64,000 nucleotides of DNA from a virus. Location of the stretch: the IMG/VR virus record IMGVR_UViG_3300032242_002041, positions 124,001 to 188,000 of that record; one strand, written 5' to 3'. The position numbers and the translations under genes are program-made. This document shows, in pieces, positions 1-64,000 of this stretch. Each line of letters starts with the position of its first letter. Positions within the stretch are counted from its first letter, which is position 1. The notes under the pieces were generated by a model. It ran no database searches, was not told the DNA's origin, and was given only the letters and a program-made list of their open reading frames with translations.

Positions 1-364
1 TAGCAGCTTCGCCTTGCTTCATTTCGTTAAGCATCTTATTAAGTTCATCTAAACGAATCTTGGCATCTGGAGTTGGAGTTACAATGATATCACTAGTACG
101 CAACTTCTTGATCATGCGCTCTTGGTGCAGTGTTTCCAACACAGGACGACCGTCTGGCAAGTAACTACGATGTAATGCGTCAGCAAGTTCTTCGCTTTGC
201 TGTGCTACATCACTTTCCAGGGCCTTTTGAATTGAATCTTGCCAGTGTGCGTGTAAGGTGTCTGGATAGATGACCAAACACATGTGATCTTCACCGGGTA
301 CCTGACGGAACAGGATGCAAACCTTACGGTCTCCATGTTTTCCTACGTGTTTCATAAATGCCAT
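1..364 (-). CDS. Conserved T4-like phage protein, C-terminus cut by window edge
   Basis: The reading frame opens with ATG at 364 and stays open to base 1, about 121 residues, so the C-terminus lies outside the window. It starts MAFMKHVGKHGDRKVCILFR and continues with a VPGEDHMCLVIYPD stretch. I recognise this style of protein as a recurrent small gene of marine T4-like phages but know no function. It is followed immediately upstream by the 71-residue gene at 366-581, so both are likely co-transcribed. No signal peptide or membrane segment is visible. Confidence 0.8.
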   Translation of the reverse strand, partial: MAFMKHVGKHGDRKVCILFRQVPGEDHMCLVIYPDTLHAHWQDSIQKALESDVAQQSEELADALHRSYLPDGRPVLETLHQERMIKKLRTSDIIVTPTPDAKIRLDELNKMLNEMKQGEAA

Positions 365-365
365 T

Positions 366-581
366 TTATTCTCCTTGAGTTTCGCCGGCTTCAGCGTTTG
401 CTGCTTCTTCGTTGGCTTTCGCCTGAGCTATTACTGCTTCTAAAAATGAGTTGAGCTTGTCAAAGACAGCGCCCACCTGACTAACTTCTGCACCACGGAA
501 TGCACCACGGGTGCAGGCCAGGTCAATAATGTTCTTGATAGTATCAAGATCTGCGACTGTAATTTGTGTAGTATTTTCCAT
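366..581 (-). CDS. Small conserved phage protein, alanine/glutamate-rich tail
   Basis: A 71-residue acidic protein with an N-terminal ITVADLDTIKNIIDLACTRGAFRGAE segment and an Ala/Glu-rich C-terminus, likely mostly helical. Proteins with this AFRGxEVxxVGxVxDKLxxFL pattern recur in T4-like marine phages next to the gene at 1-364; no function is known to me. The stop codon sits 2 bases before the start of the next gene and a GGAG sequence precedes that start, supporting a two-gene unit. Confidence 0.8.
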   Translation of the reverse strand: MENTTQITVADLDTIKNIIDLACTRGAFRGAEVSQVGAVFDKLNSFLEAVIAQAKANEEAANAEAGETQGE

Positions 582-621
582 ATAGATATTTACGACTAAT
601 ATATGCCGTTAATTTATTTTT

Positions 622-652
622 ACAAAGAAAAACACCCCATTTAGGGGTGTTT
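622..652 (-). terminator. Rho-independent terminator
   Basis: Inverted repeat AAACACCCC / GGGGTGTTT with a 5-base loop, followed on the minus strand by TTTTTCTTT. It ends the unit of small genes at 669-1359 and upstream, and separates it from the 366-581 gene. Confidence 0.8.
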
Positions 653-668
653 CGGTAAAACTGACCTG

Positions 669-836
669 CTACTTTTTGTTTAGATAGTAGTTGGCAAAGG
701 CCAGCACCGATGAAAACACAGCATCGGTATAATCACCTTTGCCCAGGCTGTCTAGTGCAGTCGCAATTAAAAAACCAATAATAAACCAAGCAATTTCTAC
801 GGTATTATTTAAATACCATTGTCTAAATTTATTCAT
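669..836 (-). CDS. Small membrane protein (55 aa)
   Basis: Starts MNKFRQWYLNN and contains one hydrophobic segment (about residues 14-30, VEIAWFIIGFLIATAL) and a basic C-terminal LNKK. Start ATG at 836 overlaps the stop of the 829-1020 gene by 8 bases, typical translational coupling. A terminator follows directly. Function unknown; a single-pass inner-membrane peptide is the most that can be said. It could be a small lysis-related or host-membrane effector, but nothing specific shows this. Confidence 0.7.
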   Translation of the reverse strand: MNKFRQWYLNNTVEIAWFIIGFLIATALDSLGKGDYTDAVFSSVLAFANYYLNKK

Positions 837-1020
837 CTTCTTCTCCATTTAATTCTAAATCTTGCCCAACCATATCTACCATACAACTGTAGCAGGTAGG
901 GCAAAATGCTACAGGTAATATTCCAAAGTGTCCTTGTATGCCGCCTTCATCGTCTGAAAAATCACAGGCACATACATTACACTTGTGGTCGGTACCCACA
1001 TGTTCAAATCCTATAATCAT
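829..1020 (-). CDS. Small zinc-ribbon-like protein
   Basis: 63 residues with two cysteine knuckles: CNVCAC around residues 15-20 and CPTCYSC around residues 40-46, a likely single zinc site. The C-terminus is acidic (NGEEDE). No DNA-binding helix is obvious. It overlaps the next gene by 8 bases. Function unknown; zinc binding is inferred from cysteine spacing only. Confidence 0.7.
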   Translation of the reverse strand: MIIGFEHVGTDHKCNVCACDFSDDEGGIQGHFGILPVAFCPTCYSCMVDMVGQDLELNGEEDE

Positions 1021-1021
1021 G

Positions 1022-1141
1022 CTATATCTTTAAGCACTCGGCACGATAAATCACAGTATATTCTGGTATAGTGCGCCAACTAAGGAAACCAAGCCATACA
1101 ACCATGCATATTGTAAAACCATACCAAAATTGTTTGGTCAT
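1022..1141 (-). CDS. Tiny membrane peptide (39 aa)
   Basis: Starts MTKQFWYGFTICMVVWLGFLSW, so the N-terminal half is a hydrophobic segment and the C-terminal half is short and polar. ATG at 1141 overlaps the TGA of the 1138-1359 gene (ATGA), which supports translation. No family recognised. Confidence 0.55.
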   Translation of the reverse strand: MTKQFWYGFTICMVVWLGFLSWRTIPEYTVIYRAECLKI

Positions 1142-1359
1142 TCTCCAACTCCAAAATATTCATGTAATTTAGTTCGTAATCCACCCTGGCCAAACTGTTG
1201 GTTGTAACCATTATATTCTGCTTGTTTAGCACACTCTTCTATAATTGACTCAGCAAACTTTTCTAGTGTGGTAGTGCTAACAGAATGAGTCCTGATATCC
1301 TTGTTATCTTCAAACCAAATACCAGATTGTTTGGCAAGTTCTTTAATGCGAGTGTTCAT
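1138..1359 (-). CDS. Conserved small phage protein
   Basis: 73 residues. The layout MNTRIKELAKQSG ... LEKFAESIIEECAKQAE ... HEYFGVGE is one I recognise as a very common but uncharacterised protein of T4-like phages, with an N-terminal helix, a FAExIIxEC helix and a terminal (K/E)YFGV(E/G). Overlaps by one base with the upstream gene ending at 1359 and by four with the downstream peptide. Confidence 0.8.
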   Translation of the reverse strand: MNTRIKELAKQSGIWFEDNKDIRTHSVSTTTLEKFAESIIEECAKQAEYNGYNQQFGQGGLRTKLHEYFGVGE

Positions 1360-1526
1360 TAGTAATTTTCTTTTACAATATAGAAAGCAGGTTTCTTGTA
1401 TTCTTCTAAGATATTATTTTCTTTGATAAAACGATTCATATCGGGTGCTGTAAAAAACATCTTGTGAATAACCGGCTTGTGGGTTGCAGTATCTACTACA
1501 CTTAGGTACCAGGATTTAACTGCCAT
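1359..1526 (-). CDS. Small unknown protein (55 aa)
   Basis: I start it at ATG 1526 (MAVKSWYLSVVD), directly after the stop of the VWA protein at 1528. A longer frame reaches 1751 but would run inside that gene and is not needed. The sequence has a SWYLSVVDTATHKPV stretch and ends KPAFYIVKENY. It is coupled to its neighbours (1-base overlap downstream). No family recognised. Confidence 0.7.
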   Translation of the reverse strand: MAVKSWYLSVVDTATHKPVIHKMFFTAPDMNRFIKENNILEEYKKPAFYIVKENY

Positions 1527-1527
1527 A

Positions 1528-2823
1528 TTAATGTTTACTTTCTTCTTCGTAGTAGGCATACTGTCCGAATGGTGGAACAATGGTCTTGGTACCGTGCATA
1601 ATAAACACAGTATCACAGTACTGTTCATCACCCCATGAACCGTTGGGATAACCGTCTGTGAACATGATGTGACGCTTGGGTTCGATTTCGTTGGCTTTAA
1701 AGTATTCAAATACACAATTAAAGTCTGTACCACCACCACCCGCAATTTCATAGCCTGTAATATCGTCTAAGTTTTCACTATCAAACTGCTGTGGATTGTA
1801 CACTTGTGTATCAAACGATAAGACATGAATACGATAGTTAGGGAACTGTTCCATGATACCTGCTACTTCTGCTAGGAAGTCTTTGAGCATGCTGTCTAGC
1901 ATCGAACCCGACGCATCGATACTGATAGCAATATCAATCATGGGATCCAACTTCATACCGGGCATGACCGCATCCATGTGCCACCCTCTACGACTGTTAC
2001 GCATCCAAGTGTAGTCACTCTTAATAGTACTCTCTAATTGCATACGCAACAGTTCGCGCCAGTTCATCTTGGGTGCAGTCATATCTTCGATGATACGTTT
2101 GACACCTGCGGGCAAGTTACCTGCACCATCCGACGCCGCCGCAGCCGCTAGTACAGCTTCTTTGATTTCGTCCTTGATCTTTTGACGTTCTTCTGCAGAT
2201 AACTTAGGCCGACCAGAACCACCTTTTTTACCCTGCTCGCCCTCTTCGTCGCCAGCACCATCGTTGCCTTCGCCATCTAAGTGTTCATCTAGCATCTTGT
2301 CAATTAAGTCACTGATGTCAATTTTTTCAGCATTCTCGTACAAAATGTCATAGATCTCTTCCGAGCTCATGTCCTGATATTTTGCATCATATAGGCAAGG
2401 CACGGTAGTGATAAACTCACCCACGCGATGTTTCTTCAAGTCGGCATTGACACAATAATCATTGGCAATATTAAACAGCTGAGGGTCACGATCACCGCGA
2501 CGACCAAAGTGGTCATACACACAATGTAGGACCTCATGACCAAACAGGAACTCAATCTCTTTGGGCTTGAGCATTTCTACAAAACGGCTATTGTAGTAAA
2601 AATTACGCCCGTCGGTTGCGGCAGTAGGACACCATTCGTCAGCATTGACCAACTTCAAACGTGTGGCCAAGTTACCAAAAAAGCTGGCACGAAGTAGTAG
2701 ACCCACACGAGCAGTAATCAGTTTTTCGCGGATTTCACGATCTAGTTTAGGGTCAGTAGGACCCAACAAGTTCTTGTACTTGCTGGATTCTTTTTTATTT
2801 GCTGTAGTAGTGGCTGTGCTCAT
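1528..2823 (-). CDS. Metallopeptidase-like / VWA domain protein (MoxR partner)
   Basis: 431 residues in two parts. The N-terminal half carries HEVLHCVYDH (about residues 96-105), a zinc-metallopeptidase HExxH-type motif, in the DUF2201-like arrangement. After a Gly/Glu-rich low-complexity linker (about 187-210), the C-terminal half is a von Willebrand A fold with a DIAISIDASGSM MIDAS motif (about 300-311) and a later TDG. In bacteria and T4-like phages such proteins work with a MoxR AAA+ ATPase, present here at 8472-9557, as a chaperone-like pair that activates or inserts cofactors into target proteins. The target is unknown. A sigma70-type promoter lies at 2852-2880 and AAGGA precedes the start. 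Confidence 0.85.
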   Translation of the reverse strand: MSTATTTANKKESSKYKNLLGPTDPKLDREIREKLITARVGLLLRASFFGNLATRLKLVNADEWCPTAATDGRNFYYNSRFVEMLKPKEIEFLFGHEVLHCVYDHFGRRGDRDPQLFNIANDYCVNADLKKHRVGEFITTVPCLYDAKYQDMSSEEIYDILYENAEKIDISDLIDKMLDEHLDGEGNDGAGDEEGEQGKKGGSGRPKLSAEERQKIKDEIKEAVLAAAAASDGAGNLPAGVKRIIEDMTAPKMNWRELLRMQLESTIKSDYTWMRNSRRGWHMDAVMPGMKLDPMIDIAISIDASGSMLDSMLKDFLAEVAGIMEQFPNYRIHVLSFDTQVYNPQQFDSENLDDITGYEIAGGGGTDFNCVFEYFKANEIEPKRHIMFTDGYPNGSWGDEQYCDTVFIMHGTKTIVPPFGQYAYYEEESKH

Positions 2824-2851
2824 ACTGGTCCTTATTATTAACTATACTACT

Positions 2852-2880
2852 ATTATACTACGAATGGAATTTCTGGTCAA
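2852..2880 (-). promoter_or_regulatory. Sigma70-type promoter
   Basis: TTGACC (2875-2880), 17-bp spacer, TATAAT (2852-2857). The TGA in the -35 box is also the stop codon of the 2877-4589 gene. The leader GTATAGTTAATAATAAGGA after the -10 box is repeated at the promoter of the 9623-9841 gene. Confidence 0.9.
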
Positions 2881-4589
2881 CCTACGTATTGATCGTAGTG
2901 TATTCCTTGCCCTACAAGCCCTACAGTTTGTGCCACATTTTCTGGGCTTTCGCTGAACCCAATCAATACATCAGCACGGCTAACACCATGATTAACACTA
3001 TTAACCCAGAAATCAAACCCATCTTTTTCCGGAGCACGGTGCAACACATTGTGATAAAGTGCCGTGACAAAAGTTGATGTTGACCCATCTCCGTAAAAAT
3101 TATTATGGAATTCTATGCTCTCTATAAATCCTCCGGCAACATTGTGCAGTGACACGCCATGATCCAAGGCATTGATCCAGTAGCCTAGCCCAGCGGTATC
3201 TGGCGCACGGCCCAATGCAGCAGTATATAGTCGATAAACTTCGCCAGTTGGTTGTCCTGCACTAGAATCAAATGCAACCACGGTGTCAGAAAATTCAAGA
3301 CGTTGAATATTAGTTAATGTATCGGATCCATTAAAGGTAGATGATACTGTTATACCATCGGTATTCTTAGTGATAGTAGCAGTTGATGATGGGCCATAAA
3401 ACACCGCAGTATTAATCACACCATTCTTACCAACAAAGACATCATTGTGTGGAGTACTAAAATAATAATTGGGCAAAGGATCTTGTGTAAATGCCTGGCG
3501 TAGTGCAGATTCGGCTGAAGTGTTCCCCCATAGGTTCCATCCAAGAATAGATGATTGATGCCAATATTCAGCAAAAGTGTTATTTGGTTTTTGTATCCAT
3601 GATGTTTGTTCCCACGGCATATACCCGTCTATGCCAACACCAGTATTTCCATCACCTAATAGGTGTTGAGCAACATATACATAAGCCCGAAGTGCCAAGG
3701 CCTGTTCACAATAATTGGGTGCTGGTAAACTTGTTAAACCCGATAAGTTTCCCGAATATAGTAAATCTGGAATTACTATGTTATTACCAATTCCGGGATT
3801 GGCAGTTTGTACATGAAAACCGTCAAGTATTAATGAATTACCATATTTTTGAATTAAATTTTGAATAGTCTCAATTACGTTACCATCATCTAAGGTGTGG
3901 TAATAGCCTTCTACAATCTGGGACAAGTTATACATTGGTACTGTAGAGATTAACGGATCAATAAAGTAATTTGCTGAATTTGTCAAAGACCAAACGGCAT
4001 TGTCCCACATAGCTTGATAGGCTATTTGCCCTGTGTAAACTGAATGAACAGAATCAATTAAATTTTGCCAAAGACCCAGGTAAGAAGTTGTATCCAATCC
4101 ATACATGTTTGATCCAACATAAATTCCTTCTATATTATGTTGTTGGGCTATTTTTGCAATGGCCAGGTCATATGGAATGATAGTATTATTAAATATTTTA
4201 TCAAATGTTACGCCGGCTCCAAGTGAAACGGTTGAAGTCAGATTTGGATCAGCACCATTTCTTGATCCATCCGCATTAAAAGCACCGCAAGGCAATATTT
4301 GAATTTTTACAGATAGTCCAATTGAATGAGCATAATCTACGACCTTCCAGGTGTCAGCAATCATTGACAAGTCTGAGCCACCGGGCTTGCCAAAATTAAC
4401 ACGGCCCGTGCTCAAATCAATTGGGATTTCAAGTGCAAGTGTAATTGTGTTAAACCCAACACTTTTTATGTGATTTAATTGTGGAGCCATTTCTGCAATT
4501 GAATTTATTGCATAACCATTAAGATCATATTCTCCTGGGCTACTAAATCGATAATCAATTAGGACATTTTTTTCTGGCATAATATTCAT
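2877..4589 (-). CDS. TIM-barrel glycoside-hydrolase-like protein with DUF4214 repeats
   Basis: 570 residues, no signal peptide. Residues about 1-360 read like a glycoside-hydrolase-type TIM barrel (GYAINSIAEMAPQLNHIKSVGFNTITLALEIP; DTWKVVDYAHSIGLSVKIQILPCGAFN; EGIYVGSNMYG; GVGIDGYMPWEQTSW), with acidic and Trp-rich strand ends. Residues about 360-440 contain an RTX-like/hemolysin-like beta region (NTDGITVSSTFNGSDTLTNIQRLEFSDTVVAFD). Residues about 450-560 hold two DUF4214 units (EVYRLYTAALGRAPDTAGLGYW and TALYHNVLHRAPEKDGFDFW). DUF4214 is typical of large secreted adhesins and not of known phage structural proteins. It may act on host surface glycan as a virion or released enzyme. Its own promoter is at 4610-4638. 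Confidence 0.65.
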   Translation of the reverse strand: MNIMPEKNVLIDYRFSSPGEYDLNGYAINSIAEMAPQLNHIKSVGFNTITLALEIPIDLSTGRVNFGKPGGSDLSMIADTWKVVDYAHSIGLSVKIQILPCGAFNADGSRNGADPNLTSTVSLGAGVTFDKIFNNTIIPYDLAIAKIAQQHNIEGIYVGSNMYGLDTTSYLGLWQNLIDSVHSVYTGQIAYQAMWDNAVWSLTNSANYFIDPLISTVPMYNLSQIVEGYYHTLDDGNVIETIQNLIQKYGNSLILDGFHVQTANPGIGNNIVIPDLLYSGNLSGLTSLPAPNYCEQALALRAYVYVAQHLLGDGNTGVGIDGYMPWEQTSWIQKPNNTFAEYWHQSSILGWNLWGNTSAESALRQAFTQDPLPNYYFSTPHNDVFVGKNGVINTAVFYGPSSTATITKNTDGITVSSTFNGSDTLTNIQRLEFSDTVVAFDSSAGQPTGEVYRLYTAALGRAPDTAGLGYWINALDHGVSLHNVAGGFIESIEFHNNFYGDGSTSTFVTALYHNVLHRAPEKDGFDFWVNSVNHGVSRADVLIGFSESPENVAQTVGLVGQGIHYDQYVG

Positions 4590-4609
4590 TTAACTTTTAT
4601 AATATTAAT

Positions 4610-4638
4610 ATTATAAACAAAATGGAATTTCTGGTCAA
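4610..4638 (-). promoter_or_regulatory. Sigma70-type promoter
   Basis: TTGACC (4633-4638), 17-bp spacer, TATAAT (4610-4615). The 20 bases GGTTGACCAGAAATTCCATT are identical to the promoter at 2852-2880, so the two were probably copied. It serves the TIM-barrel gene with a leader of only about 15 bases and no clear Shine-Dalgarno. Confidence 0.9.
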
Positions 4639-4641
4639 CCG

Positions 4642-4944
4642 TTAATTATTTAGGTATTTTAACACGAACCAAGACATCTGGGCTTCGTTGTAGAAGTCTA
4701 AATGTACTTGGTTTTCATAATGGTAACGATTATGGAATCCTTCGCCTTTCATTACTGCCCAAGTATCTTTGTCCATCTCTGACAGACCTTTGTGATGTCG
4801 GATGGTAAACCCTAGCTCGCGTTTCATACGCCAACTTACCAACATGGTAGCACGACCGTATTCGTTCAGCAAGCGATGATGCAGTTCTTCAAACTCACGC
4901 ACACTATGGAATACGATCAAGTTCTTTTTAACGGTTGTCTTCAA
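4642..4944 (-). CDS. Small paralogue family, C-terminal FxLKY motif (member 1)
   Basis: 100 residues. The end NEAQMSWFVLKYLNN matches the shared signature of the cluster 4.6-8.4 kb: an acidic residue, about six residues, then F-x-[LI]-[KR]-[FWY]. It also has a Trp near the middle (TWAVMKGEGFHNRYHYENQ). No known domain. Overlaps the upstream gene by 17 bases, so read in one operon with its paralogues. Confidence 0.75.
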   Translation of the reverse strand: MKTTVKKNLIVFHSVREFEELHHRLLNEYGRATMLVSWRMKRELGFTIRHHKGLSEMDKDTWAVMKGEGFHNRYHYENQVHLDFYNEAQMSWFVLKYLNN

Positions 4945-5149
4945 CAGGTAGTCCTTTTACTGTATCTATGGCCTTGCGAGCATATTGTTTAATATTATCT
5001 TCCCTACTCATACGTTCAATATCTTCTAAGGCAGTCATCATAATTTCTGCTTCCTCGGCTTGTTTATAAACCTTGTTACGCAGATTGCCAGCATCTAACC
5101 ACGACATAACTGTGGTTAGTACTTTGGCAATGATCATGCTCCATATCAT
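4928..5149 (-). CDS. Small helical protein with hydrophobic N-terminus
   Basis: 73 residues: N-terminal MIWSMIIAKVLTTVMSW is hydrophobic enough for a membrane anchor, followed by a charged helix (QAEEAEIMMTALEDIERMSRED) that could form a coiled coil. This layout resembles small phage inner-membrane proteins such as spanin-like or holin-adjacent products, but there is no firm match. ATGA overlap with the gene at 5146. Confidence 0.6.
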   Translation of the reverse strand: MIWSMIIAKVLTTVMSWLDAGNLRNKVYKQAEEAEIMMTALEDIERMSREDNIKQYARKAIDTVKGLPVEDNR

Positions 5150-5379
5150 AAGAATCTTAACCTAAACATTAAGGCATCACGGTCATTGTTAAACCAATAA
5201 CAATCCTCGTGCGGCCCTTGAGTAATTACTGCGGCCGCAACATCTGGAAAATCTTTCCACCAAGCTATATTCCATTCACCTATGTTGGCCAAACACCAAG
5301 GCTCACACTCACTATAGTGAGTATAAGTCTTTACAGGAATGGTCAAGTGTGGGTTACGATCTATGGCCATTATGCCCAC
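5146..5379 (-). CDS. Small paralogue family, FxLRF motif (member 2)
   Basis: 77 residues; ends WFNNDRDALMFRLRFL, the family signature. The N-terminal part has EPWCLANIGEWNIAWW, matching WCLENIG in the member at 8183-8401, so these two are close relatives. Overlaps its neighbours by 4 and 10 bases. Function unknown. Confidence 0.75.
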   Translation of the reverse strand: MGIMAIDRNPHLTIPVKTYTHYSECEPWCLANIGEWNIAWWKDFPDVAAAVITQGPHEDCYWFNNDRDALMFRLRFL

Positions 5380-5591
5380 CTTAACAGGAATGATACATAA
5401 TCTTGATTGTCATAAAATACAAACTTTGCTCTATTGTTATACACTTCATATCGCATACAAGTTGCATAGTCTATGAACTCTCGTCGACACCATGCTAAAA
5501 TTTCATCTAAGTCAAGAAACTCCAATGGAATATCGTGTTCCCATTTACCTGATGGGTAATTGCTGTTCCAATGACCAGGCTTTAAACTCAT
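5370..5591 (-). CDS. Small paralogue family, FxLRW motif (member 3)
   Basis: 73 residues; ends FYDNQDYVSFLLRWA. The middle has LDEILAWCRREF, the equivalent of the WCLxxIG segment in members 2 and 10. An amphipathic helix followed by two strands and the terminal FLLRW strand is likely. Part of the same overlapping operon. Confidence 0.75.
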   Translation of the reverse strand: MSLKPGHWNSNYPSGKWEHDIPLEFLDLDEILAWCRREFIDYATCMRYEVYNNRAKFVFYDNQDYVSFLLRWA

Positions 5592-5836
5592 TTGAACTTT
5601 AACCTAAACAGTGTAGCATCTGCAGGATCAATAAAGTAGAAAGCCGCGGCTTCATCAAAGAAAACATTAACATCTGAATTTTCGACTAACTCTGACCATA
5701 CTAAACTCAGCTTGTTTTCTCGACAAAATTTCTTCATTGCCCACATACGAAACGCCGGATCGTCAATATAAACCGCATGGCATTGATCTAGTACTGATTC
5801 TGCGGGCCTAGGAAGTTCGTAATTGTTTACATGCAT
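5588..5836 (-). CDS. Small paralogue family, FxLKF motif (member 4)
   Basis: 82 residues; ends YFIDPADATLFRLKFK. Contains FRMWAMKKFCREN (helix) and AAAFYFIDPAD (strand-turn). ATGA overlap with member 3 downstream, one-base overlap with member 5 upstream. No domain recognised outside this family. Confidence 0.75.
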   Translation of the reverse strand: MHVNNYELPRPAESVLDQCHAVYIDDPAFRMWAMKKFCRENKLSLVWSELVENSDVNVFFDEAAAFYFIDPADATLFRLKFK

Positions 5837-6117
5837 CAGCGACCAAACTTTAATAAAAAGATTGTGTACTTTTTTTCGTCAATGATAGCATAATCAATAT
5901 TGACACCACCTGTGTAGCTGTCTATTGTGAGTTTGATGCCATAGTATTCACGCACATAATCGTCAAAGGTAAGGAATCCTTGGCCAACAGGTACTGCCTC
6001 CGCCAGCAGATCCCATTCCTGTTTAGCTTCGTGTAAACGGGCAAAATTACGAGTATCACCACCAATAATAGTATCCAAGCGGGCCGCTGTATTGGCGTAA
6101 TATTCGTCCTTACTCAC
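5836..6117 (-). CDS. Small paralogue family, FLLKF motif (member 5)
   Basis: 93 residues; ends DYAIIDEKKYTIFLLKFGR. The first half is helical and charged (LHEAKQEWDLLAEAVP); the second half holds FDDYVREYYGIKLTID, a tyrosine-rich strand. Placed between members 4 and 6 with overlaps of 1 and 8 bases. Confidence 0.75.
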   Translation of the reverse strand: MSKDEYYANTAARLDTIIGGDTRNFARLHEAKQEWDLLAEAVPVGQGFLTFDDYVREYYGIKLTIDSYTGGVNIDYAIIDEKKYTIFLLKFGR

Positions 6118-6394
6118 CTGTCCACCATTTGATTGTTTTTGCTCTAAGTTTGACCATAGTAAACTCGTGCCTATCTACTCTGTGTCGTCGAGCATCCCAC
6201 TGTGGTTTAATCAAGTAAACACCATTGGCATTTTCCAACCATACCTTGGTGCTACGAGCTACAAAGTCATCGTGTGTTTTAAAACACATCTTGCCGTTGT
6301 CCGCAGGGCTACAGTTGTACATGCACCAATAGCGCCACTTATCGCCAAAGACAGTACCGTCATACTTGGGATCTATTTCGTAATAGTAGTTCAT
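6110..6394 (-). CDS. Small paralogue family, divergent C-terminus (member 6)
   Basis: 94 residues. The near-terminal DRHEFTMVKLRAKTIKW keeps the acidic-x(n)-hydrophobic-x-L-[KR] pattern but extends past it, so it is a divergent member. It is rich in Trp and Tyr (MNYYYEIDPKYDG, WRYWCMYNC). Overlaps member 5 by 8 bases. Confidence 0.65.
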   Translation of the reverse strand: MNYYYEIDPKYDGTVFGDKWRYWCMYNCSPADNGKMCFKTHDDFVARSTKVWLENANGVYLIKPQWDARRHRVDRHEFTMVKLRAKTIKWWTGE

Positions 6395-6403
6395 AGTATT
6401 TGT

Positions 6404-7258
6404 CTAAGTTAAATCAACGTATGCTCCAAAATCAGCAAGATGGCCTACACTGTACTGATAGTGGTTGTACACTAGATAGTATCTGGGAGGATTGTATAAA
6501 AGTTCTGGAGTTGGGTTGTCTACAAAACAATCGCCCAATAAATCATTCCTTACAAAAAAAGCATTAGAGCCAACCACATTGGTAGCAACAAGTGAATATC
6601 CTTTTAACTTGGCAACCTCCGTTAGTGCAGTAAGACTTGAGCCCATATAATCAGATACATTACTCCAAACATAGTTGCTGTCAAAAACAGGCTTTTTAGA
6701 TACCGGCGGCGGAAATTTAGCATTGTATTCAATGCAAACAACCTTGGGTTGAAAATCAAGTGTCTCTAACAAATAGATATCCATACCATCAATATCAATG
6801 GATATAAAATCAATATCAGCAGGTTGACTGTCAATGCATTCGCATACCTGTTGTATAACTTGGTTTATGTTATTGGGTGTAGCGTATCCAATCAATACAG
6901 CAAGCTGTTCTTTTTCAATAAGTGATGCAAATTTAGACTGTATTGGTGCCTGTTGACTTGAGTTGCCTTCTACCCAGACACCCTTCCATCCTTGGTGTAG
7001 TAGGAAAAACGTATTGCACTCCAATCCATTTTCAACGCCAATCTCACAAAAGACTCCTTGTTTGATATCCAGACGTTTAAATATTTCGTTGAGTATGCCG
7101 TCCTCGTCGCTTTGAGAGTACACTTTAAATCCGTACGGTTCAAGTCGTTTAGGGTCGGACTTGCAGAAATCTTTTACCTTTTCAATTTCCTGGCGAGCCA
7201 AATAACCAGAATTTTCTTGAATTGTGGCTCGAAGCTCAAGATATTCGATTCTATTCAT
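6404..7258 (-). CDS. FkbM-like SAM methyltransferase
   Basis: 284 residues with a Rossmann-type methyltransferase core: FCEIGVENGLECNTFFLL (motif I, about residues 91-108), then GWKGVWVEGNSSQ (motif II acid), DFISIDIDGMDIYLLETL (motif IV) and VCIEYNAKFPP. This order is that of FkbM-type O-methyltransferases and related phage proteins, which often modify sugars. The substrate is unknown. It interrupts the small-paralogue array and shares its operon (one-base overlap with 7258-7479), suggesting insertion into the array. Confidence 0.7.
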   Translation of the reverse strand: MNRIEYLELRATIQENSGYLARQEIEKVKDFCKSDPKRLEPYGFKVYSQSDEDGILNEIFKRLDIKQGVFCEIGVENGLECNTFFLLHQGWKGVWVEGNSSQQAPIQSKFASLIEKEQLAVLIGYATPNNINQVIQQVCECIDSQPADIDFISIDIDGMDIYLLETLDFQPKVVCIEYNAKFPPPVSKKPVFDSNYVWSNVSDYMGSSLTALTEVAKLKGYSLVATNVVGSNAFFVRNDLLGDCFVDNPTPELLYNPPRYYLVYNHYQYSVGHLADFGAYVDLT

Positions 7259-7479
7259 TATGTTTTGTTACTCCATTTTAATTGAAAATACGTTTCCCAT
7301 TGTTCGTCTTTAAAATCAAACTCTACTGTAGCCGGCGATATAGGAGAACTCAACCAGTCATTTACTGCTGGAGTATAACGCCAGGTATAGTCTTGATCCG
7401 CCTGCAGACCATGTGCGTCAACCTGTTCCTTATACAGCCAAACAATGTTATAGTTATTTACAAGAATCTTAAGTGACAT
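7258..7479 (-). CDS. Small paralogue family, FxLKW motif (member 7)
   Basis: 73 residues from ATG 7479 (MSLKILVNNYN); a longer frame to 7638 would run through the zinc-ribbon gene. Ends FKDEQWETYFQLKWSNKT, the family signature plus a short tail. Overlaps the zinc-ribbon gene by 11 bases. Function unknown. Confidence 0.7.
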   Translation of the reverse strand: MSLKILVNNYNIVWLYKEQVDAHGLQADQDYTWRYTPAVNDWLSSPISPATVEFDFKDEQWETYFQLKWSNKT

Positions 7480-7678
7480 CTTGTCCTTGTGCAAATCTGT
7501 AAAAGCGATCGTTAGTTTTGATTCTTTTTTGTTCCTCTTCGGTATACATCCACAGATACTCCAGCACATCACTGCCACATCTTGGGCAAAGATGATAATC
7601 CTGGCGCTCATTTTCGCGAGCAAATAACTCACATTCAACGCAGATTAACGGACCTAACCCCATCGTAGCATAAACCAA
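7469..7678 (-). CDS. Small zinc-ribbon protein
   Basis: 69 residues with CVECELF (residues about 13-19) and CPRCGSDVLEYLW (about 31-43), a classic two-knuckle CxxC...CxxC zinc ribbon. The remainder is charged (YTEEEQKRIKTNDRFYRF). Such ribbons often bind nucleic acid or RNA polymerase, but no specific role is shown. Overlaps both neighbours. Confidence 0.7.
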   Translation of the reverse strand: MVYATMGLGPLICVECELFARENERQDYHLCPRCGSDVLEYLWMYTEEEQKRIKTNDRFYRFAQGQDVT

Positions 7679-7872
7679 GTGTAATCTTCATCACGATCAA
7701 AAATATAATAATAATCGCCAGGCGGACTCTTGCTGTCAACCCTACATCGAAACGCTTCACGCCAGCGTTGCCCGTATTGTCTGGGTAGTTCTAAATGTTC
7801 AACAGGCAAGGTGCGCTTGGCATTCCAATATGCACGATTAAAGGCATCATCTAACACACTGACTCTAATCAA
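7654..7872 (-). CDS. Small paralogue family, FxLRW motif (member 8)
   Basis: 72 residues; ends YYIFDRDEDYTWFMLRWG, the clearest version of the signature. N-terminal half AFNRAYWNAKRTLPVEHLELPRQYG is likely helical. ATGA overlap with member 9. Confidence 0.75.
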   Translation of the reverse strand: MIRVSVLDDAFNRAYWNAKRTLPVEHLELPRQYGQRWREAFRCRVDSKSPPGDYYYIFDRDEDYTWFMLRWG

Positions 7873-8195
7873 CTTGGATCACCATAACGAATCTTAAACC
7901 ACGATAATTCCTCATCGCCCTGCAAGTAAACAATGCTACCACCAAGCCTGATATTAAAACTCCAGTGTGGATTATTCATAGTATCACGGTCAATATGTTC
8001 TGACATGCCGTAGGTCTGTGTTAACCATTTTCTTACGCTATCAAACTCTAGCATTCTTGCGACCCTAATAAAATACTTAAAATGGTCGTTTGCGACGGTT
8101 GCGTTTACAGTATAGTTCATTGTTGCAGCCATTTCTGCCATAACTTGATCGTGGGCTTCTTTCCAGTAGTCATATTGAGTTTTCACGATTGCCAT
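7869..8195 (-). CDS. Small paralogue family, FxIRY motif (member 9)
   Basis: 108 residues, the longest member. Ends VYLQGDEELSWFKIRYGDPS. The middle has FDSVRKWLTQTYGMSEHIDRDTMNNPHWSFNIRLG. Overlaps member 10 by 13 bases. Function unknown. Confidence 0.75.
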   Translation of the reverse strand: MAIVKTQYDYWKEAHDQVMAEMAATMNYTVNATVANDHFKYFIRVARMLEFDSVRKWLTQTYGMSEHIDRDTMNNPHWSFNIRLGGSIVYLQGDEELSWFKIRYGDPS

Positions 8196-8401
8196 TTTAA
8201 ATTAAACATTGTGGCATGAGCATCTTCTTTGATTCTAATTTGGTAGCGTTGATACTGCCACTCGGGCAAGCATCTATCCATCCACAATCCTTTTTGTTCT
8301 GGCGTATGTTTGGGCCCTATATTTTCCAAACACCATGCTTGAATATTTTCAATATATGCTTTGTTAGTACTAATAAAGGTAAATTGTTTACAAGTTTCCA
8401 T
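8183..8401 (-). CDS. Small paralogue family, FxLKW motif (member 10)
   Basis: 72 residues, first gene of the array in the direction of transcription. Contains IQAWCLENIG and ends RIKEDAHATMFNLKWQS. It lies just downstream of the hairpin at 8411-8464 and of the MoxR gene, whose promoter probably feeds the whole array. Confidence 0.75.
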   Translation of the reverse strand: METCKQFTFISTNKAYIENIQAWCLENIGPKHTPEQKGLWMDRCLPEWQYQRYQIRIKEDAHATMFNLKWQS

Positions 8402-8410
8402 AATATAAAA

Positions 8411-8464
8411 GGTTGGAGGGCGGTGCGAACACAGCCCTGTGTAATACCGCTACACCACCCTCCT
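8411..8464 (-). other. Two-tier hairpin in an intergenic gap, tRNA-like fragment
   Basis: Outer arms GGAGGGTGGTG / CACCGCCCTCC (11 bp with one G-U pair) enclose a smaller hairpin ACACAG / CTGTGT. The 5' part also reads like a tRNA acceptor plus D-arm (TGTA-GCGGTAT-TACA), but no anticodon arm or T-arm can be drawn. There is no T-run after it, so it is not a plain terminator. Could be an RNA-processing site, an attenuator between MoxR and the small array, or a tRNA remnant. Confidence 0.6.
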
Positions 8465-8471
8465 TGGACTA

Positions 8472-9557
8472 CTAGGCGGATGCCTGCAAAATATACTTGC
8501 CATAGCGTTGATGAAACTCATCAAAGTTCTTGAGCTTGGTAGGCTGGAACGGTAAGTTGTATGTGGTAAGCGCAATTCTAGCACCCATTACAACCAACTC
8601 GGTTTCAAAGTTCTTCATCATATAACCAAAGAAGTTATCTGCCATTTCGTGGAACTGTTTGTCCGATACCTTGGCTTCGATAGCGGCCTTAAGCTCGTAA
8701 CACATACTGATCACTAGGCTGTACATGGCTGATACTTCTTTAACATTCAGCTCTTTCTCCTTGCCCGACAAGATGTCTTCTGGCTTGGGCATACGACCAG
8801 CAATCTTACGGTGTGCCATAAACTTAATAGCAAGTCCTTCGCCTACTGTGCCAGAGATCAAATTGGTAATTGTATCATCATCGCCTTCTTCGTCTTCTAG
8901 CAATTCACTCACAAATGACCATGAACGTGGTGTTGCAAAGGCACGACTTGCTGACTTAGCATCAAAATCATAGAGATCTTGTTTAGCGTAACTCAAGTAA
9001 CCAACCACGTCTTTATGGATGTTCTTGTTCACAGCCCACTCTTGCCAAGCGGCAAAGTCACATTTCATTTCTTGGTGAATGAAACGATTTGCCAGTGGAG
9101 TAGGCATACGATATGTAACACCTTTGTCACTCTCACGATTACCTGCGGCCACTAACACTACATTCTTAGGCAAAAAGTATTTGCCAATGCGTCGATTTAG
9201 AATCAACTGGTAAGCCGCGGCCTGTACACTAGGCGCAGATGAGTTCATCTCATCTAAAAACAATACCACGATTGGATACTGTGCGGCATACTCTTCGTCT
9301 GGCAAGTCAATTGGAGCCGCCCAGTCCATCTTACCTAATTCTTTATTGTAAAAAGGAATACCGCGAATGTCTGTGGGCTCCATTTGACCCAAACGAAGGT
9401 CGATCATCACTCCACCGAGTTCGGCGGTAATGTCTGCTACTAACTCACTTTTACCAATACCAGGAGGACCCCAGAGGAATAATGGGCGTTGTTTTTTGAA
9501 TGCTTTGAGTAGACTCTTGCGAGCTTGCACCGAAGTGACTGTTCTTGTTTCTGACAT
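8472..9557 (-). CDS. MoxR-type AAA+ ATPase
   Basis: 361 residues. Walker A is FLWGPPGIGKSELV (about residues 27-40), Walker B is VVLFLDEMNSS (about 96-106), followed by sensor 1 VLVAAGNRES and an arginine-finger-type ANRFIH. The family (MoxR/YeaC) hydrolyses ATP to remodel partner proteins and is nearly always paired with a VWA protein, here at 1528-2823. The two genes are separated by the small-protein array but have matching TTGACC-type promoters. Cytoplasmic. The substrate is unknown. Confidence 0.88.
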   Translation of the reverse strand: MSETRTVTSVQARKSLLKAFKKQRPLFLWGPPGIGKSELVADITAELGGVMIDLRLGQMEPTDIRGIPFYNKELGKMDWAAPIDLPDEEYAAQYPIVVLFLDEMNSSAPSVQAAAYQLILNRRIGKYFLPKNVVLVAAGNRESDKGVTYRMPTPLANRFIHQEMKCDFAAWQEWAVNKNIHKDVVGYLSYAKQDLYDFDAKSASRAFATPRSWSFVSELLEDEEGDDDTITNLISGTVGEGLAIKFMAHRKIAGRMPKPEDILSGKEKELNVKEVSAMYSLVISMCYELKAAIEAKVSDKQFHEMADNFFGYMMKNFETELVVMGARIALTTYNLPFQPTKLKNFDEFHQRYGKYILQASA

Positions 9558-9604
9558 AAGGGCTGTGTCCTATAAATTGTGATTAAAATTAACTACTAAA
9601 CTAC

Positions 9605-9633
9605 ATTGTACTACAAAATAAATTACTGGTCAA
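9605..9633 (-). promoter_or_regulatory. Sigma70-type promoter of the MoxR gene
   Basis: TTGACC (9628-9633), 17-bp spacer, TACAAT (9605-9610). The -35 box lies inside the last codons of the 9623-9841 gene. The leader is about 45 bases and includes AGGACACA before the ATG. Confidence 0.85.
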
Positions 9634-9841
9634 GTGCTACGGCCGCTTCGTAACCTTGTGCTTCTAAGATAATATCACGAACACATTCGCGGTCAATCGA
9701 GTCACCGCAGAATTCACCACCTGTTGTATATAGACGACACTTGTAAAGTTGGGTGGCTAGGTTAATTTGGGTAGCGGTAAAGCCATAATCATAGACGCCA
9801 TTAGGGCCATAAAATTCAAGCATATAACGAGTAAAGTCCAT
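9623..9841 (-). CDS. Small unknown phage protein
   Basis: 72 residues, starts MDFTRYMLEFYGPNGVYDYGFT, with two central cysteines and a helical end (RECVRDIILEAQGYEAAVAL). Own promoter at 9871-9899 and AAGGAGC ribosome site. No family recognised. Confidence 0.75.
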   Translation of the reverse strand: MDFTRYMLEFYGPNGVYDYGFTATQINLATQLYKCRLYTTGGEFCGDSIDRECVRDIILEAQGYEAAVALDQ

Positions 9842-9870
9842 TCTTGCTCCTTATTATTAACTATACAACT

Positions 9871-9899
9871 ATTATAGCAAATAAGGACTTTTTGGTCAA
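9871..9899 (-). promoter_or_regulatory. Sigma70-type promoter
   Basis: TTGACC (9894-9899), 17-bp spacer, TATAAT (9871-9876). The TGA of the -35 box is the stop codon of the 9896-11194 gene. The leader after the -10 box shares GTATAGTTAATAATAAGGA with the promoter of the VWA gene. Confidence 0.9.
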
Positions 9900-11194
9900 C
9901 CAGCGTTTTTTGTGCTGTAGTGTAGGGCTTTTTCCAGCAGGATATCTGCCATTTCTTTGGATTTACTTTTTCTAGAAAATGGTTCAAGTTCTGGATTTGC
10001 TAGAAATATTTCACGACGAGACAAATACTGTTTACTGGTATTGGTTTGCTCTAATTGAGTAAATGCCGCGGTTAAATTTGTTTTTAGTTCGTCAACAATT
10101 AGATCAAAAAACTCTTGACTAAAAAAGTGTTTCTTATTGTACTCGGCTATGGCTTGAGCCTCGCGCATTTTTTGTTCTCGAAGCCATGGATGCCAGTTGG
10201 CAATCTGCTGCATAAGATGTGCAATCTTTGTTAAACGTTCTTCAGGATCTGTACACTCATCATAGCGTTCATCCCAAATCATTCCAAATGTTTTAAACCC
10301 GTAACTGCGTAAGTATTCTAAACTGCCTTGTGTACCCGCTAAAATAAATGGTTGGCCGCAGGCAATGGGTCTTAGACTTTTTTCAGTTAGGTGCAACCGA
10401 TTGTCATCAAACAAGGTTTCTAACACCACTTCTATATCTGTAGCCGCATAATCTTCAATGTCAAAGTCTGCACTATAACTACTGTGAGCGTCGCTAATAG
10501 GAAAGAAATTTTCTAATACAGTCCTGGGTCTCCATGCAGGATTATTAAATCGATGTATTTCGTAATGTATGTCTAGTTCAGGTTCAACAGGATTAACACT
10601 AGTACGACAATTGTCGGGTAACCCTAGTCTAATCAAATGCTCAGCAAACTTTAAACGATATTCTCTGGTTCCGGCCCACGCACGATTGTAAATTAAGAAT
10701 GTTTGATTGACTTGCTTACTTTGTTTAACATACTCAGCATACCTGAACCAGTCTCTAGCAATTATAGCATGACTCCAGTAGTAAACCGGAATGAACTGAC
10801 AGGATTGATATTGTTCAATGTCAACAGATCGTTTTTCACTGTGCAATAACAAGGCCTGATCCCATAATATAGCAACTTGCCCACGAAAATTAAATTTAGG
10901 AAATGTGATATTTTTTCTTTTGAGTATTTCTTGTACTTGGGCACTGGGTTGGCTGTGTCTGGCTATACATTCATTGTTGTTGTATAGCTCATAGTTTAAC
11001 GGTTCTTGATCGTTACAAAAAATTTCAGGACTTAGATATAGTTCGGATTCAGACAGGGGTTCTTTGGCAGAAATTATATTGTTAACATCTCTTGATCCGT
11101 GTGGATAAAAGAAATAAACAACGACCGAGTCTTGGTACACACTCTCGGCAACAGTTTTGATATATTGATAGAGTCGATCTAGTGGGATACTCAT
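9896..11194 (-). CDS. TEK-motif glycosyltransferase-like protein (copy 1)
   Basis: 432 residues. The diagnostic part is residues about 275-330: LTEKSLRPIACGQPFILAG, then GSLEYLRSYGFKTFGMIWDE. This TEK...PF(I/L)...LR..GF.TF....DESYD pattern occurs in a phage and bacterial family that resembles the C-terminal donor-binding half of GT10/GT-B glycosyltransferases. Two relatives lie at 12442-13572 and 23204-24298. Acceptor and donor are unknown; the sugar-nucleotide genes at 39-54 kb would be consistent. N-terminus at ATG 11194. Confidence 0.6.
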   Translation of the reverse strand: MSIPLDRLYQYIKTVAESVYQDSVVVYFFYPHGSRDVNNIISAKEPLSESELYLSPEIFCNDQEPLNYELYNNNECIARHSQPSAQVQEILKRKNITFPKFNFRGQVAILWDQALLLHSEKRSVDIEQYQSCQFIPVYYWSHAIIARDWFRYAEYVKQSKQVNQTFLIYNRAWAGTREYRLKFAEHLIRLGLPDNCRTSVNPVEPELDIHYEIHRFNNPAWRPRTVLENFFPISDAHSSYSADFDIEDYAATDIEVVLETLFDDNRLHLTEKSLRPIACGQPFILAGTQGSLEYLRSYGFKTFGMIWDERYDECTDPEERLTKIAHLMQQIANWHPWLREQKMREAQAIAEYNKKHFFSQEFFDLIVDELKTNLTAAFTQLEQTNTSKQYLSRREIFLANPELEPFSRKSKSKEMADILLEKALHYSTKNAG

Positions 11195-11219
11195 TGATTA
11201 CACAACTATTGCCTGTACA

Positions 11220-11537
11220 CTATCGGCCGCGACCAGCTGACCTAGTGGGTGGTTTTTTAGCAGGACCAGCTGAAGGTTTGACCTTGACTTTTTTTTCTAC
11301 TGTAGCTGTAGCATCACTACCGTCTACGTGAGTCTTGCCCTGTTTCTTTGCCAAGGCACGTGCTAGTGTTTCGGACATTTTTGACATTTTATCTTCCTCT
11401 TGTTTAGCGTATATACGATCTATCAAACCTAATAACTCTTTTTTTGTGAGAGTCTTGCCCCATCCCGCATCTTTGCTGACAGGCGCCATTGGGCGGCCGA
11501 CGGGTCTGCCTGGGTCTATGTTTTTCTTTATTACCAT
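11220..11537 (-). CDS. Small basic protein with Lys/Pro-rich tail
   Basis: 105 residues, strongly basic, beginning MVIKKNIDPGRPVGRP, with a helical centre (LTKKELLGLIDRIYAKQEEDKMSKM) and a disordered KKVKVKPSAGPAKKPPTRSAGRGR-type end. Likely a nucleic-acid-associated protein, inferred from charge only. A tRNA-Thr follows upstream of it on the same strand. Confidence 0.6.
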   Translation of the reverse strand: MVIKKNIDPGRPVGRPMAPVSKDAGWGKTLTKKELLGLIDRIYAKQEEDKMSKMSETLARALAKKQGKTHVDGSDATATVEKKVKVKPSAGPAKKPPTRSAGRGR

Positions 11538-11542
11538 ATTTT

Positions 11543-11618
11543 TGGTGCCCCCACCATGATTCGAACACGGGACAACCGGTTTACAAAACCGGTGCTCTAC
11601 CAGCTGAGCTATAGGGGC
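11543..11618 (-). tRNA. tRNA-Thr (anticodon TGT)
   Basis: Acceptor GCCCCTA pairs with TGGGGGC; D-arm GCTC...GAGC; anticodon stem CCGGT/ACCGG with loop TTTGTAA, giving TGT; T-arm CCGTG-TTCGAAT-CATGG; discriminator A and an encoded CCA. Cloverleaf complete. Reads ACA (and by wobble ACG). Confidence 0.95.
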
Positions 11619-11626
11619 ATACTACT

Positions 11627-11842
11627 TCATTCCGTTACTGTTTCTACTACTGGTGCACGATAACTAGGACGACTTTTCATCACAGCGATCCTGCGTTGAA
11701 TTTTTGGTGCGGTCTTTTTACGGGCCGTGGCCAATAACTTTTCTAACTGTGCTACATTTAATGGACCCAAGCGTTCTCGACCATTTTTGGTACGCATTGG
11801 ATCTGCCCGACGACTTTTTTGATTTCCACCTTTGGCTGCCAT
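11627..11842 (-). CDS. Small basic protein
   Basis: 71 residues, starts MAAKGGNQKSRRADPMRTKNG, Arg/Lys-rich, with a helix LNVAQLEKLLATARKK and ending VVETVTE. Resembles basic phage or ribosome-associated peptides by composition only. It lies between tRNA-Thr and tRNA-Ser on the same strand. Confidence 0.65.
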   Translation of the reverse strand: MAAKGGNQKSRRADPMRTKNGRERLGPLNVAQLEKLLATARKKTAPKIQRRIAVMKSRPSYRAPVVETVTE

Positions 11843-11898
11843 GTTGTTTCCTTATGTTATCTTTTACTTATTTGTAGCAATACATAAGATTAAAATTC

Positions 11899-11991
11899 TG
11901 GAGGAGGGCTAGGGATTCGAACCCTAGATGGACTGTTAAGGCCCATGTCCGCTTAGTAGGCGGATGCCTTCGACCGCTCGGCCAGCCCTCC
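11899..11991 (-). tRNA. tRNA-Ser (anticodon ACT, unusual)
   Basis: Class II tRNA: acceptor GGAGGGC/GCCCTCC, long variable arm, T-arm with TTCGAAT, encoded CCA. Anticodon stem TCCGC/GCGGA with loop CTACTAA gives ACT instead of the usual GCT. The discriminator base reads T where tRNA-Ser normally has G. The body is clearly serine type; the A34 is odd. Confidence 0.85.
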
Positions 11992-11999
11992 CAAAATCG

Positions 12000-12164
12000 T
12001 TACTTGTTTAGAAATATGCCTTGTTTAAAGGCCTTAATTTTAGCGTGGGTGCTTTTGTTTGCAGCCATAATGCTACGACTGGCTTCGGCTCGTTTTTCGC
12101 TCTTGCTCCATTGTCCTGCTAGAGTGCGACTGAGTTCACTTGCTGTTTGTTGTGCTTTTGCCAT
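12000..12164 (-). CDS. Small basic helical protein (54 aa)
   Basis: Starts MAKAQQTASELSRTLAGQWSK and is almost entirely helix-prone with many Lys and Ala (KSEKRAEASRSIMAANKS). The ATG at 12164 follows the stop of the RpoZ-like gene by one base, so it is translated from the same message. Function unknown; could bind RNAP or nucleic acid given its place and charge (inference). Confidence 0.65.
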   Translation of the reverse strand: MAKAQQTASELSRTLAGQWSKSEKRAEASRSIMAANKSTHAKIKAFKQGIFLNK

Positions 12165-12165
12165 G

Positions 12166-12393
12166 TTATTTTACCTTTGCCAAGTAGTCAATCAAACTAA
12201 CCTGCCCTGCTTGTATTTCGTAGAGTGCATCTACGCAGGTTACATAACGGGTAGTATCTTCGCGATGAATACGCTTGAGTTCACGTAGGCGTTGTGCGCC
12301 AATTAGCACCATATCATAGCGTCCGCCGCCGGCTTGTTGAACACACTTTTCCATATTGATCTCTGGTCCACGACTTGCGATTCTTGGTTTCAT
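12166..12393 (-). CDS. rpoZ: RNA polymerase omega subunit-like protein
   Basis: 75 residues. The core MEKCVQQAGGGRYDMVLIGAQRLREL aligns with the omega consensus in which a short N-terminal strand, a C-V-x(n)-N/R-Y/F-D/E-L-V/M helix and AA-x-RA-R-E/Q-L occur in that order. The later VDALYEIQAGQVSLIDYL matches the (A)L-x-EI-A-x-G region. Omega binds the beta' subunit and aids RNAP assembly. A phage copy could alter or secure host RNAP. It has a perfect consensus promoter at 12417-12445 and a strong AGGAGAG ribosome site, so early, strong expression is expected. A misassignment is possible in a protein this small. Confidence 0.65.
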   Translation of the reverse strand: MKPRIASRGPEINMEKCVQQAGGGRYDMVLIGAQRLRELKRIHREDTTRYVTCVDALYEIQAGQVSLIDYLAKVK

Positions 12394-12416
12394 GATCTCT
12401 CCTGTTTTAAAAGTAT

Positions 12417-12445
12417 ATTATACAGCATAATTTGGTAGTTGTCAA
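12417..12445 (-). promoter_or_regulatory. Consensus sigma70 promoter of the rpoZ-like gene
   Basis: TTGACA (12440-12445), 17-bp spacer, TATAAT (12417-12422), perfect in both hexamers. The TGA of the -35 box is the stop codon of the 12442-13572 gene. Confidence 0.92.
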
Positions 12446-13572
12446 TTGAATTCTATTGCATTGAATTTAGAAATTGCTCGATCTTGATACCATTGATATA
12501 GTGTGGTTTGAGCAACTGCAATATTCTGTCCAAAACGAGTTTTACACAACTGCCATTTTTGTTTTACATAATCCAAATCCGTTAGTAATTGGCGGTTAGT
12601 TTCGATGGCAGCAACAACACGGTCAATTGGATTGGCAATCGTGTCATAGCTGTGATCAACAATGTCGTCAAACAGGTCAAATCCAACCTGTCGTAAGTGT
12701 TCAACTGCTCCTACTCCGCTCAGTAATATGGGAAAATTGCACCCGTACACACTGTTTAAAAATTTTTCGGTAATCATAAAACTTGGAGATTCAAATGAGC
12801 TTTCAGAAACAACTTCTACAAAACTATGTTGATATCGATTGCGTAGTTTGTTATTAAAATTTGCTACATTGTCGAATATAATATTGGTGTTATAAATTTC
12901 ATAGTTGTCAGTGATCAGTTGTTGATTTTGATTTATTTTTTGGTACCCATTGGCCAATACCTGTGTAAGTTCACTGTGCCTTTCGTCAAACTGCCAAGAA
13001 ATATAATCAAGAAATTCAGACTTTGGATGTTGATCTAAATATGAAATGTCGCCGTACTGATCATAACCCATTCCAAATAGATAACTTAGCAATACAATAC
13101 GATGTGATCTAGCGTGCCTGTTTAGGCTAATAAATGTGTGAGTGGATTTAAAATTTTTGTCCAGTACTGGATTTAGTGTAGGGTAGGAGTTGGACTGATT
13201 AGTAACGTCTCCTCCCCATGGCACAAATTGTATATTGCTATTAGTTGTTTCTAAACTAGCATTTTCAAGACTGGTAAAAATAATAAATGTTTTGCGCGAA
13301 TTCCTTTGCGCTAGATTGTTTAACAAATCAATTCCAGCATTGGCTGCGTCATTCCAATAATTGTATTCAACACCAAGATTTAATAAATCCTTAATCCCAA
13401 GTATTACATTAGACTTTGTAGGTTGTAATGTAGATAAAAAGGTTTTAAATTTTTCAAGATTGCTGGTCCAAATATAATATGCTTCATAGTCGCAATCAAC
13501 TTGGGATAATACATTTTGAAATAGGTCGTAGGTAAAATTATCGCTAGGTCCTCTACTGACAGTAGTAATCAT
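12442..13572 (-). CDS. TEK-motif glycosyltransferase-like protein (copy 2)
   Basis: 376 residues. Residues about 265-310 carry FMITEKFLNSVYGCNFPILL, GAVEHLRQVGFDLF and VDHSYDTI, the same signature as the proteins at 9896 and 23204. The N-terminal half is divergent. Gene order (ATGA overlap with the sulfotransferase-like gene upstream) suggests the two act on one product. Donor and acceptor unknown. Confidence 0.6.
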   Translation of the reverse strand: MITTVSRGPSDNFTYDLFQNVLSQVDCDYEAYYIWTSNLEKFKTFLSTLQPTKSNVILGIKDLLNLGVEYNYWNDAANAGIDLLNNLAQRNSRKTFIIFTSLENASLETTNSNIQFVPWGGDVTNQSNSYPTLNPVLDKNFKSTHTFISLNRHARSHRIVLLSYLFGMGYDQYGDISYLDQHPKSEFLDYISWQFDERHSELTQVLANGYQKINQNQQLITDNYEIYNTNIIFDNVANFNNKLRNRYQHSFVEVVSESSFESPSFMITEKFLNSVYGCNFPILLSGVGAVEHLRQVGFDLFDDIVDHSYDTIANPIDRVVAAIETNRQLLTDLDYVKQKWQLCKTRFGQNIAVAQTTLYQWYQDRAISKFNAIEFN

Positions 13573-14198
13573 TGTGGGCCCCTAACTGCAAACCAATCGT
13601 GGTATAGCGTTTTGGCAGCATCAACATCGGGTGTCAACGACATTTCTTGAGTAATTTTTAAGTATTCAACAACAAAATTATCTACCGATTCAAGCATACT
13701 AGTTAAATTGATTGGTTTCATTGAGTACTTTGTTTTTAGTTGGTTTAAATTGGATAACTCGACCTTGTAGGTTGGTCGATAGGTGTAATGTAATTTTTTT
13801 TGATTATCGAGAACCCATGGCAAAAACTTATCGTCTAATTCAACGTAATAAAAATCATGATCTGTGCTGGAGATATGCTGCTCAAGATCTAAAAATTCAG
13901 CCGGGTGTATTGCATAGGCTATATGAGAAAACGGTTTAGAAAATAATGTATTAAAATAATTGTATAGCTCACGATTATAAAAATCTGGCCACACTCTATG
14001 AAACTCCTGCCAATTGGGATAGCAGTCAGAGACCTTAGAAAAAGAATAATGCTCGGCTCTACTATTAAATTTAGGGATTTCTCCATCAATAAGATTTTGT
14101 AGGGTAACCTGAGGTATTGTTTCTGGACTCAAACTGAATAGTCTGGTTAGAAAGTTGCCAGCGTGTCCGGGCATATACAGGATAAAAATATGTTTCAC
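13569..14198 (-). CDS. Sulfotransferase-like P-loop protein (candidate)
   Basis: 209 residues from GTG 14198. The N-terminal strand-loop IFILYMPGHAGNFLTRLFSL resembles the 5'-phosphosulfate-binding loop of sulfotransferases and related nucleotide-binding phage proteins. The rest is not informative to me. A late-type TATAAATA element ends 6 bases before the start codon. The related-looking loop GASGGF in the protein at 17676 suggests a second copy. Identification is tentative. Confidence 0.4.
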   Translation of the reverse strand: MKHIFILYMPGHAGNFLTRLFSLSPETIPQVTLQNLIDGEIPKFNSRAEHYSFSKVSDCYPNWQEFHRVWPDFYNRELYNYFNTLFSKPFSHIAYAIHPAEFLDLEQHISSTDHDFYYVELDDKFLPWVLDNQKKLHYTYRPTYKVELSNLNQLKTKYSMKPINLTSMLESVDNFVVEYLKITQEMSLTPDVDAAKTLYHDWFAVRGPQ

Positions 14199-14204
14199 GT
14201 TGGA

Positions 14205-14212
14205 TATTTATA
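14205..14212 (-). promoter_or_regulatory. T4-type late promoter element
   Basis: TATAAATA ending 6 bases before the GTG of the 13569-14198 gene. T4 and cyanophage late promoters use this -10 element with gp55-type sigma. At this spacing the message would begin at or beside the start codon. Confidence 0.5.
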
Positions 14213-14227
14213 ATACCATATAGAGCA

Positions 14228-14235
14228 TATAAATA
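14228..14235 (+). promoter_or_regulatory. T4-type late promoter element
   Basis: TATAAATA 9 bases before the ATG at 14245, on the opposite strand to the element at 14205-14212; the two form a divergent late promoter pair in a 46-bp gap. Confidence 0.5.
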
Positions 14236-14244
14236 TTACTATAT

Positions 14245-14856
14245 ATGTCACAGCCAATTAGAAAAATCAAGCTGCCGCCTCCATCGGCAAAATTAATTGC
14301 TATGTTTAAAGAAGTAGCAGAAAGCAATCTGGTACCACAACCATTGGCAGAACCAAATTTAGCAATAAATTCAACATTTACCTTTGCATCACAGGAAATT
14401 AACCGCCAAGTACAACTTGAATATCTACAGTATATTCCTAATACCAAATTTAGAGCTTTTTTTGGTGTGATGAAAAACACAATGCCTGGTCATCCAAGCT
14501 CTATATCGCCACATACAGACCGTCGTAGGTTGATGTCGTTAAATTACTACATTGACCTGGGCGGCTCTGCTGTTGAAACAGTGTTTTATACTTTTCGTCA
14601 AAATTTTTTTGATGCACGTAAAAGCACACAATTGACGTATTTGAAAGCAGGAAAAAAAACAAAATCTGTAATACTTGATCAAGGATGGTATGCGTTCGAC
14701 GGGGACTTAGCACACAGCGTAGAAAATATTCTTACTACTCGAACTATATTATCATTGAGAATTGTCGAAGGTGACACTGACGAAAACTCAGTTAATAAAT
14801 ATGGCCTGTCAGATTTAATTCGAGATTATCCAGAACTCATTGGCGAGGAAATCTGA
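14245..14856 (+). CDS. Fe(II)/2-oxoglutarate oxygenase-like protein (type A, copy 1)
   Basis: 203 residues. The putative metal triad is SPHTDRRRLMSLNYYID (about residues 91-107, H-x-D) and FDGDLAHSVEN (about 154-164, distal H), followed by RTILSLRI, which supplies the usual 2OG-binding Arg region. Between them is a conserved VETVFYTFR. The protein at 18335 has the same H-x-D-x-R-R ... VET-x-FY ... H layout, so these are paralogues. Likely a small-molecule or sugar hydroxylase; the substrate is unknown. First plus-strand gene of the accessory island. Confidence 0.6.
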   Translation: MSQPIRKIKLPPPSAKLIAMFKEVAESNLVPQPLAEPNLAINSTFTFASQEINRQVQLEYLQYIPNTKFRAFFGVMKNTMPGHPSSISPHTDRRRLMSLNYYIDLGGSAVETVFYTFRQNFFDARKSTQLTYLKAGKKTKSVILDQGWYAFDGDLAHSVENILTTRTILSLRIVEGDTDENSVNKYGLSDLIRDYPELIGEEI

Positions 14857-15557
14857 GCCAATACAAGCTGGGCAAAGTTTTTATTAGTAGCTACACCAGA
14901 ATGGAATAAATCTCTTGCCAAATCGACTCTTGAGGTCATAAAGTATTCGGCATTTATTATTTTAAGTTCAATGCCAGCAGTATTACATAATTGCGTTATT
15001 GCCAGTGCATTTTTTGCCGCATTCATTTCTGAGTTTAAATCGTTGAGTATCCATTTTCTATAAAACGGTCTTAGCTCTGCAGGAATAACATTATTTCTTA
15101 ATGTGTCAACATTACATCGTATTAACATATCTTCGTCGATAACTTCGATTCTTCTAATGTTTGGACGACACAGGATAACAAGTTTTGGTTTTATCTTGTC
15201 TAACCAATAATATGCTAATCTAAAAGCAGTATCATTGGAACACCCAGGCATTCCAAGATTGTAATTTTTTAATTTTATTTCGGTTGACACCAAATGTGTC
15301 CAGGTCTTCTCTAGAGGTAATCCGACTCCAAATGTATGGCTGCATCCTAAAAACATCACCGACGGTTCGGCATTGGTAAACTCAGCACATCGAAAACCAT
15401 AACTATTAAGTTTGTAAGTAAATGCAGCATTGAGCCACCCGTTAGCTTCAAGCTCGTGGTACCTTGATTCTAAATGCTTGTTATAAAATTCAACAGAATC
15501 CATGGCAATCCAGGAAAGCTCTTGTCCAGCAAGATTAGAATAAAGACTACGATGCAT
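14826..15557 (-). CDS. SGNH/GDSL-type hydrolase
   Basis: 243 residues. Block I is MFLGCSHTFGVGLPLE (about residues 68-83; Ser in GCSHTFG), block II NLGMPGCSND (Gly, about 99-108), block III-like CRPNIRR (Asn), and block V DLFHSGVA (Asp and His near residue 224). This gives the full Ser-Gly-Asn-His set of SGNH esterases, which often deacylate surface polysaccharides. Convergent with the 2OG-like gene, with a 31-base overlap. No signal peptide. Confidence 0.65.
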   Translation of the reverse strand: MHRSLYSNLAGQELSWIAMDSVEFYNKHLESRYHELEANGWLNAAFTYKLNSYGFRCAEFTNAEPSVMFLGCSHTFGVGLPLEKTWTHLVSTEIKLKNYNLGMPGCSNDTAFRLAYYWLDKIKPKLVILCRPNIRRIEVIDEDMLIRCNVDTLRNNVIPAELRPFYRKWILNDLNSEMNAAKNALAITQLCNTAGIELKIINAEYFMTSRVDLARDLFHSGVATNKNFAQLVLAQISSPMSSG

Positions 15558-15564
15558 TATGGGT

Positions 15565-16698
15565 TTAAAATGTTAGTGGATAATATTTTGATCGAATCAT
15601 TGGTATAGCAAACAAATTGTCGGTGGTCATTCCAAAGTATTTTCCAGCCGAATCGTGATAGACATTTAACATTGATTTAACATAATCTTTAAACCATTTA
15701 GTATCTCTAGCACTATCAAACACTTCTTTACTTTGGCCTTGAAGCCTAGCTGTAGTGTAGTCGTTAGGATTATCAACTATCAACTTACAACCCCAATTGG
15801 CTATGTGTGGGTTTTTGCTGTTGGCCAAATCGCCATACCTTCCGGAGGCCAGGCTATATTCTAACCAATCAAATTTAATTGGACTGTGTAAATCATTGTA
15901 GTCAGCTAGATCTCTTGCATCTCGAGCATTAGGATGCTTGTTTTTTATATATTTAAACAGCATGTAGGATTGCTTGACATGTAATTCTGGTAAATCTGAA
16001 GTAAGGAAAAAGCATTCCATGCTAGGGCAATTCATTGGCCTAACATAATTGATATCATCTTGAAAACTATATACTCGGCCGTCTTCATCAAACTGTAATC
16101 TAGGCTTTTCGTATCCAATAATGGACATCACATCTCGGCCCATCATTGTGCATATTTTGTCATGCTCTACTTTCATGCCGCCATGCAAGTTAAATGTATA
16201 ACGTTCTGCTGTGTCCCAAATCCAATCTTCAGAGTGATACTTTTTTTCTAAAAATCCTAACTCTTCGTCGTCAACCATGATTTGACAATGGGGATCGTAC
16301 AGTCCTTTGTCAAAAAATTCATATACTTGACGATACTGTGATTGATATCTCTCGCCTTTTCTAACTCTGGTATACAGCATATCAATGTGTATATTATTGC
16401 GTTCAAATACTTTGTAAATGGTGTAGGCATCTGTGCCGCCACTGAAGTGTAGAACAATTGGTTTGTCTTGTGCTCTTGCTTTTTCAGCAACTTGGTGAGC
16501 TCGTATATCTAATAAACTATCCCAGCTGAGACTGGGCTCAACTGCCCAATTGACTGCATCAAACGCTGATTCAAAAAGATTGAATTTTATTTTTTGATTG
16601 GTTTTGTATGCGTAATTGGCAGCTTGAAATTTATTGAGAAAAAATTGATTGCCAACTTGATAGTGCATTTCATTCATAAAAATACTTATGCTGGGCAT
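15565..16698 (-). CDS. PP-loop ATP pyrophosphatase family protein (copy 1)
   Basis: 377 residues from ATG 16698 (other starts at 16677 are possible). The N-terminal cap MHYQVGNQFFLNKFQAA is shared with the copies at 26529 (YYQVGNQFFNHK) and 33710 (YYHVGDKTFYGK). The PP-loop is VLHFSGGTDAYTIYKVF (about residues 88-104), where copy 3 has SGGGDS and copy 2 SGGRDS. PP-loop enzymes (asparagine synthetase, QueC, TilS, PAPS reductase) activate a substrate with ATP as an adenylate. No glutaminase domain and no QueC zinc motif are present, so the substrate is unknown. Confidence 0.65.
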   Translation of the reverse strand: MPSISIFMNEMHYQVGNQFFLNKFQAANYAYKTNQKIKFNLFESAFDAVNWAVEPSLSWDSLLDIRAHQVAEKARAQDKPIVLHFSGGTDAYTIYKVFERNNIHIDMLYTRVRKGERYQSQYRQVYEFFDKGLYDPHCQIMVDDEELGFLEKKYHSEDWIWDTAERYTFNLHGGMKVEHDKICTMMGRDVMSIIGYEKPRLQFDEDGRVYSFQDDINYVRPMNCPSMECFFLTSDLPELHVKQSYMLFKYIKNKHPNARDARDLADYNDLHSPIKFDWLEYSLASGRYGDLANSKNPHIANWGCKLIVDNPNDYTTARLQGQSKEVFDSARDTKWFKDYVKSMLNVYHDSAGKYFGMTTDNLFAIPMIRSKYYPLTF

Positions 16699-16732
16699 AA
16701 TTTTGATAATTAAATATATCCCCGGAGAAAAC

Positions 16733-17683
16733 ATGAAATATTTACTATTACTGTTGGCATTAATGGCGCCAATTATTGCCAATGCATTTGAGCCGCAAAA
16801 AAATCCTATTCAAATTGTTGTTTCGGCAGCACCAGGCGGCCCGGCTGACCAATTTGCCAGACTGTTTTCAGAATTTTTAACAACCCGTGGATATCCTGCT
16901 ACGGTAGTTAACAAACCAGGCGCTAATCGTACCTTGGGTGGTAATTATATCGAGTCCATTCCAGGTAATAATTATACCTTAATAGTTGGCACCAAATCAG
17001 ATTCCTTAATTAACACCATTGTAAAACCAGCTGGAATTCGATATAACGAAACAACATACACCCCGCTGGGAATGATTGGTTATGATTCCAACGTTTTCCT
17101 AATTAATAAATCACAAATACACAGCAGAGATATTACCATGTTCTTAGAAGAATATCGAGTCAACAACAAAAAAATTAATTTTGGTGTTCCTGGAATAGTT
17201 GCCGAGCTTGCTATCAGGGATTTTGTGCGGCCAACAGGCATAGAACCAACTATCTTACAATTTAAATCTTCCTCCGAAGTCACTGCCGCAGTGGCCGCAG
17301 GAACTGTACAAGTAGGAGTAAACGAGCTCACGGCATCGTTGCCTATGATTCGTTCAGGGTATGTTGGTGCGTTGGCAATTACAGCCCCACTAGGATCCAT
17401 TCATAGAAGTCCAAGTTTGCCTAATATTGAAGTAGTTCAAGAAGTTAATAAAAAATTTAATCGACACCACAATCAATGGTTTGGATTTTTTGGTCCTCAT
17501 GACATGAAACCTGAGGCTGTTAAATTTTACTCTGATATGATTGTTGCGTGGCAAACAGATCCTGTTGCTAAGGAAAAAATAGCCTTGCTAATTAATCCTA
17601 AAATAATGAACTCTCAGCAGTTTGAATCGTTCTATAGAGATCAGTTCGTGCAAGCCAAGAAGCTACTGCAAACCAGTGAATGA
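16733..17683 (+). CDS. TctC/Bug-type solute-binding protein (copy 1)
   Basis: 316 residues from ATG 16733 (GGAG ribosome site). Signal peptide MKYLLLLLALMAPIIANA, cleavage likely after ANA. Then IQIVVSAAPGGPADQFARLF, the diagnostic (V)(P)(F/A)xPGGxxDxxAR ligand loop of the tripartite tricarboxylate (TTT) binding-protein family, and later QWFGFFGP. In bacteria these periplasmic proteins capture carboxylates for TctA/TctB; no transporter membrane genes are present here. A phage copy is unusual and could steal or sequester a metabolite in the periplasm, or act as a decoy. Overlaps the next gene by 8 bases. Confidence 0.8.
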   Translation: MKYLLLLLALMAPIIANAFEPQKNPIQIVVSAAPGGPADQFARLFSEFLTTRGYPATVVNKPGANRTLGGNYIESIPGNNYTLIVGTKSDSLINTIVKPAGIRYNETTYTPLGMIGYDSNVFLINKSQIHSRDITMFLEEYRVNNKKINFGVPGIVAELAIRDFVRPTGIEPTILQFKSSSEVTAAVAAGTVQVGVNELTASLPMIRSGYVGALAITAPLGSIHRSPSLPNIEVVQEVNKKFNRHHNQWFGFFGPHDMKPEAVKFYSDMIVAWQTDPVAKEKIALLINPKIMNSQQFESFYRDQFVQAKKLLQTSE

Positions 17684-18341
17684 CATAACTATCTTTTATC
17701 AGGGTGCATCCGGCGGGTTTGCTCTATACTACTATCTACTACTAAGCGGCAAGTATCAGTATGATATCCCCACAGTAAAACAGATGATCGGCCAACAGTT
17801 TCCTGACTCGTTAAACAAAAATCGTTCAAGCTGGAAATCAAATGAGTTTTGGCCCGACAACGCTCAACTTAAAGATACACAGGGTAAAAAAATATTTCTA
17901 ATATGTAATCCATTGTTTGTTGATTCCATGTATGATATGCATAAAACTGTTAGCAATGATACTTACAAAATTTTACTCTACACTGATATACATCTACAGC
18001 TTCGTATGGCCTATGATAAGCAGGCCTACTGGTTTACATCAATAAGTCGACAAATGTTTAACGCACCTCGTAGCACTAAAAAGTATCTAAAGCGAATTAT
18101 TAATTCTAGCCTAGACTACAGGGATATTCAAGTAGATCCAGTATTTTTGGATGTAGTAGAAAAATTTTCACCAGATCAATTAATTAGACTGGAAGATTTT
18201 GTTAATTCTGCAACGATAAATAATTTTGCACCACCAAATCAGGATCAACGTGATTTTTTGAAATATTGGTTATCGTTGCAATCTCCTAAGGCAATACAGT
18301 TGATTGAAAAATACTATCGCACTCCTTTTACATTATGTTAA
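17676..18341 (+). CDS. Nucleotide-loop protein, possibly sulfotransferase-like
   Basis: 221 residues, started at GTG 17676 (VNDITIFYQGASGGFALYYYL), which overlaps the previous stop by 8 bases; a longer frame runs into the TctC gene. The loop YQGASGGF in a strand-loop-helix setting recalls the loop at the start of 13569-14198. The rest has charged helices and a KYLKRIINSSLDYRD stretch. I cannot name a family with confidence. Confidence 0.4.
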   Translation: MNDITIFYQGASGGFALYYYLLLSGKYQYDIPTVKQMIGQQFPDSLNKNRSSWKSNEFWPDNAQLKDTQGKKIFLICNPLFVDSMYDMHKTVSNDTYKILLYTDIHLQLRMAYDKQAYWFTSISRQMFNAPRSTKKYLKRIINSSLDYRDIQVDPVFLDVVEKFSPDQLIRLEDFVNSATINNFAPPNQDQRDFLKYWLSLQSPKAIQLIEKYYRTPFTLC

Positions 18342-18796
18342 ATTTTGAATACATTGATTTACCACCTATCCCAGAGATCTTATATCCGGACATTTATGCA
18401 TCGTTTAGCACTCCGCAGTATAATATTCATAGCTCAGGATACAAGATATGCAACTGCCCAGAATCTGTATACAAGTGGGTAGCTACGGTGTTTGATCCAA
18501 ACATATACAAATATGATTGTGTAAATGCACAGGAAATAACTGCGGACATGATTATACACAAGGACTGGCGAAGAAAGCTAGTATATAATTTTATTCTTGA
18601 ATCAGGAAACGACAGCGTTGAAACTTGCTTTTATCGAGAAAAAAATCCTGCTACCCTAATAGAACGCCATATAATTGAACCGGGTCGCTGGCATAGACTT
18701 AATGTTGATGCATGGCACAATGCTCAAGGATTAACTCCTGGCGATCGTAGAGTAGCCCTGTGCGTATTCAAACAAGCTAACCGCGACAGTTCATAA
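18335..18796 (+). CDS. Fe(II)/2-oxoglutarate oxygenase-like protein (type A, copy 2)
   Basis: 153 residues. IIHKDWRRKLVYNFILE (H-x-D, about residues 71-87), DSVETCFYREK and WHRLNVDAWHNAQG (distal His, about residues 124-137) match the pattern of the protein at 14245. R-V-A-L-C-V-F follows as the 2OG-side strand. Shorter than copy 1 but with all putative metal ligands. Overlaps the previous gene by 7 bases. Confidence 0.55.
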   Translation: MLNFEYIDLPPIPEILYPDIYASFSTPQYNIHSSGYKICNCPESVYKWVATVFDPNIYKYDCVNAQEITADMIIHKDWRRKLVYNFILESGNDSVETCFYREKNPATLIERHIIEPGRWHRLNVDAWHNAQGLTPGDRRVALCVFKQANRDSS

Positions 18797-18801
18797 TTAA
18801 T

Positions 18802-19365
18802 ATGACTCAACTTGATCAAACAATTGTTAATAATTTTTATCGGAACAGAATTGAACCTGTTGCTGACGCACTACAGCGATTAAAAAGTCTAAAGTATTCT
18901 GGGCTCGCCCTGGTTAATAAAATTAACGCAACAGAATCAGTTGTGGATATAGGTTGCGGTAATAATATCTTCAAACAATTTATACCCAACTTAACGGGCG
19001 TTGACCCAATGTATGAGTCAGCTGACTATCAAACAGATCTTCAAAGTTTTGTAACAGATAAAAAATTTGATGTGGCATTTTGTTTGGGTAGTATTAACTA
19101 TGGCACAGTAGACAACATCACACAACAAATACAAAAAGTTATTGACTTGCTAACACCCGGTGGAAGAATTTATTGGCGCATTAAGTTAGGTCCGCATGCG
19201 CCAGGGGATATCAATAGTGCCGCTAACAAGTATCCGTGGACTCTAGCAGATATCTACCGGTTTGCTGAGCAGTTTGGATTCCGTGTGGCAGAACTTCAAG
19301 AGGAAGTGATAACCACTGGCGAACCAAACCCAGAACGCATATATGCGGAATGGACTAGACTATGA
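18802..19365 (+). CDS. Class I SAM-dependent methyltransferase
   Basis: 187 residues. Motif I is SVVDIGCGNNIFKQF (about residues 45-59), followed by LTGVDPMYE (motif II acidic residue replaced by the D of GVDP), then FDVAFCLGSINYGTVD (motif IV) and LLTPGGRIYWRIKLG (motif V). This is the standard order for small-molecule methyltransferases. ATGA overlap with the radical SAM gene suggests joint action. The substrate is unknown. Confidence 0.75.
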   Translation: MTQLDQTIVNNFYRNRIEPVADALQRLKSLKYSGLALVNKINATESVVDIGCGNNIFKQFIPNLTGVDPMYESADYQTDLQSFVTDKKFDVAFCLGSINYGTVDNITQQIQKVIDLLTPGGRIYWRIKLGPHAPGDINSAANKYPWTLADIYRFAEQFGFRVAELQEEVITTGEPNPERIYAEWTRL

Positions 19366-20930
19366 AACAGTACGAAGTTGTCTTAATGACAGATACGTTC
19401 AAATACCACTGGCCTGCTTCGCGTCCATTGGCTATCTATCGCTTGGCCAGCCATTTGCGGGACAATGATATCACTGTAAAAACTGCAAATAAATTTTTGC
19501 ATATGACCATGGATCAATTCAAACGATGTATTGATCTTTATGTCTCTGACGCTACCGTACTTGTAGGCATCAGTGCCACAGTAATGTTTGATTACCCAAA
19601 GGGATGGTTTTTTGGCATTTCAGACGAGGAAATGTTAGAACGAATTGCTTATATTAAAAGTCGCAATCCTGCCGTAAAAGTAGTGGTAGGCGGAGCACAA
19701 GCCGATATTATGGACAACGAATTTTTACAAACCTTTAAGACCATTGACTATGTTTGCCAAGGTCAAGGCGAAAACATTCTACTGGCCATTTATCGACATC
19801 TTAAGTGGGGAGAAAAGCTACGATCCAGCGGACTTGAGTCGCCAAAAATTATAACAGAAAATTTTTACAAATACGAGGATTTTTGTTCAAGTAAGAACAC
19901 TTTTACCGAAGACGATGACATTGTGCCCAGAGAAGCACTACCGTTAGAAATTGCCCGCGGCTGTATTTTTAAATGTAAATTTTGTGCCTACGATTTAACA
20001 CAGAAAAAGTTTATGGACTACACAAAGACTTTTGATAACCTACGAGCTGAATTTATTAATAATTACGAAAATTTTCAAACCCAGCACTACTATACTTCGG
20101 ATGATTTGATCAACGACAGCGTGGAAAAGGTCGATATGTTGTTGGCTGTTACTGAATCTTTGCCTTTTAAAATTTATCTTGGCGGCTACATTCGTTTAGA
20201 TTTGGTGCGCAGATATCCAGACATGATTGAAAAATTAAAACGCATTGGGCTAGTAGGAGGGTTTGTTGGCATTGAAACCATCAATGATAAGAGCGGCCGC
20301 GCTGTAGGCAAAGGGCTAGGACGTCAACGTATCGAAGAAGCACTACAACAATGCAAGGATGTCTGGCAAGGGGAAGTTTATATACAAGCCGGGTTTATAC
20401 TTGGGTTGCCACACGACACAGTCGAAACAGGACCCGAGCTATACGAGTGGGGCAAGGCGGCAATTGATAATAGCCTAATTCATAAATTAAATATACAGCC
20501 GTTAAAAATTAACCCCAACCTAGGAAAATCTGACATAAACGAACATCCTGAAACTTATGGCTATCAAATTGAGTTAGAAGGTGCAAAGACAATATTTGCT
20601 CATCAAGCCCTGGTCAAAAAACCCAAAGGCATACACGACACAGCTGAGTGGAAAACAGAAACATATAATTCTAAACAAGCTGTAACAGACGCCGCACGAT
20701 ATAATACAGAATTAACACAGAGACAAGTAATACCTGAGTATGCCATAAGTCCGTTTGGATTGCCTATGATTTTGGCACTGCTACCCAAGGATCTTGCCGA
20801 ACAGTTTGTACGATATAATACCAGATTCATACCAGCCACAGACGAAATGACCAATAGATTTAAATCTGCATTGACAAGAAACTATAATAATTACGAACAA
20901 GCGTATTTTAAAAAGTTGTTACAACTTTAA
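19362..20930 (+). CDS. B12-binding-type radical SAM enzyme (copy 1)
   Basis: 522 residues. The N-terminal part (about 1-150) has a Rossmann-like layout (TVLVGISATVMF ... VKVVVGGAQADIMD ... DYVCQGQGENILLAIY) like the cobalamin-binding domains of class B enzymes. The radical SAM cluster motif is LEIARGCIFKCKFCAY (CxxxCxxC, about residues 196-211). GGYIRLD and GGFVGIET follow in the TIM barrel. Such enzymes methylate or rearrange unactivated carbons or phosphinates. Its twin lies tail-to-tail at 20927-22387. The cluster with a methyltransferase suggests tailoring of one product. Confidence 0.8.
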   Translation: MKQYEVVLMTDTFKYHWPASRPLAIYRLASHLRDNDITVKTANKFLHMTMDQFKRCIDLYVSDATVLVGISATVMFDYPKGWFFGISDEEMLERIAYIKSRNPAVKVVVGGAQADIMDNEFLQTFKTIDYVCQGQGENILLAIYRHLKWGEKLRSSGLESPKIITENFYKYEDFCSSKNTFTEDDDIVPREALPLEIARGCIFKCKFCAYDLTQKKFMDYTKTFDNLRAEFINNYENFQTQHYYTSDDLINDSVEKVDMLLAVTESLPFKIYLGGYIRLDLVRRYPDMIEKLKRIGLVGGFVGIETINDKSGRAVGKGLGRQRIEEALQQCKDVWQGEVYIQAGFILGLPHDTVETGPELYEWGKAAIDNSLIHKLNIQPLKINPNLGKSDINEHPETYGYQIELEGAKTIFAHQALVKKPKGIHDTAEWKTETYNSKQAVTDAARYNTELTQRQVIPEYAISPFGLPMILALLPKDLAEQFVRYNTRFIPATDEMTNRFKSALTRNYNNYEQAYFKKLLQL

Positions 20931-22387
20931 GTTTTAGAAAAGTAGTCTAATTTTTTTTGCTTGTATTGATCAACAAATTTATTAGTGTTAACGGCCAGCA
21001 CTTCAAAAGGATTTATTGTTGATTGTGCAGGGTGATATTTTGTCCACCAGCTGATAGATTCATAAACCACAGACATATCAAATATCATCCACGGGTTGCA
21101 CTTGATATTACCGGCAGATTGACGGTTAAGCTCATCACACAGGCCAATTGCTTGAGGTAGTGTTAATTGATCATTTTCCCATGCAACTAAACTAAGCCCT
21201 CGATCTCGTAATCCTCTACCCGATGGTATAGTTGTCTGTTTAACAGTTTCTTTATAGCCATACTTTGCGTAGTCCTGTTCAATAGGACTTAACACTTCGC
21301 CAGACCCGTTGTTTTGTTTAATTGACAAAGGAAACCAATACCACATGTCCATGGGTCGTTCGGTGTTTAGCCACTCACATATTTCTCTTTGTTTTTCAAC
21401 TGTGTCTTTAGGTAGCCCAGCAATAAAAGTACCGTAGATGAACAAGTCAGGATATTGTAGTCGAATGTCTTTTAGGTATTGTACCAGCAGGGTTGGATCA
21501 ACTGTTTTGCCTATAAGTCGACCTGTATCTTTGTTTAAGGAATCAATTCCAAAATGCACAGCAACTACTCCGGCTTTGACTAGTTTGTCTAATAGCCCGG
21601 GCTGTTTGTATAATAAATCGAGCCGCAGGAAGCAAACCACTTGAATAGGTTCGGGAATAAGAGTTGAAATATGTAGTAGTAAGTTGGCTTTTTCGTCAGT
21701 GTCATTAAACGTGCTATCTATTATTGAAAATTTGGTAATACCATAGTGTTGATAGGCATACAGGAATTCGTCAACAATGGCCTGCTCGCTCTTTTCAAAA
21801 TCTTGTTTACGGACGCCAATTGCACTGTGGTTGCAAAATGAACATTTAAAAATACAACCTCTTGAAAAAGTCACAACCTGAAATTCGTTAGGATCAACAA
21901 AGTCAGTGGGCAAATATTTGATACTAAACGCACTGGCCTTCATGTCGTTAGGATAGTCACGACTGGCGTTTACCAGCTGATTGGCGGATTTAACTGTGCT
22001 AGGATTTTGAAGTATTTCTAGAACAGCAGTTTCGGCGAAACCCTCCACATAGTAATCGGCATTGGCATAGTTTAAGCGCAATACTCGTTCGCCAAAAATT
22101 ATAATTTTAGCATCGGGGACTATGATTTTGATCTTGGTGTAGAGCAACTCCCAGTCATTGTACCTTTTGTCCAGGGTAGAAACCATGCATATAAATTCTG
22201 GTTGGTTATTTTTGATTATGCTGGACAACTCATCCACAGTAAAATCATGAAGAAAATCAACTACATCTACTTGAATGTTGTGCCCTCTAAGAAAGCTGGC
22301 CATGACATGTGCAGCAGAATTACGTTTAATTCCTTGACGATATCCGTTGTATTGATTCCAATTGTCTGAGAATATTAAACCGTGCAT
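20927..22387 (-). CDS. B12-binding-type radical SAM enzyme (copy 2)
   Basis: 486 residues. The N-terminal domain includes HNIQVDVVDFLHDFTVDELSS and FICMVSTLDKRYNDW, then FGERVLRLNYANADYYVEGFAE. The Fe-S motif is VTFSRGCIFKCSFCNHSAIG (CxxxCxxC, about residues 172-191). Later VHFGIDSLNKDTGRLIGK and IAGLPKDTVEKQ parallel copy 1 (VGIETINDKSGRAVGK and LGLPHDTVETG), so they are homologous along their length. Convergent with copy 1 by 4 bases. Confidence 0.8.
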   Translation of the reverse strand: MHGLIFSDNWNQYNGYRQGIKRNSAAHVMASFLRGHNIQVDVVDFLHDFTVDELSSIIKNNQPEFICMVSTLDKRYNDWELLYTKIKIIVPDAKIIIFGERVLRLNYANADYYVEGFAETAVLEILQNPSTVKSANQLVNASRDYPNDMKASAFSIKYLPTDFVDPNEFQVVTFSRGCIFKCSFCNHSAIGVRKQDFEKSEQAIVDEFLYAYQHYGITKFSIIDSTFNDTDEKANLLLHISTLIPEPIQVVCFLRLDLLYKQPGLLDKLVKAGVVAVHFGIDSLNKDTGRLIGKTVDPTLLVQYLKDIRLQYPDLFIYGTFIAGLPKDTVEKQREICEWLNTERPMDMWYWFPLSIKQNNGSGEVLSPIEQDYAKYGYKETVKQTTIPSGRGLRDRGLSLVAWENDQLTLPQAIGLCDELNRQSAGNIKCNPWMIFDMSVVYESISWWTKYHPAQSTINPFEVLAVNTNKFVDQYKQKKLDYFSKT

Positions 22388-22404
22388 GTTTTGATATTTA
22401 GCCC

Positions 22405-22434
22405 AAAAAACCCTGCGATTTTTACATCGCAGGG
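22405..22434 (-). terminator. Rho-independent terminator
   Basis: CCCTGCGA / TCGCAGGG stem with an 8-base loop and TTTTTT on the minus strand. The 5' arm of the stem covers the last codons of the phosphoesterase gene, which ends at 22422. Confidence 0.85.
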
Positions 22435-23027
22435 CCGTTGCCGTTCTTGAAACCTACTTCACCACCTTCTGCCTCGATACGTTTGATAACGTCTTCAAAC
22501 AAGATAGGTGCAAAGTCCGGGGTTTGTTCTACGCATACGCAATGGTAGCGTGGATCAATCTCATCATTGTAAAGAAGTTCACCTGTTTTAACATTAACAC
22601 CACGAATTTTCTTTACGCGATTAGCGTGAAGGTGTCCGTGAATATTAACACCAAAGCGACCAAGACTTTCTGGGTGAACCGGAATATGACTAAGAATCAT
22701 CCCATTCATCACATGGTATCCACGTAGACTTCTAAAGTAAGGAGTATAGTCCTCATCCTTAAAGATGTCGTGATTGCCACGTATGAGAACTTTGTCACCG
22801 TTTAGCCTATCCAGAATAGGCAAGGCTTTGCGGTTAATAACCACATCACCCAAATGGTAAACCTTGTCATTTGGACGGACACGTTCGTTCCATGCGGCAA
22901 CCATGGCTTCGTCCATTTCCTTGGGATCAGTCCATGGGCGAAGTTTTGTAACACCATCCGTGCGGGTGAAGCGACACACACCAGCATGACCAAAGTGTGT
23001 ATCGCTTGTTAAAAATACTGCTGGCAT
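22422..23027 (-). CDS. Calcineurin-like metallophosphoesterase
   Basis: 201 residues with all family motifs in order: TSDTHFGHAG (D-x-H), HLGDVVIN (GD), VLIRGNHDIF (GNHD), LSHIPVHPE (H) and NIHGHLHAN (GHxH). A dimetal phosphoesterase; phage members are thought to act on cyclic nucleotides or nucleic-acid ends, but the substrate is unknown. Promoter at 23060-23088, AAAGGAGCC ribosome site, and its own terminator, so a single-gene unit. Confidence 0.85.
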   Translation of the reverse strand: MPAVFLTSDTHFGHAGVCRFTRTDGVTKLRPWTDPKEMDEAMVAAWNERVRPNDKVYHLGDVVINRKALPILDRLNGDKVLIRGNHDIFKDEDYTPYFRSLRGYHVMNGMILSHIPVHPESLGRFGVNIHGHLHANRVKKIRGVNVKTGELLYNDEIDPRYHCVCVEQTPDFAPILFEDVIKRIEAEGGEVGFKNGNGPAM

Positions 23028-23059
23028 ATTCGGCTCCTTTCTTCGATGATCTATACGCT

Positions 23060-23088
23060 ATTGTACTACAACTGGTAAAACTTGTCAA
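23060..23088 (-). promoter_or_regulatory. Sigma70-type promoter of the phosphoesterase gene
   Basis: TTGACA (23083-23088), 17-bp spacer, TACAAT (23060-23065). Lies directly after the tRNA-like gene at 23091-23167. Confidence 0.88.
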
Positions 23089-23090
23089 TC

Positions 23091-23167
23091 TGGTGCCCCT
23101 GGTAGGATTCGGACCTACAGATCCCGCCCTCTTAAAGCGGTGACTTTACCAGTTTGTCTACAGGGGT
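23091..23167 (-). tRNA. tRNA with anticodon AAG by folding (Leu by code, isotype uncertain)
   Basis: T-arm GTAGG-TCCGAAT-CCTAC, encoded CCA and acceptor ACCCCTG/CAGGGGC with an A-C mismatch at the first pair. The anticodon stem CCGCT/GGCGG encloses TTAAGAG, giving AAG. A Leu tRNA should have a long variable arm, and this one has about five bases. It may be a degenerate tRNA or one with unusual identity. Confidence 0.6.
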
Positions 23168-23203
23168 ATGATGGATATAAGAGGCAGATTTGAACTGACA
23201 ATT

Positions 23204-24298
23204 TTACAAATTATGTATGCGGTGGTGTAACCAATTTCGCAGAGGGCCAATAAAGTGCTCACGATTTTGAATCCACCAATGATTGTGATCTAACACATTT
23301 TTTAATTTTCTGTAAACAATAAAAGAATCTTTTCTGGCCAGATCAAGCATGGATTGCCAGGCCGCTTGCCATCGTTCACCATCATCGGTTATTTGATCAT
23401 ACGATTCATCTATTATAGAATCAAATGTTTGAAACCCTAGTTGATTTAGGTTGTAAAGGAAATTAGCTGAGCCGAATACTATAAATGGTCTTTTGGCAAA
23501 TAACGGCTTGGCTGTTTTTTCTGTAGGAAAAAAATGATCGTTATTAAAATATGGGGTTCTTGCGGTAGTTTCGGCTACAACACTATAATTCGAGTCGGCA
23601 TAAATTTTCCATGGCACACGGTTTGATTCTCTTTGTTGAAAGGGTACTCCATGACTTCCAGTTATATAACTATGAAAAGAAAGTCCACCGTTGAGTTTTT
23701 CACATACTTGATCTGTTTCGTATTTTTCAAGTCCAGGAGTACGATAAATTGTTTTGCAATTAATATCAGCATTGTTGGAGGTGTAGTTTACAAAACTTTT
23801 TGTTAACAAAGAAGATTGTTTTAGTTGATTAAACAAATAATCTCTATGAGGTTTTTTCAAGCCCAGCAATATATCAAATATATTTTCTTTTGATGTAGAG
23901 TAATTTTGATCTTCAAATTTGTTAAAAGGTGTGCCTACTTCTAACAACATCCAGGGAACCATGAAATAATTTTGATTGTTTATTTTGTCTCCGGTTACTA
24001 AAAGTATATTAGAATTAATATAATATTTTGCAAGTCTATCTTCATAATCGGGCCAAGGAATCCATTCTTTACTAAACACAATAACTAAATCAAACAAAGA
24101 CAAATCAAGTGCTAGTTGTGTAAAAGACTGGCATTGAACTACTGCTATTTTTTTACCGCAATTAAATCGAAATCGAGTATAATTACTGTAGTAATACTTG
24201 CTGTCGATTGGCAGGATATCGTAATGAGGAAATAATTCTCCTGGGCGAATTTCAAACGATTCTAAACAGTGGTCAATATTATATATTTGATTAAACAT
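23204..24298 (-). CDS. TEK-motif glycosyltransferase-like protein (copy 3)
   Basis: 364 residues from ATG 24298; the upstream ATG at 24331 would lie inside tRNA-Cys. Near residues 245-310: FFPTEKTAKPLFAKRPFIVF, NLNQLGFQTFDSIIDESYD. The signature is the same as at 9896 and 12442. The N-terminal half has VVQCQSFTQLALDLSLFDLVIVFSKEW. As in its relatives, only the putative donor-binding region is conserved. It sits within the tRNA region without its own visible promoter. Confidence 0.6.
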   Translation of the reverse strand: MFNQIYNIDHCLESFEIRPGELFPHYDILPIDSKYYYSNYTRFRFNCGKKIAVVQCQSFTQLALDLSLFDLVIVFSKEWIPWPDYEDRLAKYYINSNILLVTGDKINNQNYFMVPWMLLEVGTPFNKFEDQNYSTSKENIFDILLGLKKPHRDYLFNQLKQSSLLTKSFVNYTSNNADINCKTIYRTPGLEKYETDQVCEKLNGGLSFHSYITGSHGVPFQQRESNRVPWKIYADSNYSVVAETTARTPYFNNDHFFPTEKTAKPLFAKRPFIVFGSANFLYNLNQLGFQTFDSIIDESYDQITDDGERWQAAWQSMLDLARKDSFIVYRKLKNVLDHNHWWIQNREHFIGPLRNWLHHRIHNL

Positions 24299-24323
24299 AG
24301 CAGAAACATATTTAATATAGAGT

Positions 24324-24401
24324 TGGAGCAACGGGTAGGATTTGAACCTACGGTGTTAGGGATTTGCAGTCTCTCGCATTGGGCCACTCTGCCACCGTTG
24401 C
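24324..24401 (-). tRNA. tRNA-Cys (anticodon GCA)
   Basis: Acceptor GCAACGG/CCGTTGC, D-arm, anticodon loop CTGCAAA giving GCA, T-arm GTAGG-TTCAAAT-CCTAC, discriminator T, CCA encoded. One mismatch in the anticodon stem. Confidence 0.9.
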
Positions 24402-24407
24402 ATTGTT

Positions 24408-24482
24408 TGGCTCCCCTCGACAGATTCGAACTGCCACGATCGGTTTTGGAGACCGACATGCTACCGTTAACATCAAAGGGGA
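24408..24482 (-). tRNA. tRNA-Trp (anticodon CCA)
   Basis: Acceptor TCCCCTT/GAGGGGA, anticodon loop CTCCAAA giving CCA, T-loop TTCGAAT, discriminator G, CCA encoded. Confidence 0.92.
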
Positions 24483-24487
24483 ATACT

Positions 24488-24561
24488 TGGAGCGGGATAA
24501 GAGAATCGAACTCTTGACCGAAGATTGGAAATCTGCTGTTTTACCATTAAACTAATCCCGC
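24488..24561 (-). tRNA. tRNA-Gly (anticodon TCC)
   Basis: Acceptor GCGGGAT/ATCCCGC, anticodon loop TTTCCAA giving TCC, T-arm AGAG-TTCGATT-CTCT, discriminator T, CCA encoded. Five bases from tRNA-Trp. Confidence 0.95.
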
Positions 24562-24580
24562 TTAGGATTTTACTACAATT

Positions 24581-24656
24581 TGGCTCCGGTCCCTGGAATC
24601 GAACCAGGCTTCATGGATTAACAGTCCACCGCCTACACCGTGTTTGCTTGACCGGA
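24581..24656 (-). tRNA. tRNA-Asn (anticodon GTT)
   Basis: Acceptor TCCGGTC/GACCGGA, anticodon loop CTGTTAA giving GTT, T-arm CCTGG-TTCGATT-CCAGG, discriminator G, CCA encoded. Confidence 0.95.
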
Positions 24657-24662
24657 TTTGTC

Positions 24663-24864
24663 TAGTGTTAAAATTACTATTCTATGTTTAAGAGACTCTG
24701 GCCTGTGCTGGTTAACCCAGTCATTGCGCGGATCTCTCCTTGTTGCGTCGTTTACACAGCATCAGCAGGCTGTGGTTTCCTGGATTACAGGCTGACTTGA
24801 CAAGGATGGTTATCTTCCTTAACAGTTAGGATTGCTTACTCTTTCGCACACAATCTTAACACTA
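24663..24864 (-). ncRNA. Highly structured unknown RNA inside the tRNA cluster
   Basis: A 9-bp closing helix TAGTGTTAA / TTAACACTA joins the two ends of a 202-base element between tRNA-Glu and tRNA-Asn. Inside are hairpins CACAGC/GCTGTG, CCTG/CAGG and CTGG/CCAG, plus longer pairings such as CCTTGT/ACAAGG and AGAGA/TCTCT. No open frame of note is present. It is not a tRNA, not part of a split tRNA I can see, and not the tmRNA. T4 carries two stable RNAs (species C and D) of unknown role in its tRNA cluster, so a stable phage RNA here has precedent. Confidence 0.65.
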
Positions 24865-24870
24865 AACAAC

Positions 24871-24946
24871 TGGCGCTCCCAGCGAGATTCGAACTCGCGT
24901 ACTCACCGTGAAAGGGTGATGTCCTAGGCCTCTAGACGATGGGAGC
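24871..24946 (-). tRNA. tRNA-Glu (anticodon TTC)
   Basis: Acceptor GCTCCCA/TGGGAGC, anticodon loop CTTTCAC giving TTC, T-arm GCGAG-TTCGAAT-CTCGC, discriminator G, CCA encoded. First gene of the tRNA operon after the promoter at 24964-24992. Confidence 0.95.
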
Positions 24947-24963
24947 ATCTAAACAATAATTCT

Positions 24964-24992
24964 ATTATACAACTACAAATTACATTTGTCAA
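24964..24992 (-). promoter_or_regulatory. Consensus sigma70 promoter of the tRNA operon
   Basis: TTGACA (24987-24992), 17-bp spacer, TATAAT (24964-24969), about 18 bases before tRNA-Glu. Perfect hexamers. Likely drives Glu, the structured RNA, Asn, Gly, Trp, Cys and perhaps the TEK gene. Confidence 0.92.
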
Positions 24993-25023
24993 CTAGATAA
25001 AAATTTTTATAGTCGATTAAGCC

Positions 25024-25031
25024 AATAAATA
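25024..25031 (+). promoter_or_regulatory. T4-type late promoter element
   Basis: AATAAATA (NATAAATA form used by cyanophages) ending 5 bases before the ATG at 25037. Confidence 0.4.
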
Positions 25032-25036
25032 AATTT

Positions 25037-25807
25037 ATGTCCACATATAACATAGAAGTACATGATAATTTAATAGCTCCAGATTTGCATGAAAAAATTT
25101 ATCAATATATAAAAACACTTACCTTTACAGGAGTTTGGTTGGAAGCCAAACGAGTTGAATTTGATTATAGTCTCAACAGTCCCAAAAATCCAGCCGACTG
25201 GATGTTGTATCAAAGTATGGGCAGAGAACTACAATTACATCGGTGCCCGTTAGCCAGCGACGAGCACAGTTTAAAGGCCTTTCCGCCAATTTATTTGTTA
25301 TGGAAAGAGATAAATCGTCGACTAGACAATCAATTTGAGTTAGCTGGGAATCCAGAAGGCATGGCTACTCCGTTAAAAATTCCAACTCCGCAAGATTCTA
25401 ATTTAAAAACAGGATGGCGTGCCTATATAAATGCCCACTATAATACACACGCAGGACACGGCGGCGACGGTTATGCACATCGAGATACACCGTTAGAATA
25501 TAATGATGAAAACACTGTTACTATGCTGTATATTGCTAATCCAGATTGGTATCCATCATGGTCGGGCGATTTAAAATTCTACGGCGAAGATCCCGAAGGA
25601 CTATCCAAAGATCATCAACAGTTTAATCGTGGTATACAGCAACGACGAAATTACAATGTTGGGTGGTTAGATCAAGGACGTGTAGTAAGTCCAGTTCCCG
25701 GACGTTTGATTGTATATGATGGACGTTGTCTACACGGAACTACTTTACCAAGTTCTCCTCTTGAAACACCAATTATTAAAATAGCATTTCGTGCTAGACG
25801 AAAATAA
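25037..25807 (+). CDS. Fe(II)/2-oxoglutarate oxygenase (prolyl-hydroxylase type)
   Basis: 256 residues. HAGHGGDGYAHRDTPLEY (about residues 137-154, H-x-D), TVTMLYIANPDWYPSWSGDL as core strands, then GRLIVYDGRCLHGTTLPSS (distal His near residue 236) and IIKIAFRARRK with the 2OG Arg. This is the double-stranded beta-helix of P4H/2OG-Fe(II) phage oxygenases, which hydroxylate sugars, peptides or nucleobases. It is a different subtype from the two proteins at 14245 and 18335. It lies directly before tRNA-Tyr on the other strand. Confidence 0.75.
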   Translation: MSTYNIEVHDNLIAPDLHEKIYQYIKTLTFTGVWLEAKRVEFDYSLNSPKNPADWMLYQSMGRELQLHRCPLASDEHSLKAFPPIYLLWKEINRRLDNQFELAGNPEGMATPLKIPTPQDSNLKTGWRAYINAHYNTHAGHGGDGYAHRDTPLEYNDENTVTMLYIANPDWYPSWSGDLKFYGEDPEGLSKDHQQFNRGIQQRRNYNVGWLDQGRVVSPVPGRLIVYDGRCLHGTTLPSSPLETPIIKIAFRARRK

Positions 25808-25809
25808 TT

Positions 25810-25894
25810 TGGTGGGCCAGGAAAGATTCGAACTTTCGTACTCAGAGAGGGGAGATTTACAGTCTCCTGGTTTTAGCCACTCACCCACCGACCC
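25810..25894 (-). tRNA. tRNA-Tyr (anticodon GTA)
   Basis: Class II, 85 bases: acceptor GGGTCGG/CTGGCCC, anticodon loop CTGTAAA giving GTA, long variable arm, T-arm GAAAG-TTCGAAT-CTTTC, CCA encoded. In many phages Tyr and Gln tRNAs are queuosine targets; this GTA (G34) is a Q-type anticodon. Confidence 0.93.
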
Positions 25895-25896
25895 AT

Positions 25897-26034
25897 ATAG
25901 TAAAACGCACTGGCCACTTTTGTGTTTGCTTCCAGAATAATCGGACCGTCCAATGCGCTTTACTATACTATCATCTATACTAGGTTGTTGCCGCCAACTG
26001 TTCATCCGATAGCCCGCCCGTTTGTGTTGTTTAT
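25897..26034 (-). ncRNA. Structured leader upstream of tRNA-Tyr
   Basis: Between the promoter at 26035-26063 and tRNA-Tyr is about 138 bases of RNA. Its 3' part forms a 17-bp helix (25897-25913 with 25950-25966; ATAGTAAA at one end, two G-U pairs). No coding frame or second tRNA is visible. It may be a processing leader or a separate RNA cut from the same transcript. Confidence 0.5.
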
Positions 26035-26063
26035 AGTATAACACAGGTCCTCGTTACCTGCAA
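26035..26063 (-). promoter_or_regulatory. Sigma70-like promoter
   Basis: TTGCAG (26058-26063), 17-bp spacer, TATACT (26035-26040). Weaker hexamers than most here but the same spacing; precedes the structured leader and tRNA-Tyr. Confidence 0.65.
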
Positions 26064-26078
26064 CCACTTTGAACCATT

Positions 26079-26247
26079 AATCTTCTATTTGATGATAAAC
26101 TGTATCACGTGCCTGAAGCATTTCTGTTGCACGACGAATCTTATTCTGAAACAGTCTTGTTTTCATTTCTTCGGTTAGTGTTAAATTACTAACTTCCCAA
26201 GCCTGTTTGACAATACGATCATTTAGTTTACTATAATCTGTGTCCAT
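26079..26247 (-). CDS. Small helical protein (56 aa)
   Basis: Starts MDTDYSKLNDRIVKQAWEVSN, fully helix-prone and charged, ends TVYHQIED. AAAGGAAAG precedes the ATG at the right distance. The coding frame has no rival. A terminator is placed just upstream of it (26265-26301), so it needs read-through or its own promoter. Function unknown. Confidence 0.7.
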
Positions 26248-26264
26248 GTTCTTTCCTTTAAAAT

Positions 26265-26301
26265 AAAAAACCCCGGAGTGTTTAAAGTTCCGGGGTTTTT
26301 T
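26265..26301. terminator. Bidirectional Rho-independent terminator
   Basis: CCCCGGA / TCCGGGG stem flanked by AAAAAA and TTTTTT, usable on either strand. On the minus strand it ends the short transcript from the promoter at 26435-26463. Confidence 0.9.
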
Positions 26302-26325
26302 GAATAAAAATTAAAAACTTACTAT

Positions 26326-26424
26326 TCAATCGTCCCATCCCTCTGTTTCTAGTCCACAGCCATTGACCCACGCCCAAATCATATTTGGTAGTGTGGCTAA
26401 GAGTAGATAGTTCGAATGTTTCAT
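26326..26424 (-). CDS. Tiny peptide from a consensus promoter (32 aa)
   Basis: Starts MKHSNYLLLATLPNMIWAW, hydrophobic N-terminal half with Trp-rich end (GCGLETEGWDD). It lies between a perfect sigma70 promoter and a terminator, with no Shine-Dalgarno. Either a short membrane peptide or the transcript is a small RNA and the frame is accidental. Confidence 0.4.
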   Translation of the reverse strand: MKHSNYLLLATLPNMIWAWVNGCGLETEGWDD

Positions 26425-26434
26425 GTTAGTAAGT

Positions 26435-26463
26435 ATTATACACGGTTATTTATCTCTTGTCAA
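26435..26463 (-). promoter_or_regulatory. Consensus sigma70 promoter of a short transcript
   Basis: TTGACA (26458-26463), 17-bp spacer, TATAAT (26435-26440), perfect hexamers. Start of transcription would fall about 3 bases before the ATG at 26424. The terminator at 26265-26301 would give an RNA of about 155 bases. Confidence 0.9.
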
Positions 26464-26528
26464 CCCCTGTCAGACAACAAATTTGTTTTAATTGTCAGCC
26501 AAGTTACCTGCTACTAAATATTGGCTCA

Positions 26529-27737
26529 ATGCAAGCAACTCACCCTGTTCTTTTTGCAGACTCTAAAGCGCCATTTGATACTGTTGCTAAAAATGGCTAT
26601 TATCAAGTTGGCAATCAATTTTTTAATCATAAGATATCAGCTTTGATAGAAGCTACAAAAACCAATCAATCCGTACAATGGCATTTCAATGATCCGGTAT
26701 GGAATAAAATAAACTGGCGCAGCAATGATTCAATACCGGTTACATATTGGTATCAAGAACGAGCAAAACAATTAAGAGACAAATATGATTATCTGATCTT
26801 GGCATTCAGCGGAGGCAGAGACAGTCATAATGTATTACATAGTTTTATTGATAATGATATTCATTTAGATGAAGTCTGGTGCGATTGGCCGCTTCAACAT
26901 ACTGAAGGAAAGTTTGATTTAAATCCACATGATTGTTCTCCAGAGAACATGCCAAGCGAGTGGACCTATAGTATTAAACCAGAACTAGATCGACTGGCTC
27001 AATCGCATTCTCTTACAAAAATTACCATAACTGATTCTACTTCTACATTGGCTGACGAAAATGCCGAAGATACTTTGATGATATCTCAATACGCATTTTA
27101 TGCCACTGTCAAACGTTTTAGAGAATTAGATACTATTGTTCGACAGCGCAGTAAAAAATACGCTCGGGTAGGAGTCATTGTAGGCATTGAAAAACCACAA
27201 TATCTAATAATCAACGGCTTTATGTCATTGTTTTTTAGCGACAGCACCATGCAGATAAAATCTGACAGCATTGGAGACTGTACTAGAGAAGTTGAATATT
27301 TCTATTGGTCAGCTGATCTGCCCGAGTTGGTTAGATCGCAAGGACATGCAATCCTTGATTACCTAAGAGCCAATCCATGGGCACAGCAATTGCAATCTTT
27401 TGCATCAATTAAAAATAATCTTACAGTTACCATTGATACTCCAGAACAAAGCCAGGCCTGGAGAAATTTAATAAACTACGCAATTTATCCACAATGGGAC
27501 AATAAATTTCAAGTAGCTAAACCTATTGATTTTTTATACAATAATGAATATTATTCTTGGCTGACCAGTCATCAAGATCTCAGGGCATTACAAAGTCATC
27601 GTAATGCCTTGGATAACTCACTAAAATTGGTAGATCACAGATTTTTTAAAAAAGCACACAATAATGCAATTTTAAATTATAAACCTTTTACTACAAAATT
27701 TTTACCAGTTGGAAAACTAGAAAATTTACTAGATTAG
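26529..27737 (+). CDS. PP-loop ATP pyrophosphatase family protein (copy 2)
   Basis: 402 residues from ATG 26529; a TTG at 26457 is in frame but falls in the minus-strand promoter. Family cap GYYQVGNQFFNHKISALIEA (about residues 24-43), then LRDKYDYLILAFSGGRDSHN (PP-loop SGGRDS, about 95-100), and HLDEVWCDWPLQ. VGIEKPQYLIING matches YGIDKPKMCIRDG in copy 3. A late conserved region reads YNNEYYSWLTSHQ. Probably adenylates a substrate; partner unknown. Next to the TctC and radical SAM genes. Confidence 0.65.
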   Translation: MQATHPVLFADSKAPFDTVAKNGYYQVGNQFFNHKISALIEATKTNQSVQWHFNDPVWNKINWRSNDSIPVTYWYQERAKQLRDKYDYLILAFSGGRDSHNVLHSFIDNDIHLDEVWCDWPLQHTEGKFDLNPHDCSPENMPSEWTYSIKPELDRLAQSHSLTKITITDSTSTLADENAEDTLMISQYAFYATVKRFRELDTIVRQRSKKYARVGVIVGIEKPQYLIINGFMSLFFSDSTMQIKSDSIGDCTREVEYFYWSADLPELVRSQGHAILDYLRANPWAQQLQSFASIKNNLTVTIDTPEQSQAWRNLINYAIYPQWDNKFQVAKPIDFLYNNEYYSWLTSHQDLRALQSHRNALDNSLKLVDHRFFKKAHNNAILNYKPFTTKFLPVGKLENLLD

Positions 27738-27738
27738 T

Positions 27739-28671
27739 TTACCGAGTTTCTGATATTTGTTTTTCGTAACGATGTACCAAGGCTTTTATTTGCAGTACAC
27801 GCAAATTAAAAAATTCTTCGGTTGACATTTTTGGTTTCCTAAACATAGGAGGACTCATATCCGATGAACTGCTTATGTAATCTGCTCCAAGTTTTTCTTG
27901 TGCTTGATCTAAGATGCGGGCAATTTCCTGTCGCTTGGCCACAGGCATTTTAACATTTGCTACAGTGCTCATAAAAATTGTTGGAGTATTAAATCCTTGC
28001 TCGGATAACGTTTTAATTTCGGGAACTAACGGATTTCTAGTAGGGCAACTGATTCCTAATATTTTTAAGTTGGGATTTTTTGATTTGAAGATTTGATAAT
28101 TTGATACTCGCTCAATTACAAAGTTAATAGGCTCTCCAGCAGCCATTTGAGTCAACGCATCATAGTTGGCTTTATAAACAATATACCTAACTTTAAATCC
28201 TAACTTTTCGCCAATAATAAGTGCAGTTAAATGTGTGGCATTTCCGTAGCCGGTTCCGCCAACAGTAATTTCTTTTTGACCTTTTAGGCTAGCGATTCCT
28301 TGTTGAGTATTACCGATGTTAGTGATTACCGCCCAACAAGCATCACCTTGGGTAGCAACAGGAACATAATCGGATTCATTAATTAACCCCTGTCTTGCAT
28401 TTTCAACAAACGACGGCGCTACTGTGGCCAACCGTGTTTGTGGATTTTGATCCATGGTTTTCAATGCAATGACACCTTGTGCCCCTGGTTTAAATTCTAA
28501 TATAAATTCATATTTATTTTGGCTTCGATTGGCTATGTCCAGCATTTTAATATATGGTGTTGCATTTGGTTGATTGGCGGCAGCTCCAAATTCAATAACA
28601 ATTGTTTCTTGCGCCAACACAGATTGAAATGCTGTTATACAAGCTAATAGACTCAATATTTTTTTAATCAT
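27739..28671 (-). CDS. TctC/Bug-type solute-binding protein (copy 2)
   Basis: 310 residues from ATG 28671. Signal peptide MIKKILSLLACITAFQSVLAQ, cleavage likely after VLA. The ligand loop FGAAANQPNATPYIKML is a diverged form of the PGGxxD loop. Conserved Bug elements follow: KPGAQGVIAL, GGTGYGNATHL, NLKILGISC. The two copies differ, so they were acquired or duplicated long ago and may bind different ligands. No TctA or TctB gene in the window. Confidence 0.65.
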   Translation of the reverse strand: MIKKILSLLACITAFQSVLAQETIVIEFGAAANQPNATPYIKMLDIANRSQNKYEFILEFKPGAQGVIALKTMDQNPQTRLATVAPSFVENARQGLINESDYVPVATQGDACWAVITNIGNTQQGIASLKGQKEITVGGTGYGNATHLTALIIGEKLGFKVRYIVYKANYDALTQMAAGEPINFVIERVSNYQIFKSKNPNLKILGISCPTRNPLVPEIKTLSEQGFNTPTIFMSTVANVKMPVAKRQEIARILDQAQEKLGADYISSSSDMSPPMFRKPKMSTEEFFNLRVLQIKALVHRYEKQISETR

Positions 28672-28703
28672 AACATTAATAGTTAGTCGACCTTTGCACA
28701 AGC

Positions 28704-28711
28704 TATAAATA
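28704..28711 (+). promoter_or_regulatory. T4-type late promoter element
   Basis: TATAAATA ending 4 bases before the ATG at 28716. Confidence 0.45.
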
Positions 28712-28715
28712 TTCC

Positions 28716-29762
28716 ATGCTTAATATACAAGACATTCGTCAAGTACAGATAGAACTCACCACTCGGTGCAATGCTCGTTGCCCGATGTGCATGAGAAATT
28801 ATCGCGGCCTGGATTTCAATTCTGGATATCCTGAAACAGAACTTACTTTAGATAACATAAAACAAATTTTGCAACCAGAATTTTTAAAGCAATTAACTAA
28901 AGGAATAAGCTTCAACGGCAATTTAGGCGATTTTGGGCTAGCCCGAGATGCACAAGAAATAGTACAATGGTTAACAGATCAAGGTGTTCCAGTATACATC
29001 AATTCTAACGCTAGTATGCGTACACCAGACTGGTGGGCCCGACTGGCCCGTCCTGGAGTCAGAATTGGATTTGCCATTGATGGATTAGCGGATACGCACA
29101 GTTTGTACAGACAAGATACCGATTGGCACCGAGTAATAGCCAATGCAACTGCATTTATTCAAGCAGGCGGGCATGCTATTTGGCGCTTTATTCCTTTTGA
29201 TCATAACCAACATCAAGAACAAGCCTGTAAAGATTTAGCTAAAGAACTAGGTTTTTTTCAATTTGAAAATATTAACGAAGGCCGCAACCGCGGGCCTGTA
29301 TATTCTAGACTAGGAGAGTTCAGTCATTGGCTTGGCGAACCTTTTACCGATCAAGAAAAACTAAACCCACCTGATATAAAATCAATGTTAGAAAGTCATG
29401 TTACTTGGTTTGACTATCGTACGGTTAAATCTAACAAAGACACCCAGCCATTAAATTTAATCTGTAATCATAAGCGTATTAAAGAAATTTATATTGCAGC
29501 AGACGGAACTGTTTACCCATGTTGCTTTTTGGGCTTTTATCCCACAACAATGAATCATCCTGGTAATAAAGAATTAAAACCAATGATTAAAAATAACAAC
29601 GCCCTAGAATATCCATTGGAAGAATGCATTAATTGGTTTAACGAAGTTGAAAAATCTTGGGATCGTTCCAGTATTGCCGACGGTAGATTATACACTTGTG
29701 TTAATACTTGTGGGCAACATGACACTCCTATTTTTGCAAAACACAAACAAGAGATAATATGA
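28716..29762 (+). CDS. Radical SAM enzyme (SPASM-like C-terminus)
   Basis: 348 residues. The Fe-S motif is ELTTRCNARCPMCMRNY (CxxxCxxC, about residues 11-27), then ISFNGNLGDFGLARDAQEIV (GGE-type SAM region), VRIGFAIDGLADTHSLY and IYIAADGTVYPCCFLGFYP with a C-terminal cysteine cluster (C-x(n)-CC, later C-V-N-T-C) typical of SPASM or twitch auxiliary clusters. Such enzymes modify peptides, sugars or alcohols. ATGA overlap with a second radical SAM gene, so the two probably work in sequence. Confidence 0.8.
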   Translation: MLNIQDIRQVQIELTTRCNARCPMCMRNYRGLDFNSGYPETELTLDNIKQILQPEFLKQLTKGISFNGNLGDFGLARDAQEIVQWLTDQGVPVYINSNASMRTPDWWARLARPGVRIGFAIDGLADTHSLYRQDTDWHRVIANATAFIQAGGHAIWRFIPFDHNQHQEQACKDLAKELGFFQFENINEGRNRGPVYSRLGEFSHWLGEPFTDQEKLNPPDIKSMLESHVTWFDYRTVKSNKDTQPLNLICNHKRIKEIYIAADGTVYPCCFLGFYPTTMNHPGNKELKPMIKNNNALEYPLEECINWFNEVEKSWDRSSIADGRLYTCVNTCGQHDTPIFAKHKQEII

Positions 29763-30637
29763 CCAATAGAATAGTAATAGATAAATTAGAATTTTACATC
29801 ACTAACGTATGTAATCTGACTTGTAGTGGATGTAATAGATATAATAATTATAAGTTTGCTGGCTGGGAAAATTGGAATGATTATGAAAAGATTTTTGAAC
29901 AATGGGCAGAAAAAATTGACATTATTAAACCGGTAATATTAGGTGGAGAACCTTTGCTTAATCCCACTATCAACGAGTGGATCAACGGAATTCAGCGAAT
30001 ATGGCCCGCCCACTACTCGCCACAAATTCAAAGCAATGGAACACGTATAGATTTGGTTGACGGGTTATACAACGCATGTCGTAAATCGGGTACATGGATT
30101 GGCATTAGCCTTCATGTGCAAGACGATAGAGATGCTATTTTTAATCGTATTAGAAATTTTTTAGTGCATCCAATTAACGAAACAACTGACAGTAGCTCAC
30201 AACACGGATCAAATTGTCAATTTGTTGATGCAAATAACGTACAAGTGCATGTATGGTTATCTGATCATTTTACACAAAACAATATTATAGAAGGCCCTAT
30301 GGGAGAATTTAAACTATACAATAGTGATCCTATTCTGGCACACAATAACTGTGCATTTGTTAAATTTAAAAATTATCATTTTATCAATGGAAAAATTCAC
30401 AAGTGTGGACCAGCTCCCCTAATGCAACAATTTGATCAGCAGTATCCTTTTAGTATATCAGATGAGGATCGTGCGCTTATACACAGTTATCGAGGGTTAT
30501 CGGTAGATGAATTTGACGAGCGTGGTGAAGAATTTTTCCGTACCATAGATGATCCTATACCACAGTGTAAATTTTGTCCTGAATCATATGAGTATAAAAA
30601 AATACAATTTTCAAATCTAAAGCCTAACAAAATTTAA
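29759..30637 (+). CDS. Radical SAM enzyme
   Basis: 292 residues. Fe-S motif FYITNVCNLTCSGCNRYNNY (CxxxCxxC, about residues 16-22), PVILGGEPLLNPTINEWI (GGE SAM-binding motif) and GTWIGISLHVQDDR. The C-terminus has CKFCPESYEYKK, a further two-cysteine site, and KCGPAP. Shorter than its neighbour at 28716. Followed by a terminator, so the two form one operon. Confidence 0.8.
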   Translation: MTNRIVIDKLEFYITNVCNLTCSGCNRYNNYKFAGWENWNDYEKIFEQWAEKIDIIKPVILGGEPLLNPTINEWINGIQRIWPAHYSPQIQSNGTRIDLVDGLYNACRKSGTWIGISLHVQDDRDAIFNRIRNFLVHPINETTDSSSQHGSNCQFVDANNVQVHVWLSDHFTQNNIIEGPMGEFKLYNSDPILAHNNCAFVKFKNYHFINGKIHKCGPAPLMQQFDQQYPFSISDEDRALIHSYRGLSVDEFDERGEEFFRTIDDPIPQCKFCPESYEYKKIQFSNLKPNKI

Positions 30638-30642
30638 TCAAT

Positions 30643-30667
30643 AAAAAAGGCACCAAAGTGCCTTTTT
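30643..30667. terminator. Bidirectional terminator between convergent genes
   Basis: AAAAGGCAC / GTGCCTTTT stem with a CAAA loop, A-run and T-run on both sides. It closes both the radical SAM operon (plus) and the outer-membrane-like gene (minus). Confidence 0.9.
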
Positions 30668-30687
30668 AAACTCTAATTGGAATCTAA

Positions 30688-31140
30688 TTAGAATGAGTAC
30701 TTAACACCGGCTGTTACAATGTTACCATTGTAGGCTTTGGTAATGTTGTTGCCCTTTTGGTAAGCATAGTCTGCAACCAAATTGATTTTAGAAGTAACTG
30801 GATACGCAACACCAGCACCAGCGAACCCAGCGCCGCCATTGGAAGTCTTTGGACTTTGTGGATCAATATAAGCAACACCAGCACGAACATTGGTTTGTAC
30901 AGGACCTAGTTTAATTACATCGTAGCTGACACTTGCTGTGTAACGATTAACGTCAACACGTTGAGTTGTGCTACGATCTGCAGTAGCTTGAATACCAACT
31001 TTGCCAAAAGATTGACCTGCAGAGATACCAACCAAGTTACTGTCGGAACCCATGTTGCGTCCGCCATATACACCAACATCGGCGGCACTGACCAGCCCAG
31101 CGGATACAGTTAATGCTACTGCTAAAAATAGTTGTTTCAT
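30688..31140 (-). CDS. Outer-membrane beta-barrel-like protein with signal peptide
   Basis: 150 residues. Signal peptide MKQLFLAVALTVSAGLVSA (cleavage near SAA). The rest is alternating strands with Gly turns (GVYGGRNMGSDSNLVGISAGQ; NIVTAGVKYSF), ending in Phe as outer-membrane porins do for BamA recognition. About eight short strands fit a small barrel. Phage outer-membrane proteins are often superinfection-exclusion or lysogenic-conversion factors, but that is inference. No Shine-Dalgarno of the strongest type; AAAGGAAATAAATC precedes the ATG. Confidence 0.65.
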   Translation of the reverse strand: MKQLFLAVALTVSAGLVSAADVGVYGGRNMGSDSNLVGISAGQSFGKVGIQATADRSTTQRVDVNRYTASVSYDVIKLGPVQTNVRAGVAYIDPQSPKTSNGGAGFAGAGVAYPVTSKINLVADYAYQKGNNITKAYNGNIVTAGVKYSF

Positions 31141-31261
31141 TTGATTTATTTCCTTTTAAGAATGGGCACAGATTTATGTCCCGTGAATAATATTTAGTGG
31201 GTTTTACTGATGGACAGCAAAAATGCCAACTTTTTGTTAGTTTTTGGAGTTAACGGCGTAT

Positions 31262-31286
31262 AAAAAGAAACCCGCCGAAGCGGGTT
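31262..31286 (-). terminator. Rho-independent terminator after the tmRNA
   Basis: AACCCGC-TTCG-GCGGGTT stem with a UUCG tetraloop, followed on the minus strand by TCTTTTT. Confidence 0.9.
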
Positions 31287-31289
31287 CTA

Positions 31290-31770
31290 CTATTTTCTGT
31301 TACGAGGTATAATTACCCTAAGCAGTGATTAAACTGCTAAAGATTGACGTTGTGCTGTACGAGCAGAGAACTTAACGTTCTTACCTGAAACAGTTACTTC
31401 GCCTGTATTTGCGTTTGCATTTACGAGATTTGCTTCTTCGACCGAGCTTCCCCAGTCCTAACGGCTTTAGCTTTGCCGATTCTCCAATAGCCCTTGTGTG
31501 CCAATCGATACCAAATTCATCCCCACCGAAGCATACTGTTTTCACCCTCCGAACTTCACGCTGGGTAACGCATCACAATACACTTCGGTGGAGATGTCGG
31601 GGCTTGAACCCGAGTCTTGCTCACCCTACTTCTATCTTCAACGAATTTTATTTTGTGGCATACTTTTTTAAGTCGACCACTACTAAACCCTTTATGTTGG
31701 ACAAGAGTTCGACCAACTTTTACTCTAAGACACAGTTTGCCTTCACTACGAAGGAATTACAACAATTCTT
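31290..31770 (-). ncRNA. ssrA: Circularly permuted (two-piece) tmRNA
   Basis: On the minus strand, 5' to 3': an upstream part with a GTTGG/CCAAC hairpin; T-arm TCGGG-TTCAAGC-CCCGA; acceptor strand CATCTCC with A and CC (3' end at 31587); an intervening loop with CCACCGAAG/CTTCGGTGG pairing; then 5' end GGGGATGAATTTGGTATCG (starting 31524); tag region; terminator. GGGGATG pairs with CATCTCC and has G3-U70, the alanine identity pair. The order acceptor-3' half first, 5' half second is the permuted form. Tag frame, most likely from GCA near 31415, starts ANANTGE, ends RQSLAV at the stop (31329-31331), about 29 codons. Upstream limit is approximate. Confidence 0.85.
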
Positions 31771-31777
31771 TTAAAAC

Positions 31778-32020
31778 TTAAATAATCTGGACCAGAGCTT
31801 GAGCTGGCGGCGGTGTAAAAGTGTTTAACAAGGCAATCCACTCGTCGGCTGCTGCTTCTGTAGTCCAAATTCTAACACCGGCTGAGTGATCTATATTGCG
31901 AGCACCGGTACCATTTGTTGTTCCAGCACTAACGCATTCGTCTAGTTTTTGAGACATAGTGTCAGTTTCTGCGGGAGTAGCGTCGCGACCAAACGATACT
32001 ACTGTAATAATTGTAGACAT
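31778..32020 (-). CDS. Small duplicated protein (copy 1)
   Basis: 80 residues, starts MSTIITVVSFGRDATPAETD, and contains GVRIWTTEAAADEWIALLNTF. Shares the frame and much of the sequence with the protein at 32040, and both are preceded by the same AAAAAGGAATTTATATG leader, so they are a recent tandem duplication. The C-terminal half looks like an alpha-beta fold of unknown type. Ends right before the tmRNA. Confidence 0.75.
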   Translation of the reverse strand: MSTIITVVSFGRDATPAETDTMSQKLDECVSAGTTNGTGARNIDHSAGVRIWTTEAAADEWIALLNTFTPPPAQALVQII

Positions 32021-32039
32021 ATAAATTCCTTTTTAATTT

Positions 32040-32297
32040 TTAAGAACCAACCGTAATCACCATTGCTTGTGCAGGTGGCGGAACGATTGCATTAACCGAT
32101 GTTAGCCACTCGTCGGCTGCTGCTTCTGTAGTCCAAATTCTAATCGTTGGACCAGTTAAAGGCGTAGTACTAGCAGTAGCCCTAGAGCCATTGGTAGTAC
32201 CGGCAGCTATGCAATTGGCCAGTTCATTTTCAATTGCAGTACTTTCTGCTGCAGTCAACACTCGTCCTAAGATGACATAAGTTGTAATTATAGACAT
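32040..32297 (-). CDS. Small duplicated protein (copy 2)
   Basis: 85 residues, starts MSIITTYVILGRVLTAAEST. The shared core is ELANCIAAGTTNGS and IRIWTTEAAADEWLTSVNAI. Compared with copy 1 it has an internal insertion near residue 45 (STTPLTGPT). Function unknown. Confidence 0.75.
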   Translation of the reverse strand: MSIITTYVILGRVLTAAESTAIENELANCIAAGTTNGSRATASTTPLTGPTIRIWTTEAAADEWLTSVNAIVPPPAQAMVITVGS

Positions 32298-32337
32298 ATA
32301 AATTCCTTTTTAATTTTAATGCTTAATACTAAACAAT

Positions 32338-32505
32338 TCAGTTGTATCCTTTAACTGCTTTTCCGTCAATTTTAGGATTACCACGGGCACACACTTCTAA
32401 ATACTTTTCACGGTTGCGCTCTTCGGGTAACGGACCACAACCTAAGCGATCCCACTCTTTGTCAGAATAAAAAAACTGTTTTACAGGTTTGTTGTTTTGC
32501 TCCAT
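32338..32505 (-). CDS. Small charged protein (55 aa)
   Basis: Starts MEQNNKPVKQFFYSDKEWDR and contains LGCGPLPEERNREKYLEVCARGNPK. Two cysteines lie about 20 residues apart. Single frame with no rival, but no clear Shine-Dalgarno. No family recognised. Confidence 0.6.
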   Translation of the reverse strand: MEQNNKPVKQFFYSDKEWDRLGCGPLPEERNREKYLEVCARGNPKIDGKAVKGYN

Positions 32506-32588
32506 ACCCGAGTATTTAGCGTATTATTTGATTTTAATCTTAAAACTTAATTTGAGTACAGGGCCGTAAGCAAAAATATTATTATACA

Positions 32589-32622
32589 GGTTAGTGCTAG
32601 GGGTTGCAACCCCTAGCTAACC
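32589..32622. terminator. Near-perfect inverted repeat, possible terminator
   Basis: GCTAGGGG-TTGCAA-CCCCTAGC is an exact palindrome, extended by GGTTAG / TAACC. It lies 3 bases after the DctP-like stop codon on the minus strand. No long T-run follows, so factor-dependent termination or RNA protection is also possible. Confidence 0.55.
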
Positions 32623-32625
32623 ATT

Positions 32626-33564
32626 TTAACTACGTTTGATTTGATCAACTAATCCAGGAGTGAAATAGTCTTGATACTTGTCATATACCACCTGTGTTGC
32701 CTGAGCAAAACGAGCTTGCTCTTGGGTTGACATTTTAACAACTTCAATGCCATCCGCTATGCAACGGTCTTGCACCAATTTGATATCAGCAACACTTAAA
32801 TCACGCTCGTGACTGGCAGCAACTCGAGCAGCATCGGCTACAACTGTTTGCAATTCTGGGCTTAATGTATTCCAAAAATCTGTGCCAACCAAAATACTAG
32901 TTAAAAACAAACTGTGCTCTGTGTGGTTTACAACCTTGGATACTCGATCTTGACCTAGGGCATAAACACGTGGGTAGGTACTTTCACCAACAGTAACATC
33001 GGCTTGTTCTAAACCTGTGGCTAACTCTTCTAACTCCATTGGCACTACATCGGCGCCAACTGCTTTAAATGTGTCAATAGCAACAGGGCTATGACTTGTG
33101 CGAATTTTCAAACCGCGCAGATCTTCAATCTTGGCAACTGTTTCGTTTCCTGGAATAATGCGGAAGCCGCCTGAGTATGTAAATGCCAGACCTTTAACCT
33201 TCTTGGACTCTTGAAGACTGTCCAATAACTGTTGGCCCACTGCTCCTTCAAATACACGACTAGCATGATCGTGATCAGTGAACAAGAATGGTAAGTCTAA
33301 TGCAAAAAAGTCTTTGTTTACTTTGCCCAGGGTAATGGTGTAGGTTTGACTCATTTCAATTTTACCAGCATCCAATAAATCTAACAATTCGTGTTTGGTC
33401 ACTACGACATTGTTGTTATATTTTTTTGAGTATTCGCCCATGGTCATAACTTCGATATCTAATTGGCCTGGCGCACGAGCATTTACTTCTGCGGCAAATA
33501 CCTTAGCTGCGCGAATGAATAGTTCAATTGGTTCGTGGGCCAATACCCATTTAATATGTTTCAT
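32626..33564 (-). CDS. TRAP transporter DctP-type solute-binding protein without signal peptide
   Basis: 312 residues. KVNKDFFALDLPFLFTDHDHASRVFEG, then LAFTYSGGFRIIPGNETVAKIEDLRGLKIRTSHSPV and ADVTVGESTYPRVYALG follow the DctP order (substrate Arg in GLKIRT). The usual N-terminal secretion signal is absent: the protein starts MKHIKWVLAHEP directly at the first strand. It could be cytoplasmic, bind a metabolite inside the cell, or be exported another way. GGAGA precedes the ATG. A structured leader lies upstream (33570-33700). Confidence 0.75.
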   Translation of the reverse strand: MKHIKWVLAHEPIELFIRAAKVFAAEVNARAPGQLDIEVMTMGEYSKKYNNNVVVTKHELLDLLDAGKIEMSQTYTITLGKVNKDFFALDLPFLFTDHDHASRVFEGAVGQQLLDSLQESKKVKGLAFTYSGGFRIIPGNETVAKIEDLRGLKIRTSHSPVAIDTFKAVGADVVPMELEELATGLEQADVTVGESTYPRVYALGQDRVSKVVNHTEHSLFLTSILVGTDFWNTLSPELQTVVADAARVAASHERDLSVADIKLVQDRCIADGIEVVKMSTQEQARFAQATQVVYDKYQDYFTPGLVDQIKRS

Positions 33565-33569
33565 GTAAT

Positions 33570-33700
33570 CTCCGTTTGATTTTAGAGCTTGCGAAAGATT
33601 TCGCTTACGGGCGGCGTTCCACGTGTAACACAGTGGTAAAAGGGTCGTACCCTAGGCGTCTGCTGAATCCGACGTCAACTGGCTGTTGGCGTTGCTAGTT
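33570..33700 (-). promoter_or_regulatory. Structured leader upstream of the DctP-like gene
   Basis: About 130 bases between the PP-loop gene and the DctP-like gene. Hairpins GCGAAA/TTTCGC, GGGT/ACCC, CCAC/GTGG can form. TTGACG near 33670 could be a -35 but no good -10 follows. The length and structure fit a 5' regulatory leader or riboswitch-like element. No tRNA could be built from it. Confidence 0.4.
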
Positions 33701-33709
33701 TTATTTATA

Positions 33710-34894
33710 TTAAAATTTTGAAAAGTTATTAATTCCGGTATCTTGATAATCTGCAGGTCCTAGGCAATAAAACGGGCTTAAAAATCCTACAAATCCTACA
33801 GGGTTACCTAATTCATGATTAAAAAACTTGTCATCAATATTATCGACTAGTAATTTAAGTCCGGCCTGCCAGGCTCGATATGCGTCAGTTTCTTTAAAAT
33901 TGGTGTAAAACCAAAAATCCATTTCATTATAAAAACTATTGGTAGGTTTGGCTGTTTGAAATGTGGCCGGATCATAGTCGGGATAGATCAACGGTTTAAC
34001 CATCTGTTCGTAGGCTGTCCTATGAGCAATACTATGGTTGGGCCAACGTACTAGATACTGTAAAAATTTATTCTGCGGCAACATAAACCAATTTTTAATA
34101 ATATGGGCTTGTTTATGCACGATCTCCGGCAGGTCAGGAGTCCAGTAAAAATACTCGTTGGTAATGTTATCGTAATCGCCCATGACCGAATTACTATGGT
34201 TGGCCTGTAGATCCATAAAATACACATACCATTTACCATCTCGAATGCACATTTTGGGTTTATCTATTCCGTACAATACACAGATACGCTTGCCACGGTC
34301 AGCATCACGGCGGTGATCAATATAGCCTACATTGTCGTGTTTGAAAGCATGCCCGGGTTGGAAATAATCCTTGCTTTTAAACACCCAGGTTTCGTCTAGC
34401 TCGCCTTTTAACATGTTTTCTGAATAGTCGTGCATGGTAACTTTTACAGCAGGATGATTAACAGTGATCCAGTTCAACAAGGGCTTTGCAGCAAATTCCC
34501 ATTCGCTTAGTGTGTTTTCGCACTTGGTGTTGTAGGGATCATTGTGTACATTCTTTTCACCGGTTTTAGGATAACGGAATACTACTTCGTCAAGATGTAT
34601 GCCATTGTTAAGAAAACTATAGATAGCTGTGGTACTGTCCCCACCGCCCGATGCTTCTACACGTATCCAGTCGTACTGTTCTCTAAGTTGTTGGGCCCGC
34701 AGGCGATACAATTCTTTAATTGATAACTGCGGTTCAATTTCCCAATTAATTTTATCAAACACATCACGATTAAATTGCCACTCAGGAAAATGCCTGGTCT
34801 TGGTAGACTCAATTAACGCTTCTACTTTACCATAGAATGTTTTGTCACCTACGTGATAGTAACCTAATTTGCGATTGTTTTCTAATTTAAACAT
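33710..34894 (-). CDS. PP-loop ATP pyrophosphatase family protein (copy 3)
   Basis: 394 residues. Family cap LGYYHVGDKTFYGKVEALIE (about residues 10-29), then LREQYDWIRVEASGGGDSTT (SGGGDS, about 82-87), GIHLDEVVFRYPKTGEKN, YGIDKPKMCIRDGKWYVYF and EYFYWTPDLPEIVHKQAH. The last two are also in copies 1 and 2 (EYFYWSADLPELV in copy 2). SGGxDS is intact, so likely active. No QueC-type zinc site. Family role unknown; three copies in one phage is unusual. Confidence 0.7.
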   Translation of the reverse strand: MFKLENNRKLGYYHVGDKTFYGKVEALIESTKTRHFPEWQFNRDVFDKINWEIEPQLSIKELYRLRAQQLREQYDWIRVEASGGGDSTTAIYSFLNNGIHLDEVVFRYPKTGEKNVHNDPYNTKCENTLSEWEFAAKPLLNWITVNHPAVKVTMHDYSENMLKGELDETWVFKSKDYFQPGHAFKHDNVGYIDHRRDADRGKRICVLYGIDKPKMCIRDGKWYVYFMDLQANHSNSVMGDYDNITNEYFYWTPDLPEIVHKQAHIIKNWFMLPQNKFLQYLVRWPNHSIAHRTAYEQMVKPLIYPDYDPATFQTAKPTNSFYNEMDFWFYTNFKETDAYRAWQAGLKLLVDNIDDKFFNHELGNPVGFVGFLSPFYCLGPADYQDTGINNFSKF

Positions 34895-34929
34895 ATTTTA
34901 TATTTGGTGGGCTGAGAAGGAAAGATGCT

Positions 34930-35004
34930 TGGTGGGCCTTGCTGGGAACGATCCAGCGACCAAGGTCTTATGAGGACCCTGCTCTACCACTGAGCTAAAG
35001 GCCC
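34930..35004 (-). tRNA. tRNA with anticodon CAT, probably Ile (lysidine type)
   Basis: Acceptor GGGCCTT/AAGGCCC, D-arm GCTC-AGTGGTAGA-GC, anticodon loop CTCATAA giving CAT, T-arm GCTGG-ATCGTTC-CCAGC, CCA encoded. The TTGGTCGCTGG segment after the anticodon stem matches E. coli Ile2 (ileX), so it likely reads AUA after C34 lysidine formation and is not a Met tRNA. Promoter at 35047-35075. Confidence 0.85.
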
Positions 35005-35046
35005 ACAAAACACCCTTGTCTGATTTGCTTTATTTCAGCTTCTTTA

Positions 35047-35075
35047 ATTATACGGAGTTTCTTAGGAAATGTCAA
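35047..35075 (-). promoter_or_regulatory. Consensus sigma70 promoter of the CAT tRNA
   Basis: TTGACA (35070-35075), 17-bp spacer, TATAAT (35047-35052), perfect hexamers, about 42 bases before the tRNA. Confidence 0.92.
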
Positions 35076-35123
35076 CCATTTAGCCCGGTCTCGATCGGTT
35101 TCGTCTGCTTTAACCAGAAAACA

Positions 35124-35495
35124 CTAAGGCTCGTAGTTGTCAAGAAACTGTTGTAAATTACCGTAAAGATTGACCATTACCGCTTCCCGACTACCAAAAA
35201 ATACAATCTTTTTAGGCACACCCTTGACTGCATGAATATAGTAAGGCATTTGCATTTTACGATCTAACTTTAAAATAGTTGTTTGATTAAACAGTAACGG
35301 ATTATCAATAGCGTACGAGTAATGTTCTAGTGCTAGGTCGTCTACAAATACCTGATATCCAAGTCCAGTTAATCTCATGCCACCGTCACGGCGAATATTA
35401 AACCACCAAGCTGGCAAGGCCGACGCCCCACTGATACGTTGCTCGTCAGGTAGTAATGCTATTAATTCTTCTGTAAGTTTCTTTTTATCGCGCAC
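35124..35495 (-). CDS. Conserved phage protein (123 aa)
   Basis: PAWWFNIRRDGGMRLTGLGYQVFVDDL (about residues 27-53) is a pattern I recognise from T4-like marine phages, with a helix after it and IHAVKGVPKKIVFFGSREAVMVNLYG near the end. No function known to me. Two bases after the next gene's stop. The basic N-terminus (MRDKKKLTEEL) fits nucleic-acid contact only weakly. Confidence 0.75.
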   Translation of the reverse strand: MRDKKKLTEELIALLPDEQRISGASALPAWWFNIRRDGGMRLTGLGYQVFVDDLALEHYSYAIDNPLLFNQTTILKLDRKMQMPYYIHAVKGVPKKIVFFGSREAVMVNLYGNLQQFLDNYEP

Positions 35496-35496
35496 A

Positions 35497-35784
35497 TTAA
35501 GGATAAATTTGATCGCCTGACTTTAATAGAACCACCGTAAATTTATCAGTTTTAAATTGCGTGTTGAGTTTACGGGCTAAATTTTTAGCATGTCCGGGAT
35601 TACTAAATGAAACCTTTTTATACTTGGGTCCAGGGTACTGAACCAGTATATTTGAGGTTTTAAGATTGATGGGCTTGGTATCATAGAATACAGCCCATAC
35701 ACCTTCGCTGGCCAATACTTGCTCAGTCTTGTAAGTGGCCTTGTTGGTGTGCTCAATTAACACGTTGGGTTTTGGTCTTGACAT
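35497..35784 (-). CDS. Small unknown protein (95 aa)
   Basis: Starts MSRPKPNVLIEHTNKATYKTEQ; contains NILVQYPGPKYKKVSFSNPGHAKNLARKLN and ends SGDQIYP. Beta-rich with a helix, basic. Preceded by a NATAAATA-type late element (35790-35797). Likely co-transcribed with 35124-35495. Unknown. Confidence 0.65.
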   Translation of the reverse strand: MSRPKPNVLIEHTNKATYKTEQVLASEGVWAVFYDTKPINLKTSNILVQYPGPKYKKVSFSNPGHAKNLARKLNTQFKTDKFTVVLLKSGDQIYP

Positions 35785-35789
35785 AAAGT

Positions 35790-35797
35790 TATTTATG
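35790..35797 (-). promoter_or_regulatory. T4-type late promoter element
   Basis: CATAAATA (NATAAATA form) ending 5 bases before the ATG at 35784. Confidence 0.45.
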
Positions 35798-35833
35798 CCA
35801 AAATATAGGTATATTTAGAATGTTTTACACAGG

Positions 35834-36049
35834 TTAAAACTGTCCGCCACTCATGTGTACTGTAATTACTTCTTCTTCTTTTTGAGAAATTTTAGCTGTT
35901 TGCTCACGTAGATCATGCAGTTCTAACAATAATCTAGTGATATCGGCATGTAGATCTTTGGCATCGGTCATGGTCATAACAAAATCTCTGGCTCCGCGAG
36001 CTTCGTGCCCACGCACACGATCAACAAACTTAGTGAGATGTATGGTCAT
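35834..36049 (-). CDS. Small helical protein (71 aa)
   Basis: Started at ATG 36049 (MTIHLTKFVDRVRGHEARGAR); the frame extends to 36103 but inside the next gene. A long helix TDAKDLHADITRLLLELHDLREQ suggests a coiled-coil segment; ends TVHMSGGQF. Overlaps the upstream gene by 20 bases. Confidence 0.65.
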   Translation of the reverse strand: MTIHLTKFVDRVRGHEARGARDFVMTMTDAKDLHADITRLLLELHDLREQTAKISQKEEEVITVHMSGGQF

Positions 36050-36485
36050 GGGCTTCTTGTTCGGAATAGAATGGACCTTGATATGGATATCGTTGTAGCA
36101 CAATCAGCTTTGGTGCTTGCACTGTGCGCCAGTGGCGACCTTTTTTAACATTATACCAACCTGCGGCAAGCCACGACTTACTTTTATTTGTTTTGGTATA
36201 AACAGGTAACTGTTGCGGAACGTCCCACATGGGATTATATATACGACCGGTGACAGGATAGCCGTGTACATGATTTACAGTTACACTTGGTTTGGCTTTT
36301 TTAACTGGCGTCTCAAACTCAATATTAACTTGCCGAGCAACCATTTTTATAGTTTTAAATTGTGCTATTTGGTTATTGATTTTAACTTGATAACCACCGT
36401 CGCAAGCTTCGATGTTGCCAATTTTTTGGTTGTCTTTTTGCAAGATCCAAAACTGTTTGTCGATTACGGGTTTTGCTATAATCAT
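36030..36485 (-). CDS. Unknown phage protein (151 aa)
   Basis: Started at ATG 36485 (MIIAKPVIDKQFWILQKDNQ), preceded by AAGGAGTT. Beta-rich N-terminus (KIGNIEACDGGYQVKINNQ), then NHVHGYPVTGRIYNPMWDV, which has a His-rich stretch, and LAAGWYNVKKGRHWRTVQAPK. I recognise no domain; it resembles other uncharacterised proteins of marine phages in its terminal APKLIVLQRYPYQGPF. Confidence 0.65.
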   Translation of the reverse strand: MIIAKPVIDKQFWILQKDNQKIGNIEACDGGYQVKINNQIAQFKTIKMVARQVNIEFETPVKKAKPSVTVNHVHGYPVTGRIYNPMWDVPQQLPVYTKTNKSKSWLAAGWYNVKKGRHWRTVQAPKLIVLQRYPYQGPFYSEQEAHDHTSH

Positions 36486-36676
36486 TTGTTTAACTCCTTT
36501 TTTCTGCATTCTTCTTGCACCTTAACTGGTATGTCTGGGTGCCATCCGCCCATTAGTTGGCGGCAATCATACGTTACAACAACTACCTCACCTTTACTAG
36601 TTGGCCAAAAAGCTAACACTAGCACTACAAGTATAATACCAAATGTTGTAGTCGTCCAGAATAGATCCTTAGCCAT
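36482..36676 (-). CDS. Small membrane-anchored protein (64 aa)
   Basis: From ATG 36676 (MAKDLFWTTTTFGIILVVLV) with a GGAGTG ribosome site. Residues about 10-28 form a membrane segment; the outside part has YDCRQLMGGWHPDIPVKVQEECRKK with two cysteines. Overlaps its neighbours by 4 and 8 bases. Could be a lysis or envelope protein; not shown. Confidence 0.65.
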   Translation of the reverse strand: MAKDLFWTTTTFGIILVVLVLAFWPTSKGEVVVVTYDCRQLMGGWHPDIPVKVQEECRKKELNK

Positions 36677-37670
36677 TGAGCACTCCTTTGTAGGTTTCAT
36701 TCATCCAACGACCAAAACTATCTGCCGACTCACTGCACTTGTTCAATTCGTACTTGCCACAAAATTGCATAAAACGCACACCCACTTGCCCAATGTCCTT
36801 GTGACTAATCTGTTCACGAATACATTGATCAACTACAGCCTTAACTTCTTCGGGCTGTGCTGTAAGATCAATTAATGTACGATTACGTTCATAATCGTCT
36901 AGCACACGATGTTCTACACCGTCTGGATCAGTCCAGCGTTGTAACATCATGTTGTTCCATGAGTAGCCTTGTTTCGCACGATCCTCAAACGCCTCCGTAA
37001 GGCCAACCTTGTTCTTAGTGCCCTTAGTGCGGACACCCGGGTAAGCCGAGAACACGTTATCCGACGAATCGCCGCGCATACACTTCTCGAAGAGTAACCA
37101 TTCTGGGTTAGGAATTTGCTTAGGTTCTTTAGTTTTCTTATCGATGACTGCTTTTCCTTTAGCATCAAAGATTCCTTCTATTGTAATTAATTCGTCTGTG
37201 ATACCGTTGTACTGTTTGACATTTTGTGCTACTAATTGAACAAAGTCAGTATCACTGCTGATAATAACGTGTTCGTCTTGGGGGTGTAATGCAATCCAGC
37301 GAGCAATGATATCGTCGCCTTCTGCTGTAGGACATCTAATGACTGAGCAATTAGTCCTTTCAGACAAGTATTTAGTCAAATTATCGTACGTTTCCCAGAA
37401 CATTTTATCTTCTTCTGCTTGCTCTTCGGTTAGAGCCGCACGGGCCACAGCACGGTTATTTTTGTAGGGCTTGTACATGTCCTTGCGCCAACTGCGCCCT
37501 TCTAGAGCAAAGACCACGTGATTTGCTTCGAATCTACGGGCCATTTTGTTGGCTGCCATTAGGGTGATGTGTAGAGCAAATCCAATCTTTTCCCAGGTGT
37601 CGCTGGCACGAAATGCTCCATGCCGGGCTCTAAAGAATAAGTTAGCTGTATCTATAAGGACATATTTCAT
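36669..37670 (-). CDS. 5'-3' exonuclease / RNase H-like flap nuclease (T4 Rnh type)
   Basis: 333 residues. PIN/FEN acidic centres: MKYVLIDTANLFFRARHG (D7), HVVFALEGRSWRKDMYKPYKNNR (helical-arch region), TAEGDDIIARW (EGDD), VIISSDTDFVQL (DTD) and CMRGDSSDNVFSAYPGV (GDxSD plus H3TH-type hairpin). This is the full set of T5/T4 flap-nuclease metal ligands. It removes RNA primers and 5' flaps during phage replication. Promoter at 37677-37705 with no leader space. Confidence 0.85.
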   Translation of the reverse strand: MKYVLIDTANLFFRARHGAFRASDTWEKIGFALHITLMAANKMARRFEANHVVFALEGRSWRKDMYKPYKNNRAVARAALTEEQAEEDKMFWETYDNLTKYLSERTNCSVIRCPTAEGDDIIARWIALHPQDEHVIISSDTDFVQLVAQNVKQYNGITDELITIEGIFDAKGKAVIDKKTKEPKQIPNPEWLLFEKCMRGDSSDNVFSAYPGVRTKGTKNKVGLTEAFEDRAKQGYSWNNMMLQRWTDPDGVEHRVLDDYERNRTLIDLTAQPEEVKAVVDQCIREQISHKDIGQVGVRFMQFCGKYELNKCSESADSFGRWMNETYKGVLNG

Positions 37671-37676
37671 ACTAAC

Positions 37677-37705
37677 AGTATAGCAGAAATCGTGCTAAAG
37701 GTCAA
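37677..37705 (-). promoter_or_regulatory. Sigma70-type promoter, leaderless message predicted
   Basis: TTGACC (37700-37705), 17-bp spacer, TATACT (37677-37682). Only 6 bases separate the -10 box from the ATG at 37670, so transcription should begin at the A of ATG. The TGA of the -35 box is the stop codon of the 37702-38406 gene. Confidence 0.88.
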
Positions 37706-38406
37706 ATGAATTTGTTAGATATAATATAATCGAGCATAAAACGGTGAAAAGCACTATGCCCGTCTCGACCAAAATGCCAAGAACCGGGCATAACTGTGTC
37801 TATACCTCGTGAGCGAATAATAGCATCATAAGTTTGACCAGGGTCGTATGGTCCAATGTAATTGGTGCCCCAGTTGTGTTGGTTTTTTATTTTTGAAAAG
37901 TCGTTGTTGCCATTAAAAAATATATGACGTATATTTTGGTCAGTCAGTTCCTGATGAAAGGCCCAAATTTCGTCATGTGCCTGTTGGGTTTTTTCCTGCC
38001 AATCAACATCGGCAATAAAATGTTTGTATCGTTCTTGTAACCCCACATGAACGTCGTCTAGTCCACTGGCGCCTATTTGGTAAGTTCTACCATCGTAGGT
38101 CCATTCTTCGCGTTCCCAAGTGCTCCATTGTATGATAATTAACAAATCTGGATGATCTCGCCCAGCACCAGCTAGCCATTCACGTGTGGTTCGTATAATA
38201 CGACTATTACTACTGGCACTCTCAGCATCACATCTAAATGCTGATTTTAGAGTCAGACTTAACAATCGCCCCCAACTGACTGCAAGATTTGCTGGGTGTG
38301 GACTACGTCCTAGATAAAACAAACTAGGATCGTCTTCAGCAAATGCATGTGGATTTACTGCTTCTGCGCCGGCGGTATGGCTGTCACCGTTTACGTATAG
38401 TATCAT
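37702..38406 (-). CDS. SGNH-hydrolase-like protein (copy 1 of a tandem pair)
   Basis: 234 residues. Block I MILYVNGDSHTAGAEAVNPH (GDSHT), then SNSRIIRTTREWL (block II region), LIIIQWSTWEREEWTYDG, and a late GSWHFGRDGHSAFHRF with D and H of block V. Paralogue of 38403-39038 (same GDSHxAGAE start and the same WExEEW stretch). The T4-like phage literature calls such proteins hypothetical; a deacetylase/esterase role on surface glycan is inferred. Confidence 0.65.
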   Translation of the reverse strand: MILYVNGDSHTAGAEAVNPHAFAEDDPSLFYLGRSPHPANLAVSWGRLLSLTLKSAFRCDAESASSNSRIIRTTREWLAGAGRDHPDLLIIIQWSTWEREEWTYDGRTYQIGASGLDDVHVGLQERYKHFIADVDWQEKTQQAHDEIWAFHQELTDQNIRHIFFNGNNDFSKIKNQHNWGTNYIGPYDPGQTYDAIIRSRGIDTVMPGSWHFGRDGHSAFHRFMLDYIISNKFI

Positions 38407-39038
38407 AATAATTTGTTTTCCTGAATATACTTATACAACACATCGGCCCATTGAGCTTGTGCTGTTTCTGGATAGTGATTAAGTTTTGTATGGGTGTAGC
38501 CAGCTTTTTTGAGATACCAATAGTAACTTAAATCATTCTCGTATGGACCTAAAAAATTACCATGCCAATCATACTGTTTTCCGGCATGTAAAAATGGCAT
38601 GACTGCATTAAAAAATAAGTGCCTTACATTGTTTTCTTTATAGTGGCAATGAAGTTTGTAAATATGCTCATGTGTTGATTGACTTTTAAATTCTCTTGTT
38701 GCTTGATTCTGATCTATCACCCAAGTTTTATATTTCTGTGCCAAGTCTGGAGGTAAGCTATCGTGCCCTCCGGCATTGACATCATAATAACTGTTGCCTT
38801 TTTGCCACTCTTCTCTTTCCCAGCTGGTCCATCCAATTATTACAAATATGTCTTTTAAATTTGCCTGTGCAATAAAGTTGCTAGCAGTTCTTAAAATTCT
38901 AGGATTACTACCGCCTTGTTTGGCATTGTTAACTAATCTTAGTCCTAAACGACTGGTTAGTAAACGGGGCCAAGCCTGTGCTGGATCGTCTAGTTCAGCG
39001 CCGGCGCTGTGACTGTCACCGTTGACATACAATATCAT
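38403..39038 (-). CDS. SGNH-hydrolase-like protein (copy 2 of a tandem pair)
   Basis: 211 residues. MILYVNGDSHSAGAELDDPA (Ser block), NNAKQGGSNPRILRTASNF (Gly/Asn block), VIIGWTSWEREEWQKGNSYY and HLFFNAVMPFLHAGKQYDWHGNFLGP. The C-terminal D-x-x-H block is replaced by HYPETAQAQWADVLY, so His may be present but Asp is not obvious. ATGA overlap with copy 1. Confidence 0.65.
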   Translation of the reverse strand: MILYVNGDSHSAGAELDDPAQAWPRLLTSRLGLRLVNNAKQGGSNPRILRTASNFIAQANLKDIFVIIGWTSWEREEWQKGNSYYDVNAGGHDSLPPDLAQKYKTWVIDQNQATREFKSQSTHEHIYKLHCHYKENNVRHLFFNAVMPFLHAGKQYDWHGNFLGPYENDLSYYWYLKKAGYTHTKLNHYPETAQAQWADVLYKYIQENKLL

Positions 39039-39421
39039 GATACTTCAGATCTGCCGTCCCCAATGTCGCGAGTTTTAACCACACGATCTCGTTCTGGATT
39101 CATAGCTTCGTATTGTTCGTAGGTTTCTAAAACCACGTTACGACATACAGCAGTAAACCAACGATCTACTATGTCGGCATCACTATCTTTGGGATCCATT
39201 TGATATCCGGCACGAACCAAATTGGCTACAAATTTATCATTCCAATCTAGTTCAAATGCACCGTTTTGCATGTTCTCTGGATCTACTTCCATACTAAGAA
39301 TATTAACATAAGGCTCGCCCTTTTCGGTAGCAATTTCTTTTTCAGTCTTTGCTACTTTTTTTGGCTTGGGTTCGGCCTTGACTTCCGGCGCCTTCTTTTT
39401 GAATCGATCAAATATGCCCAT
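39035..39421 (-). CDS. Conserved phage protein with basic linker (128 aa)
   Basis: Starts MGIFDRFKKKAPEVKAEPKP, a Lys/Pro/Glu-rich disordered segment to about residue 35, then EPYVNILSMEVDPENMQNGAFELDWNDKFVANLVRAGY and DIVDRWFTAVCRNVVLETYEQYE. I recognise this as a recurring protein of T4-like marine phages; no function. Ends DGRSEVS. The start is close to the UDP-glucose dehydrogenase gene's stop. Confidence 0.75.
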   Translation of the reverse strand: MGIFDRFKKKAPEVKAEPKPKKVAKTEKEIATEKGEPYVNILSMEVDPENMQNGAFELDWNDKFVANLVRAGYQMDPKDSDADIVDRWFTAVCRNVVLETYEQYEAMNPERDRVVKTRDIGDGRSEVS

Positions 39422-39429
39422 TGGGTCCT

Positions 39430-40665
39430 TTAGAGTCTTGTGTTACCGTAGTGAATCACACGGTAGTTGTCAGTGGATGTTAATTTACGCCACGGATCAA
39501 CAATAATACTTCCTGGTAGTATTGGGCAATATGGTTGTGTATCTAATTGATCACCTGTGTATTCGTAAGTGATTTTACGATTGTGTGCCCATAAAAACAC
39601 TGCTGGGTAATCTACTGTGTCTACTACTTCGTCTTTATTGTCAGCAAGTGGATCAACATACGCAACAGGCAAGCCCGCTTCTTTGACATAGAAACCAACA
39701 AGAGTTGAATAACTACCGATACAGTATTCAACATCTGGCTTGTAGGCCTTGCCATGGATAACAACGGGCAACCCAGACTTCTTGGCTTCTTCAACCAAAA
39801 ACAAGGCCAAGTTTTTTGCTTGAATTTCTCTAGCATGCATAACAGTATCAAACAAGTCATAGCCTACTTGGTATTCTTCAGCTAACCAACGTAGAGCAAT
39901 ATTATCACGTGGATGGCAAGCACCGGCATCACCCATACCAGCTGTCATATACTTAGGACCCATGATACGCATTGTACTCTTAGCCAGCGCATCTGTAACA
40001 ACATCAACGTTGATGTTGCCAATTTTCAAAGCAAAGTCTTGAATCATATTTACTAGACCAACCTTGGCACTGATAAATGTGTTATAGAAAATCTTAATAG
40101 CTTCGCACTCGTCCCATGTGCCAACTTCGTAGCGTGGATTGTTCTGCATAATGGTGTCGTACAATGCTCTAAGTTCGCCTGCAACACCTGTCAAGCTACC
40201 GTCCTCGGTGCCCAACATAATCATCTCTGGATTGACCATGTCCCACTTGACACTGCCCATGGCGATCAAATAAGGATTGTAAACAAATTCGTGTTTGGAA
40301 TCTAACAGGGGAATAAACTTCTTGCGAGTAGTTCCGGGCAATACTGTACTAATTAACACTACTTTTTTAGGAGTTGTAGCATACTGATTTACATTATTGA
40401 TAGCATCAATAACGGCATCATGTCCAAAGTCTCGAGGAGTCATATGACTTGATGGAACTGACCCATCATATCCTTCGGTGTGCGGAGTAGGAACAGCAAT
40501 AAAAATCCACTCGCTTTCGTTAACAAGTTCTTCGATACTGCATACTTTTACACTATCGCTAGTGCGTGGATAGATATCAAAACCGCGTACTTCGTGCTTT
40601 TCAGCAAATACTTCTGCACAATCTAATCCTAATTTTCCAATTCCTATGAAGCCAATCTTAGCCAT
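39430..40665 (-). CDS. UDP-glucose/GDP-mannose dehydrogenase family protein
   Basis: 411 residues. N-terminal Rossmann MAKIGFIGIGKLGLDCAEVF (GxGxxG), IAVPTPHTEG, LISTVLPGT, MGDAGACHPRDNIAL with the catalytic Cys, and C-terminal VIHGKAYKPDVEYCIGS (dimer/UDP domain). Family length about 400-450, so complete. Such enzymes oxidise a nucleotide-hexose to the uronate with two NAD+, feeding capsule-like sugars. The ligand (UDP-glucose, UDP-ManNAc or GDP-mannose) cannot be decided from sequence alone. Promoter at 40697-40725. Confidence 0.8.
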   Translation of the reverse strand: MAKIGFIGIGKLGLDCAEVFAEKHEVRGFDIYPRTSDSVKVCSIEELVNESEWIFIAVPTPHTEGYDGSVPSSHMTPRDFGHDAVIDAINNVNQYATTPKKVVLISTVLPGTTRKKFIPLLDSKHEFVYNPYLIAMGSVKWDMVNPEMIMLGTEDGSLTGVAGELRALYDTIMQNNPRYEVGTWDECEAIKIFYNTFISAKVGLVNMIQDFALKIGNINVDVVTDALAKSTMRIMGPKYMTAGMGDAGACHPRDNIALRWLAEEYQVGYDLFDTVMHAREIQAKNLALFLVEEAKKSGLPVVIHGKAYKPDVEYCIGSYSTLVGFYVKEAGLPVAYVDPLADNKDEVVDTVDYPAVFLWAHNRKITYEYTGDQLDTQPYCPILPGSIIVDPWRKLTSTDNYRVIHYGNTRL

Positions 40666-40696
40666 GAGTTTCCTTTAATATTGAATGCTACAGACT

Positions 40697-40725
40697 AATT
40701 TATCTGGGTTTGGGCAGGGTGTCAA
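40697..40725 (-). promoter_or_regulatory. Sigma70-type promoter of the sugar dehydrogenase
   Basis: TTGACA (40720-40725), 17-bp spacer, TAAATT (40697-40702). The TGA of the -35 box is the stop codon of the nadE gene. Confidence 0.8.
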
Positions 40726-41471
40726 GATTTTTTAAACACTGGAATAGGATTCATTTTGTGTAGACTGCGAGCACGTATCTCTTGATATTTTTGTAGGCGT
40801 TCAAGTTCCAAGCTATTTTTTACTAAAATAGTGCCTTCGTCTTGTTGCATGGCAAGTTCCAAATCAACATAAGTCATTCCGCCTAGTTGATCTTCGTCTG
40901 TACGTCCATCATCCCATAAACCGTCTGTAGGAGGAGCATCAATGATGTCTTTGAGTACACCTAGTTCACGACCCATTTGCCATACTTCTGTTTTGTAGCA
41001 ATCAGCAATAGGACTGATATCCACACCGCCATCACCGTATTTGGTATAAAAACCTACACCAAAGTCTTCTACTTTGTTACCTGTACCTACCACAATACCC
41101 GAAACACTTTGAGCAATTTGATAAAGTGTAACCATACGCAAGCGACTGCGACTGTTGGCAAATCCTAACAAGTTGTTGTAGGTGGCCAAGCGGCCTTCAA
41201 ACTCATCAAAGACAGTGGTTAAGTCAATGATCTCGTGACGCACATTGTCAAAGCGTTCAGCAAGCCAGGCACCTTGGCGCATACTAAGATCGTGTAGTTC
41301 TGGACGCTGACGAATAGGCATGGTTACTGCCACAGTATTCAACCCAGTGCGAGCGCAGAGTGCGCTGACTACAGCACTGTCAATGCCGCCACTAATGCCA
41401 ACTACCAATGATTTTATATTGGCTTGTTGAGCATAGTTCTTAATCCAGGCTGTAATTTGATCTTGTAACAT
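40722..41471 (-). CDS. nadE: NAD+ synthetase (ammonia-dependent type)
   Basis: 249 residues. PP-loop VVGISGGIDSAVVSALC (SGGIDS, about residues 23-39), then TVAVTMPIRQ, VVGTGNKVEDFGVGFYTKYGDGGVDISPIADCYKTEVWQMGREL (adenylate and NaAD site, deamido-NAD binding). Length and motif order fit NadE1. It makes NAD+ from nicotinate adenine dinucleotide with ammonia and ATP, a metabolite used heavily by the dehydrogenases and epimerases around it. Phage NadE are known in some large phages. Followed by overlapping small genes. Confidence 0.85.
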   Translation of the reverse strand: MLQDQITAWIKNYAQQANIKSLVVGISGGIDSAVVSALCARTGLNTVAVTMPIRQRPELHDLSMRQGAWLAERFDNVRHEIIDLTTVFDEFEGRLATYNNLLGFANSRSRLRMVTLYQIAQSVSGIVVGTGNKVEDFGVGFYTKYGDGGVDISPIADCYKTEVWQMGRELGVLKDIIDAPPTDGLWDDGRTDEDQLGGMTYVDLELAMQQDEGTILVKNSLELERLQKYQEIRARSLHKMNPIPVFKKS

Positions 41472-41475
41472 TATT

Positions 41476-41739
41476 TTAATATCCTTTTAATTTTAATACC
41501 AACATTTCTTTTGTACTGTACCAACGAGTCCATATCGCACGATCACCAGGACCAGAAATAATATACTGAGCACGATAGGCTAGAGTAAGCCATAACCACC
41601 GACCACTGGCATGGCAACGTCTTGGCCATAGCGACCATTTTAAATCAGTACAGGCCCGTTTTAAAAATCGTTCTTCGCTATAATGATCTGGCATACTGAG
41701 ATCCGGAATTGGCATACTATAACTAAATCCTGGCCACAT
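41476..41739 (-). CDS. Small protein, distant member of the FxLK family
   Basis: 87 residues, ends WTRWYSTKEMLVLKLKGY, similar to the C-terminal D/E-x(6)-hydrophobic-x-L-[KR] signature of the 4.6-8.4 kb array. Trp-rich centre (KWSLWPRRCHASGRWLWLTLAYR). One-base overlap with the next gene. Relationship is tentative. Confidence 0.55.
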   Translation of the reverse strand: MWPGFSYSMPIPDLSMPDHYSEERFLKRACTDLKWSLWPRRCHASGRWLWLTLAYRAQYIISGPGDRAIWTRWYSTKEMLVLKLKGY

Positions 41740-42053
41740 TATGTAATATTATGTTCCCAAAATTGAACCTTCAACCGAGTTTCAGGATCAAGTGTTGCCG
41801 GATCCTTTGCTTGCATTAATTCAACCCATTTCATGTAAGCCTTCCTGCCATCGCCTTGTGCTTTGGCACGCCGCCCACATTCTTCACACACGTGAAATGC
41901 CTGAACTAAAATTTTTCCATCTTTTTTAGGATAGACTTCAAAATCTTCTTTAGTAAATTTATCCACACACCCATTAAATGTGCAAACCACTTCCATGGTC
42001 ACTGGGTCTAAAAAAGCTACATCAACTTTCTTTTTTGACATTTTTTTAATCAT
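41739..42053 (-). CDS. Zinc-knuckle protein next to queE
   Basis: 104 residues from ATG 42053, whose A overlaps the queE stop (TAATG). MIKKMSKKKVDVAFLDPVTMEVVCTFNGCVDKF has a lone Cys pair, then FHVCEECGRRAKAQGDGRK with CxxC. Probably one or two zinc sites. N-terminus basic. Its pairing with queE may reflect function but nothing proves it. Confidence 0.6.
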   Translation of the reverse strand: MIKKMSKKKVDVAFLDPVTMEVVCTFNGCVDKFTKEDFEVYPKKDGKILVQAFHVCEECGRRAKAQGDGRKAYMKWVELMQAKDPATLDPETRLKVQFWEHNIT

Positions 42054-42919
42054 TACTTGCCCCAACCATTGCCCCACAAGTCTACATGTAAACGTGGACT
42101 ATAATTAAATCCACGTTCACAGCAAATATTGGCAATGTTTAGTTTATTTGATTCATACGGATCTACAACACCGCCTTGTGGCATTAGATAGACAACACCT
42201 GTAAATCCACCTGCACGAAAAGCATCAACGGCCCGAACAGCTTCATTGACATGATCTTCAGTTTCAACAACAAACTTAAGATATACGTGTCCGTATGTTT
42301 GATATTCGGCAACAATATCAGGACAAATGGCATCTTCCCAACGTTCGCCACTGGCACTTAGTTTAGCACTGACACTAAAGGTAACTTCTTTGTCTTCACA
42401 ACCATAGGTCCAAAAATTGTCAACCAAAAACTTTTTAAAATCTTCAGATAATGCTTGGGTGCCATTGGTTTCAAATGTAAGATTTTTTAAATCTGCCATA
42501 CGAGGATGACTCAACAATTCACCATAAGCACGTTGCCAACCTAGCAACGGCTCTCCACCTGTAATAACCAAGTGTACATCATTGCCGTTGTTCTGTGCCC
42601 ACTGACGATTGGGAGTTAGATCTGTCATATGTGTTACAAGTTCTTCTGTAGTGTAACTAGGCGATAAATGCTTAAATGCAGGATGCCACGACGCATAGCT
42701 GTCACATCCTGTTTCTACCAAGGGCAAGTCCAAAAAGTTATTGTACATATGGACAACTTCGGCTACATCGTCGGCACCTGTGCTCTTCTCACCTGGCTTA
42801 CAACCAAACCCACTACAGGTAAAGTTACAGCCATAAGTGCGTAAGAACACACTAGGCACACCAACAAAGCGTCCTTCGCCTTGTAAACTATAAAATATTT
42901 CGCTTACTTTTATTTTCAT
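42053..42919 (-). CDS. queE: 7-carboxy-7-deazaguanine synthase QueE
   Basis: 288 residues from ATG 42919 (MKIKVSEIFYSLQGEGRFVG). FYSLQGEGRFVGVPSVFLR is the QueE hallmark (SxQGEG), LVITGGEPLLGWQ the SAM-binding GGE. The Fe-S site reads YGCNFTCSGFGCKPG, spacing CX3CX4C and not the usual CX3CX2C. QueE, a radical SAM enzyme, contracts 6-carboxytetrahydropterin to 7-carboxy-7-deazaguanine (CDG). ATGA overlap with a phosphoribosyltransferase upstream. Works with QueD at 47535 and FolE at 51397. Confidence 0.9.
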   Translation of the reverse strand: MKIKVSEIFYSLQGEGRFVGVPSVFLRTYGCNFTCSGFGCKPGEKSTGADDVAEVVHMYNNFLDLPLVETGCDSYASWHPAFKHLSPSYTTEELVTHMTDLTPNRQWAQNNGNDVHLVITGGEPLLGWQRAYGELLSHPRMADLKNLTFETNGTQALSEDFKKFLVDNFWTYGCEDKEVTFSVSAKLSASGERWEDAICPDIVAEYQTYGHVYLKFVVETEDHVNEAVRAVDAFRAGGFTGVVYLMPQGGVVDPYESNKLNIANICCERGFNYSPRLHVDLWGNGWGK

Positions 42920-43413
42920 TTCCACCAATCTTCCCAAGGAAAAACAATCCACACGTCTTCTTCAGCCTTATTTAGGTCAACGGCTGAGTAGCTAACATTT
43001 AATTCACTAGTACTCGCTTCATTATCTACTAACACAGCAACACGAACAGTATCGCCCCAGATCTCTTGCCACTTTGGATTGTCCGGTAAACTACTACTCA
43101 TCCAATCTTCTCGGATCCAATTTAGTGTAGCACCCGAGTCGTTAATATCGTCCACAATAAGAATACGCCGTTGTTCAAAGGCATCTTCACTCATCCATAG
43201 GTTCGATTCGGGTTGGCTAGTATCATCACGCAAACTAACCTTAAGACATTCCATTGGACATTCTAAGTACTGACTAATTAGATTAGCTGGCACTAGTCCG
43301 CCACGAGTAAGTCCAACTACATAATCAGGCCGCCATGGATCCAGTGCCATTTGACGTAGGATTTCTTGTGTTTGTGCTTCGACATCTTGCCAGGTATAAT
43401 ATACTTTTTTCAT
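42916..43413 (-). CDS. Purine-type phosphoribosyltransferase
   Basis: 165 residues from ATG 43413 (MKKVYYTWQDVEAQTQEIL). VVGLTRGGLVPANLISQYL precedes the PRPP loop RRILIVDDINDSGATLNWI (DDxxDSGxT, about residues 93-111), the hallmark of hypoxanthine/xanthine-guanine PRTases. It salvages a base to a nucleotide with PRPP. In a deazaguanine operon it could recycle guanine-like bases or make GTP for FolE (inference). Leaderless message predicted from the promoter at 43420-43448. Confidence 0.85.
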   Translation of the reverse strand: MKKVYYTWQDVEAQTQEILRQMALDPWRPDYVVGLTRGGLVPANLISQYLECPMECLKVSLRDDTSQPESNLWMSEDAFEQRRILIVDDINDSGATLNWIREDWMSSSLPDNPKWQEIWGDTVRVAVLVDNEASTSELNVSYSAVDLNKAEEDVWIVFPWEDWWK

Positions 43414-43419
43414 GTTACA

Positions 43420-43448
43420 ATTATACAATACTTGCCAACACTTGTCAA
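43420..43448 (-). promoter_or_regulatory. Consensus sigma70 promoter, leaderless message predicted
   Basis: TTGACA (43443-43448), 17-bp spacer, TATAAT (43420-43425), perfect. Only 6 bases to the ATG at 43413, so transcription should begin at the A of ATG. Confidence 0.92.
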
Positions 43449-43451
43449 GAA

Positions 43452-44165
43452 TTATTCTATATGTAATTGATCGTTTATGTTTTTAATGATTTGTAATTTG
43501 GCATCGGCATTTCGACTACCATGCCAATGAACGATTCTGGATTCCTCAAGACGGCAACCATTCCAATTATCGGTATAGTCCTTGGCATCTTGTGGCCCAG
43601 GCAACCAAGGTCCTTGATAGGCCATGTGTGGCATGCGAGCCTGTTCTATAGTTAGTCCTTGCTCCCACATCATTTTGTTCAGAATAACCTGTTCGGTATT
43701 CCATTCTTCCATGTCCCAATTTTCTGCCATGTTCAAACCAAAATTCCAAATGTCTTGACTCATTTCGGCTGGATAGTATCTAACATCGGCGTTGAAGAAA
43801 TGTGGTATGTCTTGGAACTGTCTTGGATCAGTGTAGTTGAACATACGGAATTCTTTGAAATGGCCAAAGAAATCGACCGGTGCAATGGCCTGCACGTCTA
43901 TGCCACAGTATAAAATATTACAAGGCTCACTGCGCCACAGATCGTAAATTTCAAAAAAGTTTTTACGGAATGTATCTCTAATGTTATCGGTTTCTTCGTT
44001 GTAAAAAACCAATTCCCAATCACCTTGAACAAAGCGTTTTAAACTTTTCAAAGTAATTTCGTGCATCTCCATATATTTGGAGTATATGTCACCTTCGTCA
44101 CTGCGATCCTTAAACCATTCTGGACTTTTAATTTTATGTAAACTGCGAACTAGATAATTTTTCAT
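43452..44165 (-). CDS. GT-A glycosyltransferase-like protein
   Basis: 237 residues from ATG 44165 (MKNYLVRSLHKIKSPEWFKD). Strand-helix QGDWELVFYNEETDN, then NILYCGIDVQAIAPVDFFGHF (a D-x-D-like site at GIDVQ) and NIRDTFRKNFFEIYDLW. The layout follows small nucleotide-sugar transferases; identification is moderate only. ATGA overlap with the epimerase gene upstream, so co-translated with sugar-nucleotide enzymes. Confidence 0.5.
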   Translation of the reverse strand: MKNYLVRSLHKIKSPEWFKDRSDEGDIYSKYMEMHEITLKSLKRFVQGDWELVFYNEETDNIRDTFRKNFFEIYDLWRSEPCNILYCGIDVQAIAPVDFFGHFKEFRMFNYTDPRQFQDIPHFFNADVRYYPAEMSQDIWNFGLNMAENWDMEEWNTEQVILNKMMWEQGLTIEQARMPHMAYQGPWLPGPQDAKDYTDNWNGCRLEESRIVHWHGSRNADAKLQIIKNINDQLHIE

Positions 44166-45109
44166 TGTTGTAACCATTCTGTATGTTGAGAAGACCATTG
44201 AACAAATTGTTCAATGCCTGATGTGCCGGTATATTTAGGTTCAAATCCTGCGGCAAGTATTTTTTTGTTGCTGACGCTATACCTGGCACCGTGCCCTGGG
44301 CGATCTGCCGACTTTACTTCATACCGTAAATCTTGACCAAACAACTGACTGATATATTGAGCGGTGGTCAACAAAGGTTGCTCAGAGTCACCACCCAGGT
44401 TATAAGTATCTACAAATCCGTTCAATGGGCTATACAACAAGAACTGTATGGCTTGGGCACAATCTTCCACATGTAACCAAGCACGTTGATCGGTGTTGCC
44501 GTTGTGGTCTCCGTGTAAAGTTATGGTTTCTTGCTGTAATATAGAACGAACCACCAAACTAAAAAACTTGCCAGGCAATTGTCTGGCACCGTAGATATTT
44601 TGTGCTCGCAATATAGTACAAGGAATTTTATAACTTTGTGCCCAGGCCGATACCAACATTTCGCCTGCGGCTTTGGTGCCACTATAAGGACTACGACAAT
44701 TTAGTGGGTCTTGTTCGGTCCAAGAATCGTTGTTGACGTTTGGGCCATACACTTCTCCGCTGGAAACGTAAATGAATCTTTTTAAATTTTTACTGGTATG
44801 TGCGTATTCCAACATGTTGGCAGTCAAAACTACATTGTCCTCAACTGCCTTGAGTGGATCTTGTAACGTATCTCCTACCTGTGCATTGGCTGCACAATGC
44901 ACAATGTAATCAATTGCTATTGTTGTGGGAAGTTTTTGAACTAGGTCAACTCGGTCAGCAAAATCAGGATGGCTGTCAATGACCCACTGTAATCGTTTGC
45001 TGATGTTTCTAATGACGCATACAATGTGGTAGTCTGTTTCTTTTAAAAAATAATCCAGTGCATGATGCCCCAGGAATCCTGTAGCGCCGGTTAGCAATAG
45101 AGTTGTCAC
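44162..45109 (-). CDS. NAD-dependent sugar epimerase/dehydratase (SDR)
   Basis: 315 residues from GTG 45109 (VTTLLLTGATGFLGHHALDYF), whose GTGA overlaps the stop of rmlC; longer starts lie inside that gene. GATGFLGHHA (GxxGxxG), IVHCAANAQVGDT, VSSGEVYG, YSGTKAAGEML (YxxxK). SDR extended family as in GDP-mannose 4,6-dehydratase or UDP-glucuronate decarboxylase/epimerase; exact reaction undecided. Length fits. Confidence 0.75.
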   Translation of the reverse strand: MTTLLLTGATGFLGHHALDYFLKETDYHIVCVIRNISKRLQWVIDSHPDFADRVDLVQKLPTTIAIDYIVHCAANAQVGDTLQDPLKAVEDNVVLTANMLEYAHTSKNLKRFIYVSSGEVYGPNVNNDSWTEQDPLNCRSPYSGTKAAGEMLVSAWAQSYKIPCTILRAQNIYGARQLPGKFFSLVVRSILQQETITLHGDHNGNTDQRAWLHVEDCAQAIQFLLYSPLNGFVDTYNLGGDSEQPLLTTAQYISQLFGQDLRYEVKSADRPGHGARYSVSNKKILAAGFEPKYTGTSGIEQFVQWSSQHTEWLQQ

Positions 45110-45627
45110 AGTGATTCCTGATCTACAAATTTGGGCCAAGCACGGTCTTTGTCACTGACTACCGCAGGTTCATGAAGCCAAGGCAGGCCAAGATCTGAAT
45201 CGTTCCAGACAATGCCTGTTTCTGCGGTTGGTGCATAGTAGCCATCCAAGTGATACTGTATAACAGTGTCTGGCTCCAAGGTCAATACACCATGATAGCA
45301 ACCGGGTGGAACTATTAACATACTAGGGTCTTGGTCAGTTAAAGTAAAACTAAAAATCTTACCGTAATTTGGACTATTTCGACGACCATCGACAAATATG
45401 TCCTGTATGGTACCTTTGATCACTGAGATAGCTTTACAAGTGCGATTGGGCTGGCGCTGTGCGTGTAGGCCTCTAAGCGTATATGCTTTTTTGGTATAAG
45501 AAGTGTTGGTCTGCAAAAAGTCGTTAGCAAATCCTGCATCGGCAAGACGTTGCTTGTTATAAGTTTCACTAAACCATCCGCGATTGTCATGAAACTTTGT
45601 TAGGTTTACTAGTAGGTGATCTTGCAT
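45106..45627 (-). CDS. rfbC: dTDP-4-dehydrorhamnose 3,5-epimerase-like (RmlC)
   Basis: 173 residues. MQDHLLVNLTKFHDNRGWFSETYN, then LRGLHAQRQPNRTCKAISVIKG (the RGLHxQ and K-G-x-I/D-F region with the His base), GTIQDIFVDGRRNSPNYGKI and VPPGCYHGVLTLEPDTVIQY (H and Y of the cupin). RmlC inverts C3 and C5 of dTDP-4-keto-6-deoxyglucose to give the rhamnose precursor. It sits between RmlB and another SDR. The rhamnose reductase RmlD may be outside the window, or the adjacent SDR may do a different step. Confidence 0.82.
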   Translation of the reverse strand: MQDHLLVNLTKFHDNRGWFSETYNKQRLADAGFANDFLQTNTSYTKKAYTLRGLHAQRQPNRTCKAISVIKGTIQDIFVDGRRNSPNYGKIFSFTLTDQDPSMLIVPPGCYHGVLTLEPDTVIQYHLDGYYAPTAETGIVWNDSDLGLPWLHEPAVVSDKDRAWPKFVDQESL

Positions 45628-46667
45628 TAGATTTTAAGCCAGCGATCGTTTTTGAGTGTCCAAGTAACCATTTGTTTGATACGGGTGTCAAAATCATACT
45701 TGGGTTCCCAACCTAACCCTTTCATGTATTCGCCACTGAGACTGTAACGAAAATCGTTACCAGGACGCTCTGGATCGTGTCCTACCATGACATATTTTAA
45801 TTCTCGTCCTAGTAAGGTAGCAATTTTCTGGGCCACAACTAAATTACTAATTTCCAATTGACCAACAATGTTAAACTTGGGGCAAGTGGCACCGCCAAAG
45901 TCACTGGCCAGTGGAAAGCCCTTGTGTGGCAAGTCCATAATGAACATGGTGGCATCGGCTACATCTGCGGCATGCACCCAGTGGCGCAGTCCACTTTGAG
46001 TTCCTGTGGCTTCGTCACAGTAGATGACAACAGTTTCATCTGCCAATACCTTACGCACAACCAATGGAATAAACTTTTCTGGACTTTGACGCTCGCCAAA
46101 CACGTTCATGGTGTGCGTACAGTAGATAGGCATGCCAAAGGTGTTTTCGTAGGCAATGCACAATTCTTCACCGCCGGCCTTGGTGGCACTATAAGGACTG
46201 CGACTGTTGTAGCGATCCCACTCTTGGTACTCCACACCTTCGGGGGCATCTCCAAACACTTCGTCTGTACCAAAATATATAAACTTTTCTAATTTGGGCA
46301 AATAATGTCTAGCGTAGTCCAACAGGTTACAGGTTCCTACCACGTTGTCTTGCACAAACATCATAGGGTTTTCGATCGAACGAGTAACGTGGCTACCTGC
46401 GGCCATGTGAATGATAAAATCAACAGGACCAATTTGATGTGCCAACTGTGGGTTAATTTCGGCACGTAAATCATGATAAATGAACTTTAGGCGGCTCATG
46501 GCATCTGTGCCAAACTCTTGACTCAATTCATACAGTCGATTTAGATTGCCTGAAAAGTCCAAACGATCTAGACAGGTAATTTCATATTCTTCGTGTTTGA
46601 GCAAGCGACGAATCATATGGTGCCCAATGAATCCTGCACCACCGGTTACTAATACAGTTTTTTTCAT
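45627..46667 (-). CDS. rfbB: dTDP-glucose 4,6-dehydratase-like (RmlB)
   Basis: 346 residues. VTGGAGFIGHHMIRRLL, IIHMAAGSHVTRSIENPMMF (SHV..SI typical of RmlB), YFGTDEVFGDAPEG (TDEV), YSATKAGGEELC (YxxxK) and the active-site region TMNVFGERQSPEKFIP. It converts dTDP-glucose to dTDP-4-keto-6-deoxyglucose, which RmlC next door uses. One-base overlap with rfbC. The phage appears to build a rhamnose-type or deoxysugar precursor. Confidence 0.85.
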   Translation of the reverse strand: MKKTVLVTGGAGFIGHHMIRRLLKHEEYEITCLDRLDFSGNLNRLYELSQEFGTDAMSRLKFIYHDLRAEINPQLAHQIGPVDFIIHMAAGSHVTRSIENPMMFVQDNVVGTCNLLDYARHYLPKLEKFIYFGTDEVFGDAPEGVEYQEWDRYNSRSPYSATKAGGEELCIAYENTFGMPIYCTHTMNVFGERQSPEKFIPLVVRKVLADETVVIYCDEATGTQSGLRHWVHAADVADATMFIMDLPHKGFPLASDFGGATCPKFNIVGQLEISNLVVAQKIATLLGRELKYVMVGHDPERPGNDFRYSLSGEYMKGLGWEPKYDFDTRIKQMVTWTLKNDRWLKI

Positions 46668-47488
46668 CGTTGAGTTCTTATTTCAAATTGTTGCATTTGG
46701 CCATTTACATCGTTTTCTCGTAGCACTTGCCAAGGATCTTGTTTACCAGATTTGACATTGTCCCAGAATGTAGGATTTAATCCTTGACTTTTTAAATACT
46801 CATTGAGTTTGTCGCATTCCTTGAATCGTATCTGTGATGTTGGAGGGTAGTGAAAATCTCTAGGATTGCTAGGATTACCTTCTAATAACTCACGTTCTTT
46901 ATAAGTAGCATCTAAGTTATTACCAGTGAGGTCGGCACGATCGTGCAGGACATCGACTTCAATACGCTGATAAATGTCTACACAATATGCATTTTGACTT
47001 AACCAAGCATCGTTCATACTATGTAAACTCAAATGACCGATTACATCTAGCCAGGCCCTGGGCACAATGGGAAATATACTGTAGGGATGATCGTTGTGAG
47101 TATGAACTGCCAGGAGTTTAAACTGGCCGGTGTACTTGCAAATTTCAGTATCCCAGCCTTGTGTTTCCATTACAGCATCATCGTTCCAGAAAAACATCCA
47201 ATCTGCTGAACTAGCGTGTGCCAAGGTGTTTACATAATCGTGTAATCGACTATACCCCATTGGGTCAAAACTCATGGCAGTATAATGCACTCCCATGTCA
47301 TCCAATTTGGGCTGTAGTTTTTCTTGAAAATGTTCAATACCGACAGTATCATCGGTATCTAGTCCTAACAAAACCTGTATACTATCTAGGTCTGTGGTTA
47401 ATTCTAGCAACCCAACAAGGCTACGATCCAATGCCGCTGTGCGGCCTCGTGTGGGTAATAATATGGCTATTTTGTATTCGTTTGTCAT
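46664..47488 (-). CDS. Glycosyltransferase family 2-like protein
   Basis: 274 residues. IAILLPTRGRTAALDRSLVGLLEL (PTRGR family 2 start), VLLGLDTDDTVGIEH (DTDD), ADWMFFWNDDAVMETQGWD (NDDA, the DxD-like metal site, about residues 96-114). Residues after 180 hold a family-typical acceptor region. A polymer or surface sugar is likely. A late promoter element (47497-47504) ends 8 bases before the ATG. Confidence 0.8.
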   Translation of the reverse strand: MTNEYKIAILLPTRGRTAALDRSLVGLLELTTDLDSIQVLLGLDTDDTVGIEHFQEKLQPKLDDMGVHYTAMSFDPMGYSRLHDYVNTLAHASSADWMFFWNDDAVMETQGWDTEICKYTGQFKLLAVHTHNDHPYSIFPIVPRAWLDVIGHLSLHSMNDAWLSQNAYCVDIYQRIEVDVLHDRADLTGNNLDATYKERELLEGNPSNPRDFHYPPTSQIRFKECDKLNEYLKSQGLNPTFWDNVKSGKQDPWQVLRENDVNGQMQQFEIRTQR

Positions 47489-47496
47489 CGTGCGAA

Positions 47497-47504
47497 TATT
47501 TATA
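47497..47504 (-). promoter_or_regulatory. T4-type late promoter element
   Basis: TATAAATA ending 8 bases before the ATG at 47488. Confidence 0.45.
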
Positions 47505-47534
47505 TGCGTATATTATTAGGCAAATAAATCTTCA

Positions 47535-48050
47535 TTAGTCTTCGTAAGTAGCTGAATTAGCACCATGTTCAAACACTTCTACAGATTTAATCCTAACTGT
47601 TGGATTGATCGGATAACGCATGTCGCCACTAGCCAACAGTTCAGCCATTTTGTTATAGGCCAGTTTGGCAAACATTTCACAGCCTACTCCGGGCACAATG
47701 CGCAGATCACACAAGGCACCGCGTTCATACGGCAACTTGCTTAGATGATTTTTGCTGTCAACATTTACAATTTCGTTCATGTGTTTGAAAAAATCTAACA
47801 TTGGATCGTCTTCGGCCACGACCAAAGTATGATCAAACATATAGTCTGCCCATGCTTTGAATTCTTTCAAACCACCAAAGTCCATACACCAGTTTTTGTC
47901 ATCTAGTGTATCACATTCAAAGATTAATTTGATACCAATTGAGTATCCGTGAAGTGTTGAGCAGTGACTATGAGTCGCTCTCCACTGTCTAAAACAGCAT
48001 GAAAGTCCGCGATCGTTGCCGTAAGTTTTTGTTGAATAGTACTTTGCCAT
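47535..48050 (-). CDS. queD: 6-carboxytetrahydropterin synthase QueD
   Basis: 171 residues. CCFRQWRATHSHCSTLHGYSIGIKLIFE (Cys and the zinc His residues, LHGY), WCMDFGGLKEFKAWADYMFDHTLVV (DFGxLK and DHxL) and VFEHGAN near the C-terminus (catalytic E-x-x-x region). It turns dihydroneopterin triphosphate (from FolE) into 6-carboxytetrahydropterin for QueE. Slightly longer than bacterial QueD because of insertions. Own promoter at 48069-48097 and AGGAG ribosome site. Confidence 0.88.
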   Translation of the reverse strand: MAKYYSTKTYGNDRGLSCCFRQWRATHSHCSTLHGYSIGIKLIFECDTLDDKNWCMDFGGLKEFKAWADYMFDHTLVVAEDDPMLDFFKHMNEIVNVDSKNHLSKLPYERGALCDLRIVPGVGCEMFAKLAYNKMAELLASGDMRYPINPTVRIKSVEVFEHGANSATYED

Positions 48051-48068
48051 TTGTTTCTCCTATGTTAG

Positions 48069-48097
48069 ATTATAGCATAGGCGGCAGAGTTTGTAAA
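48069..48097 (-). promoter_or_regulatory. Sigma70-type promoter of queD
   Basis: TTTACA (48092-48097), 17-bp spacer, TATAAT (48069-48074). Confidence 0.85.
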
Positions 48098-48126
48098 GCG
48101 GGAGTGACGCCAAGACCGCTGTGAAT

Positions 48127-48288
48127 CTATTTATTATCGCTGTTTGGTGCTTCTGGTTTTGTTGATGGCATTACCTTATCTATAGCAGGATTGATATAGG
48201 GTTCTACCACAGTTTTTTGGGCAGTGCCCCAACCAATGGCAGAGAAGAAGCCAATTACTATCCAGGTTCCAATCAATTCAATGATCAT
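48127..48288 (-). CDS. Small membrane protein (53 aa)
   Basis: Starts MIIELIGTWIVIGFFSAIGW, a single hydrophobic segment, then QKTVVEPYINPAIDKVMPSTKP, a Pro-rich soluble tail. ATG overlaps the HIT gene's TGA (ATGA). Short tail-anchored or N-anchored peptide; unknown role. Confidence 0.65.
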   Translation of the reverse strand: MIIELIGTWIVIGFFSAIGWGTAQKTVVEPYINPAIDKVMPSTKPEAPNSDNK

Positions 48289-48653
48289 TTTTTATAATTA
48301 CCTTTACCCGGTATTGTATTTCGTACACCGCCCACCGGATCCTCGACATCACCCGTTCTGCGTGGAATAAGATGAATATGGGGATACATAACAGTCTGTC
48401 CAGCAGCCGTGCCACTGTTATACCCAATGTTGAAACCATCGCATTCTCCTTGTTCAACCATGTGATTACCATCGGCTAGTGCTTGTTCCATGGCCTGCAC
48501 AATCCAATTTGGATTGTCATGTTTGGGAACATATAATCTATGACCCGGAGTACACGGATACCGGTCTAGGAATACTGCAACCAATGGACGTTCTTTGATC
48601 TTTTCAGTCCATGGTGCTATTCCGGCTTGTTGTGCTTCTAGTAGTGTTGTCAT
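48285..48653 (-). CDS. HIT-family nucleotide hydrolase/transferase
   Basis: 122 residues. RPLVAVFLDRYPCTPGHRLYVPKHDNPN (the HIT N-terminal sheet), GFNIGYNSGTAAGQTVMYPHIHLIPRRTGD with the HIT triad region (HxHxx; the third His position is taken by an Arg-containing loop). HIT proteins cleave dinucleoside polyphosphates or AMP-linked substrates. Could recycle nucleotides in the modification pathways. Confidence 0.8.
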   Translation of the reverse strand: MTTLLEAQQAGIAPWTEKIKERPLVAVFLDRYPCTPGHRLYVPKHDNPNWIVQAMEQALADGNHMVEQGECDGFNIGYNSGTAAGQTVMYPHIHLIPRRTGDVEDPVGGVRNTIPGKGNYKK

Positions 48654-48654
48654 T

Positions 48655-51306
48655 TTAATCTATCCAAAATCTAAGTTCGTGCATTAGTCGATATTGATTC
48701 TGCTGGGTTCCCATAACACTGAAACGATACATGGTCTTTTTATCAATCATGTTAGTGTATAATGCTCTAACATACGCTGTAGTTTGATTCTGTATTGCTA
48801 GTTTTTTGTTAGTGTACACTATATTGCCGCTGTTGTCAACACCAGTCGGCATCTTTGCCTCCACATTGCCTGATAATACCACAGGCTTGACACCAGCATA
48901 TACTCCAAGATCACCAAACTGATCTTCGGTATAACGATATCCGGTTTCAGCCCAAGCACCGACTATGTTATTAACCTTGGTTATTAATCCTGGAGTAATG
49001 TTGGTTGTAACGTGCATCAAGCTGGCCTGTGTGCTAAAGCCACCATCTCGGTAAGTGGCCACATTGTCTAGGATGCCTGAATTGGTAACAGTGCCCCAAG
49101 CACCACCAAACGCCATCCAGGGATTGGTGTTTAGGTTGGTAAACTGAGCACCATAGGTAAACTTACCGTTTTTATAAATTTCTGGAATACCTACAGAGTA
49201 TTGTGTGGGCTTTTGTAGCATTCCAGGTCCTTGATCGTTACCAAAAAATGCATTACGATTTTCTGTAGCAACACGCATATTGCCATAGGTTACTGGTGTG
49301 CCATTAACCAGATATTCTGCGTGGCTAGTTAAATTGTATTGATCAGTGTGTTCAGTGTTATAACCAAAACTATTCATGCCTGACACATTCATAAATTTAA
49401 GGTTGGTTGTAAACCCACGACCTACACTGTCAGTGACCAATGTATCGCTATCATCAAGCCCTAGACCCATTACGTATCCACGTATTGGTGCAAATCCTTT
49501 GCCACCACTTAGTGGTATTGACATATCGCCCACGGGCTGAAATACTTTAGTCGTGTCTAGTAAATTAAAACCAAAATAGTTAGTTGAGCTGGCTGCCAGC
49601 ACGGTGTTGACTTGTGCATTACTCATCCACGGCCATACCTGTTTAATCGCCGTAACAGTTGCCTGAGTAGTGGTACTGGCCGTGTCTCCTAATTTGCTGA
49701 GATAGATAGCTTTTTGTTGTGTACCATTGCCGCTATAACTGATTGCTGTAGCAAGATACATGCTATTATCTGGCCCTTTAACAAACACAATACCATTGGC
49801 ACCGCCGGCTGCACTGGCATTAATTGCCTTTTCAAGAGCCACCGATTGTCCTACAAAAGCATCAATGATGGCGGCATAGCTGGCCACATATTTGTTTTCT
49901 TTAGTGTGTATTAATACTTGTGCGCCGGTAGTACTTCCCCAACCAGTTGCGGCTAATACGATGTCAGTTAACCCGTCGCCGTTAACGTCTACAAGTTTAG
50001 GATTATAGTTTGCAGAAGTTTTAGTATCATACCCAACCAGGGTAGTATCAGTAACATCTATAAATGTGCCACCACCTTTGTTTTTTAAGAATTGTATCTC
50101 ACTGAAGTCAGGCCATGCTCCATTAGTAAACCAAGGTCTACTAAAAATAACAGCACTAGTTAATCCAGAGTTGTCAAAGTCAAACGCTAACGCTCTATAA
50201 TCGGTCGCTCCGCTAAAACCGTAACTATCCCATTTAGGTAAAAAGAATCTTGAGCCTGGCAAAGTACTGATCTTGGTTATTTCAAAGTCTAGTGTGCCGC
50301 GATTGGTGTCGGTCATAGCCCAGCTATATAAATTTGTGCTACAAGTTTTGCAACTAGTTACTCCAGAGTCTGTTAGAATAACCGTACTAGTGCCGTTGCC
50401 CATAAAATCAGCAATAGCTACTGAAGCAGCAGATCCACCATAATCCAGCCCCGACACAGTATGAGCAACAAAATTATTAGTACGCGAACCAAATACAACC
50501 TTACTACCTGTTGTAAAGATATCGTCAATGCCATCACCGTTGATGTCGTAGACTGCACTGTCATGACCATTAATACCGAGTCCTAAATCAACTCTAGTAA
50601 AACTTGAACCGTTATTAAGAAATAACCAACCAGATCCAATATTAGCACCATTATCTGTATTTGGTGAAACGTACATACTTTTTCTTCCACTACCATTAAA
50701 GTCACCAAACTTTACACTAGGTTCTGTACCTAAAATTACATTATCCGTTCCTGTGAACCATTTACTAGTTTTGTTTACTAACTGACCGTTTTCCCAATCA
50801 AAAATGTTCAAATTATATGTAGGATAACTACCGCCATTGGTTGTACCAGAGCGACCTGCTGTAACAAGTTGTTGACCCGTTCCGGCAAGATTTTCAGCGT
50901 ATAATGCACTTGAATCGTATTCGTACACTGCACTATTAATCGGAGTAACTGATCCAACACGAACCGGCGTGGCATATGGAACATAGGTATTTGTGGGTGT
51001 AGTGGTTGTGGGTGTAGTAGTGGGTGTAGTGGTTGTGGGTGTAGTGGTTGTAGTGGGTGCGGTAGTGGGTGTAGTGGTTGTAGTGGTTGTGGGTGTAGTA
51101 GTGGGTGTAGTGGTTGTGGGTGTAGTAGTGGGTGTAGTAGTAGGTGTGGTGGTTGTGGGTGTAGTAGTGGGTGTAGTAGTAGGTGTGGTAGGACCTGTAC
51201 CTTGGGTAGGGGGCGCAGATGTACCTGGATTGTTTGCGCCTCCACCGCCGCCAGCACAAGCTACTAATTGTAGTACTACTGTTGCTAAAAGCAAAATCCG
51301 TTTCAT
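48655..51306 (-). CDS. Surface lipoprotein with Thr/Pro stalk and FG-GAP/VCBS repeats
   Basis: 883 residues from ATG 51306. Lipoprotein signal MKRILLLATVVLQLVACAG with lipobox LVAC (Cys about 17). Then a Thr/Pro-only stalk of roughly 65 residues (about 35-105, TTTPTTTPTT-type), like a mucin. The rest carries FG-GAP/VCBS-like calcium loops: SVKFGDFNGSGRKSMYVS, YDINGDGIDDIFTTG, AIADFMGNGTSTVILTD, VDVNGDGLTDIVLAA. This gives a beta-propeller-type fold. Such a protein would sit on the outer membrane and could shield or alter the cell surface. I know of no phage lipoprotein of this type. Promoter at 51338-51366. Confidence 0.75.
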   Translation of the reverse strand: MKRILLLATVVLQLVACAGGGGGANNPGTSAPPTQGTGPTTPTTTPTTTPTTTTPTTTPTTTPTTTTPTTTPTTTTTTTPTTAPTTTTTPTTTTPTTTPTTTTPTNTYVPYATPVRVGSVTPINSAVYEYDSSALYAENLAGTGQQLVTAGRSGTTNGGSYPTYNLNIFDWENGQLVNKTSKWFTGTDNVILGTEPSVKFGDFNGSGRKSMYVSPNTDNGANIGSGWLFLNNGSSFTRVDLGLGINGHDSAVYDINGDGIDDIFTTGSKVVFGSRTNNFVAHTVSGLDYGGSAASVAIADFMGNGTSTVILTDSGVTSCKTCSTNLYSWAMTDTNRGTLDFEITKISTLPGSRFFLPKWDSYGFSGATDYRALAFDFDNSGLTSAVIFSRPWFTNGAWPDFSEIQFLKNKGGGTFIDVTDTTLVGYDTKTSANYNPKLVDVNGDGLTDIVLAATGWGSTTGAQVLIHTKENKYVASYAAIIDAFVGQSVALEKAINASAAGGANGIVFVKGPDNSMYLATAISYSGNGTQQKAIYLSKLGDTASTTTQATVTAIKQVWPWMSNAQVNTVLAASSTNYFGFNLLDTTKVFQPVGDMSIPLSGGKGFAPIRGYVMGLGLDDSDTLVTDSVGRGFTTNLKFMNVSGMNSFGYNTEHTDQYNLTSHAEYLVNGTPVTYGNMRVATENRNAFFGNDQGPGMLQKPTQYSVGIPEIYKNGKFTYGAQFTNLNTNPWMAFGGAWGTVTNSGILDNVATYRDGGFSTQASLMHVTTNITPGLITKVNNIVGAWAETGYRYTEDQFGDLGVYAGVKPVVLSGNVEAKMPTGVDNSGNIVYTNKKLAIQNQTTAYVRALYTNMIDKKTMYRFSVMGTQQNQYRLMHELRFWID
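50993..51190 (-). repeat. Degenerate GT/GGTGTAGTAGTG-type tandem repeat (Thr/Pro stalk coding)
   Basis: Imperfect repeats of 9, 12 and 15 bases built from ggtgtagtagtg and gtggttgtg units code for the Thr/Pro stalk of the lipoprotein. Repeat number probably varies between strains. Confidence 0.9.
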
Positions 51307-51337
51307 TGTATAACCTAGATTAATTAACAATACTAGT

Positions 51338-51366
51338 ATTATACAAGAAACGGATTTTCAGGTCAA
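51338..51366 (-). promoter_or_regulatory. Sigma70-type promoter of the lipoprotein gene
   Basis: TTGACC (51361-51366), 17-bp spacer, TATAAT (51338-51343). Confidence 0.9.
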
Positions 51367-51396
51367 ACGGTAAATCTGTAGCTTTTTTACAACGGT

Positions 51397-52203
51397 TTAT
51401 CTAGGCGCAAAGTCCTGTTGTAGTTTAATATTATCCATAAATTCTTTTTTAGTTCCAGGATCTGTATTAAACGCACCTTTAAGTACTGTAGTCTGTGTTA
51501 GACTACTGTGCGCCATAATGCCTCGGTTTTCGCAACAACCGTGTGTAGCTTGAATATAAACTCCAACATTCTCACTGTCGGTTGCCCGCATTATTTCTCT
51601 CGCGATGTCATTGCATAGCTCTTCTTGCAAAGTACCACGCCTAGCGCACCACTGAGCTATCCTAGTATATTTGCTAAGACCAATGAGTTTATTTGCGGCA
51701 ATAATACCAATATAAGCAACACCACTGACAGGTTGATGGTGATGACTACACATGCTACGGAGCTCACTACGAACCACAAGCATACCTTCGTAACGATCCG
51801 CTGAGTCATTTGGAAAAGCTGTTGCATCTGGTGCTGGATCATATCGACCTCCCATAATTTCGTTATAATACATTTTAGCTAGACGTCTAGCGGTACCTTT
51901 ACTGTTAGGATCATTTTCACGATCAATTAATAGTGTGTCCAGTACCTGTTCAAATGCCACCGTGGCTTCATTGATTAGTTGTTCTTTATCACCTTCATGT
52001 AAATAATCACTGATATTATCGCCTGCCCAGAAACGCTTCTTATCACGTTTCATCTTAAAGCGGATAGCATCGGCTAAATTTGCTTCTTTATAGCCCTTAT
52101 CGTCCATGCCAACATCTTCATAGCCTGGGTGATACGGTGCTTCTTCTACTAATTTAGAATTAGCCAATGCGTTTTTTAAGTCTTCTGATGTAAATGTTGT
52201 CAA
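51397..52203 (-). CDS. folE: GTP cyclohydrolase I (FolE)
   Basis: 268 residues, slightly longer than the family norm because of an N-terminal extension. VVRSELRSMCSHHHQPVSGVAYIGII holds the zinc Cys and HHH-type site (SMCSHHHxP), KLIGLSKYTRIAQWCARRGTLQEELCNDI is the family signature, and ATHGCCENRGI carries a conserved Cys/His pair. It converts GTP to dihydroneopterin triphosphate, the entry to 7-deazaguanines and folate. First of four deazaguanine-route genes in the window. Promoter at 52251-52279. Confidence 0.9.
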   Translation of the reverse strand: MTTFTSEDLKNALANSKLVEEAPYHPGYEDVGMDDKGYKEANLADAIRFKMKRDKKRFWAGDNISDYLHEGDKEQLINEATVAFEQVLDTLLIDRENDPNSKGTARRLAKMYYNEIMGGRYDPAPDATAFPNDSADRYEGMLVVRSELRSMCSHHHQPVSGVAYIGIIAANKLIGLSKYTRIAQWCARRGTLQEELCNDIAREIMRATDSENVGVYIQATHGCCENRGIMAHSSLTQTTVLKGAFNTDPGTKKEFMDNIKLQQDFAPR

Positions 52204-52250
52204 TTCTTTTTCTCCGAGTTATAGGGTCGTGGATGACCAGTCTTGTTACT

Positions 52251-52279
52251 ATTGTAACAGTTATTTAGACCGTTGTCTA
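52251..52279 (-). promoter_or_regulatory. Sigma70-like promoter of folE
   Basis: TAGACA (52274-52279), 17-bp spacer, TACAAT (52251-52256). Weaker -35 than most here but the same spacing. Confidence 0.7.
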
Positions 52280-52283
52280 CAAG

Positions 52284-52877
52284 TTAATCAATTATTTTAA
52301 TTTTTCGGCAATCTGGATATGCTATGAATTTAGGCGCTTCGTTAACCAGTGGCAGTAATTGACTTCCTAATTCTGCTTCTTCCGTTGTGGGTTTATAGTG
52401 ATAACCTACGTGGAACACTTCTTGTGCTTGCCAGGGCACAATCCTCAGGTCACGACCATCATAGCGTTGAGCCAACATTACCTTGTAGGCCACAGGATCA
52501 TCTAGCAAGATAGCACCACAGCGACCAATCTCTAATGGCTTGGTGCGCCCAAAACTTACACAAGTTAATGTGCCAGGACGATACATGTTGCGCTCTAATC
52601 TGCGAGCACTATCCCAAATCCTAGTAAATTCAAATTTATATTCACCAATCCATTCTTGTCTGTTTGGGTGTTCGTGATAACTGTACTTGATACCCAGCTT
52701 GTGCATGGTCATAGGCACACTCAAATATGTAAAAGGAGTAAAACAAGTTTCTTTTACACGGTCGTATCTCATACATAATTCAATAGCATGAGTACAACAG
52801 TCAGTCATTACAGTATAAGGAGCACCTGTGTACTCGGCTAACTCTTGTTCAAATTTTAGTATACTGTCAAAGCTCAT
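52284..52877 (-). CDS. Short DegT/DnrJ-type aminotransferase-like protein
   Basis: 197 residues, about half the usual 370-390. The N-terminal part ELAEYTGAPYTVMTDCCTHAIELCM and CFTPFTYLSVPMTMHKLGIKY keep the family fold, and VSFGRTKPLEIGRCGAILLDD retains the PLP Lys region. The small C-terminal domain is reduced. It may be a trimmed phage version or a fragment that pairs with another protein. ATGA overlap with galE. Confidence 0.65.
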   Translation of the reverse strand: MSFDSILKFEQELAEYTGAPYTVMTDCCTHAIELCMRYDRVKETCFTPFTYLSVPMTMHKLGIKYSYHEHPNRQEWIGEYKFEFTRIWDSARRLERNMYRPGTLTCVSFGRTKPLEIGRCGAILLDDPVAYKVMLAQRYDGRDLRIVPWQAQEVFHVGYHYKPTTEEAELGSQLLPLVNEAPKFIAYPDCRKIKIID

Positions 52878-53824
52878 TGATTATACCACTTCCATACATG
52901 GTTAATTATATCTGTCATAACAAATTTTGGTTGCCAGCCACTGACCTTTGTAAACTTGCCAGCATCAGCTGTTAGAATAGCTGGGTCACCTTCGCGCTTT
53001 GGTCCATGTAACATGGGAATATTAACGCCGGTAATCTGTGCAGACGCACGAACAATTTCAAGATTACTATATCCAGTGTTAGTACCGAGATTATAGATGT
53101 CGCTAGGAATAGTTCGATCCATTGCCAAGATATGTGCCTCGGCCAAGTCTTCCACGTGAATATAATCACGAATACAAGTGCCATCTGGTGTAGGATAATT
53201 AGTTCCATACAAAGTAAAATCTTGTTTGTTTTTAACTGATTCTAATACTCGAGCAATAATATGTGTTGCACCTGCGGCTTGTCCATGCCGGGCTAGGCTA
53301 TCTGCACCACACGCATTAAAATAACGAAAACTCACATAGTCTAAACCATAAGCACGATGATAACTGGCCAACATCCAATCAATCATCAACTTGCTTTCGC
53401 CATACGGGCTGATCGGTTCTTTGGGATCAATTTCCTGCACAGGAGTTATGACGGGATTGCCGTAGGTTGCAGCACTGCTACTAAAAATAAATCTAACTTG
53501 TTTATCGTGATTCCTAATCAAATAGTCTAGTAGGATTTTAGTTTTGATAAAATTGTTGTTGTAGTACTCTTGAGGATCTTGCATACTAGGACCAACTAAG
53601 CTGGTACCAGCACAATGAATAACAGCGTCTGGACAAAATCGCTTGATAGCATCCAGCCCTAGCTCAGCTGCAAAGTCTCCAGTATGCCACTGGCACGGAA
53701 CAGGAATCAAGTTACCAGGAGGCATTACCCGATCAATCGCTAATACATCGTGCCCGTCATCCACTAATTTTAATAATGTTTCCCCGCCAATGAATCCAGC
53801 AGCACCAGTGACTACTACTTTCAT
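52874..53824 (-). CDS. galE: UDP-glucose 4-epimerase (GalE-like)
   Basis: 316 residues. VTGAAGFIGGETLLKL (GxxGxxG), VIHCAGTSLVGPS, IFSSSAATYGNP (Ser/Thr proton shuttle) and SPYGESKLMIDWM (YxxxK). RYFNACGADSLARHG and GTCIRDYIHVEDLAEAHILAM match GalE. It swaps UDP-Glc/UDP-Gal or the GlcNAc forms using bound NAD+. In a block with glycosyltransferase and DegT-like genes. Confidence 0.85.
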   Translation of the reverse strand: MKVVVTGAAGFIGGETLLKLVDDGHDVLAIDRVMPPGNLIPVPCQWHTGDFAAELGLDAIKRFCPDAVIHCAGTSLVGPSMQDPQEYYNNNFIKTKILLDYLIRNHDKQVRFIFSSSAATYGNPVITPVQEIDPKEPISPYGESKLMIDWMLASYHRAYGLDYVSFRYFNACGADSLARHGQAAGATHIIARVLESVKNKQDFTLYGTNYPTPDGTCIRDYIHVEDLAEAHILAMDRTIPSDIYNLGTNTGYSNLEIVRASAQITGVNIPMLHGPKREGDPAILTADAGKFTKVSGWQPKFVMTDIINHVWKWYNQ

Positions 53825-55026
53825 CCTTCAATTTTCCTTACGTGATACTTGGCTTGGCTTACATGATCGCGATAACGATTGCCTGCACGATTCCACTGTT
53901 CACCGTTACCTTCTAAGATGTCCACAATACGATCCACAGTGCCATCAGTCCAGTCACTGATCAGGCCTGTATTGTGATGTAATTCACCTAACAAGTTTTC
54001 TAACTTGTGATAAGCGTCATCAATGCTCCAAGGAACATATAACCTGTTAGGATCGTCAGCAAAAGTTTCAGGGAAACTGCGATAAGCAGGATAAAGCACA
54101 TTAGAGCCAAGTGTGTCTGCTTCCGAGACGGTGTTGCTGACCCAGTCTTGTAAAGCACAATTAAACAATACCCGAGTATCATTGAGCAAATTATAGTAAT
54201 CATTTTTCTTTAAGTTTTCATAGATTGTAAGTTTACCTTCGCTTTGCAAAACTCTTGCTCTAGTTACATATTCTGAATTATTACTACGCAATGGACCACC
54301 TTGGAATATGGCAAATTCAATATCTTTATGACGACCTTGGCTATAGTACATGTCAATCAAATCCATAAAGAAACCTGGTTGTTTCTCTTGGTCAAATCTA
54401 GCTGCAAACCCCACTCGGATCTTACGTTCATTAAATGGTTTAATATTTTGAGCGCCACCAATGCGTTCTAGCACCTCTTCTTTGCCAAAAGCAAGTCCAG
54501 AGATATTGTAGATTGGAGCCGACCAACCTGCAATACGCATATGAGCCACCATCTCTTCGTTAGTGGCCAACACACCTGTTACGAACTCATTGACCATCTT
54601 CTCATATAAGTCCATCCACTTGGCCATACCCCAGACATGAACAAAGTCGTCTGGATCAATTGCTTGTGCCAGACAACGCACAAAGACCTTAGGACGTTGC
54701 TCCGCTGGAATTTGATCCATAATGTATGGCAACGATTCGATGCCTGGCTGGAACATGTCTTCAAAGTAGATAACGTCTTCACTAGTTACATCACCGTTAC
54801 GCATCATTTGAACCAAGTTCATCATTTGACTCATGCCAAAGTAACTGCGACCGTGTGCGTCTAGCACCTGTCCAACACTAATACTTTGCGTGTTGTCAAT
54901 AGTATTGCCAGGAACATAGACTACATCTAGTCCACGACGATCAAATACACGCCGATTCCATTCTGTAAGTTGTAGAGTGTAGCGAGCCTCATATGACTCC
55001 AAGCCCATATAGAATAATTTACGCAC
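53821..55026 (-). CDS. GT-B (family 4-like) glycosyltransferase
   Basis: 401 residues started at GTG 55026 (VRKLFYMGLESYEARYTLQL), which overlaps the TAA of the small gene at 55019 by 8 bases; the frame extends to 55167 inside that gene. Later MVNEFVTGVLATNEEMVAHMRIAGW and IRVGFAARFDQEKQPGFFMDLIDM (start of the C-terminal GT-B domain), TRVLFNCALQDWVSNTVSEADTLG (E-x7-E-type donor motif). Likely adds a sugar to a surface or DNA acceptor; which one is open. Confidence 0.72.
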   Translation of the reverse strand: MRKLFYMGLESYEARYTLQLTEWNRRVFDRRGLDVVYVPGNTIDNTQSISVGQVLDAHGRSYFGMSQMMNLVQMMRNGDVTSEDVIYFEDMFQPGIESLPYIMDQIPAEQRPKVFVRCLAQAIDPDDFVHVWGMAKWMDLYEKMVNEFVTGVLATNEEMVAHMRIAGWSAPIYNISGLAFGKEEVLERIGGAQNIKPFNERKIRVGFAARFDQEKQPGFFMDLIDMYYSQGRHKDIEFAIFQGGPLRSNNSEYVTRARVLQSEGKLTIYENLKKNDYYNLLNDTRVLFNCALQDWVSNTVSEADTLGSNVLYPAYRSFPETFADDPNRLYVPWSIDDAYHKLENLLGELHHNTGLISDWTDGTVDRIVDILEGNGEQWNRAGNRYRDHVSQAKYHVRKIEG

Positions 55027-55246
55027 GGCGATATCCTGAGAATCTACGAGTATCTTCTTCCCACATGTTTTTGGCATTCTTGCCTTGAGTAAATTTGTTA
55101 TACTGTTGCCAGGCATAAGAACGGAAGTTGTAGAGATCTTCTTCTCTATAACGGTATCCGTAGTCACGACAGAATTCCAAGTAGTTTGACAAATCTTCTA
55201 ATGCTTGAAGAGCTCTTGGGTTTACACGATGTTGGGGTTTGCCCAT
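55019..55246 (-). CDS. Conserved small phage protein (75 aa)
   Basis: Starts MGKPQHRVNPRALQALEDLSNYLEF, with CRDYGYRYREEDLYNFRSYAWQQYNKF. I recognise this arrangement from T4-like marine phages, where it is uncharacterised. AAAGGAAC ribosome site. Basic and helix-rich, so possibly nucleic-acid- or protein-binding. Confidence 0.75.
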   Translation of the reverse strand: MGKPQHRVNPRALQALEDLSNYLEFCRDYGYRYREEDLYNFRSYAWQQYNKFTQGKNAKNMWEEDTRRFSGYRRA

Positions 55247-55256
55247 GATAGTTCCT

Positions 55257-55718
55257 TTAAATTACAGTTGATTGTGTTGGACGAGTAAGATTATAACTAA
55301 TGGAGCATCCGTTCTCGCCGTCTTCGGATACTTCAATTACTACAGCACGACCGGGATAGCGTTCGGCTATCTTTAAATATAAATCATCGGCAATCATTTC
55401 ACATGATTTCCAGTCTAGTTCTAAAACGGGATTCGAAACAATTCCGTTATTGGAATAGAGATTTTCAAGCCACCGTTTGAATTGGATGAATTCGATATCT
55501 CTGTCGTTATGGAAGACATCGATTGACACCCGGAAATGAAAGATATGGCGATGAGGACTGGCCAAAAACGATACATCATATTCTCCTGCTGTGCATAATG
55601 CTGGGTCTGTTGCAGCCGCTGGATAGCGATGAATGCCTTCCTTACGGAATGTAACCCAAATTTGTCTCTGGGCTGCCGCTTTAATGCGTTCAATAGTTTC
55701 GCGTTCTTGTTGTATCAT
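55257..55718 (-). CDS. Second QueD-like T-fold protein
   Basis: 153 residues. HRHIFHFRVSIDVFHNDRDIEFIQFKRWLENLY corresponds to the QueD/PTPS H-x-H-N-F ... D-F-x-x-L/F-K region, ELDWKSCEMIADDLYLKIAERYP to the helix before the active-site Glu, and VVIEVSEDGENGCSISY to the E-x(n) substrate end. Catalytic Cys and part of the zinc His set are replaced, so it is probably not a working QueD. It could bind a pterin or deazaguanine, or act as a scaffold. ATGA overlap with a radical SAM gene. Confidence 0.6.
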   Translation of the reverse strand: MIQQERETIERIKAAAQRQIWVTFRKEGIHRYPAAATDPALCTAGEYDVSFLASPHRHIFHFRVSIDVFHNDRDIEFIQFKRWLENLYSNNGIVSNPVLELDWKSCEMIADDLYLKIAERYPGRAVVIEVSEDGENGCSISYNLTRPTQSTVI

Positions 55719-56890
55719 TTCTGGTGGCTTTCTATATTAGTATTATTAAACGAGTCAATGGCATCATACATATCTGGAAAAATTGCACGACTATTTAATT
55801 TTCTATCTTGGTCTAATTTGTTAAATTCTTCTACTGTATATTCAAGTCCGTCCCAATTGGATTTATAGGGAGTTCGATCGTCGTTTAACGAGGCAATTAC
55901 GTTGTCAATGCCAAGAATATTTGAATAATCATTTTTAGAAATTCGCTGTCTAACCAACTCTCTCTGGTGATCAGTTAGTCGTTGAATTGCCCACGGACCA
56001 CCATTATCTCTCAGATTGTAGATATTAATAGTTATTGCTCGATGAGATATATTCAAAGTTTGATGCACCAAATCAATAAAATCCCAAATTGACAACGAGT
56101 TAATATTCATAAACACCATGTTAAAACTAAGGTGATGCTTTGCAATCAAGTTAATTGTGTGTAAATTTTCTAAGAAAACATTCCATTTTCCGGGCCAACG
56201 AATATATTCATATTGTTCTGCAATTGATTCTCCGCTAACTAACCATTGTACATTACTAAACTGTTTCAACAATTCAAAAATTTTATTTTCGTGTATTAGG
56301 CTAAGATTAGTATTAACACAAATACGACAAGATTTATTAACTTCTAATAATTTTCTTAAGACTATTTCGTTTTCTTTTATCATCAACGGCTCGCCACCAG
56401 CAAGATATATTTCTTTAAGGTCGGCAGCAGATTCTAAAACATAATCTAACAAATCTCCTTTGGCTTCTTTCATCTTAACTACTTGATATTTCTGTTCGGC
56501 CCATAGTGAGCTGAGCTCAGGGTCACAATATATGCAGGCAAAATTGCAGGTATTGTTCCAACGCAAATCAAGATATTTTAAATTAAAGTTATCAATATTG
56601 TTGTAAAACTCATCACCAAGATGGTTATATTTCTTTTTAAAATGATGTTGTAAAGTATGAGTACCAATCTGAGAGTGGCAATTTTTACACCCTTCAACCG
56701 GAATATCATTTAACATCATTGTTTTGATATCGAGATTATTAGAGCCGCTTATTGTGTCTTTGATTGCAGGAGTTTTATTAATATTACCTAATTTATTTTT
56801 ACTCACACAACAATTTTCTATATTGCCTTGGGGGTCAATATACAGTGAAACCCACGGCGCTGGACAGAAATGTTTATTATCTATGGTCAT
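55715..56890 (-). CDS. Radical SAM enzyme with SPASM-like N-terminal Cys pair
   Basis: 391 residues. Unusual order: FCPAPWVSLYIDPQGNIENCCVSKNKLGN at the N-terminus (residues 8-36), which resembles a SPASM-type CAPW...GxxxxCC site, precedes the radical SAM core LDLRWNNTCNFACIYCDPELS (CxxxCxxC, about residues 109-129), IYLAGGEPLMIKE (GGE) and VNTNLSLIHEN. Such an arrangement occurs in uncharacterised phage and marine bacterial enzymes. Reaction unknown. Adjacent to a T-fold protein and to the DpdA-like gene. Confidence 0.78.
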   Translation of the reverse strand: MTIDNKHFCPAPWVSLYIDPQGNIENCCVSKNKLGNINKTPAIKDTISGSNNLDIKTMMLNDIPVEGCKNCHSQIGTHTLQHHFKKKYNHLGDEFYNNIDNFNLKYLDLRWNNTCNFACIYCDPELSSLWAEQKYQVVKMKEAKGDLLDYVLESAADLKEIYLAGGEPLMIKENEIVLRKLLEVNKSCRICVNTNLSLIHENKIFELLKQFSNVQWLVSGESIAEQYEYIRWPGKWNVFLENLHTINLIAKHHLSFNMVFMNINSLSIWDFIDLVHQTLNISHRAITINIYNLRDNGGPWAIQRLTDHQRELVRQRISKNDYSNILGIDNVIASLNDDRTPYKSNWDGLEYTVEEFNKLDQDRKLNSRAIFPDMYDAIDSFNNTNIESHQK

Positions 56891-57216
56891 TTTTGTAGCA
56901 ATTCCATAGTTACAATTTTACCAATTGATTCAGATAAGTTTTCATCAGGGGTAACAATGTGTAGTTTAATCCGTTCTTCGTCTTTTTTGTGGTCATAATA
57001 TTTGGTTTCAATTACTGTACCACCCGATACCTGTTGTACACGGAAGCGTATTGGATCCGGAAGTTCGAGACAATCTTTCGTCTCAACGTCACAGTCATCA
57101 AAACTGACGCTAATACTTCCACGTCCAATCCTAGCAGGTTTACTTTTTTCTTCACTTAATTCGTAACTAAAATCCCAACCCCATGCAACTATCTTTGCCC
57201 ATAACCATCTAATCAT
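56887..57216 (-). CDS. Small unknown protein (109 aa)
   Basis: Starts MIRWLWAKIVAWGWDFSYEL, one amphipathic or hydrophobic N-terminal stretch, then IGRGSISVSFDDCDVETKDCLELPDPIRFRVQQVSGGTVIE (beta-rich). Ends DENLSESIGKIVTMELLQK. ATGA overlap with both neighbours. I recognise it as a recurring uncharacterised protein near the DpdA-like gene in similar phages, but only loosely. Confidence 0.65.
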   Translation of the reverse strand: MIRWLWAKIVAWGWDFSYELSEEKSKPARIGRGSISVSFDDCDVETKDCLELPDPIRFRVQQVSGGTVIETKYYDHKKDEERIKLHIVTPDENLSESIGKIVTMELLQK

Positions 57217-57728
57217 TTGATAACCTCGTCCTTTGTGTATTTAGACCAGTCAGTAAACACCTCACGTTTTTGTAAATCGTGTAACGAGTGGCACCAGACG
57301 CCTGGGTTTGTTGCTGCAAAATCTCGGTCATCAATTTTAAGAGTAGCATTGTATCCAAACTGTTTAATATAAGGAAGTTTAACGCTAATCATTGGAATGA
57401 AGTTATGGAATTCTACCAGTGCGGATTCAAGTAATCCTTCTGCCTGTTGAATATCTAAATCCAAAGTACATAACCAGCCAGCTTCCAAGCAGTCTTGTAC
57501 CATGACTTCCCAATCACGCCATGCATCACCGTCATTTTTATCCAATGCTGGAAAACTCTGATTGGCACCAAAGTAGATATGTTCAATGTTGTTATTCTTT
57601 GCTTCCTGTTGGACGATTTGTGAATCCTGTACACCTACTACAAATAGTGTACGGCGTCCAAACGCAGGGGTATGTTCTACTTCGGTTCCTGTAAAGAAAC
57701 TTACTTCTTCGTGTCCTGCTCTAATCAT
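57213..57728 (-). CDS. Unknown protein next to the DpdA-like gene (171 aa)
   Basis: Started at ATG 57728 (MIRAGHEEVSFFTGTEVEH) since 57782 would extend into the coiled-coil gene. RRTLFVVGVQDSQIV, then HIYFGANQSFPAL, WLCTLDLDIQQAEGLLESALVEF and FIPMISVKLPYIKQFGYNATLKIDDRDFAATNPGVW. Not a domain I can name; alternating strands and helices suggest a TIM- or Rossmann-like small fold. Its position in the operon of the transglycosylase makes a role in base modification plausible. Confidence 0.6.
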   Translation of the reverse strand: MIRAGHEEVSFFTGTEVEHTPAFGRRTLFVVGVQDSQIVQQEAKNNNIEHIYFGANQSFPALDKNDGDAWRDWEVMVQDCLEAGWLCTLDLDIQQAEGLLESALVEFHNFIPMISVKLPYIKQFGYNATLKIDDRDFAATNPGVWCHSLHDLQKREVFTDWSKYTKDEVIK

Positions 57729-57927
57729 TTTGTTCTGTATTATAATGGGTGGATGGATTATTTTCTTGTTTAAGTATAACAATTTGTTTTTTTAATTGCA
57801 ACCTTTGTTTCTTCAAATCAGTTAGTTCAACATCATCAAACACACCGGTGCTTTCCAAACCGTCAATTCTTTTGTTGAGTGCGTGGTGTGCTTCTTCTAA
57901 ATGTTTAATTCTTCTTTCCCAAGACAT
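57721..57927 (-). CDS. Short coiled-coil protein (DUF465-like)
   Basis: 68 residues: MSWERRIKHLEEAHHALNKRIDGLE ... DDVELTDLKKQRLQLKKQIVILKQE. Two heptad helices joined by a short loop, as in the YdcH/DUF465 group. Such proteins dimerise and are of unknown function. Overlaps the neighbouring gene by 8 bases and abuts the transglycosylase gene. Confidence 0.7.
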   Translation of the reverse strand: MSWERRIKHLEEAHHALNKRIDGLESTGVFDDVELTDLKKQRLQLKKQIVILKQENNPSTHYNTEQND

Positions 57928-59627
57928 TAGGCCTCCAGATTATCTAGTTTTGATTCATCTAAATCGGCATCATCTCCATCAATGCCATCGTTTGATTCCT
58001 CTACTTCAAATAATGCATTAAATTGACTGTGTGCGTTTTTGGCTTTTTTACCTTTGAATCCGCGTGTGCCTACAATGTCCATCCAGTAACGATCATAAGA
58101 CTCAATAATGGCTTCGGCTTCGGCACGATCAGGCGTAGCAAAGATGGCTTCTACAATGTCTTTAAATCGTGTATGATCTCCGTTTTGATCCCACATCATG
58201 GCGGGCCAAGATCCGTTGTCATATTCACGATTAGCTCTTTGTACAGCTTCTAGGTGCATCCAAACATTATGGCCCATTAGTAATGCATAACTAAAACTAT
58301 CCCACGATGTCTTGCCTTCTTTGCCAATCTTGTTCAACATACCAGGTTGATAGTAACAAACATCCTTCATTTGTAACTGTAGACTGATTGGACTCTCGTC
58401 AAAGTGATCAACAAGACCATCGGCTACTACCGCTTGTCCATACGGACGAGTATCTGTTGAATACTTTTTATCGTCCGCAATTGGACTCATTCGATAGCAC
58501 CACTTTTCGTTGTGTGGAAGGTCGATGTGGTGGTAGACTTGCCCATTTGCTGTAGCCAAAAACGGCGAAGCACAATCAAAACTAATAGTAAAAGAAGGAT
58601 TAACATACTTACGAACTGCACGTTGAATGTCTGTAAGTAATACTGCCCACTCTAATTTACTTGTGCCCAAGAAGTGCATCCAATCATGCACACCTTCTTT
58701 TAACAAGCCATCGTGGCGTAATGCTACAAGTCTACGCAGGACCAAATGCACATCGCACATGTTCTGACCACCCATTGACCAACCATCAAAGTGTGTGTCT
58801 GGGTATATGGCAGGGTCACAATAGTGTTTCATTGTTTCATACCAACGATCTGCGTCAGCGTGATTGGCACCTTGTAAAACATTAAGAACTTTCATGCCAC
58901 CATTCTTGGCGCCCTTGCGGTGCTTCATGTAATAGTCATTATTATATTTGGTAGCAGCCACAGCTTCTTCTAGTGTAGTAATGCCACACTTGGCGCTGGC
59001 GTGTTTGTCATGTATGACCCAGGTTGGTATATCAAGTGTCATACCATAGTCGGCAACACCATCTAACCATTTGAGTACAGCTTCACGTTTCTTCTGTGCA
59101 GCATCTAATAGATTTTGATAATTTTTAACATGATCAATCTTAATGTATTTGGTATTACCATTCTTATCGTGCTTGGGGGTACCATCGGGTTTAAGATCCG
59201 GCACATGCTCAACACCCTTGGCCCGGAGCTCGGCCATCTTGGCCAACACCACTGGACTTGTTGGGTCGCGCCACTCACCTTCCCATAGACCTTTGGCAAT
59301 TTGGAATCCACCTGAGTCGCCTAGCATTACAGTGCCAGGTTCACGATTACGAACCATATCCTCTGACCAGTCTTGTTTGGTTAGATCCAAGTTGGCATGT
59401 CCACCCGAATACAAAGACCACTTATATGGAAATAAGCTCTTGGCGCTGTTAAGCCAGTTCATCATTTCCATATCTTTCATGCCAGCTGGCATACGAGTTT
59501 TTGGGTCTACATACGGTCCGTTTACTGGATCTCGTTGTTTACCTATGTAAGTGGCATAGAAACCACTAATAGCTGGCAAGAACACAGCATAATCGTTTTG
59601 TTTGGCTGTAAGATTATCTTGAGTCAT
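57927..59627 (-). CDS. DpdA/TGT-like guanine transglycosylase
   Basis: 566 residues. VMLGDSGGFQIAKG holds the general-base Asp of TGT enzymes (DSGGFQ, about residues 101-107). DYGMTLDIPTW, VLNVLQGAN, FDGWSMGGQ (Gly-rich base-binding region) and FTISFDCASPFLATANGQVYHH (nucleophile Asp as in TGT DC-x-x-PT-x-x-x-NG) follow in order. DpdA enzymes swap guanine for 7-deazaguanine bases in DNA, so it would use the QueE or QueD/FolE product. The zinc-ligand C-terminus of tRNA TGTs is not visible, and it is longer than bacterial TGT, which fits DNA-type DpdA. Confidence 0.8.
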   Translation of the reverse strand: MTQDNLTAKQNDYAVFLPAISGFYATYIGKQRDPVNGPYVDPKTRMPAGMKDMEMMNWLNSAKSLFPYKWSLYSGGHANLDLTKQDWSEDMVRNREPGTVMLGDSGGFQIAKGLWEGEWRDPTSPVVLAKMAELRAKGVEHVPDLKPDGTPKHDKNGNTKYIKIDHVKNYQNLLDAAQKKREAVLKWLDGVADYGMTLDIPTWVIHDKHASAKCGITTLEEAVAATKYNNDYYMKHRKGAKNGGMKVLNVLQGANHADADRWYETMKHYCDPAIYPDTHFDGWSMGGQNMCDVHLVLRRLVALRHDGLLKEGVHDWMHFLGTSKLEWAVLLTDIQRAVRKYVNPSFTISFDCASPFLATANGQVYHHIDLPHNEKWCYRMSPIADDKKYSTDTRPYGQAVVADGLVDHFDESPISLQLQMKDVCYYQPGMLNKIGKEGKTSWDSFSYALLMGHNVWMHLEAVQRANREYDNGSWPAMMWDQNGDHTRFKDIVEAIFATPDRAEAEAIIESYDRYWMDIVGTRGFKGKKAKNAHSQFNALFEVEESNDGIDGDDADLDESKLDNLEA

Positions 59628-59630
59628 CTA

Positions 59631-60353
59631 TTATTTAGACTGTGCTGGAATGATATAAGTGTAAGTAGCCAATCCAGAATCAACAGTAATCTGTGCTGCG
59701 CCATCGTCGCTGATCTTCATAACTTTATCGCCGGTTAAATCTAAAATACTAATAACTGTTTTAATTGGCCAACTCCAAGCACGTTTAAGAGTACCTGTTA
59801 CACCTGGGTGGAACACAAAGTTACCTGCGTGTGTTGAATGGTCGCCGAAGAAGAATTTTAAATCGCCGTCTTCTGTTTTTGCTTGAAAGTTAACTTCTTC
59901 GGCATTGGCACTGGCCTGCATCTTCAATCGTTGAATAGCTGCTACAGTTGGTTCAAACTCAACGTGCCAAGGAACGCCTTTAAATTTAACTGTTTTGGCC
60001 TTTTGATCAACATGTTCGGCAGCCATAAAGCGATAATTATTTTTAAAGTCGCCGGTGGCATTTTTAAAATTAATACCATCTAGTGCCCCGGTATCTTTCT
60101 TTGTTACACCAAGTTCTGCACCTTCTTTATACTCTGGCAAGTTTAATAAAATATTAAGTTTAGCCAAATTTGGCATGCCAAACAAACCAATAAACTCTGG
60201 CACCGGGTTGGTATATTTGCCTTCTACAATTACGCTACGATCTTCAGCAATACCAAATATTTCGGTTGCCTTGTCATCGCCTGTAATTTTAACTAGGTCA
60301 ATACAGCCTAATTTGTGTGTGTGTTCTACTAAGTCTAGTAAATGATCTTTCAT
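59631..60353 (-). CDS. 45: DNA polymerase sliding clamp (T4 gp45-like)
   Basis: 240 residues from ATG 60353; the longer frame is upstream sequence. The N-terminus MKDHLLDLVEHTHKLGCIDLVKIT and alternating strands (FIGLFGMPNLAKLNILLNL; VKFKGVPWHVEFEPTVAA; FKNATGDFKNNYRFM) match the T4 gp45 family length (228) and style; the C-terminal beta end TYTYIIPAQSK. It encircles DNA as a trimer for the polymerase. Lies in the usual T4-like replication neighbourhood next to the polymerase. Promoter at 60373-60401. Confidence 0.85.
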   Translation of the reverse strand: MKDHLLDLVEHTHKLGCIDLVKITGDDKATEIFGIAEDRSVIVEGKYTNPVPEFIGLFGMPNLAKLNILLNLPEYKEGAELGVTKKDTGALDGINFKNATGDFKNNYRFMAAEHVDQKAKTVKFKGVPWHVEFEPTVAAIQRLKMQASANAEEVNFQAKTEDGDLKFFFGDHSTHAGNFVFHPGVTGTLKRAWSWPIKTVISILDLTGDKVMKISDDGAAQITVDSGLATYTYIIPAQSK

Positions 60354-60372
60354 ATAATTCTCCTTGTTGTTG

Positions 60373-60401
60373 ATTGTACGTGGTTTATTTAGATTCTGCA
60401 A
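60373..60401 (-). promoter_or_regulatory. Sigma70-like promoter of the clamp gene
   Basis: TTGCAG (60396-60401), 17-bp spacer, TACAAT (60373-60378). The -35 box lies in the last codons of the methyltransferase-like gene. AAGGAG precedes the ATG. Confidence 0.7.
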
Positions 60402-61344
60402 CGGGTTTAGGTAATATTTGTGCCAAGGCCTGGCCACCACGGTATGATTGCCATTTTCCTGGTTTACGAAATTCTATCCAGGTCCACGGCCCGTTGTCGT
60501 GATAGGTAAAGTGTTGTTCAAATCCTAAACTTTCAGCAAACGATAGAATCAGTGACCCCGGTGTGTACAGCCCTGTTGTTGCTTCAACTGCTTTGACCCC
60601 TTCCCATCGATCACAGTCATTAAAGGTCATTAAGAGCATGCCCCCTGGGCGCATCTTTCTATAAAGTTCTATTAGGTATTGACGAATTATTTCAAAAGGT
60701 CTATGGTTAAAATAATTCCAAGCAAGTACTAATCCAAATTGATTATTGGGCAATTGCCACAATATATCCTGATCTTGATCTTCTCGTATTGTGTAAGTTC
60801 GTAATCTACGTTGATATGCTTCATTGAACTGTGATAAAACTGGTTTTAACAGTTCATAATCTTCGTCAACAAGATATATAGGATCATTGTTAACCATGTT
60901 GTGTATCCAAGATTCTACTCCAGGACGCAAAATCATAGTTGTATTTTGCCAACCAGAAACTCGCGTAATGCGATTTATGAGAAGTTCTCGAGTCTGGTCT
61001 GATACAGGCAAACGACTACTAAGAACATTATTAACATACTCGTTTGGGTCTCTCCATTTGTACCAACTATATCGATAAGAACGAAATTCTTCATATGTTT
61101 TATAACTATTTTGTAGGTATGGCTGTTCTTCTTTTCTAATTTGATCGTATACTTGACGTTTAATAGTGTTGAATGCACTTTCAAATTGATCAAATGAATT
61201 TAGTACATCGGAACGCAGATTTTCTAATTCTGAATGCTGAGATATTTGAATAATTTTTTGTAATTCTGCGTCAGCAAACCGTTTGGCATCTATTGCGGTT
61301 ATAGAACACAGTTGATTGTAGTAGTTAACTAGATCGCTTAACAT
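60385..61344 (-). CDS. SAM methyltransferase-like protein
   Basis: 319 residues from ATG 61344, which follows the polymerase stop with one base between; ATG 61356 (overlapping) is possible. Residues about 1-130 are helical; residues about 195-290 contain WQLPNNQFGLVLAWNYFNHRPFE and YRKMRPGGMLLMTFNDCDR, which look like motifs IV and V of a class I methyltransferase, but motif I is not clear. Recurs beside the polymerase gene in related marine phages. Substrate unknown. Confidence 0.5.
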   Translation of the reverse strand: MLSDLVNYYNQLCSITAIDAKRFADAELQKIIQISQHSELENLRSDVLNSFDQFESAFNTIKRQVYDQIRKEEQPYLQNSYKTYEEFRSYRYSWYKWRDPNEYVNNVLSSRLPVSDQTRELLINRITRVSGWQNTTMILRPGVESWIHNMVNNDPIYLVDEDYELLKPVLSQFNEAYQRRLRTYTIREDQDQDILWQLPNNQFGLVLAWNYFNHRPFEIIRQYLIELYRKMRPGGMLLMTFNDCDRWEGVKAVEATTGLYTPGSLILSFAESLGFEQHFTYHDNGPWTWIEFRKPGKWQSYRGGQALAQILPKPVAESK

Positions 61345-61345
61345 A

Positions 61346-64000
61346 TTACCACTCAAATAAAGTTTGGAAGGTATTTTCGGTGTTAGTAGCTGCCGCTAGA
61401 TCCCATTCCAACACACCTAACAAATTGTCTAATTTTTGATCTACCACTGTGGCTTCCATTTCGCTGTCATCAAATGGTAGTTCTTTAAACCACGTAGGAA
61501 GATGTGTTTCATCAGTAGGATAACCTATTGACGTCCAGCCCAGTGGGTTTGCTTTAAGTTTGCAAACAATAGTTTTCATGCCATCTACAATTTGCATACT
61601 ATACTTGTCACTGTTCATACGACGCAAATTGTTCCAGTTAAGTGCGGCACGGACATGTCCTGGCATGTTGGCTTTGCCTAGGCGTTCTTCTTCCTTGCCA
61701 TATTTGGTCAAGTTGTTTACACGCTTAGGACTACCCTTTTCCCAACCTGGACGTTCTTTGAACTTGTACTTGAACTCGCGAATCTTTTCAATGATTTCTT
61801 CACGACTTGTGCCAATTAGTACCTCATCAAGAATTTGACTTAGGAATTCTTGAATAACCTTAGGAGTATCACTACGCTTGAGATCTAATCCCATGGCTTT
61901 TACTTTACCCGGTGATCCGTGTGTGTCTACACGCTTGTTTTCTTTGTCGTAGTACATGACAGCATACCGCTTTTTAGTAATAAACAAGCCTTTACTGGCA
62001 ACAATCTCACGTCCACCTTTAATAACATCGCCCATCTCCCTAGGCACGTGAAATGCTTGTTCCATAAAACCTGGAAAGCTATCGTTAACTTGATCAGCAA
62101 TACTGTTATACAGTCGAACGGCAATTTCACGACTCCAGGTCATGTTGCCTGCTTCTATTTCTTTTTGTAGTACAGGATACGCTGTAAAATAACACGAGTC
62201 TGTATCACCATATATAATTGCCTCGCCTACGTGATCATACACACCTGTGATACATTCGTTCACATACGCATCCATATGCCGGGCAATTGCACGACCAGTA
62301 AGAGTTGTGGATTGACCAATACGCTTATCAAAGAAACGGCAACCAGGATTAAGAATAGCACCATAGAGACTGTTGAGGTTAATCTTTTTAACAAGTTGAC
62401 GCTTGTCCCAGTATTCTTCATCTTCTGCATTTTTACACTCCTTTAATCGGGCCTGCATCTCTTTACGTTCAGCATACCAACGTTTTAACAATCCTGGAAT
62501 AACAGCTTCCTTCTCATAGGTAAAGATAGTACCGTTAGCGGTAATCATCCAAGGATGATTGCTATCAAAAATTATCTTCCATATGTCAGCGGCACTGTGT
62601 ACACTCTCCTCACCGTCTTTCCAGTCAATGGTAATTTCTGTACCTACTTCGGTATTCATGACTGCTTCGTATTCTAAACTTCCAAACAGGCCTTCCCATG
62701 CCCCGGCAAATGAGCTACCTGCTCGCATCTTATCACCAATATAGCGTTCAGTCATTATAGGTCGGAGTTGTCCTACAATAGTTTCAGGTCCCATATTAAG
62801 TGCTCTAATAGCACTTGGATACAGTGAGTTAATATCTATACTACCTACATACTCGTGTATGCCTTTTTTTGGAAACGCAACATAGGCACCTGCGGCTTGT
62901 GTGTCTTCATCCGAATAGCGTTCCTTGCGATTAGGCACAACCATACCACGCTCGTGTGCTTCGTTAATAATTGCTTGTTCTGTTACAGCTACAGCACCCA
63001 TTGTAGTTTGTAGTAACACTGTGTTTTCGTGTGCTAGGGTATTGGCCAAATCCAAGAACTTTAATTTCTTATCCAGCTTGGCAAGAATCATTGTGTCCTG
63101 ACGGTTATATTCGATAAACTTTTTAAAGTTTTGATTGTACAATTGATCAAGTGTGCCTTCAAACACCGTCTTGGTTTCTTGTAACTCATATTCAGCAATA
63201 GCATCCAAACTATAACTATGGCGTTCTTCGTATGTGTACTTGCGATACAGTTGCATATAGTCCATATGCACACGACCAATTAAATCGTAGGTTTCGTTTT
63301 CTGCACCAAAGCGTTCGAACATACGTTTCTTAGGGTACTGGTTCCACAGGCAAAATCTGCGTGTATCATCCTTGCTGAGAATACGTGTAACACGATTTAC
63401 TGTGTAGGGTATATCATAACCCTCTGAGTTCCAACCGGATAGTGCATCGGCGTCTTCGATAAGGTCCAAGAATGTTTTTAACATTTCATCTTCACGCTCA
63501 AAGACGACGCAGTTTTCAAACTCCTTGGCAATTTCGTTCGCAGTTGCACGACTCATATGCTTGGGCGGAACAACTAGCGTGACCATTTGATCGAGCCATT
63601 GCAAGTAGACCGAGATTGCAGTGATAGCATTAAATGGATCTGTTGTTGGTGAGAAACCACGTTCGGGATCAAAGTCTACTTCAATGTCAAAGAATGCTAC
63701 GTTTAACTTGGGACCATCTTGCCCTTTGTAGTTTTCTTCTAAGCACCGAAAGATTGGATTGATATCACTCTCATACAGTTGCTTGCCTGACTGTATGCGA
63801 ATTTCTTTACGAAACTCTTTGTTGTTGCGTGTGCTGAATCTACTGACAGGTGTGCCGAATAGGCTTAGGAATTTACCACGAGGATCCTCGTAATAAAATA
63901 CATAGTTGGCCGGATATTCTTGATAGGTTCTACGTCCATCCTTCCGTTCAACTACATGAATACGATCGTGTTCACGATCAAATAGTGCATCTACATAACT
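61346..64000 (-). CDS. 43: Family B DNA polymerase (T4 gp43-like), N-terminus cut by window edge
   Basis: The frame runs open to base 64000, about 884 residues visible; the start lies outside. The TTG at 63604 is an internal codon, not a start. Exonuclease motifs: LNVAFFDIEVDFD (Exo I), SGWNSEGYDIPY (Exo II) and EYNRQDTMIL (Exo III). Polymerase motifs: GSIDINSLYPSAIRAL (motif A), KKINLNSLYGAILNPG (motif B) and AIIYGDTDSCYF (motif C). Ends FQTLFEW, a short C-terminal clamp-type peptide as in T4-like polymerases. This is the replicative enzyme, and its proofreading site is intact. Confidence 0.95.
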   Translation of the reverse strand, partial: SYVDALFDREHDRIHVVERKDGRRTYQEYPANYVFYYEDPRGKFLSLFGTPVSRFSTRNNKEFRKEIRIQSGKQLYESDINPIFRCLEENYKGQDGPKLNVAFFDIEVDFDPERGFSPTTDPFNAITAISVYLQWLDQMVTLVVPPKHMSRATANEIAKEFENCVVFEREDEMLKTFLDLIEDADALSGWNSEGYDIPYTVNRVTRILSKDDTRRFCLWNQYPKKRMFERFGAENETYDLIGRVHMDYMQLYRKYTYEERHSYSLDAIAEYELQETKTVFEGTLDQLYNQNFKKFIEYNRQDTMILAKLDKKLKFLDLANTLAHENTVLLQTTMGAVAVTEQAIINEAHERGMVVPNRKERYSDEDTQAAGAYVAFPKKGIHEYVGSIDINSLYPSAIRALNMGPETIVGQLRPIMTERYIGDKMRAGSSFAGAWEGLFGSLEYEAVMNTEVGTEITIDWKDGEESVHSAADIWKIIFDSNHPWMITANGTIFTYEKEAVIPGLLKRWYAERKEMQARLKECKNAEDEEYWDKRQLVKKINLNSLYGAILNPGCRFFDKRIGQSTTLTGRAIARHMDAYVNECITGVYDHVGEAIIYGDTDSCYFTAYPVLQKEIEAGNMTWSREIAVRLYNSIADQVNDSFPGFMEQAFHVPREMGDVIKGGREIVASKGLFITKKRYAVMYYDKENKRVDTHGSPGKVKAMGLDLKRSDTPKVIQEFLSQILDEVLIGTSREEIIEKIREFKYKFKERPGWEKGSPKRVNNLTKYGKEEERLGKANMPGHVRAALNWNNLRRMNSDKYSMQIVDGMKTIVCKLKANPLGWTSIGYPTDETHLPTWFKELPFDDSEMEATVVDQKLDNLLGVLEWDLAAATNTENTFQTLFEW

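Follow-up and report, generated by a model that had tools for sequence, protein, structure and literature searches.

The Campylobacter phages CP220 and CPt10 encode 11 and 12 radical SAM genes, respectively, and carry near their baseplate genes an exchangeable cluster of ~10 kb that holds five radical SAM genes and an amidinotransferase (Timms 2010, PMC2853527). Pelagimyophages possess a host recognition cluster, a large variable island beside the tail-fiber genes with glycosyltransferases and radical SAM cassettes (PMC7029224), and a T4-like TARA genome combines 12 radical SAM genes with an A-type Fe-S carrier (Nishimura 2017, PMC5332604). A review lists tctA among phage auxiliary genes (PMC6359870). 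Here we analyze a window, the whole 64,000-nucleotide stretch of DNA given above, from the 228-kb record of a T4-like phage. Positions 14245 to 30637 form an island that a sequence-only reading took for a small-molecule or glycan biosynthetic cluster. With confidence that is about evenly balanced, we view it instead as a hypervariable, tRNA-interrupted cargo locus of separately exchanged cassettes, whose recurring unit would pair a PP-loop protein with a carboxylate/amino-acid solute-binding protein for capture and ATP activation.

Make-up and turnover of the island

The island contains four radical SAM, three oxygenase-like, two PP-loop and one methyltransferase genes. The sequence-only reading had passed over further genes of the island, namely those for two solute-binding proteins of the TctC type, one GT10-like glycosyltransferase and a calcineurin-like phosphoesterase, as well as seven tRNA genes (ARAGORN). 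A GT10-like paralogue ahead of the island (12442) and a DctP gene just beyond it had likewise escaped notice.

12442-13572, minus: GT-B/GT10-like glycosyltransferase paralogue, family F2 (self-blast family; model of paralogue 23204)
14245-14856, plus: small 2OG-like protein with HxD...H motif, function putative (homologous to 18335 by iterative HMM)
14826-15557, minus: SGNH/GDSL-like protein, named tentatively by eye (weak DUF6473 match)
15565-16710, minus: PP-loop protein, cassette copy 1 (alignments A1/A3/A8, SGGxD motif; family fold match)
16733-17683, plus: TctC (Bug-type) solute-binding protein with hydrophobic N-terminal signal (PF03401, 70.6 bits; hydropathy)
17676-18341, plus: protein with glycine-rich loop (FYQGASGGFALYYYL), start placed by the L184 homologue
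18335-18796, plus: small 2OG-like protein with HxD...H motif (homologous to 14245)
18802-19365, plus: SAM methyltransferase (PF13489, 28.2 bits, cut-off 27)
19362-20930, plus: B12-binding-domain radical SAM protein, twin 1 (PF04055, 42.7 bits; PF02310, B12-binding, 32.4 bits; both over cut-off)
20927-22387, minus: B12-type radical SAM protein, twin 2, convergent with twin 1 (PF04055, 51.9; B12-binding weak, 15.4 bits)
22422-23027, minus: calcineurin-like phosphoesterase, a conserved landmark of the locus (phrog_547, 3.5e-48)
23204-24331, minus: GT-B/GT10-like glycosyltransferase (Foldseek, best matches GT10 fucosyltransferases)
25037-25807, plus: 2OG-Fe(II) oxygenase-like protein (PF13640, 21.3 bits; FlmC, 2e-9; both below cut-off)
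26457-27737, plus: PP-loop protein, copy 2 (A1/A3/A8; AlphaFold core matches LarE, GMP synthetase)
27739-28701, minus: TctC solute-binding protein, signal-bearing (PF03401, 36.8 bits; hydropathy)
28716-29762, plus: radical SAM protein with C-terminal SPASM-like Cys cluster, family F24 (PF04055, 38.2 bits; alignment A5)
29759-30637, plus: short radical SAM protein, second gene of the 28716 operon (PF04055, 41.0 bits)
32626-33564, minus: DctP-type solute-binding protein without signal peptide (PF03480, 184.5 bits)
33710-34894, minus: PP-loop protein, copy 3, outside the island (A1/A3/A8)
34930-35004, minus: tRNA(CAU), nearest tRNA-Ile2, 36 bp upstream of PP-loop copy 3 (ARAGORN)

The island differs from its surroundings in composition, with lower GC (0.379 vs 0.407 in the flanks; Mann-Whitney P = 0.002) and GC3 (0.31 vs 0.35; P = 0.006), and its strands alternate as first described (10 plus and 6 minus genes vs 0 and 36 in the flanks). 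The original observation is confirmed, with ORFs present at the positions it gave. All four radical SAM proteins exceed the PF04055 cut-off and carry the CxxxCxxC motif, which is invariant in the family of twin 2; the B12 twins, 25% identical to each other, are indeed convergent, overlapping tail-to-tail by 4 bp, and 28716 and 29759 form the proposed two-gene operon. The methyltransferase barely clears its threshold. The PP-loop assignment of 15565 and 26457 stands on the SGGxD motif and fold matches to a low-confidence model, neither protein having a significant Pfam match. The three 2OG-like proteins fared unevenly: 25037 is weakly supported, whereas 14245 and 18335 have no Pfam match and are tied together by mutual homology and HxD...H, so both are putative oxygenases. 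The SGNH/GDSL-like family numbers about 117 members in related phages, and family F2 has six copies in the record by self-blast.

The family profile of twin 1 matches TsrM, TokK, OxsB and AprD4-type structures. Neither twin reached the cut-off of any NCBIfam model, and a single-sequence search with a B12 twin and a profile search with A5 returned no usable matches; among relatives of the twins in bacterial genomes are B12-type radical SAM genes arranged in tandem on a gammaproteobacterial MAG contig. The profile of 28716 matches BlsE and SkfB. By the NF033640 model (N_Twi_rSAM, cut-off 170 bits), g104409, in the array elsewhere in the record, is a member at 328.9 bits, and 28716 (30 bits) and 29759 (21 bits) are not.

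The locus turns over between close relatives. A sister phage (L340), whose core proteins reach 92% identity, retains the radical SAM operon (28716 at 66%, 29759 at 81%) and the phosphoesterase (88%), but its PP-loop and TctC genes are non-orthologous to those of the island, and its matching stretch has no B12 twins, methyltransferase, 2OG-like genes or second PP-loop/TctC pair. Anchoring on the B12-type radical SAM genes or on 29759 recovers few other island families in related loci. Because of this gene content and low co-occurrence, the island is not a single conserved cluster, and one conserved 16-kb pathway is ruled out; the idea of a biosynthetic cluster is thus not supported for the island as a unit, although a glycan role for part of it is still plausible. 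Co-occurrence, which the sequence-only reading proposed to check, is nevertheless pronounced for the PP-loop genes and TctC/DctP.

Linkage of PP-loop and solute-binding-protein genes

The window holds three PP-loop paralogues (15565, 26457 and 33710), each of which adjoins a TctC or DctP gene (3/3), giving cassette copies at 15565/16733 with 17676-20930, at 25037-28701 and at 32626-34894. The SGGxD[SA] loop occurs in 111/115 family members, and Foldseek matches the AlphaFold model, which is of low confidence (mean pLDDT 46), to the PP-loop folds of LarE, GMP synthetase and NadE (probability up to 1.00, E about 4e-3); loop and HUP-type fold match place the family among PP-loop ATP pyrophosphatases without a sequence-family match. 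Searches of INPHARED and of 84,980 prokaryote species did not find the family, and PDB sequence searches with it and with the GT-like family gave no credible match.

TctC/DctP homologues are present in 64 of 80 PP-loop loci, both tRNA-bearing (52/61) and tRNA-free (12/19), and in none of 17 tRNA-bearing accessory loci that lack a PP-loop gene, which rules out the tRNA neighborhood as the whole cause of the link. Among 160 accessory controls, only three loci have TctC/DctP, and all three contain a PP-loop gene; the capsid-gene control loci have none (0/80; Fisher P = 1e-24 for TctC). TctC is the immediate neighbor of 56/115 PP-loop genes and lies on the same strand in 59/60 pairings, and after clustering at 70% identity a solute-binding protein is found within four genes in 34/45 PP-loop clusters. 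The evidence supports a repeated linkage in which genomic position does not explain the pairing. The suggestion of an undescribed system therefore applies to this pair, not to the whole island: PP-loop plus TctC/DctP is apparently a recurring phage cassette, of which we found no published description.

Other genes join the pair in various combinations. Related loci contain the runs B12-rSAM-TctA-TctB-2OG-like-PP-loop-TctC (L459), TctA-TctC-PP-loop-2OG-like (L462) and PP-loop-TctA-TctC-DctP-MFS permease (L457). A homologue of 17676, which has no Pfam or PHROG match, directly adjoins TctC and PP-loop genes in L184; a homologue of 25037 lies immediately downstream of the PP-loop gene in L234; relatives of 14245 occur in PP-loop and B12-type radical SAM loci; and methyltransferase homologues adjoin TctC in G002 and lie near TctC at 218.6 kb of the record analyzed here. 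A B12-type radical SAM gene is near the PP-loop gene in only 6/80 loci, so its functional tie to the cassette is weak.

The binding proteins differ at their N-termini, which are hydrophobic in the cassette TctC proteins and in 0/38 members of the DctP family; the longest ORF of 32626 begins at the mature domain, and DctP, without a signal, is therefore unlikely to be a periplasmic receptor. DctP matches in INPHARED came from records of E. coli, Salmonella, Listeria, Enterococcus and faecal viromes, two carrying the annotation of a bacterial TRAP receptor; they were read as likely host DNA and left out. TctA, TctB and TctC occur together in a related record (G044), where TctA and TctB exceed their Pfam cut-offs. 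A betaproteobacterium is a candidate host, as hinted at by the permuted tmRNA and by TctC.

We posit that TctC, predicted to be exported, would act in the periplasm, where it would capture a small carboxylate or amino acid for handover to a TctAB-type permease, supplied by the host here and phage-encoded in some relatives. Inside the cell, the PP-loop protein could use ATP to activate either the substrate or its acceptor and then join or amidate it, and oxygenase, methyl and radical SAM enzymes could tailor the resulting product, which they would share; the 2OG-like, methyltransferase and B12-type radical SAM genes would be optional. A more specific proposal, which we advance tentatively and would not yet rely on, is that a phage-specific ligase family works on the carboxylates or amino acids so captured and yields a modified product that infection requires, with the DctP-type protein, predicted to be cytosolic, as substrate carrier. 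Several observations count against our preferred explanation of the locus: the record encodes no TctA, and hence no complete TctA/TctB/TctC transporter, and DctM was not found in 18 related records; DctP has no signal, B12-type radical SAM genes seldom accompany the PP-loop gene, and the PP-loop model is of low confidence; and PP-loop loci are rich in tRNA genes, which fits a role in tRNA modification. Taken by themselves, solute-binding proteins that a phage encodes with no transporter are difficult to account for, and their tight link to one PP-loop family points to a partner to test. A vague "island of tailoring enzymes" is now resolved into testable units.

Glycans, tRNAs and other explanations

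The radical SAM operon and the GT10-like genes probably represent a second theme, glycan modification, since tail-adjacent arrays repeatedly combine the same radical SAM families with genes for GT10-like proteins, carbamoyltransferase, DegT and SDR. A wider claim is that radical SAM, oxygenase, methyltransferase and GT10-like enzymes all modify sugars of virion or host-surface glycans, the island being a satellite of the tail-adjacent radical SAM/glycosyltransferase array that the record carries at 90-123 kb. In related records these radical SAM and GT10-like families lie between tail genes and a carbamoyltransferase; a relative of 29759 sits inside one array (G008) and relatives of 28716 in another (G006); CP220 has the same radical SAM families beside amidinotransferase and nucleotide-diphospho-sugar transferase genes; and the model of 23204 suggests a GT10-like fold (Foldseek probability 0.95, E 5e-3, with no PDB sequence match). 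Yet a large share of the locus, the PP-loop, TctC and DctP genes, has no evident connection with glycans and is absent from the arrays, and the island contains no NDP-sugar enzyme, making this account rather improbable for the island as a whole.

The PP-loop proteins could instead act with radical SAM and methyltransferase enzymes on phage tRNAs, as PP-loop enzymes do in TilS, TtcA and ThiI, possibly to sustain decoding or resist anticodon nucleases. tRNA genes accompany 61/80 PP-loop loci, as compared to 13/80, 8/80 and 0/80 in control sets, with totals of 503 vs 125, 29 and 0, and a tRNA ends within 300 bp upstream of 18/118 PP-loop genes. Ten of those tRNAs are CAU, and most typed CAU tRNAs near PP-loop genes are tRNA-Ile2-like, including that of the window (79% identical to E. 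coli ileX vs 69% to metT and 53% to metZ); tRNA-Ile2 is the tRNA modified by bacterial TilS. However, TilS is absent among the 50 Foldseek matches listed, the Pfam tRNA-lysidine family matches none of 55 PP-loop members, and QueC matches only 8/55, weakly. A tRNA role would also leave unexplained the linkage to TctC, DctP and TctAB, which holds in PP-loop loci free of tRNA genes and is missing from tRNA-bearing loci that lack the PP-loop gene, and we regard such a role as unlikely.

Equally unlikely, in our estimate, is a recombination hot spot between tRNA genes that collects unconnected cargo with no joint function: differing gene content in sister phages and the poor yield of the B12-type and 29759 anchors fit it, but PP-loop and solute-binding-protein genes are linked repeatedly, on the same strand and whatever the tRNA context. 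Least likely of all is that TctC, with TctAB in relatives, simply boosts host import of an energy-rich acid, as the co-occurrence of TctA/TctB with TctC and the listing of tctA as an auxiliary gene might suggest, because the supposed passenger, the PP-loop gene, is the most constant member and TctC and DctP are scarcely found without it.

Comparison with described systems

The cassette resembles the TctABC tripartite tricarboxylate transporter in having TctC in the window and TctA and TctB in relatives, but the window phage has binding proteins only, tied to a PP-loop protein without a relative found in prokaryote genomes. CP220 and CPt10 share with the phages analyzed here an abundance of radical SAM genes and the families F24, to which 28716 belongs, and F28, at only about 20-30% identity; the part of CP220 that was inspected has neither a PP-loop/TctC/DctP cassette nor B12-type twins among its annotations, and the amidinotransferase relative in our record lies outside the island, at 114.6 kb. 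The pelagimyophage cluster, also from T4-like aquatic phages, resembles the 90-123 kb locus of the record, whereas the island is a second locus among tRNA genes, away from tail fibers and dominated by PP-loop/solute-binding-protein cassettes. The TARA genome is likewise a radical SAM-rich T4-like aquatic phage, and its Fe-S carrier recalls the IscU- and ErpA-like genes often found near relatives of 29759, although our record has no IscU/NifU_N gene. "Moraphages" were rejected as the same lineage, radical SAM being nowhere mentioned and the hosts predicted to be Bacteroidota (PMC12619734). The claim that phages rarely carry so many such enzymes holds for most phages but not for Campylobacter phages or for this group, which has 16 radical SAM genes in the record and 1-19 in most relatives. 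Radical SAM richness thus characterizes these phages and has precedents among Campylobacter, pelagic and TARA phages, and the finding that T4-like phages can bear up to 19 radical SAM enzymes turns the old puzzle of the radical SAM-rich Campylobacter phages into a general question.

Content and composition of the island

The gene classes that a sequence-only reading had assigned to the island (window positions 14245-30637) are all present there by open reading frames and Pfam, some with qualifications. The "2OG-like" proteins at 14245 and 18335 are mutual homologs sharing an HxD...H motif but match no Pfam family. The PP-loop proteins likewise match no sequence family, and their identity is suggested by fold: the best structural matches of a predicted model built from four sequences (pLDDT 46, low confidence overall) are the PP-loop folds of LarE, GMP synthetase, and NadE; a second structure model was also of modest confidence (pLDDT 62). 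The island is mixed in strand, and its flanks, which that reading had called mostly minus, are uniformly so; the composition check that it proposed places island GC and GC3 below those of the flanks. The sequence-only reading had passed over two TctC solute-binding proteins (at 16733 and 27739), a phosphoesterase, a GT10-like protein, and seven tRNAs, together with a DctP gene just beyond the island edge; there is also a third PP-loop paralog. The genes most relevant here are as follows.

15565-16710, minus strand, PP-loop protein, copy 1
19362-20930, plus strand, B12-type radical SAM twin
20927-22387, minus strand, B12-type radical SAM twin
26457-27737, plus strand, PP-loop protein, copy 2
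32626-33564, minus strand, DctP-type solute-binding protein without signal peptide
33710-34894, minus strand, PP-loop protein, copy 3

A permuted tmRNA lies at 31386-31646 on the minus strand (RF04321, 70.5 bits); its ARAGORN tag is unusually long, ending in ...ARTAQRQSLAV, and nearly identical to that of one related locus (L209), while the tags of other related loci are of the ANDEQFALAA type. Positions 39430-47535 carry a UDP-glucose dehydrogenase (phrog_9148) and SDR-type paralogs, to which inspection by eye adds genes resembling NAD synthase, QueE, and QueD; the themes here, assigned in part by eye, are sugar nucleotides and 7-deazaguanine.

Gene turnover and a shared chemical theme

The island had been read as a single biosynthetic cluster, but gene turnover in a sister phage and rare co-occurrence elsewhere show that it is not one unit. 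The matching stretch of the sister record (L340) keeps the radical SAM operon, with 28716 at 66% and 29759 at 81% identity, as well as the phosphoesterase at 88% and an outer-membrane protein at 85%; its PP-loop and TctC genes are just 26-29% identical to their best window matches, and it has no B12 twins, methyltransferase, 2OG-like genes, or second PP-loop/TctC pair. Other island families rarely occur near relatives of the B12 twins or of radical SAM 29759 (80 loci for each, the best 80 being kept per collection scan query). A locus of the same type (L184) is refilled with PP-loop, TctC, 17676-type, and GT10-like genes and, by eye, three twitch-type radical SAM-like genes, though PF04055 finds just one radical SAM in that record. 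A chemical theme common to the island families is real, even if the unit is not fixed, because in a related record (G006) the nearest counterparts of 28716 and the B12 twins share one array, which further holds more radical SAM, oxygenase-like, methyltransferase, and PP-loop-type genes.

A recurring PP-loop and solute-binding-protein cassette

A PP-loop family profile search of IMG/VR matched at least 119 stretches; among the best 80, TctC family genes occur in 57 (median distance 1.1 kb) and DctP in 41, and 56 of 115 PP-loop genes directly adjoin TctC, nearly always on the same strand. These loci are partly non-independent, and counts are therefore also given for proteins clustered at 70% identity: TctC or DctP lies at most four genes away in 34 of 45 clusters. 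Neither is found in 80 capsid-gene loci; since these come from the structural region, the accessory controls weigh more, and there (160 loci, B12 and 29759 anchors) TctC/DctP appears in only three, all with a PP-loop gene. At the level of records, which were partly picked by PP-loop, TctC is present in 17/19 with PP-loop vs 2/19 others. Permease components are also encoded by some relatives, whose loci run TctA-TctC-PP-loop-2OG-like (L462), PP-loop-TctA-TctC-DctP-MFS (L457), and B12-rSAM-TctA-TctB-2OG-like-PP-loop-TctC (L459; record G044, 5406-11681), the last a single run with phage-encoded TctA/TctB together with TctC; a B12 radical SAM is present in 6/80 PP-loop loci. A pattern-limited scan of 84,980 prokaryote species, one genome each, confirmed no relative of the PP-loop family, INPHARED yielded none for copies 2 and 3, and full-text literature searches turned up no paper on the PP-loop and TctC/DctP combination.

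PP-loop enzymes use ATP and release pyrophosphate, activating a carboxyl or carbonyl group, and TctC-/DctP-type proteins have carboxylates and some amino acids as ligands. Most economically, the cassette would capture a small acid and then activate it in a putative ATP-dependent step, with oxidation or methylation as a possible, optional later step. The N-terminus is hydrophobic in 78/78 phage TctC proteins at a looser cut (72 at a stricter one) and in 0/38 phage DctP family members, so DctP is predicted to be cytosolic. For the radical SAM operon and the GT10-like genes, a putative glycan role is more likely, because these are associated with tail-adjacent arrays. For the PP-loop proteins themselves, the leading alternative is a role in modifying tRNA: tRNA genes abound in their loci, and a tRNA-Ile2-like gene lies 36 bp from copy 3, but this would leave the binding proteins and permeases without explanation. 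Nor is the link to solute-binding proteins merely positional, as it is kept in 12/19 PP-loop loci without tRNA and absent (0/17) from tRNA-bearing loci without PP-loop.

Radical SAM richness of the phage lineage

The full virus record (228,286 bases, with the window at 124001-188000) encodes 16 radical SAM genes, including the four island enzymes. Twelve belong to one paralogous family, a tested member of which lies far over the cut-off of the twitch-domain radical SAM model NF033640; the bulk of the family is found at 99-116 kb, in the interval from the tail genes to a carbamoyltransferase or shortly after it, with GT10-like proteins interleaved. The order of tail genes, small genes (families F10/F3/F9/F5), radical SAM array, and carbamoyltransferase is also seen in related records, and the layout of the whole tail-adjacent region, which spans 90-123 kb of the record (loci L013-L015) and lies outside the window, is similar in relatives. 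In one related record (G001, 2751-5200, locus L137), two adjoining genes that by eye resemble flavin-dependent halogenases lie near a GT10-like gene and a carbamoyltransferase. Relatives of radical SAM 29759 (L339-L418) are close to IscU-like genes in 46/80 loci and to A-type carrier genes in 41/80, both named by eye from sequence, and a gammaproteobacterial MAG contig (L420) has five B12-type radical SAM paralogs in tandem, partly alternating with a protein of ~200 aa.

Records found via the major capsid protein have up to 19 radical SAM matches each, with zero in three short fragments, and the 25 found via island genes have 1 to 19; IMG/VR records are possibly fragments. Most of the lineage's tested genes have no match, or a distant one only, in INPHARED. 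Campylobacter phages CP220 and CPt10 carry 11 and 12 radical SAM genes (PMC2853527), pelagimyophage host-recognition clusters hold radical SAM cassettes (PMC7029224), and a T4-like TARA genome has 12 such genes (PMC5332604). Because of these precedents, and because the CP220 radical SAM and amidinotransferase families are homologous to families in the phages studied here, radical SAM richness is a phage trait of a known kind.
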